Notes under the pieces: generated by a model | The model's input: only the letters and a program-made list of their open reading frames with translations | Database searches by the model: none | Told to the model about the DNA's origin: nothing | NCBI GenBank assembly: GCA_963402885.1 | Contig: OY727096.1 | Location: 29,369,820 to 29,433,819 of the forward strand | Source of the DNA: Antedon bifida | Taxonomy: Eukaryota > Echinodermata > Crinoidea > Comatulida > Antedonidae | Length of the DNA: 64,000 bases | Reading direction: 5' to 3' | In this document: positions 1-64,000 of the stretch, piece by piece | How the letters are laid out: each line of letters opens with the position of its first letter | How positions within the stretch are numbered: position 1 is the first letter of the stretch | Made by a program: the position numbers and the translations under genes

Positions 1-298
1 ATTTAGTCCTTTGTCCTGTAATTAGGACGTTGGACCATGGATTTAATCCATGGTTGGACTTACCATAATTGAAAGACTAGAGTTTTCATGTTTTAGAAAA
101 TTCTCCCGCCGTTTCTTAAGAGAAATTTCTCGAGGCCTAATCATAAAGTTATTCTTAATGAGAAATACATTCGCACATCTCAATCGGAACATCGGAACAT
201 TACAAAGGCAAAAAATCAATTTATCATTAAAAATTATTCTTATTCTTAAAATAATATGTAACATTATATTGATTGATTTCTTTAATTAATAAAATAAA

Positions 299-314
299 GG
301 GGGGGGGGGGGGGG
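299..314. repeat. Poly-G run
   Basis: Uninterrupted run of 16 G on the plus strand, about 60 bases beyond the 3' end of the first Ig-domain reading frame. Such runs are rare in this AT-rich window. It could be a slippage tract or a G-quadruplex-prone site. Its exact length is uncertain in any assembly. The bases before it (1-298) show no supportable gene. Confidence 0.9.
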
Positions 315-375
315 AAAGCGAGCAACTGCAACAAAAATAGTGTACAGTGTACACCATAATGTAAACTACAGTATA

Positions 376-825
376 TTAACTTTGTGGTGGTTGCAGTGTG
401 GTGAAGACTCTAGGACAACATTTATAACATATTTTATCTTTAACACATAACAACTGTACAGCTGTTTGTGTAATTTGATGTAGGCCTACAGTTTCATCAC
501 AATCTTTTTCGTATACTCTAATTGAATACATTCCTTCATCAATTTTCTTTGATTCTTTAATTTTAAGAAGAAACCACTGGCAATCTACTATACAACCATG
601 TTCTCCAGCAAAATAACCCACTTTACCAACATAGGTAGGTTTTAAACGTTCATTAATGTTCTCGTCTGACGCCAATACCTCTTCACCTCGGGTAATCTCG
701 GTTCCATCTTTAATCCAGCTTACAACATGTTTCTTCTCTATTCCTTTAACAAAACACTCTAAATGAACATCTGATCCCAAAAAAGCACAATGTGGCATAT
801 ATTTTGAAACGATTTCCACCATCAT
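376..825 (-). CDS. Small single Ig-like (I-set) domain protein, array copy 1
   Basis: 149-residue intronless reading frame. It starts at a tandem Met-Met, and an in-frame TGA lies four codons upstream of the first Met, so the start is well bounded. Residues about 5-125 form one Ig-like domain: B-strand Cys in HLECFVKG, C-strand Trp in VVSWIKDGTEI, then the array signature EITRGEE, and the F-strand motif DEGMYSIRV. The position where canonical Ig domains carry their second Cys is Ile here, as in many cytosolic titin- or obscurin-type I-set domains (known family behaviour). I see no signal peptide or membrane segment. The C-terminus is Cys-rich (CYKCC) and unlike the sister copies. The nearest relatives are the other copies in this array; function unknown. 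It might be an exon of a larger gene, but the upstream stop argues for an independent start. Confidence 0.6.
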   Translation of the reverse strand: MMVEIVSKYMPHCAFLGSDVHLECFVKGIEKKHVVSWIKDGTEITRGEEVLASDENINERLKPTYVGKVGYFAGEHGCIVDCQWFLLKIKESKKIDEGMYSIRVYEKDCDETVGLHQITQTAVQLLCVKDKICYKCCPRVFTTLQPPQS

Positions 826-3118
826 ACATGTTGTTCAGAAATTCCTAAATCAGATTTTTTGAACAGAATGAAAGAAACGATTAAAATAGCTGACCTAAAA
901 TCTGTAAGAAATACATGTATGAATCCTCATAATATGGGATTTTTGTTATCACTTTGTTTTTCAGTGGACCAAAAACTGTCTCTGAGGTGGTGGTACAACC
1001 AAAATAAAACAAATGAGGAAAATAATGAAAGCAAAAGATAACAAATAAATGATGAGCGTAGAACTATACCCATGGTTGAAAAAAACAAATAAAATAAACT
1101 GTAAACAAAACTAAATGAATTATGTAAATAAAGCAAAAAAAAAGTATGCTAACAAAATAAATAAATAAATAACACATTAGAAAATAGGAAAAAAAAGATT
1201 CAAATGAATCTTTGCAAATTATTCACATGTTCACTTTACATGTTCTCTTTGACTATACCTGAGACCAACTATCAGCCCTTTAAGCTCTCTCTACACTATT
1301 TTGACAAAAAAGTGTGATGTGCCCAAATATGGTAGTGATATACCAAAATATGGTAGTGGTATGACATAATCATGTCCATACATGGACACATCACATTTTT
1401 TTGTCAAAATAGTGTAGAGAGAGCTTAACTCGACTATAATATGGGAGGAGGGTTTAAATCGTTCGGTTTGACTTGTTGAAAACAAAATCTTATTGCATAA
1501 GTTATCGCTCCGCCTTCTCTGTCTCATGCACAACAAATAAAAAGTAACGACATAAAGTTACTGTAAATTCATTTCGTACTATATTTACAATGGCCTAATA
1601 CAGTGTATATCAAGCTTATAACGTACTATATTATATCGTTATGTATTACGTAACCATTTCATATAATGAAGAGTTGCACATCGTCATCACAGTGTGGGTC
1701 ATATCAATATCAATTATCATATTATTCGAATGGAATTAAATGTAACATCCAACACCAAAGGTATATAATTACAAATCACACCGTTTGACTTAACACTATA
1801 TAACACGTCAGGAACATCAGAGTATTTCTAAAAAAGATGTACCGTCTGTTTGTCCACATAAGCCTACCGTATTTGTGTTGAGCTGGTATATCCTTTGAAT
1901 CCTTGATCCTACTGAATCTTGTACTATGTTTCTATATTGTGGTATTCAACCAATGGTATGGATATAAGCAAGACAATAGACAGACTCCTAAAATAGAAAT
2001 GTTTGTAGACCATAAAATCAATTAAAATCAAGCGTTAAGTATTATCTTTACAACCATTATGTACACTTTTTTTCAGATTATAATAATCTTTGTTAAACAA
2101 ATCAAAACGGAGCAATTGGCGGAATAGAATATTACACTGTGCCTATTTTAAAAAGACAACGAAACACTACACTATCTAAATAATACAACTGGAAATTACA
2201 AATCTATAAATAAACATTAAGATTCTTGAAAACAGTGCGTCTACACTTACCTATTTGTTTTATTTTTTTGTATAAAAATATTCAAATTCCAACCAGCAGC
2301 CAAAGCTGAAACGGTTGGATTACAACTTAACCAATGAAGCATAAACATAATTATTATTATGATCAGAGAAGAGTGTAATTTAACTCTTCCCTGGAACAAT
2401 GGAGACGACATTCCTAGTCGTTTGCAAAGTCGTAGACTTCGCTTGGCAAAAATAAAATGGTCAACAACAGAAAAACATTTCAGAAAAGAAATATAAAAGA
2501 TTGCAAAATCGAAAGAAGTTGATAGATTTTTTTTAAATATAATATGTTATAATTTTGAAAAATATAGTAACGTCACATGACTTAATATAAGCTTGGTGGG
2601 GCTGACGTGGAGACGTTCTCTCGCTCCTCGCCACCATATCCACCACTGGACTATTCTATATTTAATCGAGGCACAAACAAAAATTCCAATTCTGTCGTTA
2701 AAATACTGAAAAATGATGAAATAATTTTAACCGATAAATAGGAAACATGAGATAATGAGACAATACACCCAAACAAATATACTGAAGAATATCTGACCAA
2801 CTATACAACAATTACCACCAGTGTTTTAATGATATATATTATCTACATTAATCATAAACCATTTGATGAATTGAACCCCAAATATACCTGAAACAACAAA
2901 ACTTCCAGTACGGCTCATTAACTATGATTTAAAATAAGCCTACACTCAATGGCTATATATATGTAGGCCTATATGGAATAATTTAATCATATAGATGATT
3001 ACAATATAGTTTTCTGTTTTGTCCCAAAAATTCAGTTTGTTGCAAAGTGGGCCAATACGCCTTAAAAAACACTAAACTTGTTTTATACTCTACTAAATAT
3101 ACTATATACTATACTAAA
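826..3118. other. Intergenic DNA with one MITE
   Basis: No coding region that I can support. The stretch is AT-rich with poly-A-like tracts (1120-1200). It contains a 141-bp inverted-repeat element at 1284-1424. Short reading frames here lack family resemblance or biased codon use. Confidence 0.5.
1284..1424. mobile_element. MITE with about 40-bp terminal inverted repeats
   Basis: The termini GCTCTCTCTACACTATTTTG (left) and its reverse complement (right) form inverted repeats of about 40 bp with only one or two mismatches. TTAA stands directly outside both ends (1280-1283 and 1425-1428), which fits a TTAA target duplication of the piggyBac type. The interior repeats ATGGTAGTG(G/A)TAT and has no coding capacity. 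A second, diverged full copy is at 57251-57422 and an internal fragment at 27879-27955. Confidence 0.75.
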
Positions 3119-3503
3119 TTTTTTTGTATGGTAAATTATCTCCCGTAAGCGACTACCGTTGAGTTAGGAAAGCCGAAAAATATCGTGCATAGCCATATAC
3201 GTGATTTTGGTCCTCTGTCGGCAGAACCTTTTAAGCTGCCACCTTTTCCCGGTCCCGAGGGTGGCCACTTACGGGAGGTTCAACTGTAGAGAGAACATGA
3301 TTAATTATTTAATTTATGTTGGAGGCTGGTACATACCGTTTTAGCTTGTATTGTTATCTCTTCACAGAAGAATCTTTTACTTTCTGAATATGAACCAGAA
3401 TCTATAGATTGGTAAGAAAATCTGAACACCTCAAACCACAATCACGATAAGTGTTTAGTGATATTTATACATGTACACTTTTTGAAGCGATGTAGTGATG
3501 CAA
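3119..3503. repeat. Duplicated block A, copy 1, with internal hairpin
   Basis: Matches 9184-9657 in the same orientation. It opens with a hairpin-like section (3138-3286): CTCCCGTAAGCGACTACC near the left end is mirrored by GGTGGCCACTTACGGGAGG near the right end. It continues through the shared GAGAGAACATGAT and TTGAAGCGATGTAGTGATGC segments. Both copies lie on the 5' side of an Ig-domain reading frame, so the block appears to belong to the duplicating unit. Confidence 0.75.
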
Positions 3504-4563
3504 ATCTATCTTTGCTCCGGCGATTCCGAATTTATTATGAAAGAGGTGTGTATAAGCTACAATCGAAATTATTTCATATCAGCCGATTAGTGCACGGTGT
3601 AGGCCTAATGTCTAGAGACAATGGAAAGAAGAACTTACACGATGTTCAGTTTACAAACCTATACAAGCATTAGGTAATATCCGGAAATAACTTTATGACC
3701 ATGTCTTTATTTTTATAGGACCAAGGAAGAAATATTTCCTTTATGATATGACGTCGTAATCATTCTTAAACCAATTAGCACGACATAACGGAAATAGTAT
3801 AGGGAAATTGTACCGTGTCTGTTTCTCCATAATAAAATAGAATGGCAGGTTGTTGGGTATTGTTAATCACAGCACAATCACAAAGAATAAGACTCGAAAC
3901 TACAATACTTCTTTTAAGGTGATGTCACCTAATATGTATTCAAAACACAGAACTTTCCACACAACATTACTTTAATCATTCACACAATGTTTAAATATTG
4001 GAGACAAACACTCTACAATACAGTAGATTATACAAGCATACAGCTCTATGCTACATCCAAGAGATACGTATTACATTTAAATATAGTTAACAATAGATAT
4101 ATACATGTTTAATTCTTTCAATGTTTACTACGGCTTAAAGTTAAGTAGCAAACCCTACAGACTTTTCCTATGTGTCACGTAAATAAAAATGATGTTCTGT
4201 AAAGATAGATTCACTTTGATAACATTTGAAGATTTTCTAACATATTATTGTACATGGGAATTGTCAAGGCTACCAAATAAGGCATGTTGTGGCAAAACCA
4301 ATTTTAAAAAAGGAGTTAGAATGTTTACATTTCATAAAACAAGTATACTAATAAAAGTTTCTCCAATAACCATTATAGAGCGGTTCTGTTACCACAACAT
4401 GCGATGATGCCCTATTGCCAGTATGATCCCAATATTTTGTTAAATTAACTAAGCTTGTCAAAGAGATTCAAGAAATTTAACTAAATCACAATATCCAGAC
4501 AATATAAGCTGATCTTCTAATGGATATCCAGATAATGTGACTAATCCCATAGTAATATTGTAA
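3504..4563. repeat. Duplicated block B, copy 1
   Basis: Long duplicated noncoding block. It matches 12131-13073 over almost its full length and 14769-15420 over its right part. Recognisable shared landmarks are GGTGATGTCACCTAATATG, GAGACAAACACTCTAC and TTGTCAAGGCTACCAAATAA. A 72-codon reading frame (4189-4407) is identical at protein level in copies 1 and 3 but shifted by a 2-base difference and stopped in copy 2. I read it as chance coding potential of a young duplicate, not a gene. Confidence 0.85.
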
Positions 4564-5014
4564 ACTAGTAACACTTAACATTTTTTTTTAAGATTTGCTG
4601 TTAAGAGATCATTTTATTTACCTAGTATTACATTTTGTTATCTTTCCAGGAACGGAATGTGCCAGACAGCAGAGAGGAGGACGACTCATTCTCGTTTAAG
4701 AACAATCTCCGTATCATCGAGAACGGGTATTTACTGCTGGTTCTCGTTCCTGATCAAAATAGCGAAAGCTCTCTAATAATAATCAAGTTCCTACCTCTTA
4801 AGCTATTTGCAATACTGTATGTCTTTTTTTAATCAGATAATAGAATAAATCAAAAACAATATTTCATTTTAAATTGCTTGTTTTTATATGTCTTATACAG
4901 TACTAACTACATGTTTTAACAAATAACGAGCTATGTAACGCGTATATCTGCAGAACACTATATATAATATGTGGAAACGTTAGCCAAATCGTTGTATATA
5001 ACTAAGTATTACAT
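4564..5014. other. Intergenic spacer
   Basis: AT-rich DNA between block B and the ACGTT satellite. The 65-codon plus-strand frame at 4635-4832 resembles no family that I recognise and has no supporting context. Confidence 0.4.
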
Positions 5015-5859
5015 TTTCAGGACGTCAAATATGGACGTTATAAATACGTCGTCAGTGGTAAAAAGTTTATGATGTAACATTATCAAACTACGATTTGAAA
5101 ATGTATCTGGTACGTTATAATGAACGTTACTAGTTCGTATGTGCGAAAGTCATAATTACGCCTTACGTTATTTAAAAACATTGAGAACGTTAAAAACACG
5201 TAGCAAATACGTCATTTACAAACGTAGAAGGCACGTTCCTAACACGTTATTTGTGAACATTTTTAGGACGTTATAAAAACGCGTTGCATACGTTATGTAT
5301 GAATGTTATTTTGGACGTTAAAAACATGTTGCAAACACGTCATTTACAAACATTACATAAAACGTTAAAAAAACGTCTAGGACACGTTTTTTATCAACGT
5401 TATTGCAGAAGTTGTATATACGTTTTGAATACGTTATTTATGAACATTATTGATGACGTTCAAAAGACGTTATAAACACGTTATTTTGAATGTTATTTTT
5501 GGACGTTTTAAAGTCGTATAAAAAGGTCGACATTTTCTCGTTCGTGCAACGTTATTGTAGAAGTTATAAATACGTATTTAACACGTTGTTTCTGAACATT
5601 ATTGAGGACGTTCAAAAAACGTTATAAACACGTTATTTTGGACGTTATAAAGTCGTATAAAAAGGTCGACATTTTCTCGTTCGTGCAACGTTATTGTAGA
5701 AGTTATAAATACGTATTTAACACGTTATTTCTGAACATTATTGAGGACGTTCAAAAAACGTTATAAACACGTTATTTTGAACGTTATTTTGGACGTTATA
5801 AAGTCGTATAAAAAGGTCGACATTTTTGCGTTCGTACAACGTTATTAGAAAACGTTTTT
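5015..5859. repeat. ACGTT-rich satellite-like repeat, left part
   Basis: The palindromic core AACGTT or ACGTTAT recurs every 10-30 bases across about 840 bp. In the right half the array shows a higher-order unit: the landmark AAGTCGTATAAAAAGGTCGA starts at 5511, 5650 and 5801, giving periods of 139 and 151 bp, the longer carrying a 12-bp extra ACGTT segment. The same texture resumes at 7459-7508 on the other side of the LINE, so the LINE interrupted one continuous repeat. No coding potential is supported. Confidence 0.85.
5848..5859. repeat. LINE target-site duplication, left
   Basis: GAAAACGTTTTT directly abuts the 3' tail of the LINE and is repeated exactly at 7447-7458 at its truncated 5' end. 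Confidence 0.85.
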
Positions 5860-7446
5860 CAATTCAATTCAATTCAATTAAAACTTTATTATCCCCATAG
5901 GGAAACTCTGTTGGCCTTTTCAAAAATACAGTACATACAAATATAAAATGGATATAGTATATAAAATATAAAATACGATAAAAGAGCCATACAAAATATA
6001 CATATAAAATCCTAAAAAGTCGATTAAAATACTACAATAAATAAAACTAGCGCATGTCATTCATTATATAATCGTATTGCAGCAGGGACGAATGGATTGC
6101 CATATCTATTTGTTTTAATTTTTCTTTGAAGGAGTCTGTCACTACGTTGACTTTTGTTAAATTTATAGTGCAGGGGATGAGCGTGGTCTTTTAAAGTAAT
6201 TTTCAATTTTTTAATTACTAATTCCTTATATAAAACTTCAGGTTGAATTTGTTCAGAGCCTACTATTCTACTGCCTTGTTTAACTATTTTATTAAGTAAA
6301 AGTCTATCTTTAAAACGTGAATTACCATAATAACATATTAGGCAAAAACTAAGTACACTGTTTAAGATAGAAGTATAAAAAAGTTGTAAAATAGTACGTA
6401 CGGTCAATCTTAAAAGAGTTTAATTTGCGTAGAAAGAAGAGACGTTTTTGTAATTTATTGTATATGCACCTACTATTTGCATCAAATTTAAGTTCATTAT
6501 CAATTTCAACCCCTAAATATTTGTAAGTTTTAACTTCCGAAATGGTCTCACCATTGATTTTGATCTTGGGAAGGTAGTTTATCTTCTTCCGAAAATCAAA
6601 AACCATCTCTTTAGTTTTATTTATATTTAGATCCAAAAAATTATCTTTACACCATTCGTGAAAACTATTAATACTGTCTAAGAAGCCTGTCATTGAATCA
6701 TCTTTTGAATCCAGATAACCAATCAGAGCAGTGTCGTCTGCATATTTAATAATCTCAGTTTTTGTATTATTTGACTTACAATCATTTGTGTATATTGTAT
6801 ACAATAAAGGTGACAACACACAACCTTGTGGAACACCCGTGTTAACTTTCAACAACGAGGACAACGTGTGATTTAGCTTAACACGCTGTTCTCTATCTTT
6901 TAAAAAATTAAGTAGCCATTTTATAATCAGTGGGTTAACTTCTAAATCGATAAGCTTATTAGCCAGAACATATGGTTGAATATTATTTAATGCACTAGAG
7001 AAATCAACAAAAAGAATTCTCGCAAAGCAACCTTTTTTCTCTAGGTGCTCAGAAACATTATTAAGGAGCAGAAGCACTGCATCCTCAACACACCTGTTTT
7101 GACGATATGCAAATTGATTTATATCTAGCAGATTCTCCACTGAGGCAACTAGCTTACTTTTAACAATTTTTTCTAAACACTTCATTGGTACACATGTAAG
7201 GGCCACGGGTCTAAGGTCATTCATTTCCTTGGGATTTGGTTTTTTGGGAATGGCCATGATTGTTGATTTTTTTCCACAACATTGGAACTATTGAGTCATT
7301 TACAGAGGATTGAAAACGTTTACAAAAAGGAATGGCCAACTGATCGGCACACATTTTAAGAGTCTTACAACTAATATTATCAGGACCTTTTGCCTTACGT
7401 GGGTTAAGTTTTTTAAATAATAAGTTCACTTCGTCCACAGTGATTT
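5860..7446 (-). mobile_element. 5'-truncated CR1/L2/Rex1-like non-LTR retrotransposon
   Basis: A 1587-bp insertion between perfect 12-bp direct repeats. In the minus orientation it begins just before the reverse transcriptase fingers (VDEVNLLFKKLNPRKAKGPD) and ends in a short 3' UTR with GGGGATAATAAAGTTTT followed by a tail of ATTGA units. Simple-repeat tails and severe 5' truncation are typical of CR1/L2/Rex1-group LINEs (known). The endonuclease domain and any ORF1 are missing, so this copy cannot move by itself. Confidence 0.9.
6057..7446 (-). pseudogene. Reverse transcriptase fragment, two frameshifts
   Basis: Reverse transcriptase palm motifs are visible in order: LRPVAL, FVDFSSAL (motif A Asp), TGVPQGCVLSPLL (motif B) and YADDTALIG (catalytic YADD), followed by the thumb motif KYLGVEID and a C-terminal tail ending NPFVPAAIRLYNE. 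The reading frame is broken twice. One break is a one-base change in the T run at 7267-7273. The other is at 6395-6402, where CGTA is duplicated. Motif A reads SSALNNI where SSAFNTI is usual. Most similar by motif wording to the CR1/L2/Rex1 group; the exact clade is not settled. Confidence 0.9.
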
Positions 7447-7458
7447 GAAAACGTTTTT
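7447..7458. repeat. LINE target-site duplication, right
   Basis: GAAAACGTTTTT, identical to 5848-5859, at the truncated 5' end of the LINE. Confidence 0.85.
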
Positions 7459-7508
7459 ATAACCAAAAAATAACGTAATTATAACGTTACCAAAACGTAA
7501 AAATGTTT
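7459..7508. repeat. ACGTT-rich satellite, right part
   Basis: Continuation of the interrupted repeat: ATAACGTAATTATAACGTTA and CAAAACGTAAAAATG. It ends at TTTCCTGGGA, after which the ACGTT texture stops. Confidence 0.75.
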
Positions 7509-8569
7509 CCTGGGATATATGAATCTCTTGGTGCAAATTTGGCAACCAAACAGTGATTTTTAATATGTACCTATTGAGCTGTTTATGTACTTATAAGTTC
7601 ATACCAAGTTCATGCAACCCAAGTCTTGTCATCGTCCATTATATAGGGGGTCAACCATTATGACTACAACTAATTTCCACAATTATTGATTACATTTTTT
7701 AACCAAAGAAATTAAAATGACATAAACTAGTATAGTATGAACATTTCCAGACTTTGTAATAATTACCATCTATTCATTAAACAAAACAGGTCACAGAAAG
7801 ATAAACATAACCATTACCCGAGTGAAAAATGGTAGATCCCAGCTCGCTATTATTAAAAATAGGTGTCTTAATTTGGCAATTGTGAATATAAAACACGACA
7901 TATAGAACTAAATAACACCTAACAATTGTTCCTTATATATCAAACATTAGAATGATATAAAAATTAAAATGCTACTTACAATTATAATAATGACAAATTA
8001 ACCCCAAACTTAGCTACAATCCAACGGTCTGTCAAGTGAAGGCTTGATAACACAGGCAAACCCTATTTGAATTTTGCCGCCTTTTTGAGGATTTTTTAGA
8101 TTTTTTCAAAATAGATTTTGCTATTTTGACACAGTCTATTTTAAGCCAATGCTCATAAGAAAAGTATGTAAGGAATCTATGAATATTCAGCTTTCTTTTA
8201 AGAAACTATCCAAAATGATTGATGGCCTACAAGTGATCTTAAATTGCAAATAAAACACTGTGGTGCTTTAGAAAATAGGTAAAAAATTGACCTCACACTG
8301 TCAGCGGGCAATGGATTGTGAGTTTTAAAACGTAAAATGACACATACTTTTTGTAACTTTACAATTTCAGACATATATCATAATGTTCAGTATTGTCTAC
8401 AGTTTATTTTGAGCTACTATCCAAAAAAATCAGATTTATAATAGCCGAGATATTTAGGTGGGAACATGAAAATCAAGTGTTTTGTAGAATATCACGATGC
8501 GAAATCAGTGGTATTCATGTCCCAGTGGAGTGTGTTGAGGCAATTTAGCTATTTTGTTGCTCAAGAGAT
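7509..8569. other. Intergenic spacer without recognised features
   Basis: AT-rich and lacking long frames. The only longer plus-strand frame near its end (8466-8705) overlaps the Ig copy on the opposite strand and is its shadow. Confidence 0.4.
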
Positions 8570-9001
8570 TCATATGATGGGGTCCTCCTCTTTATGCAAT
8601 GCTGCACCACAGGTCACCGATAACAACATACCATCACGCTTATTCTCAATAAACAAAACCATAACGTCTTTCTGTGCAATTGTGTTGTTAGGCCTACTGT
8701 TATAAATGAGAGAACACCAACTTCGGTACGTTTCATTAACTCTGAGTGAATAAGTTCCTTCATCATGTTTCTGTATTTGTTTTATTTCCAGAACAAATAA
8801 TCCATCTATAACAATAGGTTTTATACGATTAGTCAATCCATCAACATGTGACAGTGTCTTTTCTCCTCTAGTAATTTCTTTTCCATCTTTAATCCAGCTT
8901 ACAACATGTCTCTTCTCTATTCCTTCCACGTGACACTTTATACGAACATGTGATCCAATGAAAACACAGTGTGGATTACATTCTGCAATGATGTCCACCA
9001 T
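8570..9001 (-). CDS. Small single Ig-like (I-set) domain protein, array copy 2
   Basis: 143-residue intronless frame starting MVDIIAE. An in-frame TAA occurs a few codons upstream. The Ig core runs about residues 5-120: VRIKCHVEG (B-strand Cys), HVVSWIKDGKEITRGE (C strand and array signature), FVLEIKQ (E strand) and DEGTYSLRV (F strand, Leu in place of the second Cys). A segment IAQKDVMVLFIE closes the domain and is shared with the other copies. The tail ALHKEEDPII is specific to this copy. No signal peptide or membrane helix. Block A lies just upstream (9184-9657). Function unknown. Confidence 0.6.
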   Translation of the reverse strand: MVDIIAECNPHCVFIGSHVRIKCHVEGIEKRHVVSWIKDGKEITRGEKTLSHVDGLTNRIKPIVIDGLFVLEIKQIQKHDEGTYSLRVNETYRSWCSLIYNSRPNNTIAQKDVMVLFIENKRDGMLLSVTCGAALHKEEDPII

Positions 9002-9183
9002 TCTTGTTATTGTACACTTTAATTATAGTAAATGAATAGGAAAAAAATAAAAATAAAAAAAAGTCAAATAAAAAAATCAATCATCGTACGACATGGTTTT
9101 CTAATAACTAACAAACCACATTGTCCTCTCGGTACCTCTTTGGTACCTCTCGTAAGCCACCTTTTTGTTTACTAAAAATTATA

Positions 9184-9657
9184 TTTTTTTTGTATGGTAA
9201 ATTACCTCCCGTAAGCGGCCACCCAAAAAAAACGTATACACCCTTGACAACAAAAAATACAATTTTGATAAGATACAATAATTAGGCCTATAATAAGATG
9301 CAATTACCTAATTAAGAATTTAGAGACCAGTTGCGTTAAGAACGCCGACAATTATCATGCGTAGCCGTAAGCGGCTGCCGCAGCGGCCACCTTTTCCCGG
9401 TCCCGAGAGTGGTTGCTTACGGGAGTTTCAACTGTAGAGAGAACATGATGAATTATTTAATTTATGTTGGAGGCCGTTACATACCGTTTTAGCTTGTATT
9501 TGTTATCTCTTCACAGAAGAATCTTTTACTTTCTGAATATGAACCGGAATCTATAGATTGGTAAGAAAAATCTGAACACCTCCAACCACAATCACCATTA
9601 GTGTTTTAGTGATATTTATACATGTATCTACTTTTTGAAGCGATGTAGTGATGCAAT
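9184..9657. repeat. Duplicated block A, copy 2, with internal hairpin
   Basis: Same order of landmarks as 3119-3503. The hairpin portion (9204-9432) has ACCTCCCGTAAGCGGCC on the left and GCTTACGGGAG on the right, and carries roughly 75 bp more interior sequence than copy 1. Confidence 0.75.
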
Positions 9658-9954
9658 GTTACGCTTCAATGGAGATGAATAGACGATGACTCTCGAATTT
9701 CGTATTGTTTAGATTAAACAAAAAATAAGGAAACTATTAAAATATGTCAGAATGAAATAATAAAACTAGATATTATACAAAATCTATACCCAGTATGCAT
9801 AAAGAATTAAAATTATTTCCGACCATTGTGTTTACGTCTCTTAAAGATGTATTGTCCCCTTAAAAAATATTTAAAACATCAGAGCCTTGAATAGGCAATT
9901 TTTCAGTTTGAATGAAGTTATTCACTTCTGTAACAAAATCGCCATCCCACCACT

Positions 9955-10090
9955 GCCAGGTAAATTACAACAACATATGGTATAAAAAGAGGACATTTCA
10001 ACCAGCTTAGGATTTCACTCAATTAATTGTTGGTACCTTTCTGACAAATCCCAACAAATGGTATAAAATATCATACAATTTCTGTTTTAC
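9955..10090. repeat. Duplicated block C, copy 1
   Basis: Shares TCAACCAGCTT, GGTAC(C/T)TTTCT and ACAAATCCCAACAAA in the same order with 11070-11190. Each copy lies upstream of an Ig copy (copy 2 and the decayed copy), as expected if gene plus 5' flank duplicated together. Confidence 0.65.
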
Positions 10091-10693
10091 AAATCTATAC
10101 AAGCATAATAGTAATTATTAAGCAGGGTTTTAGACTCGTACCATGACTTAAAAGAAACACGGCCAACATGTTAATTGAATGATGATGGTAGAAAATGTAT
10201 CATGTCATATTGTATATAATTATCCCATACGCCCCTATTCTTTCCAGATAACAACCACATATTCTTCCTCAATACAAAAACCTACATTTTCAGAAATAAT
10301 GGATAACATATTAAATAAGTACATTTAACCAACTCCTAAACATCTTCATAAATGTTTTATTTCATCAGTGTCGATCAAGTATTTATATACAATCATACAA
10401 GCATTGAAAAGATACTTACGACTATAAATTGTGTCTTATGATACATTTTTCTACATTTATACTAGGTCTAGTTTTGTATAAGGATCTTATTTTTCAATCA
10501 ACCTCTTCGATATGCACGGCAAGTCACACACACACAAGTCACAAATCAGTTTATTTGATCCATAAAAAAAAAAATACAAAGCAAAAAATATACAAAAGGA
10601 CCAGGGAGACTTCCATTAAGGCCAAAGGCCGCATGCATGGAAGCCATCCGAACATTTTAAATAATATAATTCTGTAGACTGTAAAATGTTGAC

Positions 10694-10917
10694 CTATCCA
10701 AAACATTCATCCTCAATACACAAAACTATAACTTCTTTCTGTGCAATTATGTGTTCAAGAAACACCTCCAGTAGTCGATTCATAAACTCTTAAGGAATAC
10801 TTTCCTTCATAATATCTCTGTATTTCAGAATGCACATTACAACATGTCTTGCTTTCAAGTGACATTTTATACAAACTTGTGATCCAATAAAAGAACAATG
10901 TGGTCTATCTCTACCAT
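10694..10917 (-). pseudogene. Decayed Ig-domain copy 3 (internal deletion, frameshift)
   Basis: Begins ATGGTAGAGATAG like the sister copies. A shift after four codons is needed to read RPHCSFIGSQVCIKCH, the A-B strand region. The next part, HVV, then jumps to EIQRYYEGKYSLRVYE, the E-F strand region. The middle of the domain including the WIKDG-EITRGE signature (about 40 codons) is gone. After a TGA, another frame still reads IAQKEVIVLCIE, matching the closing segment of copy 2. Clear pseudogene by comparison with its neighbours. Confidence 0.75.
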
Positions 10918-11069
10918 GTTGACCTAATTAAATTATAAGTCCATGCTTTGACCACCTTTAGGCCTACATGACATTATAATAGGCCTACACGTACATCATT
11001 ATCATAAGCTACATTATGTTATTACTTATTTATTTGAATTAATTTAAATATTATAAGGTCCCACCACCA

Positions 11070-11190
11070 GGTTAAACTACACATATAATGGTAGAAAAAG
11101 AAGACAATTCAACCAGCTTGTCTTGTCATCCGATTTTCGGTACTTTTCTTACAAATCCCAACAAAATGGTTTATAATATCAACAATACGT
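11070..11190. repeat. Duplicated block C, copy 2
   Basis: Paralogous to 9955-10090, same orientation, moderately diverged. The 61-codon plus-strand frame over it is not preserved in copy 1, so I do not call a gene. Confidence 0.65.
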
Positions 11191-11523
11191 CTATTTACAA
11201 TACAGTACAGTACTTTATACGTTTTGTGTGCATAATTCATGGTGTAGGCCTATTGTTAAACAAGGAACCATGATAACTATAATGGCTAAATAAATTATTG
11301 TAAAATACAAACTGTTTATTTATATATTATTTAAGTTCCACTGTTTATACTACCTTTATACGACATTTAGCGTTCTCCTATGTTTGTTACCGATGAAATA
11401 AAACTTATTACTGTTCTCAGGGTGACTGATGCGAATTAAATAAAATAATGTTGTTATTATCAGCCCCGGCGTATAACTGAAAAACCCCATCCATGTTAAT
11501 TGTGCTACTACGGTAAAACAAAT

Positions 11524-12087
11524 TCAGTGGTATGTACAACATTTCGACCAATTCAGACAACATATATGACTAACATCACCATCATTATCATCATCATCAT
11601 TATCACCATCATCATTATCACCATCATCATTATCACCATCATCGTCGTCATAATAATACCACCAGCAGTTTGTATAGATCGATGGTCTCCGAGTATCTAT
11701 AGATATTCTTCCAGAAGGATCTCGACCATTGGTCACATAATCAACAACTACTAAATTAACATCTCTTTCTTTAACTTGGTGCAAAGTGTTATCAGGGTAC
11801 TGTTCGTAAACTCTAAGTGAATACGTTCTTCCATCAAGTTCATTTGATTCTTTTATTTCAAGAATACATAAACCATCTTCACCGACTCTAGGCAATATAC
11901 GTTGAGTATGCTTGATGTTATCATCCGATCCCCTAAATAGTGTCTCTTCACCTCTGGTGATCTCTCTTCCATCTTTAATCCAGCTTACAACATGTTTCTT
12001 CTCTATTCCTTTTACTTGACACATTAAACGAACATCGGATCCAATGAAAACACAATGTGGCTTAAACTCTGCAACGATTTTCACCAT
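11524..12087 (-). CDS. Single Ig-like domain protein with microsatellite-encoded acidic tail, array copy 4
   Basis: 187-residue intronless frame starting MVKIVAE, with an in-frame TGA six codons upstream of the start. The Ig core, about residues 5-115, contains VRLMCQVKG, HVVSWIKDGREITRGEE, LEIKES and TYSLRVYE, again without the second Ig cysteine. After NLVVVDYVTNGRD the C-terminus differs from all other copies. An expanded ATC/GAT tract (11575-11650) is read as a run of Asp with Gly and Asn, followed by a short Cys-containing end (SKCCTYH). The tract adds a strongly acidic low-complexity tail. The true end may be polymorphic. Function unknown. Confidence 0.6.
   Translation of the reverse strand: MVKIVAEFKPHCVFIGSDVRLMCQVKGIEKKHVVSWIKDGREITRGEETLFRGSDDNIKHTQRILPRVGEDGLCILEIKESNELDGRTYSLRVYEQYPDNTLHQVKERDVNLVVVDYVTNGRDPSGRISIDTRRPSIYTNCWWYYYDDDDGDNDDGDNDDGDNDDDDNDGDVSHICCLNWSKCCTYH
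11575..11650. repeat. ATC trinucleotide microsatellite inside a coding frame
   Basis: ATC repeats with regular ATT interruptions. On the minus strand they encode Asp and Asn codons with Gly in the tail of the Ig-domain copy above. Confidence 0.9.
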
Positions 12088-12130
12088 TATGATATGTATT
12101 TTTCAGAAGTTTTTCGATTGAATTGAAACA

Positions 12131-13073
12131 AAATAATCTATCTTTGCTACGGCGATTCCGAATGTAGTATGAAAGATGTGTGACGTGTATAAGCTACACT
12201 CGAAATGATTTCATATCAGCCGATGTGTGCACGGTGAAATGTCTAGAGACAATGAAAGCAGAACTTACACGATGTTCAGTTTACAAACCTATACAAGCAT
12301 TAGGTAATATCCGAAAATAACTTTATGACAATATCTTTATTTTTATAGGACCACGTAAGAAATATTTCCTCCATGATATGACGTAATCATTCTTAAACCA
12401 ATCAGCACGACATAACGTAAATAGTATAAGGAAATTGTACCGTGTCTGTTTCTCCATAATAAAATAGAATGGCAGGTTGCTGGGTATTGTTAATCCATGG
12501 TTAATCACAGCACAATCACAAAGAATGAGACTCGAAACTACAATACTTCTTTTAAGGTGATGTCACCTAATATGTATTCAAAACACAGAACTTTCCACAC
12601 AACATTACTTTAATCATTCACACAATGTTTAAATATTGGAGACAAACACTCTACATTACAGTAGATTATACAAGCATACAGCTCTATGCTACATTTAAAT
12701 AGATAGTTAACAATAGATATATACATGTTTAATTCTTTCAATGTTTACTACGGCTTAAAGTTAAGTAGCAAACCATACAGACGTTTCCTATGGGTCACGT
12801 AAATAATAATGATGTTCTGTAATAGGACAGATTCACTTTGATAACATTTGAAGATGTTCTAACATAGTTTTTGTACATGGGAATTGTCAAGGCTACCAAA
12901 TAAGGCACGTTGTGGCAAAATCAATTTTAAAATAGAATGTTTACATTTCATAAAACAAGTATACTAATTAAAGTTTCTCCAATAATCATTATAGAGCGGT
13001 TCTGTTACCACAACATGGGATGGTGTCCTATTGCCAGTATCCCAACATTATTTGTTAAATTAACTAAGCTTAT
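12131..13073. repeat. Duplicated block B, copy 2
   Basis: Matches 3504-4563 from CGGCGATTCCGAAT to ACTAAGCTTA, with scattered substitutions and small indels. Fills the whole space between Ig copies 4 and 5. The 72-codon frame intact in copies 1 and 3 is shifted here by two extra bases near 12821 and soon stops. Confidence 0.85.
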
Positions 13074-13114
13074 AGAGTAGTAGTAGTTTAAAATATAAAC
13101 ATTATAAAGTTTCA

Positions 13115-13663
13115 TCAACATATGGTACAAAAACGAGATCTGTTCTGGACATTCAGAGGTGGCGTTGTGGAGTGGAGGTTGTCTTTGCTCCTGTCATCGT
13201 CCAACATCTGTATATTCAAATTCTCTTTAGTCTTGGGTTCATCTGTTATCGAAATTCGAGATAAAAATTCGGGACGGGTTGTTAGAGTAACTGTACATCT
13301 TGGAAGACACGAGCCATATTCACCAATATTCAACCGCAAGACGTCTTTTTGTGCAACTTGACGTAGGTACACAGACTTATCAGAAACTCGAAGTGCATAA
13401 GTTCCACTATCACCTATTTCTGACTTTTTTATTTCAAGAATAAATTTGCCATCTTTACCACGTTCAGTAATTCTATCGTTCAATACCAATATCTCTTCTC
13501 CTCCTCTTGTGATCTCTGTTTCTTCTTTATTTATTTCTTCTTTTTTAATCCAGTTGACAACGTGATTCTTCTTTATTCCTTTTACTTTACACTCTATACA
13601 AACATCATTTCCAACCATAACACAATGTGGCATACTACACTGTGCAATGATTTCCACCATCAT
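13115..13663 (-). CDS. Small single Ig-like (I-set) domain protein, array copy 5
   Basis: 182-residue intronless frame starting MMVEIIAQ. The upstream context TGA ACA ATA TAC ATG parallels copy 1 closely. Ig core: VCIECKVKG (B-strand Cys), NHVVNWIKK, a small insertion, ETEITRGGEE, KFILEIKK and DSGTYALRV (Leu at the second-Cys position). A longer C-terminal tail (about residues 125-182) is rich in Thr, Ser, Asp and Lys and ends FCTIC, which formally fits a CaaX-type end; prenylation is only inferred and weak. No signal peptide or membrane segment. Block B copy 3 lies about 1.1 kb upstream. Confidence 0.6.
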   Translation of the reverse strand: MMVEIIAQCSMPHCVMVGNDVCIECKVKGIKKNHVVNWIKKEEINKEETEITRGGEEILVLNDRITERGKDGKFILEIKKSEIGDSGTYALRVSDKSVYLRQVAQKDVLRLNIGEYGSCLPRCTVTLTTRPEFLSRISITDEPKTKENLNIQMLDDDRSKDNLHSTTPPLNVQNRSRFCTIC

Positions 13664-14768
13664 GTATATTGTTCAGCAATTCTTTAAATACTGTTGAATA
13701 GAATTTTTTATTTATTTCTTAAATTAAGTAAAGTATTTTAAAAGGTTGGCAACGCCCACCAGTACGTATACCAGTGTAAGACACATTACAGAACTAAAAA
13801 AACATCTGAATACCCTTAGACCTGTAGTAGGCCTACTCTATTATCACTGAACAGCATGGAAACATGATTACACCATAGAATACATACCAGATTGTTGATA
13901 TATTCACAGAGAATCATTCTACTGAATGTCGTCAGTATCTATGCGAGGGTTCTATAAATCCAGTGAGTACAGTACTGAGTATGTAAATACAGTATTTCGA
14001 CCAGACAATCAACATTACACGCTTACATTTGTTTAGTATAGAGGTTACTATATTATCTATACAACATAATATTTAACTAACAAACATTAATATAGATTAA
14101 TAAAGATATATAAAGATTTATAATGCTAAAGGTCATACTTTTATGATTCAAACAAAGAAACATGTTGTAAAATGTTATACTGTATTATACTATTACTATT
14201 TGTAATTCATTTAGATAGAACAAGTAAAAACGTTGATTTTTTTCCAGAAAGATAAAGGTACAACAAATGAACTTAGTTTGTTTACTCTCAAGAAAGTTAT
14301 ACTCAAAATTTATAATGGATGTACCTTAGGTACTCACATCCATCTATTAAATTAATAGGCATTCGGGTTTTTTTTTGTGCAAATATTCCTGGATCTAGAT
14401 TTCCAACTATCAATTATATAAATACGAGGGTACCGGATGCCCCCTTTTCAGTCAGGAATTGGAGCCCTCATTTGGAAGCTTCAAAGTGGTGCTTCAATTT
14501 TTTGGTAGCTTTAGGATATAAATTATAGGCCTATATATATTGAATCGGACATAGAAACATTTTTAACAGGCGCTATAAAAGACAACCATTTGTATATATA
14601 ATGTTCATTTTCATTTCATACAAAAATTCCGCCAAAAAATCTAGGAAAGCATACCTCGATTTCTCGGAGTTGAGGAATTGTTTCCCTGGATTCGCAAAGT
14701 ACTACCCTGGATCTGCAAAGAGCTGGATATGCGTAAATATAAACATAAAGAAAGAAGACTCGATTGCA
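13664..14768. other. Intergenic DNA without recognised features
   Basis: Low-complexity AT-rich stretches (13680-13740, 14090-14120) and short frames with no family resemblance. Confidence 0.4.
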
Positions 14769-15420
14769 ACACTTTCTTTTAAGGTGATGTCACCTAATAT
14801 GTATTCAAAACACAGAACTTTCCACACAACATTACTTTAATCATTCACACAATGTTTAAATATTGGAGACAAACACTCTACATTACAGTAGATTATACAA
14901 GCATACAGCTCTATGCTACATCCAAGAGATACGTATTACATTTAAATAGATAGTTAACAATAGATATATACATGTTTAATTCTTTCAATGTTTACTACGG
15001 CTTAAAGTTAAGTAGCAAACCCTACAGACTTTTCCTATGGGTCACGTAAATAAAAATGATGTTCTGTAAAGATAGATTCACTTTGATAACATTTGAAGAT
15101 TTTCTAACATATTATTGTACATGGGAATTGTCAAGGCTACCAAATAAGGCATGTTGTGGCAAAACCAATTTTAAAAAAGGAGTTAGAATGTTTACATTTC
15201 ATAAAACAAGTATACTAATAAAAGTTTCTCCAATAACCATTATAGAGCGGTTCTGTTACCACAACATGCGATGATGCCCTATTGCCAGTATGATCCCAAT
15301 ATTTTGTTAAATTAACTAAGCTTATTAAAGAGATTCAAGAAATTTAACTAAATCACAATATCCAGACAATATAAGCTGATGGATATCCAGATAATGTAAC
15401 TAATCCCATAGTAATATTGA
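14769..15420. repeat. Duplicated block B, copy 3 (partial)
   Basis: Nearly identical to 3907-4563, starting at TTTTAAGGTGATGTCACC and ending at CCCATAGTAATATTG. Closer to copy 1 than copy 2 is, including an identical 72-codon frame at 15056-15274, which marks a recent exchange or duplication over about 10.9 kb. Confidence 0.85.
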
Positions 15421-16569
15421 AATGAAAGACCAATTTAGTTACTACTCATTATCGGAGGGTAAAGCACAGTGAATACATTATTTCTGATTTTTACAGAAAA
15501 TGAAGAACTTTGTAAATTGTAAGATGTCCAATTCTACACCAACTTTTACTGTAAACATATTTTAGTTCTTCAATCATGAATTTAGACTTTAGACTTAATT
15601 TCACGGTTTCAATTTGTCCTTTTTATATTTACAATGAGATTAGACTTAAAAACACAGACACTCTTTGAAGATTGCACTAATGATGAGCTGAGGCCACGCC
15701 ATGCACCTCACTAAATTACACATGCTATGAAAGTAAACAAAAAAATGCGGGATTTAAAATAAAAACTATAAAATTAACTTAATACTAAAAGCGATCGAGT
15801 TGAACAATAAACTTATGTTACTTAAACATAAACATATTATAAATTGAGTAAATTTAGGGGTTGACTTAAACCCGAGGTTTAATGTACGGTAGTGTATTGT
15901 ACTGGTGTCAACAAATTTCGTTTCTCTACCCCTGGAGAGAAATCATATCCGTGAAGGCGATATTGTTGTAATATTTATTCCAAAATTAGAGATAGATGGG
16001 GTAAGAGTTCTACTATAAGGTGGGTTTATACGTACAATGTTTGGATAAAAAAACAAATAAGTTACAATAGAATTCAAACAGATTCTAAATGATGTAGCAT
16101 AATAAACATATTGATGATGGTCTAGATTTAGAGCACCTAGAGTTTTCTATTAATTGTGTGGTGGGGGATATATAGATTGTAGCAAATTGAGATCAATGTT
16201 CACATTATGTTCAAACTTAAAACAATACACACTAAATACAAAATGAGCATAAATGTAAGCACACACAGTTTACACTTATCATGACAGCACCATTTAAAAA
16301 TAATAATGTTAAACTAAATAAAACAAAATGATAAAAACACATCAGATAAATATATAATATTGATTCATATGTAAAACTGAAAAAGATTATAATATAAATT
16401 AGTAAATTTTATAAAAAAAAAATTTGCACAATACTAAAACTTAAATGAACTAATAATAAACATTGATCTTTGCACTTAATTGTTTGATGTTTAATCTAAA
16501 GCTGCAACATCTGTGTTTCTTGCAAATATAGCACAATCTTAAGTGTTTTCTTCACATAATAGCACATAC

Positions 16570-16750
16570 AGTTTTTAGCACACTTTTGTATTCCTTTTGT
16601 GCACACATACCATAATACAAATGCTACCATTTTTTAGCTGCAATATACATATGTATACAGTTTTAGCACACTTTTGTATTCCTTCTGTGTACACATACCA
16701 TTTTATAATTTTATACAAATGCTACCATGTTTTAGCTGCAACTGTACATA
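16570..16750. repeat. 88-bp tandem duplication
   Basis: TTTTAGCACACTTTTGTATT followed by CACACATACCAT and TGCTACCAT recurs with a spacing of 88 bases (landmark starts 16576 and 16664). It produces the spurious 135-codon frame at 16597-17004. Confidence 0.8.
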
Positions 16751-18190
16751 TGTGTAGAATGTGTTTTCTACACATACATTTTACTTATAAGATATTTTTG
16801 TTTGTGATTATCCCACCTGCCTTGTCTATAATAATGTATCCACATTCTATAAACAATGAATTGTTTATTATATATAATCCTATGTGCAAACATATAATTA
16901 AACATTTAATACAAATGTTCATTATACCTTGGAATTCAATTAAAATAATTGTGGACTGTAAGCATCTAAAGCATCGAGGGCTCGAGTTCCAGTTATACCA
17001 CTAGGCCAAACATGTAGTAATCGCCTAAATAAATTTCTGCCTTAACTAGATAGGGAGAAAAATAATTAAAACATTGTAATGTTAAGGTAAGATACTGTAA
17101 CATAGTAACAACTGTAATAACAGAAAACTATTAAATATGGCTTAATATTATTCTTCTTTTAAAGTTGTTTAAAATGGTCCATCTTTTCACAATTTTGGTC
17201 CATTCTGAAAATAATATCAAAATACAACAGACTATGCATAGCATTGGTAAAATCTTACCTACAAAAAGAGGAGGGTGGTGGGAATTAGCATAAACCTAAT
17301 CATTGTACAACCTATCATCTTAGATACGATAACTCTATTTACTGTACTAAACACAATGGCGGATCCAGCATTTTGAAATAAGGGGTAAACATGAGCTAGG
17401 ATCACAAATGCTGCAGGGCTCTCAGTCTAAATCACTTTTTTATTTGTTTCTAAATATTCATAAAAGCACCATTCTCTCATTGATTGTGTTTATCATTCAT
17501 GGTTAAATTTTGCTTGGAAACTATTTTATGAAAAATTACAGTATTTAGAGTTTGTGCTAATATCAACATTATTACAGTAGTAACTGTATTGTATATAGTA
17601 GGCTATACCCCAGAATGTGATGGTTATACAGTAAGTCAGCTTAGTACATTAAAAAAATCATTCGTTCATATACACTTTCTACTTATAGAGCTACAATAGA
17701 GTATCTTGCTGCACCATTCTAAAAATTAAGTAAACATAAATATCTAAGCATAATTTAATCTAAATCGGTATAAATAAAATAAATATAAATTGCAAGTAGC
17801 TCACATTAAAAATGTTGAGGATAGAAGAAGCTTTGTACATAATGAAATATTAAAAAATCACAAACACACACACAAAAAAAACATTGAAAAAGTTAATTAC
17901 ATAATTTACACTAAAGAAAGTGTTATATTACAATAAATAATAACTTAATGAATAAATTGTTTTGAAAACTGTTTGCTTTATAATCACTAAGTAATTCCTC
18001 ATTTGGAATAAAGACAAATATTTGTTTCAAAAAATGTATTTTGAACAATTTTTTCGAATACAATCTAATTGTCTTGATTGATTATAAATTACTGTATTTT
18101 ACAATTTACAAATGGGTTATAGTGGTTGTTACCACAACACTTATACAATGATTAAAATACTTTTATATGGTTAAGCATATTGGTGTTTTA

Positions 18191-18545
18191 TACATGTCTT
18201 ATATACAGGTAACATGTGTTTGATAAACCTGTCTCATTATGTAACAAATCTCATATACATGTAACATGCCTCATGTACATCTCATATACATGTCTCATTA
18301 TGTAACATGTTTCATATACATGTAACATGCCTCATATACATGTAACATGTCTCATTTATGTAACATGTTCATATACATGTAACATGTCACGTGTACATGT
18401 AACATGTCCCGTGTACCTGTATTATGTCTGGTGTACATGTAACATATCTCATATACATTTAAGATGACTCATACATGTAACATGTCTCGTGTACATGTAA
18501 CATGTCTCATGCACATGTATTATGTCTGGTGTACATGTAACATCT
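18191..18545. repeat. ACATGT-based minisatellite
   Basis: About 355 bp of degenerate units built from TACATGTAACATGTCTCATA. Because ACATGT is its own reverse complement, the array is dense in small palindromes. Unit length alternates around 16-18 bases. Confidence 0.9.
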
Positions 18546-20963
18546 GAATACTGAATAAAATATAAGGTATATTGCTTATTTTTATGAAGAACTCAATTGC
18601 AATTTTTTAAAACTTATCAAAGAAGTTGTAATACAAGCTGTACGAATACTGATTTAAAAAAAAATTGAAATTACATACAAATTTGGTATAAAATTAATTT
18701 GATTAAAATGCAGGACATAAATTATGATTTGGCAGATAAAATGCCATTGATTAAAATTGCAAATTATTTATTTATAATTATTTACAAAGGTAACTATCTA
18801 CTCTTTTAAAATCTAGTAGTTGAAATATAAAAGTAGGAATAGATTCATGCTGAGAGTTTCGATTAAACTCAACGGTCTTTTTAAAATCCAATTGTACAAA
18901 TTCTTTAGTTTAAATTTCATTATGATATCCAAAAAATATTAAATTTTACAAATCTTGATATTAGGGGAATTCTATTTTGCACTAAAAGCGACTTTCTCTG
19001 AATTAAAAAATAGCAAGGTTGTATGTACAAAATACTATTATAACTCCTCATATTCTCACTTACCTAAAAAATATAAAACCATTTGGCCACAGTAAACAAA
19101 TTGTAGGTATTTCTCCAAATATACTTTTGTTAGTTAATATCTTATTTTTCTGGTTTATTATTATTATTTATTTAATTTATAGTGTTAAGAATCACATTAT
19201 GTGATTGATGCTGTATTACAACATAATATTTTGAAAAAAAAATTAATTGTAATATACATTTTTTGTATAAATTATTAATTAAAAATAGCTATGTAGCATT
19301 TCTGGTGTGTGAAAGTCCAACCTAAAAATATTAGCTTATTATTATAACTAATTTCAAATTCATACATTTGTTTTAATCAAGTATTTCAATGCATTTACAC
19401 ACATTCTAAAATTAAGTTCATTTAGTTTGGTCATAATTAAGCTCCATAAATATTTGCCAAAATTTGTCATCGAACAAGGTGGATTTAAATAACGATAAAT
19501 AAATATTAAATAGAAACTTGTTTTGAAATTCTACAAAATCAAGGTGATATATTCCTTCTGAAACAATGACGCAGAAACTTTAAGAATATAATGGTAAGTA
19601 CTAATTTAGTGTTTACATCATCGTGACCAAAAACAGCAAATTGTTTCATTCACAATTTTGTAATATTTGTTTTGTATATAAATAAATTAAACACAATAAC
19701 GTGTTACCTTAAACAGAATATCATTAAAAAGCATGTTAAGTAAAGTAGGCCTATACTTTTTAGACCAAAAGCGGAGGCATCAAGCAAAAAAAAAAGGGTC
19801 CCCTAATTGGTTAGAATAAGTTTTTTCACAGATGCTAAAAAGCAATTCAGCATTCGTCATGTTGTCATCACAGAGTGTTGAAACTTTTTTACTTAAGATA
19901 TTGCAGACTTTAGTGAAAAGGAGGTCAGGGGTCAAGGTGGGGTTGCAGTGTGTTGTCCACAGGCACCTAAAATCTAACAAATTCCATTCGATTAATACAT
20001 TTAATATTATTCTAGGATAGGAAATGGAAGGATCTATAAATTAATCAATAGGTGGTCCTTTAAAAAACCTGGCCAACAGTAGGATACTGGAGGTTACGAC
20101 CCTGTATTGTATGTGACATGTAAAGTTCTATTAGACCTTCCAACACCGATTCTGCTTATATGATAATAAGTAGAATAAAAGGAAATGGTTCAAGCACTTA
20201 ACAGATCAAAATAAAATCCCAAATGTGCCACAAAGCACAAGGATATCAACTGTGTTGGTCAGTATGTTTTACAACTATTATTCACATGATCTATAGAATT
20301 TATTATGAAAGAAAATACTTTCTTTAAGTACTAAACATTTCACCTTTAAGCCTGTTTCCACTACACACATTTATTTTTGTGTGAATCCAAAATTTTGGTA
20401 GAAGAAATTTGTGCCATGCTTTTATTATTTTCAACTACAACAGTCATGTTTGATTTGCATGAGTGATCATGAATTCAACACAACCACTAGTTTCACTGAA
20501 GTGAAAAACTTGTTGCAGATATAGGGATTTCTTGCAGACATTTTAGTTTGGCAGATGGAAATGTGAATATGTGTATCAAGCATGTTTACAATTCACAGTG
20601 AATTAATTGATCTAGTGAAATACAGGCTTACAGTGACTTTAGCCCATTGGTAGAACTATTTATGCCTCAGCATTTTCAAAGTTCAATGAACTTATTGCAA
20701 TTTCATTTCTGTCCTTTTTACCGTGGGAATTAATCAGGTTAACATTTAAAATATTGTCACACTTTTGTTGACTATTTCAGATAGCGTGAATTGATATGTC
20801 TTCTAACAACTACAGATGAGAGACAAGCATTCATTTTGTACAAAGCAGACCGATTGCTCTCTACACAACTTGAGCACCAGACTTAACCATAAAACGACTT
20901 AATTTACAAACTGTGACCATTACTATTATATACTTACAGCCCTATTAACAAGTAAAGTTAGAA

Positions 20964-21315
20964 TCAAATACCTGATGGCTCAGATTTTAACTTTTTTATA
21001 GTGTTTTTTAAGGCTTGACGTTTGTTGCAAAACCACACACGAATTACCTCCCGGTCGTACCCAAGTTTTCCCGAAAGTTCCGTCATGTCCTGTCCTGACG
21101 GGTGAGTATTCTTCTCAAAGTGAGAGTTGAGGTACTCCAAGGCTTGCGGTGTGAATGATGTTCGACGTTTACGTTTCTTGGTCGATTCACTCCCGATAAA
21201 ATCGGTCAACTGTGACACCCCATTCTTATGTCTTTCTTCTGCCTCTTCCATCCATCGCTCTAATACTGGTTTAATTTTCTGGGCACTTTTCGGTGTAATG
21301 TCCAATTTTTCAAAC
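20964..21315 (-). CDS. POU6F: POU6F exon 8: end of POU-specific domain and homeodomain
   Basis: Acceptor TTGAAACAAG, then GTTTGAAAAATTG. Encodes residues 607-723: the last POU-specific helices, the linker and the entire homeodomain, then KKLKSEPSGI and TGA. A possible donor CAG/GTATTT lies at 20972/20971, just before the stop, so an alternative longer C-terminus from a downstream exon cannot be excluded. Confidence 0.93.
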
Positions 21316-24300
21316 CTTGTTTCAAATATTAAAATATAAATTAGTTATCACAATAGCAAAGATATTCTGTTACGCCATTACATGAGCCTGTTTGATCAGA
21401 AATATCTTGTACTAAAATTAATTCTAAACTACCAAAACTGGAAAATGGTCTCCAAGGAAGCAAGGGACAGAGACGCTCTATTTATTAAAAGGAAATATGG
21501 GACCAAACAATGTTTCCTCTTATTAGGGCTGTCCCCTGAATACAGGTGTCCCCTGGATAGGGATGTCCTCTGAATATGGACATTCAAGAGGCTACAGTGA
21601 GAATAATAAGATATTCCCCCTTGTTAGTTTCACAGAAAATTTCCCCCTTAATATAAAAGGACCTACTGTTTTTTTTCTTTCAAAAAACGAATAATGTATA
21701 CTATGGATTCTGATATATTATACCTGCAAATTGCACTTTGGCTGTATGAAGGACCTTCAGTGGCACTTAGTGCTTGTCCTACTTGGGTCTGTGTCAAGCC
21801 TAGTGAAAGACGTCTTATCTTAAATTGCTTGGCAAATTCCTTGATGTCCTCTAAGTTAATTCCATCCACTTCTGTAGTATTACCAAGACTACTTACTGTA
21901 AGATAATCATTAGCCCAATTGTTACTACATTGTATTATTTGACAGGTAGGACATTTGTATAGCAAAGTTATCTAAATTGTTAACCCTTTTAAAAGCACTG
22001 TTTTCAATTTGTATAAAAGGAATAATAAATAATGGAAGCTGATATGATTAATTAGTTATTACAGAGTAAAAACAGTAATTATAAATTATTAGATTGGCAT
22101 TACTTATTGCACAAGCAAACCTTAAGTGGCAATTTTAAACTGACTTAATGATTAAGCATGTTTTGCACAGTTGAATTGTTGGTATAAATATATGTGTACG
22201 TTATTCAATCAATCATACATTTTTCTGGTATTATAATGGTAATCATAATAACGTGTATTTACAGTGATTTTTACCAAAAAAAATTCATTATAAAATATAT
22301 ACAGTGATTATTTACAGTAATGATAATAATAATAATGAATTGTTTATATTGACTATTATTGGAAACAGAAGTTGAATAATAAAATACTGGGCAGAGTATT
22401 CCAAACATGTGGACCTGAAATCATTTTTCATACTTATCATTCAATATTTTATATTATAATATATTATTATTTATATGTTTATGATTACTATATACTTAAT
22501 TAAGTATTTTCTACTGACCTGCTAAATTTCCCAATGGGTTTGATGAAGGAGATGCTACAGACGTTTGGCCAAGTACCCCTTGACTTACTACGGTTCCTTG
22601 ACTCGTAATTAATTGACCTCCGACCATTTGACCCGCAATAAGTTGACTGCCAACACCAATTTGACTAGGTAGACCATGAACGGAGGAAAGGCTATTATTT
22701 AGGCCCGATGGTAGGGATTGGCTAACACCGACTTGGCTGTTTAAACTTGGTAAAATATGGGTTGAAAGTCCTGCGTTCGCTAAAGCTTGACTCGTCAATG
22801 TGTGATTTGATGTGACGTGTACAGGAGAATCATGACCTTTGACACCATTAGTTGTAATGGTAGGGGTTGTGATCGAGGTAGTTGTGATGGTGGTCGTTGG
22901 TTGGGTCTTTAAAACTGTTGTTACGCTAGGTAAGTTGCTGGTCTTTGTCGGCATTTGTGTATGGATTTCGTTCTTGACAGAGACTGGTAGTGAAGGGAGC
23001 CCTCTTGTAGCAACTGCGTAAGAAGTTAGACTCAAAGGAGACGTTGGTGCAGAGGTAACTTGTGATGATTTAGGAGAGGCTATTCGTGCTAATCCAGCCA
23101 TAGCTGTAGAATCAAAAAGAACAAATAATGTATATTATTTCTATGAGTGCTAATCATCTGAAAAAATGTATTTGTTACTAATACTTCTTTGCCTACATAA
23201 AATATCAGTTAAACAGATATTTTTATACATGTGTTTTTTAATCTGCTGATCCTTCCTTAAATATTATCTTTAAAGACCCCCACCCTCCTTTTCCATCTTC
23301 CCAAATTTTTAAATGAAAAAACTGCAAGAGGTTTCCTGAAAATTGTTGAAACAATTAAATGAAGTCCCTAATAAACTTTATAAGGCAGTTTCTTATTCTC
23401 ACTTATCTTATTTTCCGCCAAGATCTCTCATTCAGAGGCACAAACACGGTGATGGGAGGAGGTGAAGGTTAAGTCACATGTCCTTTTACTCTTTGTTCAA
23501 AATTAATTTCTATCTTTGTCAGAACATGTTATGATTTCATACTACTTCAATATATATAAAATTGAACTATTTAATATGTTTACTTATGATTTATGCTCAC
23601 AAATGTTGTTTTTAAAACAGGATATAGCTACAAAATATTACTAATGTTGTTGGTGTTCTTCATATATGATTGTTATTATAGTAGATTCTGTTAGCTCTCT
23701 ACGGTGATGCACCTTAAATTCTTACAACATTCATGATCCAGTTTGCGCCATTAAAGACTCTAAGTACTACTATTAAATTGGGTCACAAGTTCAGCTTGCA
23801 TATTAGAAGAATTTACAAACCCATCATCAGTTATCATAGGCCTAGGGATATGAACAGATTAGTGAGCCACTTTTTAACTCAACAAACTACTACTGTTTTA
23901 GAATTTTTACTAAACCAATTGTAATACTAATATGTTGTTTAAGTAAACGGATCTCAAAGATTTATCTGTAAATGTGTTAATTGGTTACTGGTTACTAATG
24001 TATTTTAGTTCATGACCTAGAAGAACCTTTACTATCATAGGCTATAAATGTGTTCGGCACTAATGTGCATATCCTAAATACTGTACTCTATTATAACGAG
24101 TCTAGCTCCCTCTGGAGGTTTTTTACTGGTTAATAGTATATTCACTATAATGACACATCTGTATGCACAGTTGAAACTAATTTAAATGTTTAGGTGTTGA
24201 CTAGTATTCTATGATATCCCAGGTAATAAACAGACAATTGGAGCTCAACACATATTTAAAATTACACAAGTTAAAAGGTCAAAAAGTAAGGCTGTAAAGT

Positions 24301-27300
24301 TATGAGGTATTATATATGCAACATTAGTCCAATATCCAAAGTTATAAAGAATGAAATATCTAACAACCAACCATACATACTATGTTTTGTCATTTTCATA
24401 TTGCTAATCACATTCACATTACCTGATCCAATAGGATTTTCATGTTCAGACAGTATATGGTCTACATGCTAAAGCTTGGTTCTCACTAGGACACAGTGGG
24501 GACACAGTACAAGGGTGCAAAACCAACACAAGTAATTTCACCAATGAAAAGCAATGGTTTGGATGAGCCAGTTATATTACTTTAGTTCTACCTATTGCAT
24601 TGTGTCTACATGGAAACAAATCTTAACTAACATGGGATTTTTACATGTAAACAAAGTTTGATTTTCATTGGACTTGTTCAAGGATTCTGTGTGATTGTGG
24701 CAATTGAAAGAGAACCAGTTGACTTGGGTGACAATCAAATACGTTTTGGTTGTTAACTCTTCCTTACCTGGTCCTGTGATCCCTTGCATGCCCACTGAGT
24801 TGAATGATGGGGACATGGTTAAGACCTGACCGTTAGCATTCATCAGCATCTGAGTCATCGGGGCTGGCATAGGTAGACCGGTCTGACTGGCCAAGACAGA
24901 CATAGGAGGTAATGGCGTGTTCGCAGGCAATGTTCCCATCGAGGTGAAGTTTACCATTGATGGTAGCGATGTATGTGATTTAGCTGTAGACGTTGACCTG
25001 CTGTGAAGTGAACCAGTTGTGCTAGTGGTAGCATGCGATGCTAGCGCTTGATTTGCCATCACTTGATTGGCTAGTTGAGCTGCGGCTTGAATTTGATTGG
25101 CTGCAATCTGACTTGCTGTAATAGGATTGGTCGCTGCTAGTTGACTAGCTTGTCCAGTGAGTGCCTGAAGTCCAGCCAAGTTACTGGTCAGTAGCTGGCC
25201 AGCAGATGTTGGAATGAGGAACTGAACACCACCTTGCCCTTGAGCCAGAGTCACTGGGATTGATATAAGTTGCTGCTGACCTGCAGAGTTTGTGATGGGT
25301 AAAAGAATCTGTTGTTGACCGGTAGCAGGACTGGACGGAATGGTCAAGAGCTGTTGAGCACTAGCAAACTGTAAGGAAAAGAAAAGGCGTTAACTCAATG
25401 TTTTAAACTGTCCTTAGACAAACTTCTAAAGTTTGACTTATAGATCAAAAGATGGAGATAAAAAAATTATCTGAAATATGCACTTTGACAACTTCAACTT
25501 TTGTTTTATCACTCCCTGTGTATGGCTATGTTTAAATTATGTGTATATAAATTATAACACAACCTTTACAGTACTAATACGCAACCAATCAAAGCTCATG
25601 AAATGTCAGGTTCATGAGAAAAAATAATCGAAAAGCTTAATAGACATACAATAAAATGAAAATCGAAGCTATTGTATTGGAAAGGGTAGCGCCATGTTTT
25701 CTCTGCGAAAACATGGAATTTGCGCAAACAATTTCGCTTGGTGGAAGACAGGTTTAATGGTAGGGTCTGTACGTACAAAGCAGGACAATCCAAGTTTCTG
25801 TTTTGTGTGGAATATACAGAATGTTTAGATTTTACCAGGTCACATTGATTCAAATCATATCTCAGCATTAGAGAATTTCTCCTTGTAATATTTATATTTT
25901 ATGCTTCAATCTCAATAAGAATCTCATTTATTAGAATATCTTTAGCATACATCTCTAGAACCTGACTTGCATTCATTAGTGCTGATTGAACTATATACAT
26001 AAAAACAGAGATGACAGATAACGGATGTAGAGGCGCCAAACTCGACAGAATGATTCATTTTATCTATACCTAGAAAATGCGGTTTGACTCTGAGAATATT
26101 AAACAGTATTGTAAATTATAAAACCTTATAGATTACTGTACATGGGATATTTGTATCATGAAATATTACATAGTATAAATAACACTTTATTTTGTAGGCC
26201 TAAATGGTTACAAACTAACCTGTGGATTGCTAATCAAGGCCTGGTTTGAGGGAAGGCCTTGTAACGTTGGACTCATCAGTAATTGTTGGCCTGGAATAGA
26301 AGTCATTCCGGCTAAGCCGGACGCTAACTGTGTGGTCGGCGTGCCTGGAACTTAAAAAGTACAAATATTGATTAAATGTGTGTATTGGTATCATCGTTTA
26401 ATTTTTCTATCAGTTTTAACTGTGTCTAGTGATTTACCAAATGTATGTTTACAATGGAATTTTTGTTTTTGTCTTTAATCCAATTTTGTTGTCAATATAC
26501 GTAGTATAAGTATAAAGAAGTATAAATGTGAACATTTTAAATGTGTTGTAAAATAGAACATTAGGAATATCAATTCAGTCTAGGGCTATATGATTTATAA
26601 ATAAAAATATAAAGTTGATAAATCATCTTTCCAATTGTAATGTAAAAGTGATATCATATAGAGGTTAATTGTTGCTTTTTTTTATTTGGATAAAGTGATG
26701 TCATCAAAAATACAAAGACATCTCTTGAAACATGCTGTAGCAACACATTCTAGATAGCATTAAAATAAAAATCATTAAACCACTGCACAGTATAAAGAAA
26801 GAAGCTATTAAGTTGACAATAGACAAAGGTTCAGTTGTAAGCAGGTGGCACACATGCTTACAATAGAAAGCATAATGGAGTGTCATATTTGATCAACTCT
26901 CTCCAAGTATTAGGCTTACTACAATTAATTAATTAAGCTGACGAATATACAGTGATTGTAATCAAGGTGTATAATGAGTTTCTGCACTTAAACTCCTGAG
27001 CCAATCTTGTTCATCTCTCACTTATCAAAATGGGCCTACATAAAAAATTGAGATTGATTGAGATTTCTGGACACCAGTGCGAAATAAAAACACATTTACA
27101 AAGCAACAAATAACATAACAAATACAGTAAATAAAACTAATTTAAAAAAACACTAAAAAGAGGTAAAATGAAAATACAATTGAAACTACATAACAGTTTA
27201 CGTAAATTAGAACCCTCCTTTTTAGGGATACCCCTATTAAAGGGACACTTTCCCAATGAATTAGAGGCTATATACAACACTACACTAGCTATGCCTTTAG

Positions 27301-30300
27301 AGGGACATCCCTAGACTTGCCCCAAGTTTGTTTTTTGTTCATGTTAGTCCACCTTTCGATTTTTGTCTGAATACTACAGACTAGTAAAGGGGAAATCGAT
27401 TGGCAGACCGCAAACATAAGATAAGATTGATGTAGGTTATCATACTGTATTTGGCTATATGGGGCGGGCGGTATGTATTGATTTTGAATCAACCAATGAT
27501 CAAACGGACGTCATTTTAGTTTAAAAAATAGATCGACTGAAACAACAATTGCTAAAATATAAATTTATAATAATTTATATATCAAATAAGAAAGAAAGGG
27601 TATGAAAAGCTAGCCTGCCTTACCTTGGAATGGAAACTTGGTGGGCGTGGATGTAGGGCTTCTGTGTGTGGTTGAAGTTTGAGCCAGATTTTGCATAGCC
27701 ATCAGTATGTGGTCTGACGCACTCTGTGATTTGGCATTGGCCATGTTAAGTGGGAGAGAAAGTCTAGGAGAAAGTGCCTACAGTACAAGTAGAAATAAAA
27801 ATAAACTTTAAGTTATAAACAAACATTTAATATACTTCCTGATTCATGACATACAATTGCACTTTGTGTCAAACATTATGTGATAAAAAAATATGTGGAC
27901 ATGATGATGTCATATCACTACCATATTTGGGTATATCACTACCATTAATGGTGCTCTTTTCAAAAACATGGTATCATCTATCAGTGTGCTGATCAAGGCA
28001 CTATTGCTGCCATAGATCTTCAAAGAGTTTAAATAAATCCAAATTTTATCAGAGTTTCAGTAAAAAACACCAAAGACCATTAAACATACTGTAAACAAGT
28101 TATTCTCATTCAGTACTGTAGAGCATCATGACATTTTATGGAACAAAATTATCAGCATTTTAATATGTCATCTGGACAATTCAGTAACACACTATGTTGG
28201 CATTTAAACTGATAAAAGAAAGCTTCTGTACCATTGAGCAATAATTTTCTCATTTAAGAACACAATGAATAATTTAATTGATAAGCTTTATTGCACGGAT
28301 AATAAATTCTATTTAAATGTATTATCTCATAAAAACAAATGTATTAAAATTTATGTGTAATTGAATAAAACATTAATGTTTATAATTGATTTTTATATTT
28401 TTTGTTGTTGTTGCTTGAACTTGATTGTTACAATTGCTTTCTTATGTTTAATTTTATCAGCTGTACTGTATACACTTATTGATTGCTTTATACAAATAAA
28501 CACAAATAAGACACAAATTATGTTTGTTAAATATTTTGTATCTGTGTGTTCATTTGGTTAGCAGTGCAGGTTAGCATTGCAGGTTTCAGTTTTTTAAGGG
28601 TCTCTGCTTAAAAGCATATTTCAAGTTCCATAACTTTTTATGACGTTCGTAATGAAGTTATAGAATACAAATTTGACTGATTTCAGGTTGTGGATCTGAA
28701 GCACTAGGTTCGAAACCCATCCTCTTCAATGTTTTCTTTTATAATAATTGAGAGAGATAATTTAGAGGGTTTGGTTCAATTATTAGGAAATAAGTTTGCT
28801 ATCTTATAATTAACATAGAAAATAATTAATTCATGATTTCTGCCTTAGAAAAAAACATTGCAGCCAGGGCAACATAACAAATTTTTTTTGAAAGGTATCA
28901 ACTAGTTTGTTGTTTTTAAATCTCAGAATACATGCCAATTTTAACTTCAAAAAAACTGTTCTTTAGAATTTAAGAGGCAGTAATTGCTAGAGCTGACTTA
29001 TTTCATCAAAGTTGTAGCCTATTTACGTCAAAGGAAACAGCATCGTCATTTCAGCATGTTCCATTATGCATCGCACACGTCTACCACTGTATCCTTTCAC
29101 TATACACATTTCCATTATGACATAGCACACATTCAATGCATAAAAACTCTCTTTACTTGACAATTTAAGTTAAAAATATGCTCAATAATTTACACTGTTT
29201 AATGTGTTTTACTTCCGCTCACCTAAATTTTTTAACTGCTTCAGGACGTATTACAAAAACGTGATAATTTACATAATGCGATTAAGTAATTGACGGATAC
29301 ATTATCTTTGATCTTGATACATGTACCTTATAGTTCTTTAGCGGCAGATATTTTGTCTAAGTACATGAATAGAGTTAAAGAATAAATTTGAAATGATGTA
29401 AATGTATTGTAATTACAAGTTACAAGTTTGTAATTCCATTTTATCAATTGATTCATCGATGATAAACTTGTGAAAATAGGTCATGTCTCGTGTTATCGTT
29501 CTGTACGTCTGATGATCAGAAATGGCTTTAGCAATAATACATGATTTTTTTGAAAGATAAAAAATGATAATGGTAGCTAGGTAATGGTCAACTAGTGTTC
29601 AACCACAAATCTGTCTCCTCTGTTTGATGGTAAAAATAGGATGAATAGAGTAATTACACAATGGTTTAAATTGTATATTAGTGTAAAACTGTATATTCCA
29701 TTATTTATTTATTGTTTATTTTTCGCAATTGAGAACCTTACCGCAAAAATTGTCAACTCGTTAAAATATCGACAATTACGTAGAAAAACAGCCCTCGATT
29801 CAAAGTTTCAAAAACTGCATAGGACAAATCAAAGTTCAGCCCTCGGCCACATCTAAATTAGAATCTTGGATCTGCCACTAGGAGTGGAGGTTTGGGATGA
29901 GAGAATCTGAGATGTTGCATAAACAATAGGAAACTAACCGGAGTTACTGATGTGCCAGTATTAGCATGATGAACATTGATGGATGGGGTGGTAGCAGTAG
30001 CAGCACCTATTTCTGTCGGTGGTGAATGGTGATGATTGGATGACTTTCTGTCCATTTCCTTGTCGTTATCTAGTCCATTAGTATTGCCGCTCCACTCTGC
30101 AAAATACAAACAATTTTATTTTGTTAAGAAACATATGGATTTATGTGTGTAGACAGCAGTGGAAAATCTGATAAAAAGTATTATAACACACCTAAGTAGA
30201 TCCTTGTCATTTGAGTGGAGGATTCATTATTTTGAGTCACATGATTTAAATAAATGTTCTATTGCACTCTTATGTCATTATATGCGCACGAGTATTACAA

Positions 30301-31092
30301 TTTTGTTTCACACAGTAATTAAGCAACCACATCCGCAACAAGAGGCTGTTGTTGACTGATCATGTTCTATCAACCTGTATTGTAATGTCTGTAATTATTC
30401 TACTCCATGTCCAAAATTAGGACCTAAAATTGGAGGTCTGCTTTTTGAATAGTTTATGCCTTTGGTCTAGCCTCACGCTAAAAGTTGGTGTGTTGTAAAA
30501 CATAAAATGAATGTCAATTATTTGTGCAATGGAACAATTAATTTCATTCTGTGAAAGATGAAAATTTGTTATATTTTCACCTCATGAAATTATTAGTACC
30601 ATCGCATTCATAAACATTCATTATTTGTATTATATACTATAGTCTCAAATTACACTCAGCAAACAACAACAATTATGTGCAAAGACCCTCTATTTACAGC
30701 TCAGTAATACTTTTATAACCTAAAAATTGCAGAATCTAGTATAATATAGTAATGTTGCCTTTAATATGAATTATAGATGCTACCCAGAAATTTAATTTCA
30801 GCTTCTTGGGGCACACCCTCAGGTACCTGACAATGTTTTGCGTGCACTAATCGCCATATAGTAGTGCAATTTAACCAAACACATCAAAAAATGTTTTAAC
30901 ACTAAAAACCCTACAGTAGAATGCTGATTAAAATTGCTATGCAAACAATACTCTTAATAAATAGTTCAATTTAGTAGCATATCTGAGCTATGAATATTAA
31001 ATATAGTCAAAATGAGAAAACAAAAAACACATGTAAATGTTTGTTTTTAATTTTGAGGTAGGATACCACTTACCGTATTTGAAGAGGTGCAT
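20964..31092 (-). CDS. POU6F: POU class VI homeodomain transcription factor (POU6F type)
   Basis: Nuclear DNA-binding protein of the Brn-5/RPF-1 class, rebuilt from eight exons: 31092-31074, 30096-29939, 27777-27624, 26350-26220, 25368-24768, 23103-22519, 21895-21724 and 21315-20964. Every junction has GT/AG ends and compatible phase, and the sum is 2172 bases (723 residues plus stop), close to vertebrate POU6F2 length. Residues about 155-550 are a Gln/Ser/Thr-rich region with the class-typical NANGQVL motif, presumably transactivating. The POU-specific domain is at about 559-636 (VDGINLEDIKEFAKQFKIRR, LTQTQVGQALSATEG, SQSAICRFEKLDITP). The homeodomain is at about 653-713 (KRKRRTSFTPQALE, recognition helix with WFCNKRQ). 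Class VI assignment is firm from the domain wording; POU6F1 versus POU6F2 cannot be assigned in an invertebrate. The N-terminal start is the least certain part. Confidence 0.93.
21316..21723 (-). other. POU6F: POU6F intron 7, inside the POU-specific domain
   Basis: Splits the Arg codon of ICR/FEKL (AG|G). Contains short repeated phrases of the type TGTCCCCTGRATA (21528-21585), also seen near 27220 and 53800. Confidence 0.85.
21724..21895 (-). CDS. POU6F: POU6F exon 7: start of POU-specific domain
   Basis: Acceptor TTATCTTACAG, donor TTTGCAG/GTATAAT. Encodes residues 550-606, including VDGINLEDIKEFAKQFKIRR and the helix 2-3 region LTQTQVGQALSATEG that contacts DNA in POU factors (known). Confidence 0.93.
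22519..23103 (-). CDS. POU6F: POU6F exon 6: Ser/Thr/Gln-rich linker region
   Basis: Acceptor GATTCTACAG, donor TTAGCAG/GTCAGT. Residues 355-550. Thr-rich stretch (TTTITTTSITTPTITT) then SQ/GQ repeats such as GQMVGGQLITSQGTVVSQG. Probably disordered and transactivating. The G|TA codon across the donor restores Val before SSLGNTTEVDG, confirming phase. Confidence 0.9.
23104..24767 (-). other. POU6F: POU6F intron 5
   Basis: About 1.66 kb. No additional exon or repeat family that I can support. A 63-codon plus-strand frame (23733-23924) has no resemblance to known proteins. Confidence 0.6.
24768..25368 (-). CDS. POU6F: POU6F exon 5: Gln-rich transactivation region
   Basis: Acceptor TTCCTTACAG, donor GGACCAG/GTAAGG. 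Residues 155-355. Gln-rich hydrophobic repeats (GQQQILLPITNSAGQQQLIS, LAQGQGGVQFLIP, AANQIQAAAQLANQ) and the class-typical LMNANGQVLTM motif near its end. Confidence 0.9.
26220..26350 (-). CDS. POU6F: POU6F exon 4
   Basis: Acceptor CTTTTTAAG, donor AATCCACAG/GTTAGT. Encodes residues 111-154, with PGTPTTQLASGLAGM and LQGLPSNQALISNPQ. Open in exactly one frame, and both end phases match the neighbouring exons. Confidence 0.82.
26351..27623 (-). other. POU6F: POU6F intron 3
   Basis: About 1.27 kb with no exon or mobile element supported. Carries a short GGGATACCCCTATTAAAGGG phrase (about 27226-27246) related to repeats at 21.5 and 53.8 kb. Confidence 0.55.
27624..27777 (-). CDS. POU6F: POU6F exon 3
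   Basis: Acceptor TGTACTGTAG, donor TTCCAAG/GTAAGG. Residues 60-110: ALSPRLSLPLNMANAKSQSA, DHILMAMQNLAQ, then a Thr/Ser/Pro run. The internal Met in LNMANAK could be an alternative start, but the frame is open up to the acceptor and continues into exon 2. Confidence 0.82.
27778..29938 (-). other. POU6F: POU6F intron 2
   Basis: About 2.16 kb, AT-rich. Includes a fragment (27879-27955) of the MITE found at 1284 and 57251. No exon supported. Confidence 0.6.
27879..27955. mobile_element. Internal MITE fragment
   Basis: TATGTGGACATGATGATGTC and TATCACTACCATATTTGGGT match the interior of the elements at 1284-1424 and 57251-57422. Terminal repeats are not recognisable. Confidence 0.55.
29939..30096 (-). 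CDS. POU6F: POU6F exon 2
   Basis: Acceptor TATTTTGCAG, donor AACTCCG/GTTAGT. Residues 7-59: EWSGNTNGLDNDKEMDRKSS, a short His run (NHHHSPP), then Ala/Thr-rich sequence. Phase 1 entry and phase 0 exit fit exons 1 and 3. No known domain; accepted from splice logic and single open frame. Confidence 0.75.
30150..30310 (+). repeat. Dispersed repeat, copy 1
   Basis: ATAACAC(AC)CTAA, then CCT(T)GTCATTTGA, GGTCACATG-like and GCAATAGTAC-like segments occur in the same order at 63303-63400. Both lie in introns. Ends are not clear. Confidence 0.5.
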
Positions 31093-31115
31093 TTTTAACC
31101 AGGTTCTTATATAAA
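31074..31115 (-). CDS. POU6F: POU6F candidate exon 1 (42-bp microexon with start codon)
   Basis: Bounded by acceptor ATCCTACAG and strong donor AATACG/GTAAGT. Only 42 bases. ATG at 31092 reads MHLFKY and its last base joins exon 2 to give Glu, keeping frame. Upstream of the ATG the exon is open in frame, so coding could in principle continue into an earlier exon. If it is joined to the candidate exon ending at 47160, an in-frame TGA appears upstream, which supports 31092 as the start. Not verified by transcript. Confidence 0.5.
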
Positions 31116-31489
31116 CTGTAGGATATGCAAAGAAAATGTTTATGATAAAAAAAGTATAATATAATATTATTAATGTGACACTATAATTCTATGGAATTAT
31201 TGTATTGTATGAATCATTTGGTGACATAATTAAAAATATGACATAAACATAACATAAAAGGTAACATTCGGAAAAATTTCCGCCAACATACACTATAATA
31301 ATAATAATTAATCCATATTTTTAACAAGGTGTGCCTTTAGGGAAGAGGGAGGATGGGTGGAGGTTGTAAAGTATGATGTTGACAGGGTTGTGGAATGTTA
31401 CTACTGTATCTAGCTATCAGACTATTAACACTATTTAATGTTATTACCAGGGCCGCAGCCACCAGTAAAGTTTCAACCTGATCACAGAG

Positions 31490-31580
31490 GCCTTTGACAA
31501 CATAGTGACTTGTTGAACAGAGATTGTTCCCTTTTCTTGAGAAAAGGGCATCACTTAATTTCATGTGGCTAAAGTACATC
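31490..31580. repeat. Dispersed repeat, copy 1 (partner at 35810)
   Basis: CACAGAGGCCTTTGACAAC and GAACAGAGATTGTTCCCTTT, followed by TCTTG, are shared with 35810-35910 in the same orientation. Confidence 0.75.
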
Positions 31581-31773
31581 ACTGATTGCACAAAGACACC
31601 TGGCATTTAGCATCATACATTAAAAGATATATACTAATAGTCCTTCCCACATACTGTACAGGATAAGATTGATATGACATAAACTGAAGCGATTGAGAGT
31701 GCAGTTGTTTTAAGATGATAACATAAAGGATTAGGGGCCTGTTTCCGTGTTACTGTACTGTACTGTTACTGTA

Positions 31774-31803
31774 CACAGGGCCTACTGTACAGTAGGCCCT
31801 GTG
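31774..31803. repeat. 30-bp perfect palindrome
   Basis: CACAGGGCCTACTGT followed directly by its exact reverse complement. It joins the two palindromic words common here, GGCCTA and TACTGTACAGTA. It can form a loop-free cruciform. Confidence 0.95.
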
Positions 31804-32583
31804 ATTGGAAGGCAATCATATTTTACTTTGAATATAAATATTTAGTATTATACTGTACAGTCAGAAGGAAAAAAATCCTCTTACATTTTCTCTTTCAATG
31901 CGCAATTAGAATAAATAGAATCAGAATGGCAAAAACCCGCAAAAATTTGTACTGGGAAGGTTTAAAACTACATTTGACATTTGAGTTGGGTGCAGGTGGG
32001 GTTTTATATACATACAGTAATTTAATATTCATATATTATATGGAGCCAAAATGTATCATATCGAAAGTAATATAATATTAAAAGCATTGACGATAGCAGG
32101 ACAGGCAACCAAGACATTCCTAATGTTAAATTTAATCCATGTTGTCGAAATGCAGATTCTTTGAATAAATTGCACATTTACTGTCTGCCGTTAGTAAGAT
32201 TGATTAATACCAACTGACAATTTACTATCATTTAAATCAAATGTGATAGTACTATATCACCACAAATGTTTAAGCAAATTATACAACGTCAATGCAGTTA
32301 CAGAAGTGAACAGCGAGAACATGCAACTACCTATGGCGAAAATCAATCAACAAACTTGTTAACGGCCAGAATACATTTTCCAATTGTGAAACCTCAACTA
32401 CCTGTACCAATTTTCTATCAATTATCAAAAGAATGCTATTTAAAGAAATCAAGAAATAAAAGATGGAATTACAATCTATTTGTAATGCTGTATGAATTGG
32501 TCTGTTTCTGCCGCATTTTTTATGTCCACTGCATTTCTACTCCCAAATAACCGTGGGTGGTAATCGACGAAAAATGTTAACAT

Positions 32584-32918
32584 ACCCAAAATGCAATGCA
32601 CTGAGGCGGTCAAACGCTCAAGTAGTTGACTCAAGTTCAATGGCGGTATAAAACGATTGTTATTTTTCATTGCAACAAGAACAATAACTGGTTTAAAATT
32701 GGGAGTAACTTATTCACACAGTTATATTTTTGCAGTGGAAACAGGACCTATAATTCTAATTGAGTAGTTTACACACTGTGTATTACTGTATCCAGCAATA
32801 TGAACCTTCAGATTAAGTGCATGTGGACGCAGTTCATGACCATCATTGATGAGTTGGTTGGGTCAACTACCATAGCATCTAGAAAATGTGATTATCATGA
32901 GTGCATTGCATTTTGGGT
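32584..32918. mobile_element. Possible MITE with 19-bp perfect inverted repeats
   Basis: ACCCAAAATGCAATGCACT at 32584-32602 is exactly inverted at 32900-32918. Matching bases with gaps (TGTTAACAT versus TGTAACATT) continue outward. No coding frame inside. Target duplication not resolved. Confidence 0.6.
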
Positions 32919-35250
32919 AATGTTACATCTTTTGAGTTATGTATTTTAAAATATATTTTAATAAAGTTATTGGGCATTATGAAGTAGAAACAGCTTCAAA
33001 CACAACATAGATTGATTCGTAAACGCAACCAGATACATTTTGTAATTCAGGATAGTGGCCATGAGTGCATAAATCAGGTCGTAATGGCGATGTTATTTAT
33101 GCAACATGACAGTGTTTTATTTAATATTCACCACACATACAGTACTATAGGATGGTACTACACAATGAGTCTAAACACATTGACCAAATATGGTACTGTA
33201 CTAGACCTAAGCTACAGTACTGTAGTACAGGTACAGAACTGCTTGGAATGTATATGTTTAATGGAGAATCACCCTGTACTGTTACACACAACTATATGAT
33301 AATGTTAAAACATTAGAATTGAATTAAGACACAAAATTAAAATCAAATCCTATTTTTTTTTTAATTAAAAAAAACAATTATTTTAACACTAAACAACAGT
33401 AGTGACCAAAGTTCCCATATACAGTCATAGTTCTTCCAAATATGTTCATGCTCAGACAATTATTTTTATGTTTCTTTTTCATGATTTCATATGTTGATTT
33501 AGAAAATTTGAGTTTCGTATAATTTCACCAACACTATAGAAGAAGACAATTGTTTCTGTGAAGCAATTCAGTTTCATTATTCACGTTAACAATTATTCCA
33601 TTCAATTACAAATACAAATAAAAAAGACGTAAAAATAAGTTTTCTCTATTTACTGATAGTAAAAACAAATATTTCTTCAAACAATTAAATCACTTCATCA
33701 ACTTTAATTGTTCATAAATAAATGTTACTGTCTGTAGAATTTTACAGATTTATGTTTTAAATGTTTGTATAACATTCTGTATTTTTTCCACCCACACAGA
33801 CTTTACAAGTAATTAACATTGTATTCACTGATGCATGAATCTCTGAAAGGAAATCTGTTGCAAATCAACATGCATTAAGTAAACTGCCTTCAAATCGAAG
33901 AGAATGCACAACTTCGTTTGATATCAAGAAGTCATGGTGTAATTAGCCTCAGCCCCCATTAGTGCTTTTGTAAAGGCCACATTCATGAATATTGTTCCTA
34001 CATCAGTCCTCTTTTAGAATGTAACCATGTCCAACATACATCTTTAGTAATTACTTGATTGACAGCATAACCCATCAATGTACCTGTCTGCATTAGTGAA
34101 CCTGACTGCTAAATGATGTAACAAGATAGGCCCAGCTACTCAAATCACTTTCTGGCCTTTATACACTCCAGACTATTCCATTCTACTATAAGGGGTATAA
34201 TGTAATTGCATGCGCAAAAGCATTCTATATTTCATTTAGCATATCAAAGTCATTCACAGTAATATAATTCAAAGTGATATATTATGCTGTGCCATCTTAT
34301 AGTGATTTAAGTCTGTTAATGTGGATGTTTATAAAACAGACAATATTAACTTTCAAGAATTTGATTTGATTTTTTTTTCTCACATACATATCTCATTTTT
34401 TATAATTTTCAAAATTGGTCTGGGATCCTTCAAGAATTACAAAAAAAAGTTTCTATTTAAAAAAAACTGAATTCATATTCCTGGGTTTGCAGATTTGTAT
34501 ATAAATGTATTATTTTGTATAATGAAAATTCATTTTTACACAATTGATTTTGTACAGTTCAAATAATTACCTGTATATCATATTTGTCAGTAAAAAGTAA
34601 AACAATCACAAAGTTCTATAGCATACTGTATCTTTGTACAGTAATTGTGTTTGATTTAAGAATAATAATTTATTCAAATTTTTAAGTTTTTACAGTACAG
34701 TATGTACAGTATTAAGTTATATTCTAATTTAAGCAGCCCTTCTAATGTACCCCACCCCCAATGCAATAATTTATGTCTACCCCTGGATCAGCGCAAAACA
34801 GAAATCTCAATAAATCAGCGCTTTTTTTGTTTCTATCATTTCCGGTAAGCCTATTGGATTTAAATTACAAATCGAAAGAATTAGTGTGGATGACAAATTG
34901 CAAAGGTATTAAAGTCTGTTGGTGAAAAGTCCAAGCACATTTGAATAAGAAGTTACTAGACGAATCAAGATGAAAGTTCACTACTTCAATCAATCTTCAT
35001 TCAATCAATCAATTTATTCACCAAATGAAAATAAAATTTATCTTTATGTAACTAGAAACAATGTAATTTAATATTTATTCATTCATATTCTAACATCAGA
35101 TTAATACATTAATCACAACAAAACATTAATGTAATGAAGTTTAAATGTACGTACGTTTTCTCGACGTCTGGAAAAATTAAGGAGCAGTATTTTTTGCTCT
35201 CCTCAAATCGTTCTTAGGGGCACAGAGGAGCGCCAGCACAATTGCACAGT

Positions 35251-35525
35251 GTGAAAGTAATGGTAAATAGACCTATACTATAACTAGTTGAGCGTTTGAC
35301 AATTTTTGCTCCTTTAACCGGTGATACTTATTATTTACACATTTTGCGGATTCCAACACGAATTTACTAAGCATTGATATCAATGACCAGCGTTTTACTC
35401 ACTGCGCAAGCCGTGATTTACAAATGTCAACTATCAGTAGAGACTGAGAGACCAGCAGTGCGGAAGTAATGGTAAATAGACCTACTGTAAAACTAGCTGA
35501 AAGTTTGACAATTTTTGCTTCTTTA
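35251..35525. repeat. Two copies of a short repeat
   Basis: AGTAATGGTAAATAGACCTA followed by AACTAG(T/C)TGA and GTTTGACAATTTTTGC occurs at 35256-35312 and again at 35466-35520, spacing about 210 bases. Confidence 0.75.
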
Positions 35526-35809
35526 GTGGAAAAATGAACCCCTTTTACTTGTATACAAATTTCGTATTGGTACAGGATTCGATAAAATTTCATCCTTCAT
35601 TCTCAGATTTTAAATGCTTTCATAAACATGTTGCATGACCTAAAGGTCAACAGGTCATGAGAACATGGCAGCCTAGCTAATCCTAAACCTTGTTATGCCT
35701 ATATGGAAAGTCATCTTTCGAGAATTAAAATATTGCAAGTTTTAAAGATAAAGACTTTTCTATGCGGAGTCAATGCAGGTGTCGAGAGCCACATCTCTCT
35801 AACAATTCA

Positions 35810-35910
35810 ACCTGGCCACTTTTTCACAGAGGCCTTTGACAACCCAGTGGCTTGAACAGAGATTGTTCCCTTTTCTTGTGACAACCACACCACTTTTTTT
35901 CTTGTGGCAC
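35810..35910. repeat. Dispersed repeat, copy 2 (partner at 31490)
   Basis: Second copy of the CACAGAGGCCTTTGACAAC repeat, with the same downstream TTGTTCCCTTTTCTTG segment. Confidence 0.75.
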
Positions 35911-38701
35911 ATCAACTGCTCTCATCAATATAATAAGTTTTTGTTTATGATTTTTATAAACAATACATTTTTACCTTTTTGTGTAGAATATATACAATAT
36001 ATATGTACTAAAGTACTGTAGGCCATCATTTAAAAAACCTAATGATTGCATTAATGTATACTACAGTAGGCATTATGAGTTTGTATAAGAGATGGCAGTT
36101 TCCTGCTTCAATCCCTCAGGAACAATACATTAATATATTAATATTGGTATACATTACCCCTACCTCAACAATGCTAGAATCATTTAATGCAAGTACCAAT
36201 CCTATCTCCCTCAGGGACAATACAAGCAATTTACTATAATTGCCTACTATATTATACTTCAGGTGAAGTAGCCATTCATATAATGCATGGACCATTTGGT
36301 ATGGGTAAAACAGAACCTACAGTATACAACAGAAATCACTGAATTAAAAAACAAATTAAGAATATTGATAAATCCCACAATGGGTTTTATGATTAAGACT
36401 GGATTAATGCAAAATGGATTTATAATTGTATTGTCTATACAATACAATATATTGATAATCCCCACTTATTTGTTGTCAGCGATAAAGCAGAATTCGGAGC
36501 ACCTTGAGTTAAGCAAAATTTACTGAAATGTATGTAAATTTGAATAAGTACTGTAATATAATATAAATAAAAAAAATTATATCAGGAAAATATTAATTTC
36601 TATAAACTTGAAAATATTATATTGTACCCTTTAACATAGAACACAAAGTTAGGCCTATACTAACTGTTCTTATAAGGCAAAATATGGTGAAATATTGTCA
36701 ATAAAATAGCTAGAAAGCCCCTCACAAAAAAAAATAAATGAATGAAAAATGAAATTTTCATTTGTTTACACCTCTAAACTTCTCTCACTTTTTATTCCTG
36801 TAAAAATTCACCTATGCTACAACACGATTTTATATTTTACAGTTATACTGTATGCTACTCTACAATCAGTTATACTGTATGCTACTCTACAATAGATGAA
36901 ATTTTTGTATTAAAAACAATTATTTTTAATATTATTGTCTCAGTTTATACTTATAGTATTTATCATGATTCAGTATTCATAAATATCACATGAATATATC
37001 AATCTTCAACCAGCTGTCAAAAAATTAATATTCATCTATGTATTGATCATAATAAATACGAATTTTTTCAGGCTTTTGCAAACATATTTTGTAGAAATTC
37101 CTCTTTAAATTTATTCAATTTGTACGCACAGATATTACCATAATCTATTTTGTAATATTAAAAGTGATAATGATGATTACTAAAACGCATTACGGTCATT
37201 TAAACCAAGTTGATTTATTCACCATAATTAATTTTTGTTTTATTTTGAAACAACTTGAGGGTTTTATAAAAAAAATAATACATTCTCCCCATATAGATAA
37301 TGGAAGATTCCTCATCAAAAAACTAATTTAGTGAGGCTTGTAGGCTGTGTGTGCAATAGCTATTACCTTTGGTAACTACCAATGAGATGACCTTTCTTAA
37401 CTCACTCTCTGATTACTTATCAGAGGAACCTGAGATGCTGAATAATTCATCTGCTTATTGCATTTCAAATTATTACTTATGTATGAAAAGCATGCAAGAC
37501 CAAAACATCAAGTAATTTCACTGATACTATGACTTTTGACATAGATTTTTCATCAGTTCAAGTCAATTGTGTGCATCTGTACTACACTACCGGAACTACT
37601 TTTCTCATTTAAAAATCAAATTTCATTGAAAAGAGCATTATTGATGTGAGATGAATGTTGAACTTGAAAAATAAATGCAAAAAAATAATATTTTTTTAAA
37701 TAAATAAAATGAAAATTCATGAAACATTTTTAGTTATTGTCATCTTTTAATTTTACAATTTCAGCTCTTATTACTAAAATGACATTTGGTATTAACTTTT
37801 GACAGTACCCTTGTTGATAGACTAGTAGAATTATAGTAGCAATGAGATTCAGTGACAAACGAATATAAAATCCAGAAAATAAAAACCAACATACTTCAAA
37901 TAAAAATTGTAAGGTACACTATATGTAAGTATAAAACTGTACATTAAAACAATGGGTACCATCAGTGCAAACACATTTTCTATACTGTAGGCCTATATTC
38001 ATTTTATTGTTTGAATAAACAGTTTTAATTGAAAACAATAGCAGTCTACCATTAGTATTAAAACAAAATGAAAGCTTCATTGTATTCATTGTTTTTGAAA
38101 AAAAAATGATGTACAGTATATATACAGTATAGTACAGTTTGATATACAGTAGTAAAATATTGTAAGATACAGTAAAATAATCGTACTTATTTTTCATATT
38201 TGAAAACTATGCACTATACAATATACTACTACTGTACAAAACAGCAATTACTGTACAATACATTGAATATTAGTGAAAAAAGTCAATGTGAACACACATT
38301 TGATGTATGCACTAGTGCACAGTTAATTCACACACAAAAAAAGCATGCTTTTTTGCAATTAGAAAACTGAATAGAAATGTTGTAAGCTACTTTATTTTCA
38401 TAAATCACTTTTGATTTGAAATTGGTAGAGGAGAACAAATGAGTTGTTTTAGATTCAACAAGGTTAAATTACAATGGCAATTAGTGCCAATTTAGTTTTT
38501 TTTTTATGACTTTGATTAGTATCTATTAAGGTTTTTAGTTATTCCCAACTAGATTTATAAATGAAAATTTGGGAGATTTTAAATCCATAAAATGCATACT
38601 GTATATATCCTGATTTGCATTGTGGAAAATGTGTCGCCAATGTATTTTTGTCTTATACAGTAAATGGGCCTACTGTACGTACAGGTAGTAGTAAAGCCTA
38701 A

Positions 38702-38884
38702 AGGCCAATTTACACAGATGAGCGGTTACGGTAAGGGTAAGCAGAAAACGGAAAAATATAATAATTATGTAATTTCTTATGACCATTTAAACAGAACGCG
38801 ATTTCGGCACGCTGTGTAAATGGGACAAAATATGTGGTTTTGCGCTTACCATTACTGCTTCCACTTGTCTGTGGAAATTGGCCT
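38702..38884. mobile_element. Harbinger-like MITE
   Basis: 183 bp with termini AGGCCAATTTACACAGA (left) and the inverted AGGCCAATTTCCACAGA (right). TAA lies on both outer sides (38699-38701 and 38885-38887), which fits the 3-bp TWA target duplication of PIF/Harbinger elements (known). Noncoding. Confidence 0.75.
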
Positions 38885-39982
38885 TAATGGTAATTACTAT
38901 GCACTATTAATTTTTTTTTAAAACATTTTTTTCATCCAAATTGGGAGAAATTGCGGTATTAATAGCAAGAGACCGGAGGATCACACAAAATATCTAAACT
39001 CCTCTGCTGTAATCAGAAGACTTGGGTGATCATGAGAGCAAAGTAGGAGTCACTGCCACTGTAAGCAAAATCAGAATTCTGAAGGCAAAAGCTTGTCTAA
39101 TGGTTGCCTGTCTGTAGGAAGTACAGTGTAGAAGGTTCCAAGTTTGAATCCAGGAGTTGTTGAGGCATTGTTTACTCTCAGATTCACAACCCTCATATTT
39201 ATAATAAATGGTTTTTTTTCGGCAATATTGATGGGTGGTTTGAATTTTGCTGTCCTTATAAATAATAATTCAAACGAATATTTTATCAACAAGTAAAATT
39301 GATTATTTTTGTTTTGAACTGATCGCGATTAATCTTTTCTTGTTTTTGTTTTAATAAACTTACTGGAACATCTGGAACTTAGATTAGGCTTGTAAATTAA
39401 ACTTGACTGAATTTTAGTACTGTAATAATCACAAACACATATCATTTTACACACAGTAGAGATGCACCTACAATATGTACAGTAAATAATTATATAACTA
39501 TCTACAAAATAATAATTAAATATATATAATAAAAATTACTTCTGTCTATAATTATTAAATTATTCACCTTTTTCTTCTTTTTTTTCATTCTACAGTCTAT
39601 TTATTTTTCTGGAAAATGCTTTAAATTATTGAAGATAATCTACAACATAAAAAAACAACCTCGGAATTCAGGAATAACAATAAGAAAGTATTCAGAATTA
39701 AAGGGCCTAAAAAAACTGCTGATGGGGGAAATAATATAGTCTACAGTAGGTGAATTGAAATAAAATATTGTTGCTTCAGTTTGATCGGACTTGTGGCCTA
39801 AAGTGTTTGCCATACAGTGCAAATTACTATCAACTCCCACCACTCATCAGTGCATGTTGAATGGGTAAAATTGACAACAAACAAGAGGCTCATTCATTGG
39901 CTACACTTCACTTGCTACTCATGTAATTGTCTATACTGAAGATTAAGCACCTGTCACTACTGTACTGTTGATGAATTTTTAT

Positions 39983-40246
39983 AACGAAATCTACAACTTC
40001 CTATTTCAAAACTTATTATCAATAAAAGACAACATTCATTATACCGAGTTTTTTGCCTATAATATATTTGTGTACAGTATTTTAGGACTGTGTTTAAATA
40101 TGGAACAGCAAACGAAATCTACAACTTCCTATTTCAAAACTTATTATCAATAAAAAACAACATTCATTATACCGAGTTTTTTGCCTATAATATATTCGTG
40201 TACAGTATTTTAGGACTGTGTTTTTAAATATGGAACAGCAAATGAA
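39983..40246. repeat. 128-bp direct tandem duplication
   Basis: AACGAAATCTACAACTTCCT through GGAACAGCAAA occurs twice in succession with a spacing of 128 bases and only a few differences, so the duplication is recent. Confidence 0.95.
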
Positions 40247-40957
40247 ATTGTTGTATAAACCTCCAAAAACAGTATTTTTGAATTAATGAAAAACTTGGGA
40301 AAAGGGGAAAATAATGTTCACCCACAATCTGCAAAAAGCGAGCCTGATGGTACTAAATCACTGTTACTAATATTACATGTTGAACAATAATTACGCTACC
40401 TAATTCAAACAAGAAATGCTATGTTATTTAAACAGCAGAAGCTCTTGTTTTGCCAAGAAACACATTATTGGTTATAATTACTAGAGTAATCAACAGAGTT
40501 CTTCTTTAAGCTGTGTTTACACACACTAGAAGATATAAAACCATTCTATGCACGCTTGAAGCTGATCCGAATAATTTCCGAGTTTACATCTTCTCATGTG
40601 ATCCCCTAACTCTGATGTGCCACTGATATAACTCTTTCAGAGACACAAGTGATGTAATTTTAACTCATACCATATAGGTTTCATAATGTAACATTCCGTC
40701 AAGTGATCCCCATTGGGCAGTGCCGTATAGCCACAAGAATGAAATTGGTGCTGTTTTTCGCAAAAAGAGGGAATAATCAAAGGCTTCTGGCAAAAAGTGG
40801 TCAGGTTGAAACCATGTACCAACCATACTGATGGCTACAGTATTGCCCTGTGGGGTTATTTCAGATGTTTTTTTCTTGTAACAATGTAAACATCAGTTAA
40901 TGATCCAGTTCGATTCATATTTTTCTCCTACAGTAGCCTGTCTTAGGAGATGAAATA

Positions 40958-42095
40958 TATGGAAGGCAATCGCCGCCAAAAATACAAAAGTAAAACAAAC
41001 AACGTACTTTCACAAACAAACAACGTACTTTCACAAACGAACAACCTCCTTTCACAAACGAACGATCTAAATTAAAACAAAGAACGTACTTTCACAAACG
41101 AACAACCTTCTTTCACAAACGAACGAACTAATGTAAAACAAACAACGTACTTTAAAAAACGAACAACCTACTTTTACGCGAACAACGTATTTTTTACAAA
41201 CGGACAACGTACATTGATAAACGAACAACCTGCTTTACCAAACGATGTAGATTGCCGAATGAACTAAGGACTCGTCCATTTTTTAAGTGGGTAATTGCAA
41301 AAGTTCCGGTAAGAGGATATGCCTCTCAAAGGGAGCAGCCTGTATCTTGCGCGCGTAAGCAAAACTGACAAATGGAGGAAAAGTGACACTTATGAAAACG
41401 TTTTCTGGAAGATGTTGAATTCTAGATACGAATTCATGTAAAAATGTTGCGTATCGGATGTTGTGACATCATTTTATAGCCAGTTGAATTATAAAAGTCG
41501 TATTTTTATCTTTTGCGTCATAGTTCAGTTAAAATAGCGCGCATCTATATTCTACGCATCCAAATTCTTCAATTCTACACGTTAATATGTTGTTGCTCAG
41601 ATAAATTCCTTCCAAAAATCTTCGTGTTAATTTTGATGACGTCATCATGATAAAAATTGAAATAAAAGGGAGGTCCCATAATTTTACCTTTGCTACACTG
41701 TATGTAGTTATATAGTGTATACTCTATATTCTTAGACACAAAATAGAGAGCTCACTATTAACAACATTTTATTTTCCTCAGGTCATGTGGTGTTTTTATA
41801 CCCGACTTAAAAAATGGACGAGTCCTTAGTTCATTCGGCAATCTACATCGTTTGGTAAAGCAGGTTGTTCGTTTATCAATGTACGTTCCGTTTGTAAAAA
41901 AAATACGTTGTTCGCGTAAAAGTACGTTGTTCGTTTTTTAAAGTACGTTGTTTATTTTGCATTAGTTCGTTCGTTTGTGAAAGTAGATTGTTCGTTTGTG
42001 AAAGAAGGTTGTTCGTTTGTGAAAGAAGGTTGTTCGTTTGTGAAAGTACGTTCTTTGTTTTACTTTTGTATTTTTGGCGGCGATTGCCTTCCATA
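40958..42095. mobile_element. Nonautonomous foldback DNA transposon
   Basis: 1138 bp beginning TATGGAAGGCAATCGCCGCC and ending with the inverted sequence. GAAATA occurs directly outside both ends (40952-40957 and 42096-42101), a likely 6-bp target duplication. The terminal inverted repeats are very long, 331 bp left (to 41288) and 291 bp right (from 41805), and each contains tandem units of roughly 20 bp of the type AACGAACAACGTACTTTCAC. The 516-bp unique interior has no transposase-like frame. The superfamily is not clear. Confidence 0.9.
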
Positions 42096-44602
42096 GAAAT
42101 ACAGTATACTGTACTCAACCAATATTATTGATTTGATATCAGCAATGAAATTAAAATTTAAACCTTACAACTGTAAAGACATTAGTATATAGTAGAAGTC
42201 AAACTTGCCCAAGGAACTATACTGAACAATCGATATTTTAAAATGTAAATCAGAATTTTCATTGATCAATACAGTACTGTAGTTTAAAACTACATGGAGT
42301 AGATCCTACAACCGAAAGTATATACCATCTTTAATATAACCTCAAGGTATATGTAGATGGAAGATAGAATCAGTAGCCAAAGATTGGGTACAGTCTGGAC
42401 TCGATATACTATACTGTACTTTGTTGCTACATATATTATTTATAACCTTGTATCCATATTTGAATGCTGGAAATTCATTCTGTTAAATATGTTGTGTGGA
42501 GAAACAATTGTATTGCATTATAAATGATTTTCTTAAAGTTGAAAATGTTTACAGTTAAAAAGTAGAATTTAAATCAAGTAGATGACCTGCCTGTATTAAA
42601 ATATAAATAAATAAAATAAGTAAAATATAGTACATTAAGAAAAAAAACCCCAAAACTCCCTCCTCTGAATGTACAGTACTTTTTTTGGCCTTATAGTGTT
42701 CACAGTAAATTTTATATTCACCCATTCAACTTTATTTTTGTATTCTGGATGATTATATCTAAGTTATTCTTCGTGTTACCTAAAGAGATGTACTGTGGAT
42801 AGGTCAAAGGTCAATCGACAGACAAATTACTGTCAAATCAAAGTCAAAGTTTTTATGTACTAACTGCAGTACACAGGATGTATCATAATAAATCAACGTA
42901 CTTGTCAAAGTTCAATAAATAGATGGTTGGATTTTTTATTTATTTTAGAATTAAATTCTTATGCATTTGAAACGATACTTTGTACAGTATAAAGAAGGGA
43001 ATATTGATTTTAAAAAAGAAAGTTTTTGATTTCTAATAAATTACGCATACAGGAGACATATTTTAATCATCATCAATTTGCTTTTTAGCTAAATATCAAT
43101 TTCTTACATACAATTTTAATCTCCTGATATTGAATTTTAAACAGTTATTTAAAATATATATGGTGAAATGTATCTAAATAACCAGTTTTTCTTATACTGT
43201 AATTTTTATATTACCGTTATATAAATTTGTATGACAAGTAAACTTTGCTTCTGCATACTTTAGTTACCAACCGTCTCGCATTGAGCAGGACAGTCCCACA
43301 TTTTAAAGTTGTTTTAATTGAAACAGGCCAATTTTAATTTTAACTTTTTAATCAGACAGATTGACTTCTTTTATAACTTTGGAAGCCTTCCAAAAAAACC
43401 AAAACTTATCATATCTAATCCTAACTGTGGAATCTGTCACTTTATTATTAAAAATTAATTTTTTCACACACAAATAGCACCAAACTTATTATATAACAAC
43501 TTGTAGAGTAGTCTGGTCTTGTATCAATCAGTAAGTGGTTTGGAAGAGGTTTGTGCAAAGTTTTAAGAGGTTTCACCAAAGTTATAGGAGGTTTGCGCGA
43601 TTTGTGCAGTTTAGCAATACCTTCTGTTTCCATTTTTTACTAAGCAAACATCCTTTATACTGTAGTTGATAAAAATCACAATATCATTTTCATGACTGAT
43701 TCTTTATTTACTGTATATTTGATTTCTAAGATTGTTAATGCATTATGTACATGTTAGGATAAAGTTCATAGTAATTTAAGCTAAACATTATGTCGCCTCT
43801 AGTTAATATAGTAAGATATTGGATAGGTACAGATGTATGTGTTGAGTTCTAATGCATATATTTTACTGAAGATTCTTTCCTAATAATATACTCTACAGTA
43901 AAATCCCAAAAATAAATTTGAATTACAGTATATATGCCTGTTTATCAACCTAATAAATACAGTAATACTGTATGTAGTAATATTAGGTTTGCGGTATTAC
44001 CATGTTTTCCCAAAAGGAAATAAAGTATGATTGAGAATGTCTTGAAGTTTTGATTAAGTTATGGAGAAGGGCAATTCTATGCAGACTGGACATGACACTA
44101 ACAAAGTCATTCTATCTTGAACATTTGGTGTTTAATTTAATATTAAATTCTATATTTTGAAGATCTAAAGTCAGATTTTGAAATTTCAAAAAATAAATTT
44201 AATAAATATATAATTTTTTCATATATTTTTATCATACTGATGATATACTGTATATCGACAGTTTAAAATCACTAAGAAAAAAACAGAAAGATCCGCAAAT
44301 TGTGATATATCTTGTTCAATTTGGTCAGAAATGGATTACTGCTGTACAAGTACTGTTCATGGTGTACTGTACCACAAACCTAAACTTTACTACTGTTTAT
44401 TTGTCATGTAAACGTTTAAACAAAAGAAATTTTGGATTTTAAAGACTTATGCAGTAGACAGATTATATTCAGAAGAAAGATACTGATTTGTCTGCAAACT
44501 GCAAGAGAAACATTTTTTGTTTCTCATTTTATTCAATATCACAACCAATGCTTGTTTTTACCACTACTGTAGCCTGGAGCTTAGTCCCCCTAGTATCTGT
44601 AA

Positions 44603-44753
44603 CGCAAGGACATAATGTGTAGTAGACACAAGGACATAATGTGTAGTAGACACAAGGACATAATGTGTAGTAGACACAAGGACATAATGTGTAGTAGACA
44701 CAAGGACATAATGTGTAGTAGACACAAGGACATAATGTGTAGTAGACACAAGG
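44603..44753. repeat. 24-bp minisatellite
   Basis: Six complete near-identical units of CAAGGACATAATGTGTAGTA plus GACA, and a partial seventh. The period is divisible by three, so frames stay open and give false peptides such as CVYYTLCP repeats. Confidence 0.95.
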
Positions 44754-45293
44754 TAATTTGACAAATGACACAAACATTTGCAGGAACTGATACTCATGAT
44801 TGGTCAATTTACTGAGTTTGTGTTTCTTTATTCAGTACCAATGAATATTTGGAAAAAAATGTTATCAGGGGCAAATCAGAAGAGGTACAAGCTCCTCCTT
44901 ATGACAACTAAAATAAAATTACTATTTTTGATAGAATATTTTAATGTTATATGTATATAATGCTTCCACATTAACAACAATTCTGGATCTACTCCGGTTC
45001 ATATTTAAATACTGTACCTGTCGAGTACATATTTATTTTGGAGAACATTTCTAGTCATCTTTCTCAAACCATCAGTATAAAGTTTTAACATACAGTAATA
45101 TCACAATAAAACTATTTTCTCAATGACATCACAAAGTTCTCCACTCGCGTTATTTTTGCTACTGTACACACCATCTAATGCTTTTGTTTCAACTACCCGT
45201 TAACTTGGGATGGTAGACGAAACAGTTTGTATTTTTAAGTACAAAAACTTAATTAAGGCCAAATCAAACAAATATACTGTAGTTGTTAGGTGT

Positions 45294-45650
45294 ATCAACA
45301 TCGGAATCAATTTCAGGGGAGGGAGGGCAGTGTTTTTAAAAAAAATATTTTGAATTTTTTTTTTTTTTAACAATATATTTTTTTGCCTAATTATATCAAT
45401 TTATGGACAATCAGCCATTAAAATTAGAATCAACAAAATAATCAAAATATAAATATGTTTTACAAATTAATTATCAACATCGGAATCAATTTCAGGGAGG
45501 GAGGGGAGTGTTTTAAAAAAAATATATATTTTTTTTTAAACAGGATATATTTTGTCTAATTATATCAATTTATGGACAATCAGCCATTAAAATTAGAATC
45601 AACAAAATAATTAAAATATATAATCTGTTTTACAAATTACATTGCTAGAC
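45294..45650. repeat. 179-bp tandem duplication
   Basis: ATCAACATCGGAATCAATTT to ACAAATTA occurs twice, 179 bases apart, each with a long A/T homopolymer section of different length. Confidence 0.9.
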
Positions 45651-47159
45651 AGGTTCTGGTAAAATCATGATTTATTTTTTGCTCAATTATTGTATTCATG
45701 AAATATATCAGAGTCAAAAATCAGATTCATTAGTTTTCTTTAAGATGCAAAGTAGAAAAAGCTGAACACAGCAACCTGAAGAAAGATTAATAGCAAAGGT
45801 TTTAAATTGTATTATACAAACTACACTCACAGTTCAACAAATGGATTCGCTAAATACTTTACAATCTCAAACTAATCTAAAATGTAAGCTTCTTTTTAAC
45901 TAAGTCCAATAATTTCATCTACATTGGATACTAAGCTTTAAAGTAAGCCAATTAATTCTGAAACACAAAATGCTGTAAATGTATTTTTTTTCTTTCTGAA
46001 ATTACAGTAACTTGAATGAATGTAACATTTCCAAGGACAGAAAATTAAGATTGAAAATGAGAAATGTTGTGTCCATACAAAAGAAAGCATTACTGTAGTT
46101 TCTTCAGTGCAATTTATCTTTGTTCATTATTTATTCCAAAAGAAAAAAAAATTGAAACTTTTATACACAAATATATTGAAAATTCCTGTTAAAATGTAAT
46201 ATATTTGTTAAATATACAGTAGATCTTCAAAAAAAACAAAATTATAAATAAAACTATGAAAATCTATTATTTGTATTTTTATATTAAATTTGAAAGAAAA
46301 AAAAATATTGATTACCTACTGTAGTTTAATTGTATATGGAAGTACAGTATAAGTTTAAATCATATCAATAGTAAAATCAATTACATTTGGCCACTGTTCT
46401 TTTTATAGTAAATTCAATTATGAATTAAATAAAATAAAAATATAATATTCCACTCACACAAACATTGAATCATTGAAAAATTTGTGATTTCTTGCAAGAA
46501 AAAAAAAACTATAAATGTGCTATTTATATTATAAAGTTCAATAAAATTCATAATATGCAATACAATTTGCAGTTTTGTATGACTATAGAGTTTTTTAACA
46601 TAAATGAAAATATAAAATTTTAACATTAATATTAAATCATTTGATTAAATCATTTATTAATGTATTTCAGTCAATTAACATAGTAAATTAATATGGTCCG
46701 GCAGATGTTAATGAGTTGGAATAGGAAATGGCCTATCAATTATCAACAAAGAGGCTTTGACAGCCAAACCCCACAGAGAGAGCTTACAATACAAGCCAAC
46801 ATTTGTCTACTAAAAGTCTACAAGAACAAAAAATCACATTCACAAATCCTACTCAATTTTATCATATTGTAAGCATCCATAAATGTAAGCATCTACTTTA
46901 ATATTATATTAAATTTTCTAATAAATAAATAAATGAAAATAACAATTTAAAATCCAAAACGATGTGTCTATGAGATGGGAAGGCCCCTGTAGCTAAATAG
47001 GGATCTGTCAGAAGAAGCCACAACAGATGCCGCGCAGTGTGCTACCAAGCGAACGGCGATAGTATTACAAATGCGGAATTAAAAATAAATACACATGTGT
47101 TTATAAATTATGATAATAATAAACAGAGAGAGTAAACAATTAATTGTATACGTACTTAC

Positions 47160-47330
47160 TAATTCGTCAGGAAAATGAAGAACAACGTTATCAACATCTG
47201 ATCAAATGTAAAAGAAAGACAGTAACCAAGACACCGTGGAAATTTACTTGTGAGATGGCGATTTCGATAATAAGTCAGAATTCTTCTTGGTTGAAGAAAG
47301 GCGATCGCACAAAGCCTTAGCCAGGCCTAC
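47160..47330 (-). other. POU6F: Candidate POU6F 5' untranslated exon
   Basis: Ends at a consensus donor GAATTA/GTAAGT (47160/47159). The CpG content is higher than in surrounding DNA. Joined to the 42-bp exon it places an in-frame TGA upstream of the ATG at 31092. The upstream boundary given is only nominal. No transcript evidence is possible here. Confidence 0.3.
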
Positions 47331-47922
47331 TGCTTTTCATAAATACGACCACAATAGACCGCACGTGCCACTTTCAATAAATTATGATAATTACAAAACC
47401 TACCAATACAAACGTAAGATTTCTCTTACGATATCTAAAAATACTGGTAAATGTGGCCAAAATATGAAAAAGATAATAAATTTCTACTTACACAATAAAT
47501 AAACCTTTGCGAATATTTCGTGATATTCTAACAAAAACCCAATCTCTACCAGATCTCTTTATTCAAATTAGATTAAATTACCAGGGGCTGATAACTCTGT
47601 TGATGTTCCATCGTATTTCTCCTGGGGCCAAGATAAAATAGGTCAATCAAAATTAAACATATCCCACGTAATATTAAGATTTATTTATTTTATATGAGAG
47701 TTAGAATGAAAAAACATCTATTATGTACATTTTTCTTGATACCGATTTTCATATGATAATGAAATATCATAAGATAATTTGAGCGGAAGAACATTAGCAT
47801 TTTGTAATATATTAGTATACATTAACATAAGTTTATGTGCTTAGCAGACGATAGCTGCACTCAGCTGCTCTGTGTGTGTGTGTGTGTGACGAACGATGCG
47901 AGGAAAGCGCGAGTGACCAACC
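47161..47922. promoter_or_regulatory. Shared divergent promoter region (inferred)
   Basis: Between the candidate POU6F 5' exon and the VPS41 start codon. It includes a (TG) tract at 47871-47888 and a CpG-richer patch (GACGAACGATGCG, GCGCGAG) just before the VPS41 ATG. I see no confident TATA box. A bidirectional promoter is inferred from the divergent gene order only. Confidence 0.4.
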
Positions 47923-47949
47923 ATGGCAGAAAACACGGAAGCCAAAGAG
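47923..47949 (+). CDS. VPS41: VPS41 exon 1
   Basis: MAENTEAKE after context CCAACCATGG, a good Kozak match. The donor must be GAG/GTCGGT because only that joins exon 2 in frame. The better-looking GTAAAT four bases downstream would lead to an early stop. Confidence 0.85.
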
Positions 47950-50900
47950 GTCGGTAAATATTGATTGTAATTTGGTGCAAAATTAAAAGCATATGCATTT
48001 TGATAAATATATTACCACTATGGTATCTTATCTACTTATGTAATAGGAACATTTTTTATGGTGATAATATTGTTATTGTTTACACAAAGGCCATTAAAGT
48101 TAGGCCTAACGTGCATGGAATATCACTCGTGAGTGTGGCGGGTGGAGTAGGCGCCTGTGCCCTCCGTTAAATTGGTGTCACGAGACTATGTTGGGCCTAG
48201 GAAAATGTACTTTTTAGCTGGTGTCACGAGACTGTGTTTGGCCTAGGCCTAGTAGTAAAAATCGAAATGCATAGTATGGCATAGGAATAAATGGAAGGAT
48301 TATCGAGTAGCTTTGAGCATGATATTGAATAGGCCTAGAGGCCTAGCCTACTAGGGCCTAGGCCTAGGCTAGAAAGTAGGCCTACTACTAGGCCTAGTAT
48401 GTAGTGCGGAAGCAAGATTGATGGTATCCAATCCAGGATGTCTGTAGTTTTAGTACTGTAGTAGGTTAGGACATGTGGTTTCTGACACTTGTCCTATCAT
48501 GGAAATCCTGGAATGCGGTCACTAGCAATTTTAGAATGGCACTCAAGTCTTGCTTTTTCTAGCAGTGAATGTTCACTAACTAGGCCTAGGGAGGCTTTTA
48601 TTAACTACAACCATTTTGTTGTATACTTTAGGAACAATACCTTTCATCAGAAGAGGAAGATTCTGAAGAGGAGGATTCAGAAGAAGATGATGATGATGAC
48701 AATGAGGATGAAGAAGAAGAGGAAGCTGAGGAACCAAAACTAAAATATGAGCGAATCAGAAATGATCTGGAGAAGATTTTAGAAAAACATGCGGCAAGCT
48801 GTATGGCTGTACATTCAAAGGTTTGTCAAGATTGACTCGTCACTTAAATATATATATTGTTCTTTATTGCAATGATCATTATATAATGTAACATACCCCG
48901 AAGACTAAAACCACAATATTGACATAGTAAGGCATTATAAAAATTTAAAACATAAAAAGGTCCATTGTAATCCCTAGCATACAATACAAGTCTTGTCCAC
49001 TTGAATTGACCACTTTTTTTAGATTTGACCAATCCTTCATACATCTGGTTTATATTTCAGTGTACTTTTGCTAATGTTTGAATTCATACATTTTTATTTA
49101 GTTTCTAGCAATGGGGACACATTGGGGAACAGTTCATGTTTTGGATCACCAAGGCAACAACATTAATGAGAAAGAAGAAGCTGTTGTAAGTATATTATTG
49201 CTGCTGTTTGCACTCTTTTAATTTATAGTGTTCTTGAAGACCATGTGAAATTACTACATTTTCAGCCATCTGCATGCCCAATTTTTCCATGCATCAAAAA
49301 AGTTGTATTTCCCAAAAAATGATAATGAGACGGACACGGTGATATATTTATTCTCTTCTGTTATACATATTTCACAAACAAAACTTTCCGTAATGTGAAT
49401 GTAAAAGTTTAGGCTTAAAAGTGTCTAAGACTAGCTAAGCTGTCTATCTAGAGTTGATGCAACATATTTGCGCATGCTATAAAAATCAGTTGTTGAATGT
49501 GTACCAAAATCCAGAAACAAAATATTGAGAGGTGCAGATGAGGGCCATGTATTTCTCTTACACTAAAAACTATGTTATACTTGCATCATGTGCTTGTACT
49601 AGTGTTCAGTTATATGCAAATGACATAATAAATGAAAATTATATTTCCACTGATGAATGAATGTGTGTGTGAATGTGATTAATATCTCTGATAATAAAGC
49701 CTTTTGTTGAAAGAATCATAAAAGCCTTACGTTAATATCTCTGTAAATCTTGTGTGAACGGGGAATTAAGTTTGCTTCAATGAAAGCCTTTTTTAATGGG
49801 TTGTAAATGAACACTAAAGCCAACCTCCTTGCAGACTTATTGCTATAAATTGTGTGTGAAATGGGCTTTACTGTATGTGACAGTGAAATAATTTATAATG
49901 AATTAATAATGATATTGGTGAATGCTTAATGTTGAATAACTTTGTGTTATTTGTTATCAGCATACGACGACGGTTAATCAGATTAGTTTGGATCAGAATG
50001 GTGACTACATAGCAAGTTGTTCAGATGATGGACGGGTAAGAACGATATATATGTCCAAGTCAGATGCTGATTGACAGATGCCAAATTCCTGTGGCAGATA
50101 TTCTATGCACGTAGACATATGTCACTCACCGACATACTCCATTTTGATATGACTGTAACAATAACAGTTGTTTTATCATGTTTCTTATGTCCTGTGCATA
50201 TGTTTTATATCCATCTTTCATTAGTCCATCTATTTCTTTATTCGTTCATTCATCAATACATTCAATCATCCATACATCTTTTCAGTCATTAATCGCTTTA
50301 TCCATCTTCTTCATTGAAATACCTATTCCTTTATTTTTCCTATCAATCTCTTCATTTCTCCATCCATTTCTTCATGTCTCCATCCATCTCTTCATGTCTC
50401 CATCTATCTTTTCATCCATCTTTTCATCCATCTATCTCTTCAGATCTCCATCCATCTTTTCATTCATCCATCTATCTTTTCATCCATTCATCTTTTCATC
50501 CATCTATCTCTTCATGTCTCCATCCATCTTTTCATTCATCCATCCATCTTTTCATCCATCAATCTCTTTATGTCTCCATCCATCTCTTTATGTCTCCATC
50601 CATCTTTTCATTCATCCATCCATCTTTTCATCCATCAATCTCTTTATGTCTCCATCCATCTCTTTATGTCTCCATCCATCTTTTCATTCATCCATCTCTT
50701 TATGTCTCCATCCATCTCTTTATCCATCCATCTCTTTATGTCTCCATCCATCTTTTCATTCATCCATCCATCTTTTCATCCATCAATCTCTTTATGTCTC
50801 CATCCATCTTTTCATTCATCCATCCATCTTTTCATCCATCCATCTCTTTATGTCTCCATCCATCTTTTTATCCATCCATCTCGTTATGTCTCCATCCATC

Positions 50901-53900
50901 TTTTCATTCATCCATCCATCTTTTCATCCATCCATCTTTTCATCCATCCATCTGTTTATATTCTTTAAAATTTATAATTGTTATTTAATTACTGTATCTT
51001 ATACTGTAGGTAGCTGTAACAGGTCTATACGAATCTGAACACAATGTTGTACAGGTGTTTGATTGTCCTATAAAGGTAAGAAATCTATGATAAGAAACTA
51101 AATGGTTTATATACCCTATACCAACAGTATATGGTATTTGACCAAAATTGGATTGTATCCCAACGTGGGCTTATATCTGAAACATTTTTCAGTAATTATC
51201 ACCTTTGGAAATAAATAATATATTGAACCAAAGTTAAAATATCTAAAACCTTGTAACAATAAACTATATTAAATAAAAGTATTTACTATATCATACATTA
51301 AGTTGTTTACTTAAGTCTGTTTCTTTTTTTTTATATTTTCTCTTATACTCTATATTGTAAATATTGTAAATAAAGAATACTGATATGTCACTATATACTG
51401 ACTCAATCTAATTATCATTTTACTGTGCTACTTTGGCCTTATTTGAAAGTGTACATTATTATAATTTATGATGAAGTAATAAATATTAGTCATAATTTAT
51501 GATAATGAAGTTTGATGGATGTTGAATGATTTGTGGGCTCTTTACTGTTTTACATCTGCTTTCATTAATCATATTGTTTGTATCTTATTTCATTTTATAA
51601 TGTAAAAGTTACCTAATATCTTTGTTTCTCATTCTAGGCTGTAGCCCTAGATCCTAAGTTTTCAGTGGGGAGTAGCAGACGTTATGTAACAGGGGGAGAC
51701 AAGGTAAGTACACTGTGTTTGCTATTTCTTTCTCTGTTGTTCTTGTCACCCTGATCTTTTTAATATTTGTACATGTATTTCAATGTTCAATATCTTCTCG
51801 GATATAAATCGTAGGTCCAGTGTACACAAATTAGTCGTGTGCAATTTAAAGAACCTAGTACATCTTTCAAGATGAGTAGGGAGTTACCCCGGTGTTGTAC
51901 TAGTTCATACTGCCACACACATACACTACTTAAAGTAGGCCTTCTAGTTCCGTTAGTTCCTTCTAGTTTTATTGATATAAATCAATTTGTTGATTGTTGA
52001 ACTTTTGAAGATGAAGAGCCCTTTTTTATAACATTTATGTACTGTAATCTTGCCTCAGTGTTTACATTTTGTTCTGTTCATGTTCTGTTGAAATTAATGA
52101 TATGATCTTAGTTCTTAGATGAATTTTTTTTTTAAACATTGGTCTTTAATTGGGATGCCTGTGTATTGTGACCATTTTGACTATTGAATAGTATTACCAT
52201 TTTAAACCTATGAGGGCGCTATCATTTATCATCAAATTCATTGACCGTAACGTCAACTACTACCAAGGACAAACTATAACACTGTATAATGTATGGAAAA
52301 ATGATATTGCATTTTTAAAGTGCTTACTGTATTTTGTGAATGAATATAAAATTGTATAAAATTTGTGCCACTAAAGTTATTGAAACAGATGTCCCCAATG
52401 CAAGGCCACTATTAACAATACTGGCCAGGCCAAACAGAAAAATATTAACATTATTGAATGTTTCAGTGATGGGCCTCTCAATAGTAATAAGTAGTACAGT
52501 AACTTTAGATAATATTGTTCTCTTGCTACACGATAATGCTATCCTATAGATTTACCTATCTGTTTACAACAGCTGTGTACATATGATACCAGTGATAACG
52601 TATTGATTATTGTTGTTATGCCTTCTAAGATTTCATATTTGTGTAAAAAAAAACAACACTATGAAATAACTAACACTGCAACAGCAACTGAAATTATTAA
52701 ATATTTTTATAGAAAATTATAGTACATTTTGTATACTGTTAGAATACTGTAGCAGTATTACTATAAAGTACATTCATTTATGGATTTTCTTTTTTTGTGT
52801 GTTAAATTTAACTACACATACAGTAGTAACTGTATTGTAGTAATACTTTCTTTATTCCTAAAGAATCTTTCTTAAAGATCAACAACTGAGTGCTACTGTA
52901 GTTAACTAGATTGGTCGAAATTATTATAAACAATGCATGTCATTTTTTCTCTATAATATCATAAGCAACTGTCTACTTAATACATAAGCAGCATGTGACA
53001 ACATAATATAATAAACATCCTGCAGTGTCATGTATTCTGACATCAACTGTCATCCCATGTGATACTATAGTTGTAAGAGATTATTGAGAGGATTAGGTTA
53101 AGTTGATATTTTGAAGTTAGGTGCTATGATAAGCCTATTGCTGTTATCAGACACGATACTGCACAATGTTTATTGTTTTACTAGCCATGATACCGTACAA
53201 GAATCGGCTGCAATTAGGACATTCAAAATTAAACTATCCCAAAATAAGAAAATATTTAACTTAAATAAAGGCCTTTTTCCACCTATCCTCATTTAAATCC
53301 AATAATCCTATGAATATCTGAAACACATTTTTCCATCCACAACTAAACACACACCTACACTTCTCTTATTTTGTATTTTGAGATATTAATATTTATGATG
53401 CCATTAATAATTGAATTAATTTGAATAATAGTGCTGCTTTGATTTACTGCATTTTATTTAATTTACAGTAAGTGTCTATTTGTAAAAATAATGAGGTTTG
53501 AGTTTTAGAAAGAAAAAATATATCACTATAGAATCTATGCCATGAGAGTAAAAATGATTTATTGATCTAGAATAAATCGTACTGTAGCTGAATTGAGAAA
53601 ACGCTTATGTATTCGGGCACGATATATTCTACTTACGACTGGAATATTGCAGTTGATATTTTGAAGTCTACATGTGAATACTTGCCCCATGTAGAGGGTC
53701 ATAAGAACAAAAACAGAACAGTTAAACACCCCTTTTAAGAGGATACTTTTCCGAGAAATGAACAAGGAGAAATAATGTTTTTAAACTATGGCCAACCCCT
53801 ATTTAGGGGCCACCCAATTGAGGAGACCCTTTGGTGGGTCTTGAAGGTGTCCCTTAATAGGGGTTCTACTCTACTGGTTATATGCATCGGATCAATTATA

Positions 53901-56900
53901 AGTTTAATCATGATTAGAAGATTATTTCTTTCATTGAAAAAGGAAAATTAAAATATTTTTCAATTTGCATTTCATTGATTTGTAATTTAAATATATAAAT
54001 TAATTTGTACTTTAATTAAAACTTGTCTTTCAGTTGCTACTACATGAGAAGGGATTATTTAATCGAAATAAATCGACAGTAATCCACGAAGGTGAAGGTC
54101 AAATTAGAAATATTCAGTGGAGGTCATGCTTCATTGCCTGGAGCAATGAATTGGTAAGTTTTTTAAAGGATAACTCCTGAGTTTAAAATTTCTCTGGTTT
54201 AATTATAAAATAAGTATTGCAACCATATTGATAATGGAACATTCGACGGAACACATAGACGCTAATTGTAGGCTTGCATCCCAACATACAATGCACACGA
54301 TCCGTCCATTTTGAAAACAAAAACATCAGGAACCAAATTTTTCTCAATTTAGCATCAAACCAAAATGTTAACCAATGGGTATGTAAGAACTATTCAATTT
54401 GTGCAGATTAATTTTTTTTTCAAACAAGGGGAAATCTAAATTTATCTCTTTGTCAGCATTTCAACATTCGTGTAATATGCTCGGCGTGTGTTGCATGCGC
54501 GGCACATAGACCTATGCTTCTGTCTTCAAATCAAAACAAGTTGTTAATGCAGATGTTCACAAGGCTATAACTTTATGCAAATTTAAGTAAAAGTAAAATT
54601 CATTTAAATGCAGTGTAACCAACGGACAAGCACCGTCTCAAATCAGTTTATGGTTTTGCTTACTCAACTAATTTCAATACAGTGCGACATACAAATTCAC
54701 AGCACAGTCTCATATATTTAAATATTTCTATGATAGTTTGGCTTGTCTAGTACAGTACGTGCCAAGCTTTTACATTTATTCATTTCAATGCAGTACAGAC
54801 TTAATAGCATAACACACTCTCATATATTTAAACAGTTTATGATTTCGCTTGTATAATACGTGCCAGGCGTTTAAATTTATTCAATTCATTGCAATGCAGT
54901 TGAACCACTAGACTTAGCACAGTCTCGTATATTTAAGCAGTTTGCTGGATTAAATTGTTTCGACGTTAATTGCTTTGCTGTCAAAGATGATAAGATCATT
55001 CATCATTACCAAGTAGGATTTAGAATGCTATCAACTTAAATCTATCAAAATGGTATATTATTACAACTGTAATAAGAAATGCTGCACTAAAGCAAAACAA
55101 AATAAAAACAAAACAGTTATTTTATATTGAAATTAAGTAGTTAAAAGTACATTAGCGATATTTCAATTCATACAGTAATAATATTTAGTATTTACTGTAT
55201 TAAGTCATAATAATAATAATTTGTAGGTATGTTTGAAATGGATATTATACAGTTAGCAAGGAAAAAGAATGATGTATTATTTATATTATGTATAAATTCC
55301 ATGTATATTTAGCTATGAAAAAAATACTACTGTAGTTAGGTACAGTACAGTATCTGTAAACAATATTAAAAAGAAAAAAATTGTGACCGTCAAATGAGAT
55401 AACATTATGTACTGTACATGATCAATTAACAGTATAACCCATACATTTTTTGTAAACCACAACCAACAAAAAAAATGTAGTTACTGCAGAAACTACAGTA
55501 GAAAAATGATCCCTAAGAAAGTTGTGCCTTAAATTACAAAACGAAGTAGATCTTTATCTCTAATTAAAAAAAAGAATTAAACATAATTTACTTTAATCTA
55601 TGTACAGAATAAACCATTTTCACAAGCACTATTCTCTCTCTATTCTATTTCTATTTTAATCTTTTCCAAATTGTTATTATTATACTAAATTAAAAGCTAT
55701 TAATAATTAAATGTAAATAAAAAGTTTGAACAAAACTGTTCACATTATTAACAATAACAATCTACTTTTTTATCGATAATTATTAATATGCAAATCTCTG
55801 CATTTAAATAAAGAAATCTATTATGCTTACCGGTATAAGTTCCGCATGACAGAGCTTGTGGCCGCCAGATTATGAATCTAAGAGAAATAGAAGGTAAAGA
55901 GATGCAAGTAAATTTAAAAATGTGGAATTGATTTTGCAATTAGTTTGATGCTGTGTTTGTGAAGGGATTCTATAACTTTGTTTGATCTTATCTTCCTGCT
56001 GCGTCTCTAGGGAGTGAAAGTTTACGATGTGTTGCATAGACAACGAATAACATTCATCCGTCGAGACCACGGTGAAAGTTTACGCTCGGAAATCTATGCT
56101 TGTAGCATTTGTTGGAAGGATGACAAAACCCTAATTATTGGATGGGCTGATACAATTAAGGTAAGATACCAGTTACAAATCTAAACCAGGTCAAAGGTTA
56201 GCAAACTGGTGGTGGACTGAAATGTGTTGCGCATTTTCCTTCCATGATGCTATATTGAAATCATCCAGACGTTATAATCAATGAGTTTGCAATTTTACTA
56301 AACCTTACTATGAGAATCTGTTAATGTTAATTTTCAACTTTTGATAAAATTAACAATAATGACATATATACAATCTTAGTTTTTTCCAAACATTTCTTGT
56401 TGTTAGTGTGATAATCCCTATTGCAGCACAGCATGTTCCACCACCAAACGATAGATGAGAATGCATTGAACATGCCTATGTTATGGTCATATGTTGCTTT
56501 AACCACTCAATCACTTAACTCGTCATTTATGCATGTTAAGTTGCAAAATATTTTTCCTTCCAGATATGCGTAGTTAAAGACAGATTGCCGTATGAGGCAC
56601 AAGCAAGGCGGTTACCACTACGTTTCGTTGAAATAGGTAGGCTTAGAATGCAACATCGTCACTGTTTTAACTGGATGAAAGCATTAAATAAGTAGCCCTT
56701 GCTTGTGACTAATAATAGTCTCTACTATCATCAGTCTTGTTTTATTGAAAATCAAAATAATTGTTGATGCTGTGCATCCAAAATAGACATTAGTCCTTAC
56801 AAAACAGCTGTTGATTGACGTGATTGTAAAATTACTTAATTATAACAGTACTGAAATGTACAGTATTTCAATCATCTATTTTTATCTTTCTGTTTTTTTT

Positions 56901-59900
56901 TAGTATCAATATTTAACACAGATTTCTTTGTTTGTGGAGTCGCTCCTCTTGATGACAAGCTGGTCGTGCTGGCTTTTCTTCGACAAGAATCGAGGGATTC
57001 GGTAAGGCATTGCTACCCATTAGTGATAGAACAGAATGATAGTGGCATCATAGTTTACTAATCAAAGTGTCCTAGTTTTAAAACGTTTAAACAAATGTTA
57101 TTAATGCCCCATAATCTTTTAATGACACACATAAAATAAACTATTAAAAAAAATTGTGCAGGTCAGTAGCCTCTTGCGCTGATCAACACGTTAGGTACTT
57201 TGTGGTACATTACCAAGATTTTCAGATTGCCACAATGCGACTTAACTTAAGCTCTGTCTACACTATCACACTACACTATCACACTTTATGTGACAACAAA
57301 ATGTGATGTGCCCATATATGGACATGATGATGTCATATCACTATAATATTTGGACATACCACTACCATATTTAGGTACATCACACTTTTTTTGTCAAACT
57401 AGTTTGATAGTGTAGACAGAGCTTTACACTGATTTCTATATAAGAAGATAATAGCAGTCCTGTATAAACATCACAGTACTAGTGTAGTAGTTAACAAAAA
57501 AAAAATCACCGCTACCCATAATCATAATTCTGTTGATGTTGAAAGATAATCAACACTAATAAATTAATCATTAATTACTTCCAGGAAATCAGATAATATG
57601 CCTGATTTTTCAGATTCATATTCACACATATTATCTCATTATCATTCATTATTGTTGCAGACTATTTAATAAATCAAATTATAATTTTGATTTCTTAGTA
57701 ATTGAACTTCAACTATAGATAAAATTATCATGATTCCTTTTAAGGCTTTGATCAGTGCAGATGATAAGAATATTTGGCATTGCTTGTTTATTCTGTCGTC
57801 TGGTAAAAGAATCTGCCTCATGATAGAGAAGGCTTAGGTAGTTAGTGCACTGTTTTTCATAATACTGTAATAAAAGAGGAATTACACATTGTCTTAAAAG
57901 TATGTAGCTCATGCATGCATTGAAAGATTCTACTGCATGGATGTCTTGTATATCTCTGGCGACATCTTTTTGTAATGCTAGGCTTCTCTTTTTGATGTAA
58001 GGCTTCTTTTTGAATTGTCATACAGTACTTCTTTTTGAGATGCCAGGCTTCTTTTTGAAATGCCAAGCTTTTTTTATAAGATGCCAGTCTTCTTTTTGAG
58101 ATGCCTGGCGTCTTTATAAGATGCCAGGCTTCATTTTGAGATGCCAGGCGTCTTTATCTATCTTTAGTATGCATACTCAATCAGTATGGATATACTGTTT
58201 TTTCCTGAAGCCAAATAGTAAAGCATGTCAAAAATATAAGAAAGAAAATCTTGTATTGAATCTATTATAAAAGATTTTGAAAGAAAATTTCATGCTAAAC
58301 TGATGATTAAGAATATTCTATAGATAAACAAGAGAAATTTGAAAATACTACAAGGTGAATTAAGTGATCATTACATTATGATCATTTCAGTAAATGTCTT
58401 TCCATCCAGAAAATAAAATACAATACCTACAGATAACCACAGATAATAGGCCCTTTCATACAGGAACGAAAGGTACTTTATAATGCAACTAACATGAACT
58501 CTTAACCTTTGAATGTTAGGCCTGAAGCCCTACCTGTATACCACATGCTTCCATAAATGTATCCTCACATGAATAATATATGTACTAATTTGATTTATTT
58601 GAATTTCTATTAATTTCCTGCGGTCTAAAGCAAGCCACATGTTACTAGGCACTTCTTGTATGCCCAGAATTATTCCCATATCCATCACTCTTTCCTGTTT
58701 TAAATTGCTGATGCATAACACCAGCCAATGATGGATGGGGTCATGGTATCTAATGATAAATGTAGGCTAAGGTGGAATCAGTTTTTTTCTTTTTTTTCAC
58801 AATGTTCATTACTACAAACCTTTTAGATAAGATACTGTAGATGGAGAAAACTGCTTTCTTTTTTCACAATGTTCATTACTGCTATCTGAAAAACTAATTT
58901 CTTTTTTCACAATATTCAATGCTCCAAACTACTAGGTGGATTTTTCACAATATTTATTATTACAAAAAATTGATATAGATATTTGGAGAAAAAATGTTTT
59001 GATTGATACAGATAGGTGAGAACAAAATTTTTTATCTTTCCACAATGTTCATTACTACAAACCATTGAGAAAACTGCTTTCGTTTTTCACAAAGTCTATT
59101 CCACCATTAATATGAATTGAAAAAAGGTTTTCACAAATGTTATTACAGCAAACCATTAATAGGATAGGTGAAAGAAAATGTTTTCTTTTTTCACAATATT
59201 CATTACTCCAAACCATTGATAGATAGGTGGGGAAAAAATGTTTTCTTTTTTCACAACATTCATTACTCCAAACCATTGATACAGATAGGTGTGTAAAAAA
59301 CTTTCTTTTTAACAATATTCTAATAAATTAAACATAAATCCACTGCACCTGTTGTACACATATAGTGTATCACACTTAATTTACATCATTTTTTGAAATT
59401 TATTAGCAATAAAATATCAAATCATTTTTACATTTTAATAATTTATTGAAACATAAAAAAAATATATAATTGGTGTAATGTGTGTTCAGTAAGTATTTTA
59501 AATTGGGTCAAACGTATGTTTAACATGACTATCTTTTCTAGGTCAGATATTCTGTCACTCCTCTAAAGCATGGGTGTATGTCACCACCTTCAGTTCATTG
59601 CTTTACTTAAACATTTACTGAACTGGCAATAGGGTCTATGGTAATAAATTGGACAGTGAAAATGCTCTAAGCTTGTGTGTTTTAAAGCCTTTTTTCTGTA
59701 TGATAAAAACTCTGATTAGAAAAAATTTTGTGTTATCCTCTACCTATGTGACTATTGGGCCTCAAGAAAAGTCTGGTTTTTGGAGAGTTTCCGGTTTCCA
59801 GAGAGTCTGGTATTGGGAGAGTTTACTGTATATTTATTGTTATTTTTTGTACAGGAGAATGAATCACAAAGACCACAGTTGAAGATTATTGATCCCAAAC

Positions 59901-62371
59901 CAGACGATTATGAAATAATTTCAAGTGACGCACTCTCAATACGAGGATTCCAAAAATACGAAGCAAACAATTATCATTTAGGTTAGTAGAACACACTTAT
60001 TATTTTGTATGACATCGCACGTTTATTAGGTCGTTGCAAGCAGGTGGTCTGGTTATTGCAAGTTGCATATTTTAAGGAATTGAGGTAAAAATACCCTAAC
60101 ATTTTTAACCAGATTAAAATTAATTTAATGTTGTGAACACAATATTGGCGAACATAAAATGTGGTTTCCAGGTAGTTAAAACACAACTAAGTATTGTACA
60201 GTGATGATTACATATCGGATAAATGTTTAAAACAATGTACAGATAAAAACATCTAAAATTGCAGCGATTCACATAACGTAAAAGAAGAATAAATAAAATA
60301 AATTTTAATCTTTGGAAAGAAAAGGATACATAATGATTATAAAATTTAATTTGATGAATTCATCTGCATTCTCCAAATTATTTCAATATTGTTTTATTGT
60401 TCCTATCTGTAGAATTTCTCTTTAAAATTTTAATACATGATATATACATATTTCCTGTATTAATTAATTAAAAAATTAATTTCCTGTTGAATTACCTATT
60501 AATTTTATAGTAAAATGTCATTGACTCTTCCCACACAGTTGAATTATATATCTGTTTTTACAAAAGTCATTTATTTTTCTAACATTTAACAGGTTAAATT
60601 TTAACTATTCATATTGCATTCTGTCTAATACATTGTTTTTCTAATATTCGTTTCATAAAGTTCAAGTTAGTTCTGTTAAAACTGAATAAATAAACACTCA
60701 GACCATGATATAAAAATTGAACAACCACAAAATAAAAGAATGTATTCAAAATGTATAATTAATGTATAAGGCAATCTTTGTTTATAAACGTTTTGTACAG
60801 CCTTCTCAAGACAATATATTTGTTTTAACAAAACATTACATAATTTGGATTTTGTAATGTAAAAGAAATTTGTTGAAATTGTTTAAAAAAATTCCATTCC
60901 ATTTAAAGAATTTGATGGACAAAAAAAGATTTGTTTCACAGGATGAAATAATTTATGGTTATACTAGTAGAAAGAAATATTAGCATTTGAATTTTGCTTG
61001 GTTTCAATTGCATTGACATCACACCCACTCAATTATAACCACTGATAGCCTAATAGAGTACAGTAATAAATAATTATTAATTTACAATTGAATGAAAAAC
61101 AAATAAAAATGAAATATATATTAATAAAATAATGATAATAATACACAAACAATTATATGAAAATAGTCATTAAACAATCATTAACATTCCTGATGATGAT
61201 CAAATAAAGATTGAAACTTTCCTCTTATTATTTGGAGTTAGGTTTATACCATGTCATTCAAAGATAGTGATTCAATGAACACACTTTCTTCTACATGCCC
61301 ATAATAAAATATATTTTCTCAATCTTGTCAAAACCTGATGCTAATCGAACCATTATTCATATCGGATATTCATAATCCCTGGTATCTTTTTCTCAATAAA
61401 ATTTGGAAAATTAAATTTATTCCAAACTTCTTAACATATGTTTTGATTTTGTGCATTTTGTTTGTTGTCACTTATTTCGGTGACATTTTCTCTCGTGACG
61501 GCTTATTTTTTTATGTCAATCTATCCCATGACAATGACATATGTGTGATTTAGATATCCTGTTATGTTGTTGTCATGAATATTTGTTTTGCAAGATTTTT
61601 GAAATCTTTGTACTAGTTCTCATCAGTTTTTAAAGGTAAAAATTGGTCGATGTATTCATTCATATGACTGTTAATGTCACTATTAAGATAATGTACATTT
61701 TATATACAGTACTTACCTTTATTAGTATTAGTATAATCATTTATTTGATCAAAACTTTATTGTGTAAAATCAAAATCATGTTAATGACAGAGCTCATATA
61801 AAGATACTGTACATATAACACAGAGGCTGCCAATATACCTGCCCTATTTATTCAACCAGCATACTATCCATATAATACAACATATAAACATGAACAATTT
61901 TGGGCAGCTTAAGTAGTTTACAATCAAATGAGCCAACTACCCCTTAATGAGACTAACTACTAATTAAAAAATATAGCAAGAATTAAAAAACGACTGTACA
62001 TACATGGTTTTCTCTCCATCTAAGATTTATTTATAGATGTAAACCTACTCTAATATTATTGGCTACCATGTTCAGAGTTATTTAGTTACCAAGTTGTAAT
62101 GTACCTACCAAAATGAGTCCTCCCACCCCATTTTTATAATGGTAGAGTCCATTATTAATGGCTTTTGTTCTGGTAATTAGTGTACAGTATTAAATGTCTT
62201 TTCCACATTTTATTTTAATAATAAATTGGTTTTTTTTTTCTACTTTAATATTTAGAATATATTGAAGATGAATGTACTTTCCATATTGTTAGTCCTAAGG
62301 ATGTTGTGGTTGGACGTCAGCGTGATATGGATGACCACATCGCTTGGTATATGGAAAATGATAAATATGAG
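47923..62371 (+). CDS. VPS41: VPS41, HOPS complex subunit (N-terminal half; continues past window)
   Basis: Twelve exons giving 397 codons: 47923-47949, 48632-48820, 49102-49185, 49961-50035, 51010-51075, 51638-51703, 54034-54153, 56011-56160, 56564-56636, 56904-57001, 59855-59981 and 62256-62371. All junctions have GT/AG ends and matched phases. VPS41 is a tethering subunit of the HOPS complex in late endosome-lysosome fusion and also acts in the AP-3/regulated secretory pathway (known). Visible features are an acidic N-terminus (residues about 14-40), then LKYERIRNDLEKILEKHAAS and WD40-type propeller blades with the family phrases HEGEGQIRNIQWR, GVKVYDVLHRQRITF, CWKDDKTLIIGWADTIKICV, EISSDALSIRGF-like and HIVSPKDVVVGRQRD. 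Vertebrate VPS41 has about 850 residues, so the clathrin-repeat and RING-H2 parts lie beyond the right edge. Confidence 0.96.
48170..48400. repeat. TAGGCCTA-rich cluster in VPS41 intron 1
   Basis: Dense run of AGGCCTA/TAGGCCT words, for example TAGGGCCTAGGCCTAGGCTA and GTAGGCCTACTACTAGGCCT. Also a TGGTGTCACGAGACT duplication near 48173 and 48220. Confidence 0.9.
48632..48820 (+). CDS. VPS41: VPS41 exon 2: acidic segment and first blade entry
   Basis: Residues 10-72. EQYLSSEEEDSEEEDSEED and a following Asp/Glu run form a very acidic stretch containing several Ser-x-x-Asp/Glu sites typical of casein kinase 2 targets. Then KYERIRNDLEKILEKHAASC. Confidence 0.95.
49102..49185 (+). CDS. VPS41: VPS41 exon 3
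   Basis: Residues 73-100, FLAMGTHWGTVHVLDHQGNN: a WD40-like blade strand pair matching the family phrase FLALGTH-G-V-LLD. Acceptor TTTTATTTAG, donor GCTGTT/GTAAGT. Confidence 0.95.
49961..50035 (+). CDS. VPS41: VPS41 exon 4
   Basis: Residues 101-125, HTTTVNQISLDQNGDYIASC, then SDDGR. Typical WD40 blade phrasing. Acceptor TGTTATCAG, donor GACGG/GTAAGA. Confidence 0.95.
50210..50960. repeat. Large CATC/TTTC-rich minisatellite in VPS41 intron 4
   Basis: About 750 bp of degenerate units mixing TCCATCCATCTTTTCATCCA and TCTCTTTATGTCTCCATCCA. It grows more regular toward the right. It leaves all three plus frames open and so yields long false peptides of Ser, Ile, His, Leu, Phe and Pro. Confidence 0.97.
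51010..51075 (+). CDS. VPS41: VPS41 exon 5
   Basis: Residues 126-147, VAVTGLYESEHNVVQVFDCP then IK. Acceptor TATACTGTAG lies about 50 bases past the intronic minisatellite. Confidence 0.93.
51638..51703 (+). CDS. VPS41: VPS41 exon 6
   Basis: Residues 148-169, AVALDPKFSVGSSRRYVTGG then DK. Acceptor CATTCTAG, donor GACAAG/GTAAGT. Confidence 0.95.
51704..54033 (+). other. VPS41: VPS41 intron 6
   Basis: About 2.3 kb. No second gene supported. Contains a short inverted-repeat element at 53794-53865. Confidence 0.6.
53794..53865. repeat. Short hairpin element
   Basis: AACCCCTATTTAGGGG at the left and CCCTTAATAGGGGTT at the right, about 72 bp overall, form an imperfect inverted repeat. Related phrases occur at 27226-27246 and 21528-21585. 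Confidence 0.6.
54034..54153 (+). CDS. VPS41: VPS41 exon 7
   Basis: Residues 170-209, LLLHEKGLFNRNKSTVIHEG then EGQIRNIQWRSCFIAWSNEL. The HEGEG-IR--(K/Q)WR phrase is highly characteristic of VPS41. Confidence 0.97.
54590..54955. repeat. Degenerate about 107-bp tandem repeat in VPS41 intron 7
   Basis: The landmark TCTCATATATTTAAA (or TCTCGTATATTTAAG) starts at 54708, 54818 and 54923, with a shorter, partial unit before. Units also share ACGTGCCA(A/G)GC and CAATGCAGT. Confidence 0.75.
56011..56160 (+). CDS. VPS41: VPS41 exon 8
   Basis: Residues 210-259, GVKVYDVLHRQRITFIRRDH, then CSICWKDDKTLIIGWADTIK. Strong family signature. Acceptor GCGTCTCTAG, donor ATTAAG/GTAAGA. Confidence 0.97.
56564..56636 (+). 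CDS. VPS41: VPS41 exon 9
   Basis: Residues 260-283 plus one base of 284: ICVVKDRLPYEAQARRLPLR then FVEI. Donor GAAATAG/GTAGGC in phase 1. Confidence 0.94.
56904..57001 (+). CDS. VPS41: VPS41 exon 10
   Basis: Residues 284-316: VSIFNTDFFVCGVAPLDDKL then VVLAFLRQESRDS. Acceptor with a long T tract (TTTTTTTTTAG), donor GATTCG/GTAAGG. Confidence 0.95.
57251..57422. mobile_element. MITE, second full copy
   Basis: Termini GCTCTGTCTACACTATCA and the inverted GATAGTGTAGACAGAGC. The interior shares GTGATGTGCCCATATATGG and CACTACCATATTTAGG with the copy at 1284. Flanks are TTAA on the left and TTTA on the right, so the target duplication is slightly decayed. Confidence 0.75.
57960..58160. repeat. About 22-bp minisatellite
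   Basis: Repeated GATGCCAGGCTTCTTTTTGA with variants (GGCGTCTTTATAA). Roughly eight units. Confidence 0.85.
58780..59320. repeat. 60-90-bp degenerate tandem repeat
   Basis: Units carry TTTTTTCACAATRTTCATTA, then CTACAAACCATTGATA and GATAGGTG(G)A. Spacing varies. An 86-codon minus-strand frame (59055-59315) is a by-product. Confidence 0.85.
59855..59981 (+). CDS. VPS41: VPS41 exon 11
   Basis: Residues 317-358 plus one base: ENESQRPQLKIIDPKPDDYE, then IISSDALSIRGFQKYEANNY and HL. Matches the EISSDAL-VRGF signature of the family. Acceptor TTTTTTGTACAG, donor CATTTAG/GTTAGT in phase 1. Confidence 0.96.
59982..62255 (+). other. VPS41: VPS41 intron 11
   Basis: About 2.27 kb of very AT-rich DNA with no exon, repeat array or mobile element that I can support. 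Confidence 0.6.
62256..62371 (+). CDS. VPS41: VPS41 exon 12 (last in window)
   Basis: Residues 359-397: EYIEDECTFHIVSPKDVVVG, then RQRDMDDHIAWYMENDKYE. Donor TATGAG/GTAGGA in phase 0. The IVSPKDVVV and DDHI-W phrases are family hallmarks and lead into the clathrin-repeat half beyond this window. Confidence 0.97.
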
Positions 62372-63302
62372 GTAGGAATATTAATCACAATATACATTGT
62401 GCTTAAGAATAGATGCAGTTGGCGGTTATAAGTGAAATGATGAATGAAACCGGGAACCATGTGTCTGTATAAATAAAAATGCAGAATTTAAACTGTTTTT
62501 CGCCTTGTCATTTATTTAAAAACCCACATGAACCCAGATTCTGTTTAGTAGATTCTAATTATTACCGATAACTCAATTTGAGGGCAGTAGACATTTATGG
62601 TATTTGTGGGAAAAAAGTGTCTTATGAAATATTTTAAAAATCAGCATACATTTTGATCAGCTTTTGGGACTTGCTTTTTGAGAGATATTGAATGTGTAGA
62701 AAATAGGGTTTAGATCATCAGTTAATTGCTACTTAGAATTTAGTCTATCAATGCTTGACTTAAGCCAAAGATACATTTCCTTGCATGTTGAAGTTTATTT
62801 TAAATAACATTTCTCAGGTATTAAAGAGCAAGTGAGCCTCAAACCCTTGCCGATGTATGTATAGGTATTACGGTTCTACTGTTCCATGTTAATAATCCAC
62901 TCCCTAATCTTCATCTGTTCTCTCTAAAACCATTCCCATATCATGTTTAACACATTTTAGACTGATTTTAAATATACCAAGGCTAAAAAGTGTATACTAT
63001 GTTAGATTGTATACTTTGCTACTGGTTATAGTGAGTTTCTCCATTATCGATTTTTCTCTTTTTACGAAAATTAATATAATTCATGATTTATTTATATGAC
63101 ACAGAAATATAATATTGAGGGTGGCTGGCATAAATATATAATGTAATATGAAATTGTATATTTATGGATCCTCAATGGAATGAAAGCAAGAATTTAAATT
63201 AGAAATATTATTTATAGAATTGTCTTCAAATGCTTCCCATTAATCATTGAATAATTTGAATAGCAAAACTGACACAAAATAAATTGAAATATTATATATT
63301 AT

Positions 63303-63400
63303 ATAACACCTAAATAAATTCCTGTCATTTGATTGGACGATTGTGGGTCACATGGCGTGCAATAGTACGCACTATTAAACGATCGTTTAATAGTACTTTT
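63303..63400 (+). repeat. Dispersed repeat, copy 2
   Basis: ATAACACCTAAATAAATTCC, TGTCATTTGATTGG, GGGTCACATG and GCAATAGTAC segments align in order with 30183-30275. Near its right end, TACGCACTATTAAACGATCG and the following TTTAATAGTAC form a local inverted repeat. Confidence 0.5.
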
Positions 63401-63729
63401 TTAAACATTTTGTGTACGAAAAAAAAAAACGTTTCGCGGATGAAAAAAAATTTAGAATACAAAAATTACATTGAAATACAACAGCGCCACCTGTCGTCCT
63501 GCCTCTGTTTGTAAACACCACCGCGAGATATGCAAAAGCAGCAGATTTTTGTGTACGATTTGGAGATATATGTACTAATTTCATTCAAAAAGGCATTTAA
63601 ATTAGCTTTAGATCGTTTTTAGGATTTTGATTACTTAATGGGGACATCCCTACAAGACGTGGAATCGTTGTAAAAACCATAATTAGTCAAGATAAGTTCC
63701 AATTGTCTGTCGAAGTTTTGCCTTTCAGC

Positions 63730-63800
63730 CAATCTAGCCTAGTACTACTACACTAGGTCTAGCCTAGCTAGGCCTGTTAGTATTAGGCTAGGCCTAGCCT
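63730..63800. repeat. TAGGCCTA/CTAGCCTAG cluster
   Basis: Packed short palindromes such as GGCTAGGCCTAGCCTAGG, the same word class as in intron 1. Confidence 0.85.
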
Positions 63801-64000
63801 AGGCGTTTTAGCCTTGCTAAGCATAGGATTATTTGGTTGTTTGTTGACATAATTAACACTAAAGTAGGTGTGTTTATAAAATCCATATAAATATAACATT
63901 AACATTTAATATTATAATATTACTGTTTTAATCAATCTGAATGAAATGTAGGCCTCTTGGCTAGGGCTACCTTATATTTGATTCAAATGACAGGAATCTA

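Follow-up and report, generated by a model that had tools for sequence, protein, structure and literature searches.

In the crinoid Antedon bifida, a class VI POU gene (POU6F) and VPS41 lie side by side and point away from each other. How old is this arrangement, and what has kept the two genes together? We examined them in a window of 64,000 nucleotides, the whole stretch from position 29,369,820 to 29,433,819 of contig OY727096.1 (assembly GCA_963402885.1), and all positions below are counted within it. A sequence-only reading of this DNA had proposed that the POU gene runs leftward and VPS41 rightward, and both the families and the divergent orientation were confirmed by Pfam searches and by joining the exons.

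The POU gene occupies the minus strand from 20,964 to 31,115, and contains a POU-specific domain (E 2.3e-26) and a homeodomain (E 4.7e-17). Against solved structures its product scored 239.8 bits with POU6F1 (3d1n), the next being Pit-1 (5wc9) at 128.6 bits. Judged by similarity scores rather than a tree, and among the classes covered by solved structures, the gene belongs to POU class VI, with the next class far behind. A genome-wide search with the POU model hit six exons spread over four loci, this POU6F included.

Seven POU6F exons join into 717 residues and a stop, with AG acceptors throughout and GT donors in all six exons that have one. The last exon (20,964-21,315; Pfam and exon joins) encodes the end of the POU-specific domain, the linker, the homeodomain and the stop codon, whose final base is position 20,964; the POU-specific domain begins in the exon at 21,724-21,895, which covers profile positions 2-47 (Pfam; AG/GT edges). 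AG/GT edges and an open frame define a Ser/Thr-rich exon (22,519-23,103; coding score 60.6) and a Gln/Ala-rich exon (24,768-25,368; coding score 73.7), each scored with the exon itself in the training set, and Pfam found no family in either. The exons at 26,220-26,350, 27,624-27,777 and 29,939-30,096 have AG/GT edges and fitting phase. Recognised coding sequence ends on the 5' side at 30,096, beyond which lies one likely mini-exon (31,074-31,115) with a TACAG acceptor, a GTAAGT donor in phase with the next exon, and a possible in-frame start ATG (MHLFKY/E).

VPS41 lies on the plus strand, starting at 47,923. Its exon 1 (47,923-47,949) carries the start codon and requires a weak donor, GTCGGT, and is followed by exons 2 (48,632-48,820), 3 (49,102-49,185), 4 (49,961-50,035), 5 (51,010-51,075), 6 (51,638-51,703), 7 (54,034-54,153), 8 (56,011-56,160), 9 (56,564-56,636), 10 (56,904-57,001), 11 (59,855-59,981) and 12 (62,256-62,371), the last inside the window. 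Joined, the twelve exons encode 397 amino acids; the Vps41 propeller model, 332 positions long, matches them from its position 1 to 330 (E 5.2e-113). The assembled protein also matches the PDB; a PDB search with long X-masked frames of the same stretch gave no match. The end points proposed earlier, 20,964 and 62,371, are exact exon edges, the second being the 3' edge of exon 12 with GTAGGA next, but VPS41 runs on past 62,371, to about 70.4 kb. TPR_Vps41 was found in four stretches of unjoined DNA (10 kb right of the window; E 2.9e-71) and again on joined fragments, and the Vps41 RING model (52 positions) matched weakly at about 70.4 kb, over its positions 20-42 and with 21.2 bits where the cut-off is 30.3. 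Searched genome-wide, the propeller model matched five places, four of which are exons described here (4, 7, 8 and 11). The fifth, on contig C8, was rejected as a second VPS41 since it is better matched by the models of WDR55, EML and CDC20 (best Pfam match WDR55, a general WD40 protein), and the propeller profile search found no second copy in the genome.

Between the two genes lies a single-copy, CpG-rich island (46,982-48,281), a new observation of this analysis, delimited by two-state segmentation and supported by bins, a maximum-scoring segment and a single-copy check in which 47,000-47,920 matched one genome location, itself. CpG observed/expected is 1.14 at 47,001-47,950, against mean values per CpG-counting window of 0.45 (16,001-46,900) and 0.44 (48,001-70,500). 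On the VPS41 side none of 431 such windows reached 1.14; on the POU6F side 19 of 599 did, with starts at 40,632-41,532, all overlapping an inverted-repeat element. Across 264 kb, 8.9% of 5,242 windows reach the island's value. The maximum-scoring CpG segment in 45-50 kb was 47,031-48,407, where 43 of 208 CpG, TpG and CpA sites are CpG, and none of 2,000 label shuffles scored as high.

CpG-depleted DNA flanks the island on both sides. Because segmentation shows 13.4-20.9 kb, past the POU6F stop, to be likewise depleted, CpG depletion is no proof of a gene body. Other CpG-rich segments lie in the last exon of POU6F (20,982-21,281; o/e 1.09), inside VPS41 (63,282-63,681; o/e 1.59) and at 40,882-42,081 (o/e 1.61). 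The last of these is the inverted-repeat element, which has 21-bp minisatellite arms (40,958-42,095) and sits inside the putative first intron of POU6F; we accordingly rejected a second promoter as the explanation of the CpG peak at 40.6-42.5 kb.

The simplest reading is that POU6F and VPS41 both start within about 1 kb of each other, from a shared promoter whose footprint would be the CpG island. The sequence-only reading had placed a common origin near 47.2-47.9 kb. The VPS41 start codon is at 47,923; for POU6F the recognised coding sequence stops at 30,096 and the likely mini-exon reaches only 31,115, leaving about 16 kb between the coding start (~31.1 kb) and 47 kb without a proven exon. 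Over that interval we infer the extent of POU6F from the CpG footprint. An untranslated first exon at about 47.2 kb is possible, with a candidate donor (A/GTAAGT) on the minus strand at 47,158-47,160. An ATG frame near 47.2 kb runs into the donor at 47,159; its phase misfits the next exon, and it was therefore set aside as the coding start of POU6F. Excerpts of PMC2648788 describe bidirectional gene pairs as having start sites at most 1,000 bp apart. The locus resembles such pairs in having divergent genes around one CpG-rich island, whereas they are defined by the spacing of start sites and this one by its CpG footprint.

On human chromosome 7p14.1 we take VPS41 to lie on the minus strand and POU6F2 on the plus strand, divergent, with start sites presumably tens of kilobases apart and with AMPH, YAE1, RALA and CDK13 as flanking genes. 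Compared with this assumed arrangement, the echinoderm locus has the same two families as neighbours in the same divergent order, and differs in the gap and in the flanks. Given the shared order, the adjacency was most likely already present in the last ancestor that echinoderms share with vertebrates. If the human orientation is as we take it, the families of both genes and the echinoderm host make this a cross-phylum match, in partial support of the earlier suggestion of retention across phyla; a bilaterian origin, as that reading proposed, is conjectural. Irimia and others are said to have described, in 2012, ancient metazoan microsyntenic pairs, in which a developmental regulator likewise sits beside an unrelated gene and is kept there across phyla. 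PMC2579482 places human POU6F2 near VPS41 and PMC8623992 names both genes. The main text of Frith and Ni (PMC10735318) mentions neither POU6F2 nor VPS41. Our literature search found no account of the pair outside vertebrates, several matches being judged from their titles to be vertebrate studies, and among the matches listed only PMC2579482 counts any VPS41.

On balance, we consider it slightly more likely than not that POU6F and VPS41 are an inherited neighbourhood in which both genes start in one CpG-rich island of about 1.3 kb acting as a two-way promoter. The island (46,982-48,281) is probably unmethylated in the germline, and the two genes would be transcribed outward from it. A break within it would part one gene from its promoter, and this loss would select against separation of the pair. 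The two genes, their families and order, and the island with its single genomic location are observed; we infer a POU6F start within the island, promoter activity in both directions, and a role for it in holding the pair together. Against this reading, if the human start sites are tens of kilobases apart, as we presume, a two-way promoter cannot hold the pair together in human.

A shared promoter is a different cause of adjacency from enhancers lying in a neighbour, and both may hold. Taken by itself, the second idea is possible, if on the unlikely side: the locus would be a genomic regulatory block, in which POU6F enhancers within VPS41 introns or across the gap prevent VPS41, a bystander, from moving away. 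Such blocks usually combine a developmental regulator, as POU6F is, with a housekeeping bystander, as VPS41 is, and the putative first intron of POU6F, at about 16 kb, is consistent with it. In excerpts of PMC2579482, five highly conserved elements remain linked to VPS41 across six vertebrates, yet its authors separate POU6F2 from this block, stating that it is not associated with it. This tells against the proposal, also made in the sequence-only reading, that retention reflects regulatory DNA of one gene inside or across the other. PMC2579482 was also the only literature found for POU6F2 together with "genomic regulatory block".

It is unlikely, in our judgement, that the pair is ancient and has simply stayed unbroken without selection. 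Chance alone does preserve some adjacent pairs where genomes rearrange slowly, and the flanking genes bear on this. Pfam searches of nine entries selected from the many frames in the 100 kb on either side returned VPS41 itself twice, a 7tm receptor, kelch, a TPP enzyme, TsaD, an ABC transporter and PLAT/lipoxygenase, with AAA_28 under the cut-off; an immunoglobulin-like frame within the window had no Pfam match. None of the flanking genes identified is among the neighbours that we assume for human 7p14, so any conservation would be of the pair alone. Such a difference is compatible with passive survival, but the exchange of neighbours while the pair stays hints at constraint, which a single pair in a single genome cannot establish. 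Highly improbable is the independent joining of the two genes in two lineages, for which this analysis found no supporting evidence: given the human arrangement, two given genes would be adjacent and divergent by chance with p ~3e-4 on one chromosome of an assumed ~1,500 genes.

Wider linkage was examined by profile searches of the genome. The amphiphysin BAR domain gave five matches, on contigs C8, C11 and C12, and none on C9, the contig of the pair. The CP2 domain gave three, on C1 at 3.0 Mb and none beside the pair, with TFCP2 and GRHL types not distinguished. Homeodomains gave 98 matches among 150 scored candidates, the only one beside the pair being POU6F itself. Thirteen of the matches lie on C1 at 7.23-7.64 Mb, and their spacing, rather than one-by-one identity, led us to read them as the Hox cluster; the human POU6F genes presumably sit on Hox chromosomes, whereas POU6F here lies on C9, away from this presumed cluster. 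Like the differing flanks, the place of this cluster and the absence of BAR matches from C9 count against an inherited neighbourhood. Pattern matches in viral contigs (39 for VPS41, 6 for POU6F) and in a prokaryote genome collection (66 for POU6F) included none that was confirmed. The mitochondrial code supports the echinoderm host, being of the echinoderm type, with AAA read as Asn. The 25 AAA codons of ND1 include 21 that align to mammalian ND1, where 8 face Asn and none faces Lys, while 7 of the 8 AAG codons face Lys.

Returning to the shared promoter, we can outline a history for the pair, one that we regard as distinctly doubtful. POU6F and VPS41 would have shared a two-way promoter in a deuterostome or bilaterian ancestor, and echinoderms would have kept it. 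In vertebrates the gap would have widened to tens of kilobases and filled with conserved elements, turning a promoter-bound pair into a long-range regulatory block without the order ever being lost. If the pair has been kept across bilaterians, the ~1.3 kb island would offer a compact site at which to ask what holds deep gene order, whether shared promoters, enhancers lying in a neighbour, or neither.

The divergent arrangement described by the sequence-only reading was borne out: POU6F and VPS41 are both present, on the minus and plus strands respectively, and their families were assigned by comparison with PDB entries and domain models. The window corresponds to C9:29,369,820-29,433,819 of the assembly. 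POU6F, a class VI POU gene, was assembled from seven minus-strand exons with in-phase joins (30,096-29,939; 27,777-27,624; 26,350-26,220; 25,368-24,768; 23,103-22,519; 21,895-21,724; 21,315-20,964), giving 717 residues that end in a POU-specific domain and a homeodomain. A candidate 42-base mini-exon with a possible start codon, proposed from splice sites and phase, lies on the same strand at 31,115-31,074. Against the PDB the POU region scored 239.8 bits with POU6F1 (3d1n), the next match being Pit-1 at 128.6. When the whole assembly was searched (315.6 Mb, 27 contigs), the best candidates for the POU model were six exon matches at four loci, the POU6F gene of the window among them.

Exon assembly placed the first 397 residues of VPS41 in 12 plus-strand exons from 47,923 to 62,371, with the rest of the gene at 66.9-70.4 kb (window numbering), right of the window. 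The single PDB match to the protein with E <0.001 was chain F of 7zu0, named Vps41. The Vps41 propeller model has 332 positions, of which the gene covers 330; a TPR_Vps41 match follows the propeller (E 2.9e-71), and the Vps41 RING model matched weakly, under its cut-off. Genome-wide, the best candidates for the propeller model fell in five places, four of which are exons of this gene; a putative second copy on another contig (G000:C8:32,409,363-32,409,551) was rejected as a general WD40 protein with WDR55 as its best match. Within a VPS41 intron, a pyrimidine-rich minisatellite at 50,329-50,953 underlies plus-strand frames of 296, 231 and 216 aa.

Between the genes lies a CpG-rich island that is single-copy in the genome. 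The observed/expected CpG ratio (o/e) is 1.14 across 47,001-47,950, and two-state segmentation delimited a CpG-rich segment at 46,982-48,281, flanked by CpG-depleted stretches. The maximum-scoring segment within 45-50 kb was 47,031-48,407, where 43 of 208 sites are CpG (10/251 at 45,000-46,980 and 16/265 at 48,300-50,000), and none of 2,000 shuffles scored as high. Among the 599 scan windows of the left side (16,001-46,900), o/e averages 0.45; 19 attain 1.14, each of them overlapping an inverted-repeat element at 40,958-42,095. On the right (48,001-70,500) the average is 0.44, and none of 431 scan windows gets that high. Germline methylation of transcribed DNA in invertebrates typically leaves CpG depletion behind, so POU6F and VPS41 probably both start in the island, as judged from a CpG footprint rather than a start-site map.

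Some other features of the CpG landscape argue against a shared start. Over 264 kb (the window plus 100 kb on each side), the island's CpG level is reached in 8.9% of 5,242 scan windows, and the segmentation also found CpG-depleted DNA past the POU6F stop (13.4-20.9 kb). It further marked three CpG-rich patches inside the two genes besides the island: 300 bases in the last POU6F exon, the inverted-repeat element, and 400 bases with o/e 1.59 at 63,282-63,681, in the part of VPS41 that separates exon 12 from the exons following it. The arms of the CpG-rich inverted repeat are 21-bp minisatellites, the longest being 92-95% complementary. Elsewhere in the window, an ACGTT-rich tandem repeat occupies 5,241-5,802, and the 5-6 kb interval has the highest o/e (2.82) of any 1-kb bin between 1 and 100 kb.

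Left of POU6F are immunoglobulin-domain exons, followed by ABC transporter, PLAT/lipoxygenase and TsaD-type genes; a kelch gene, a 7tm receptor and a TPP enzyme lie right of VPS41. None of these is known as a neighbour in human 7p14. Among the genes identified, conservation could thus involve the pair alone. BAR-domain matches in the genome search fell on other contigs only, with none on C9, which carries the pair. The immunoglobulin-like exons (8,732-8,965; 11,938-12,078; 13,376-13,621; minus strand) are weak matches in Pfam except the first, which alone passed the I-set cut-off; one such frame, searched alone, had no Pfam match. A similar frame lies at 595-708, and a retroelement sits amid these exons (RVT_1 reverse transcriptase domain, 6,502-7,251, minus strand, E 8.7e-29). 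Right of the window on C9, a long open frame at 138,896-142,150 (window numbering) resembles a retroelement polyprotein by eye.

Elsewhere in the assembly, 13 homeodomain matches in a 0.4 Mb run on C1, a contig other than that of the POU6F-VPS41 pair, were taken for a whole Hox cluster. Four homeodomains share a single 3,043-aa open frame (G000:C13:14,069,236-14,071,734), as in ZFHX-type genes. At one locus on C27, COX1 has six in-frame TGA codons and ND1 has 25 AAA codons, 21 of them alignable to mammalian ND1; Asn stands opposite in 8 and Lys in 0, while 7 of 8 AAG codons face Lys. By these codon comparisons the mitochondrial code is NCBI code 9, used by echinoderms and flatworms. With the Hox-like run on C1, a flatworm source becomes unlikely.

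In human 7p14.1, VPS41 (minus) and POU6F2 (plus) stand head to head, the same gene order as in the echinoderm. Of the proposal of an ancient bilaterian linkage, with regulatory DNA of one gene inside or across the other, the ancient linkage is supported for two phyla, from the one genome analysed and the human arrangement taken as background; a bilaterian age would reach beyond these two phyla. One study places human POU6F2 near VPS41 and links five highly conserved elements to VPS41, and states that POU6F2 is not associated with the VPS41 conserved-element block (PMC2579482); another lists both among the genes of 7p14 deletions (PMC8623992). As a cause of the linkage in Antedon bifida, a shared promoter explains the data no less well than an enhancer-based regulatory block, both being proposals. 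The POU6F-VPS41 pair is probably a new example of an already known kind of arrangement.
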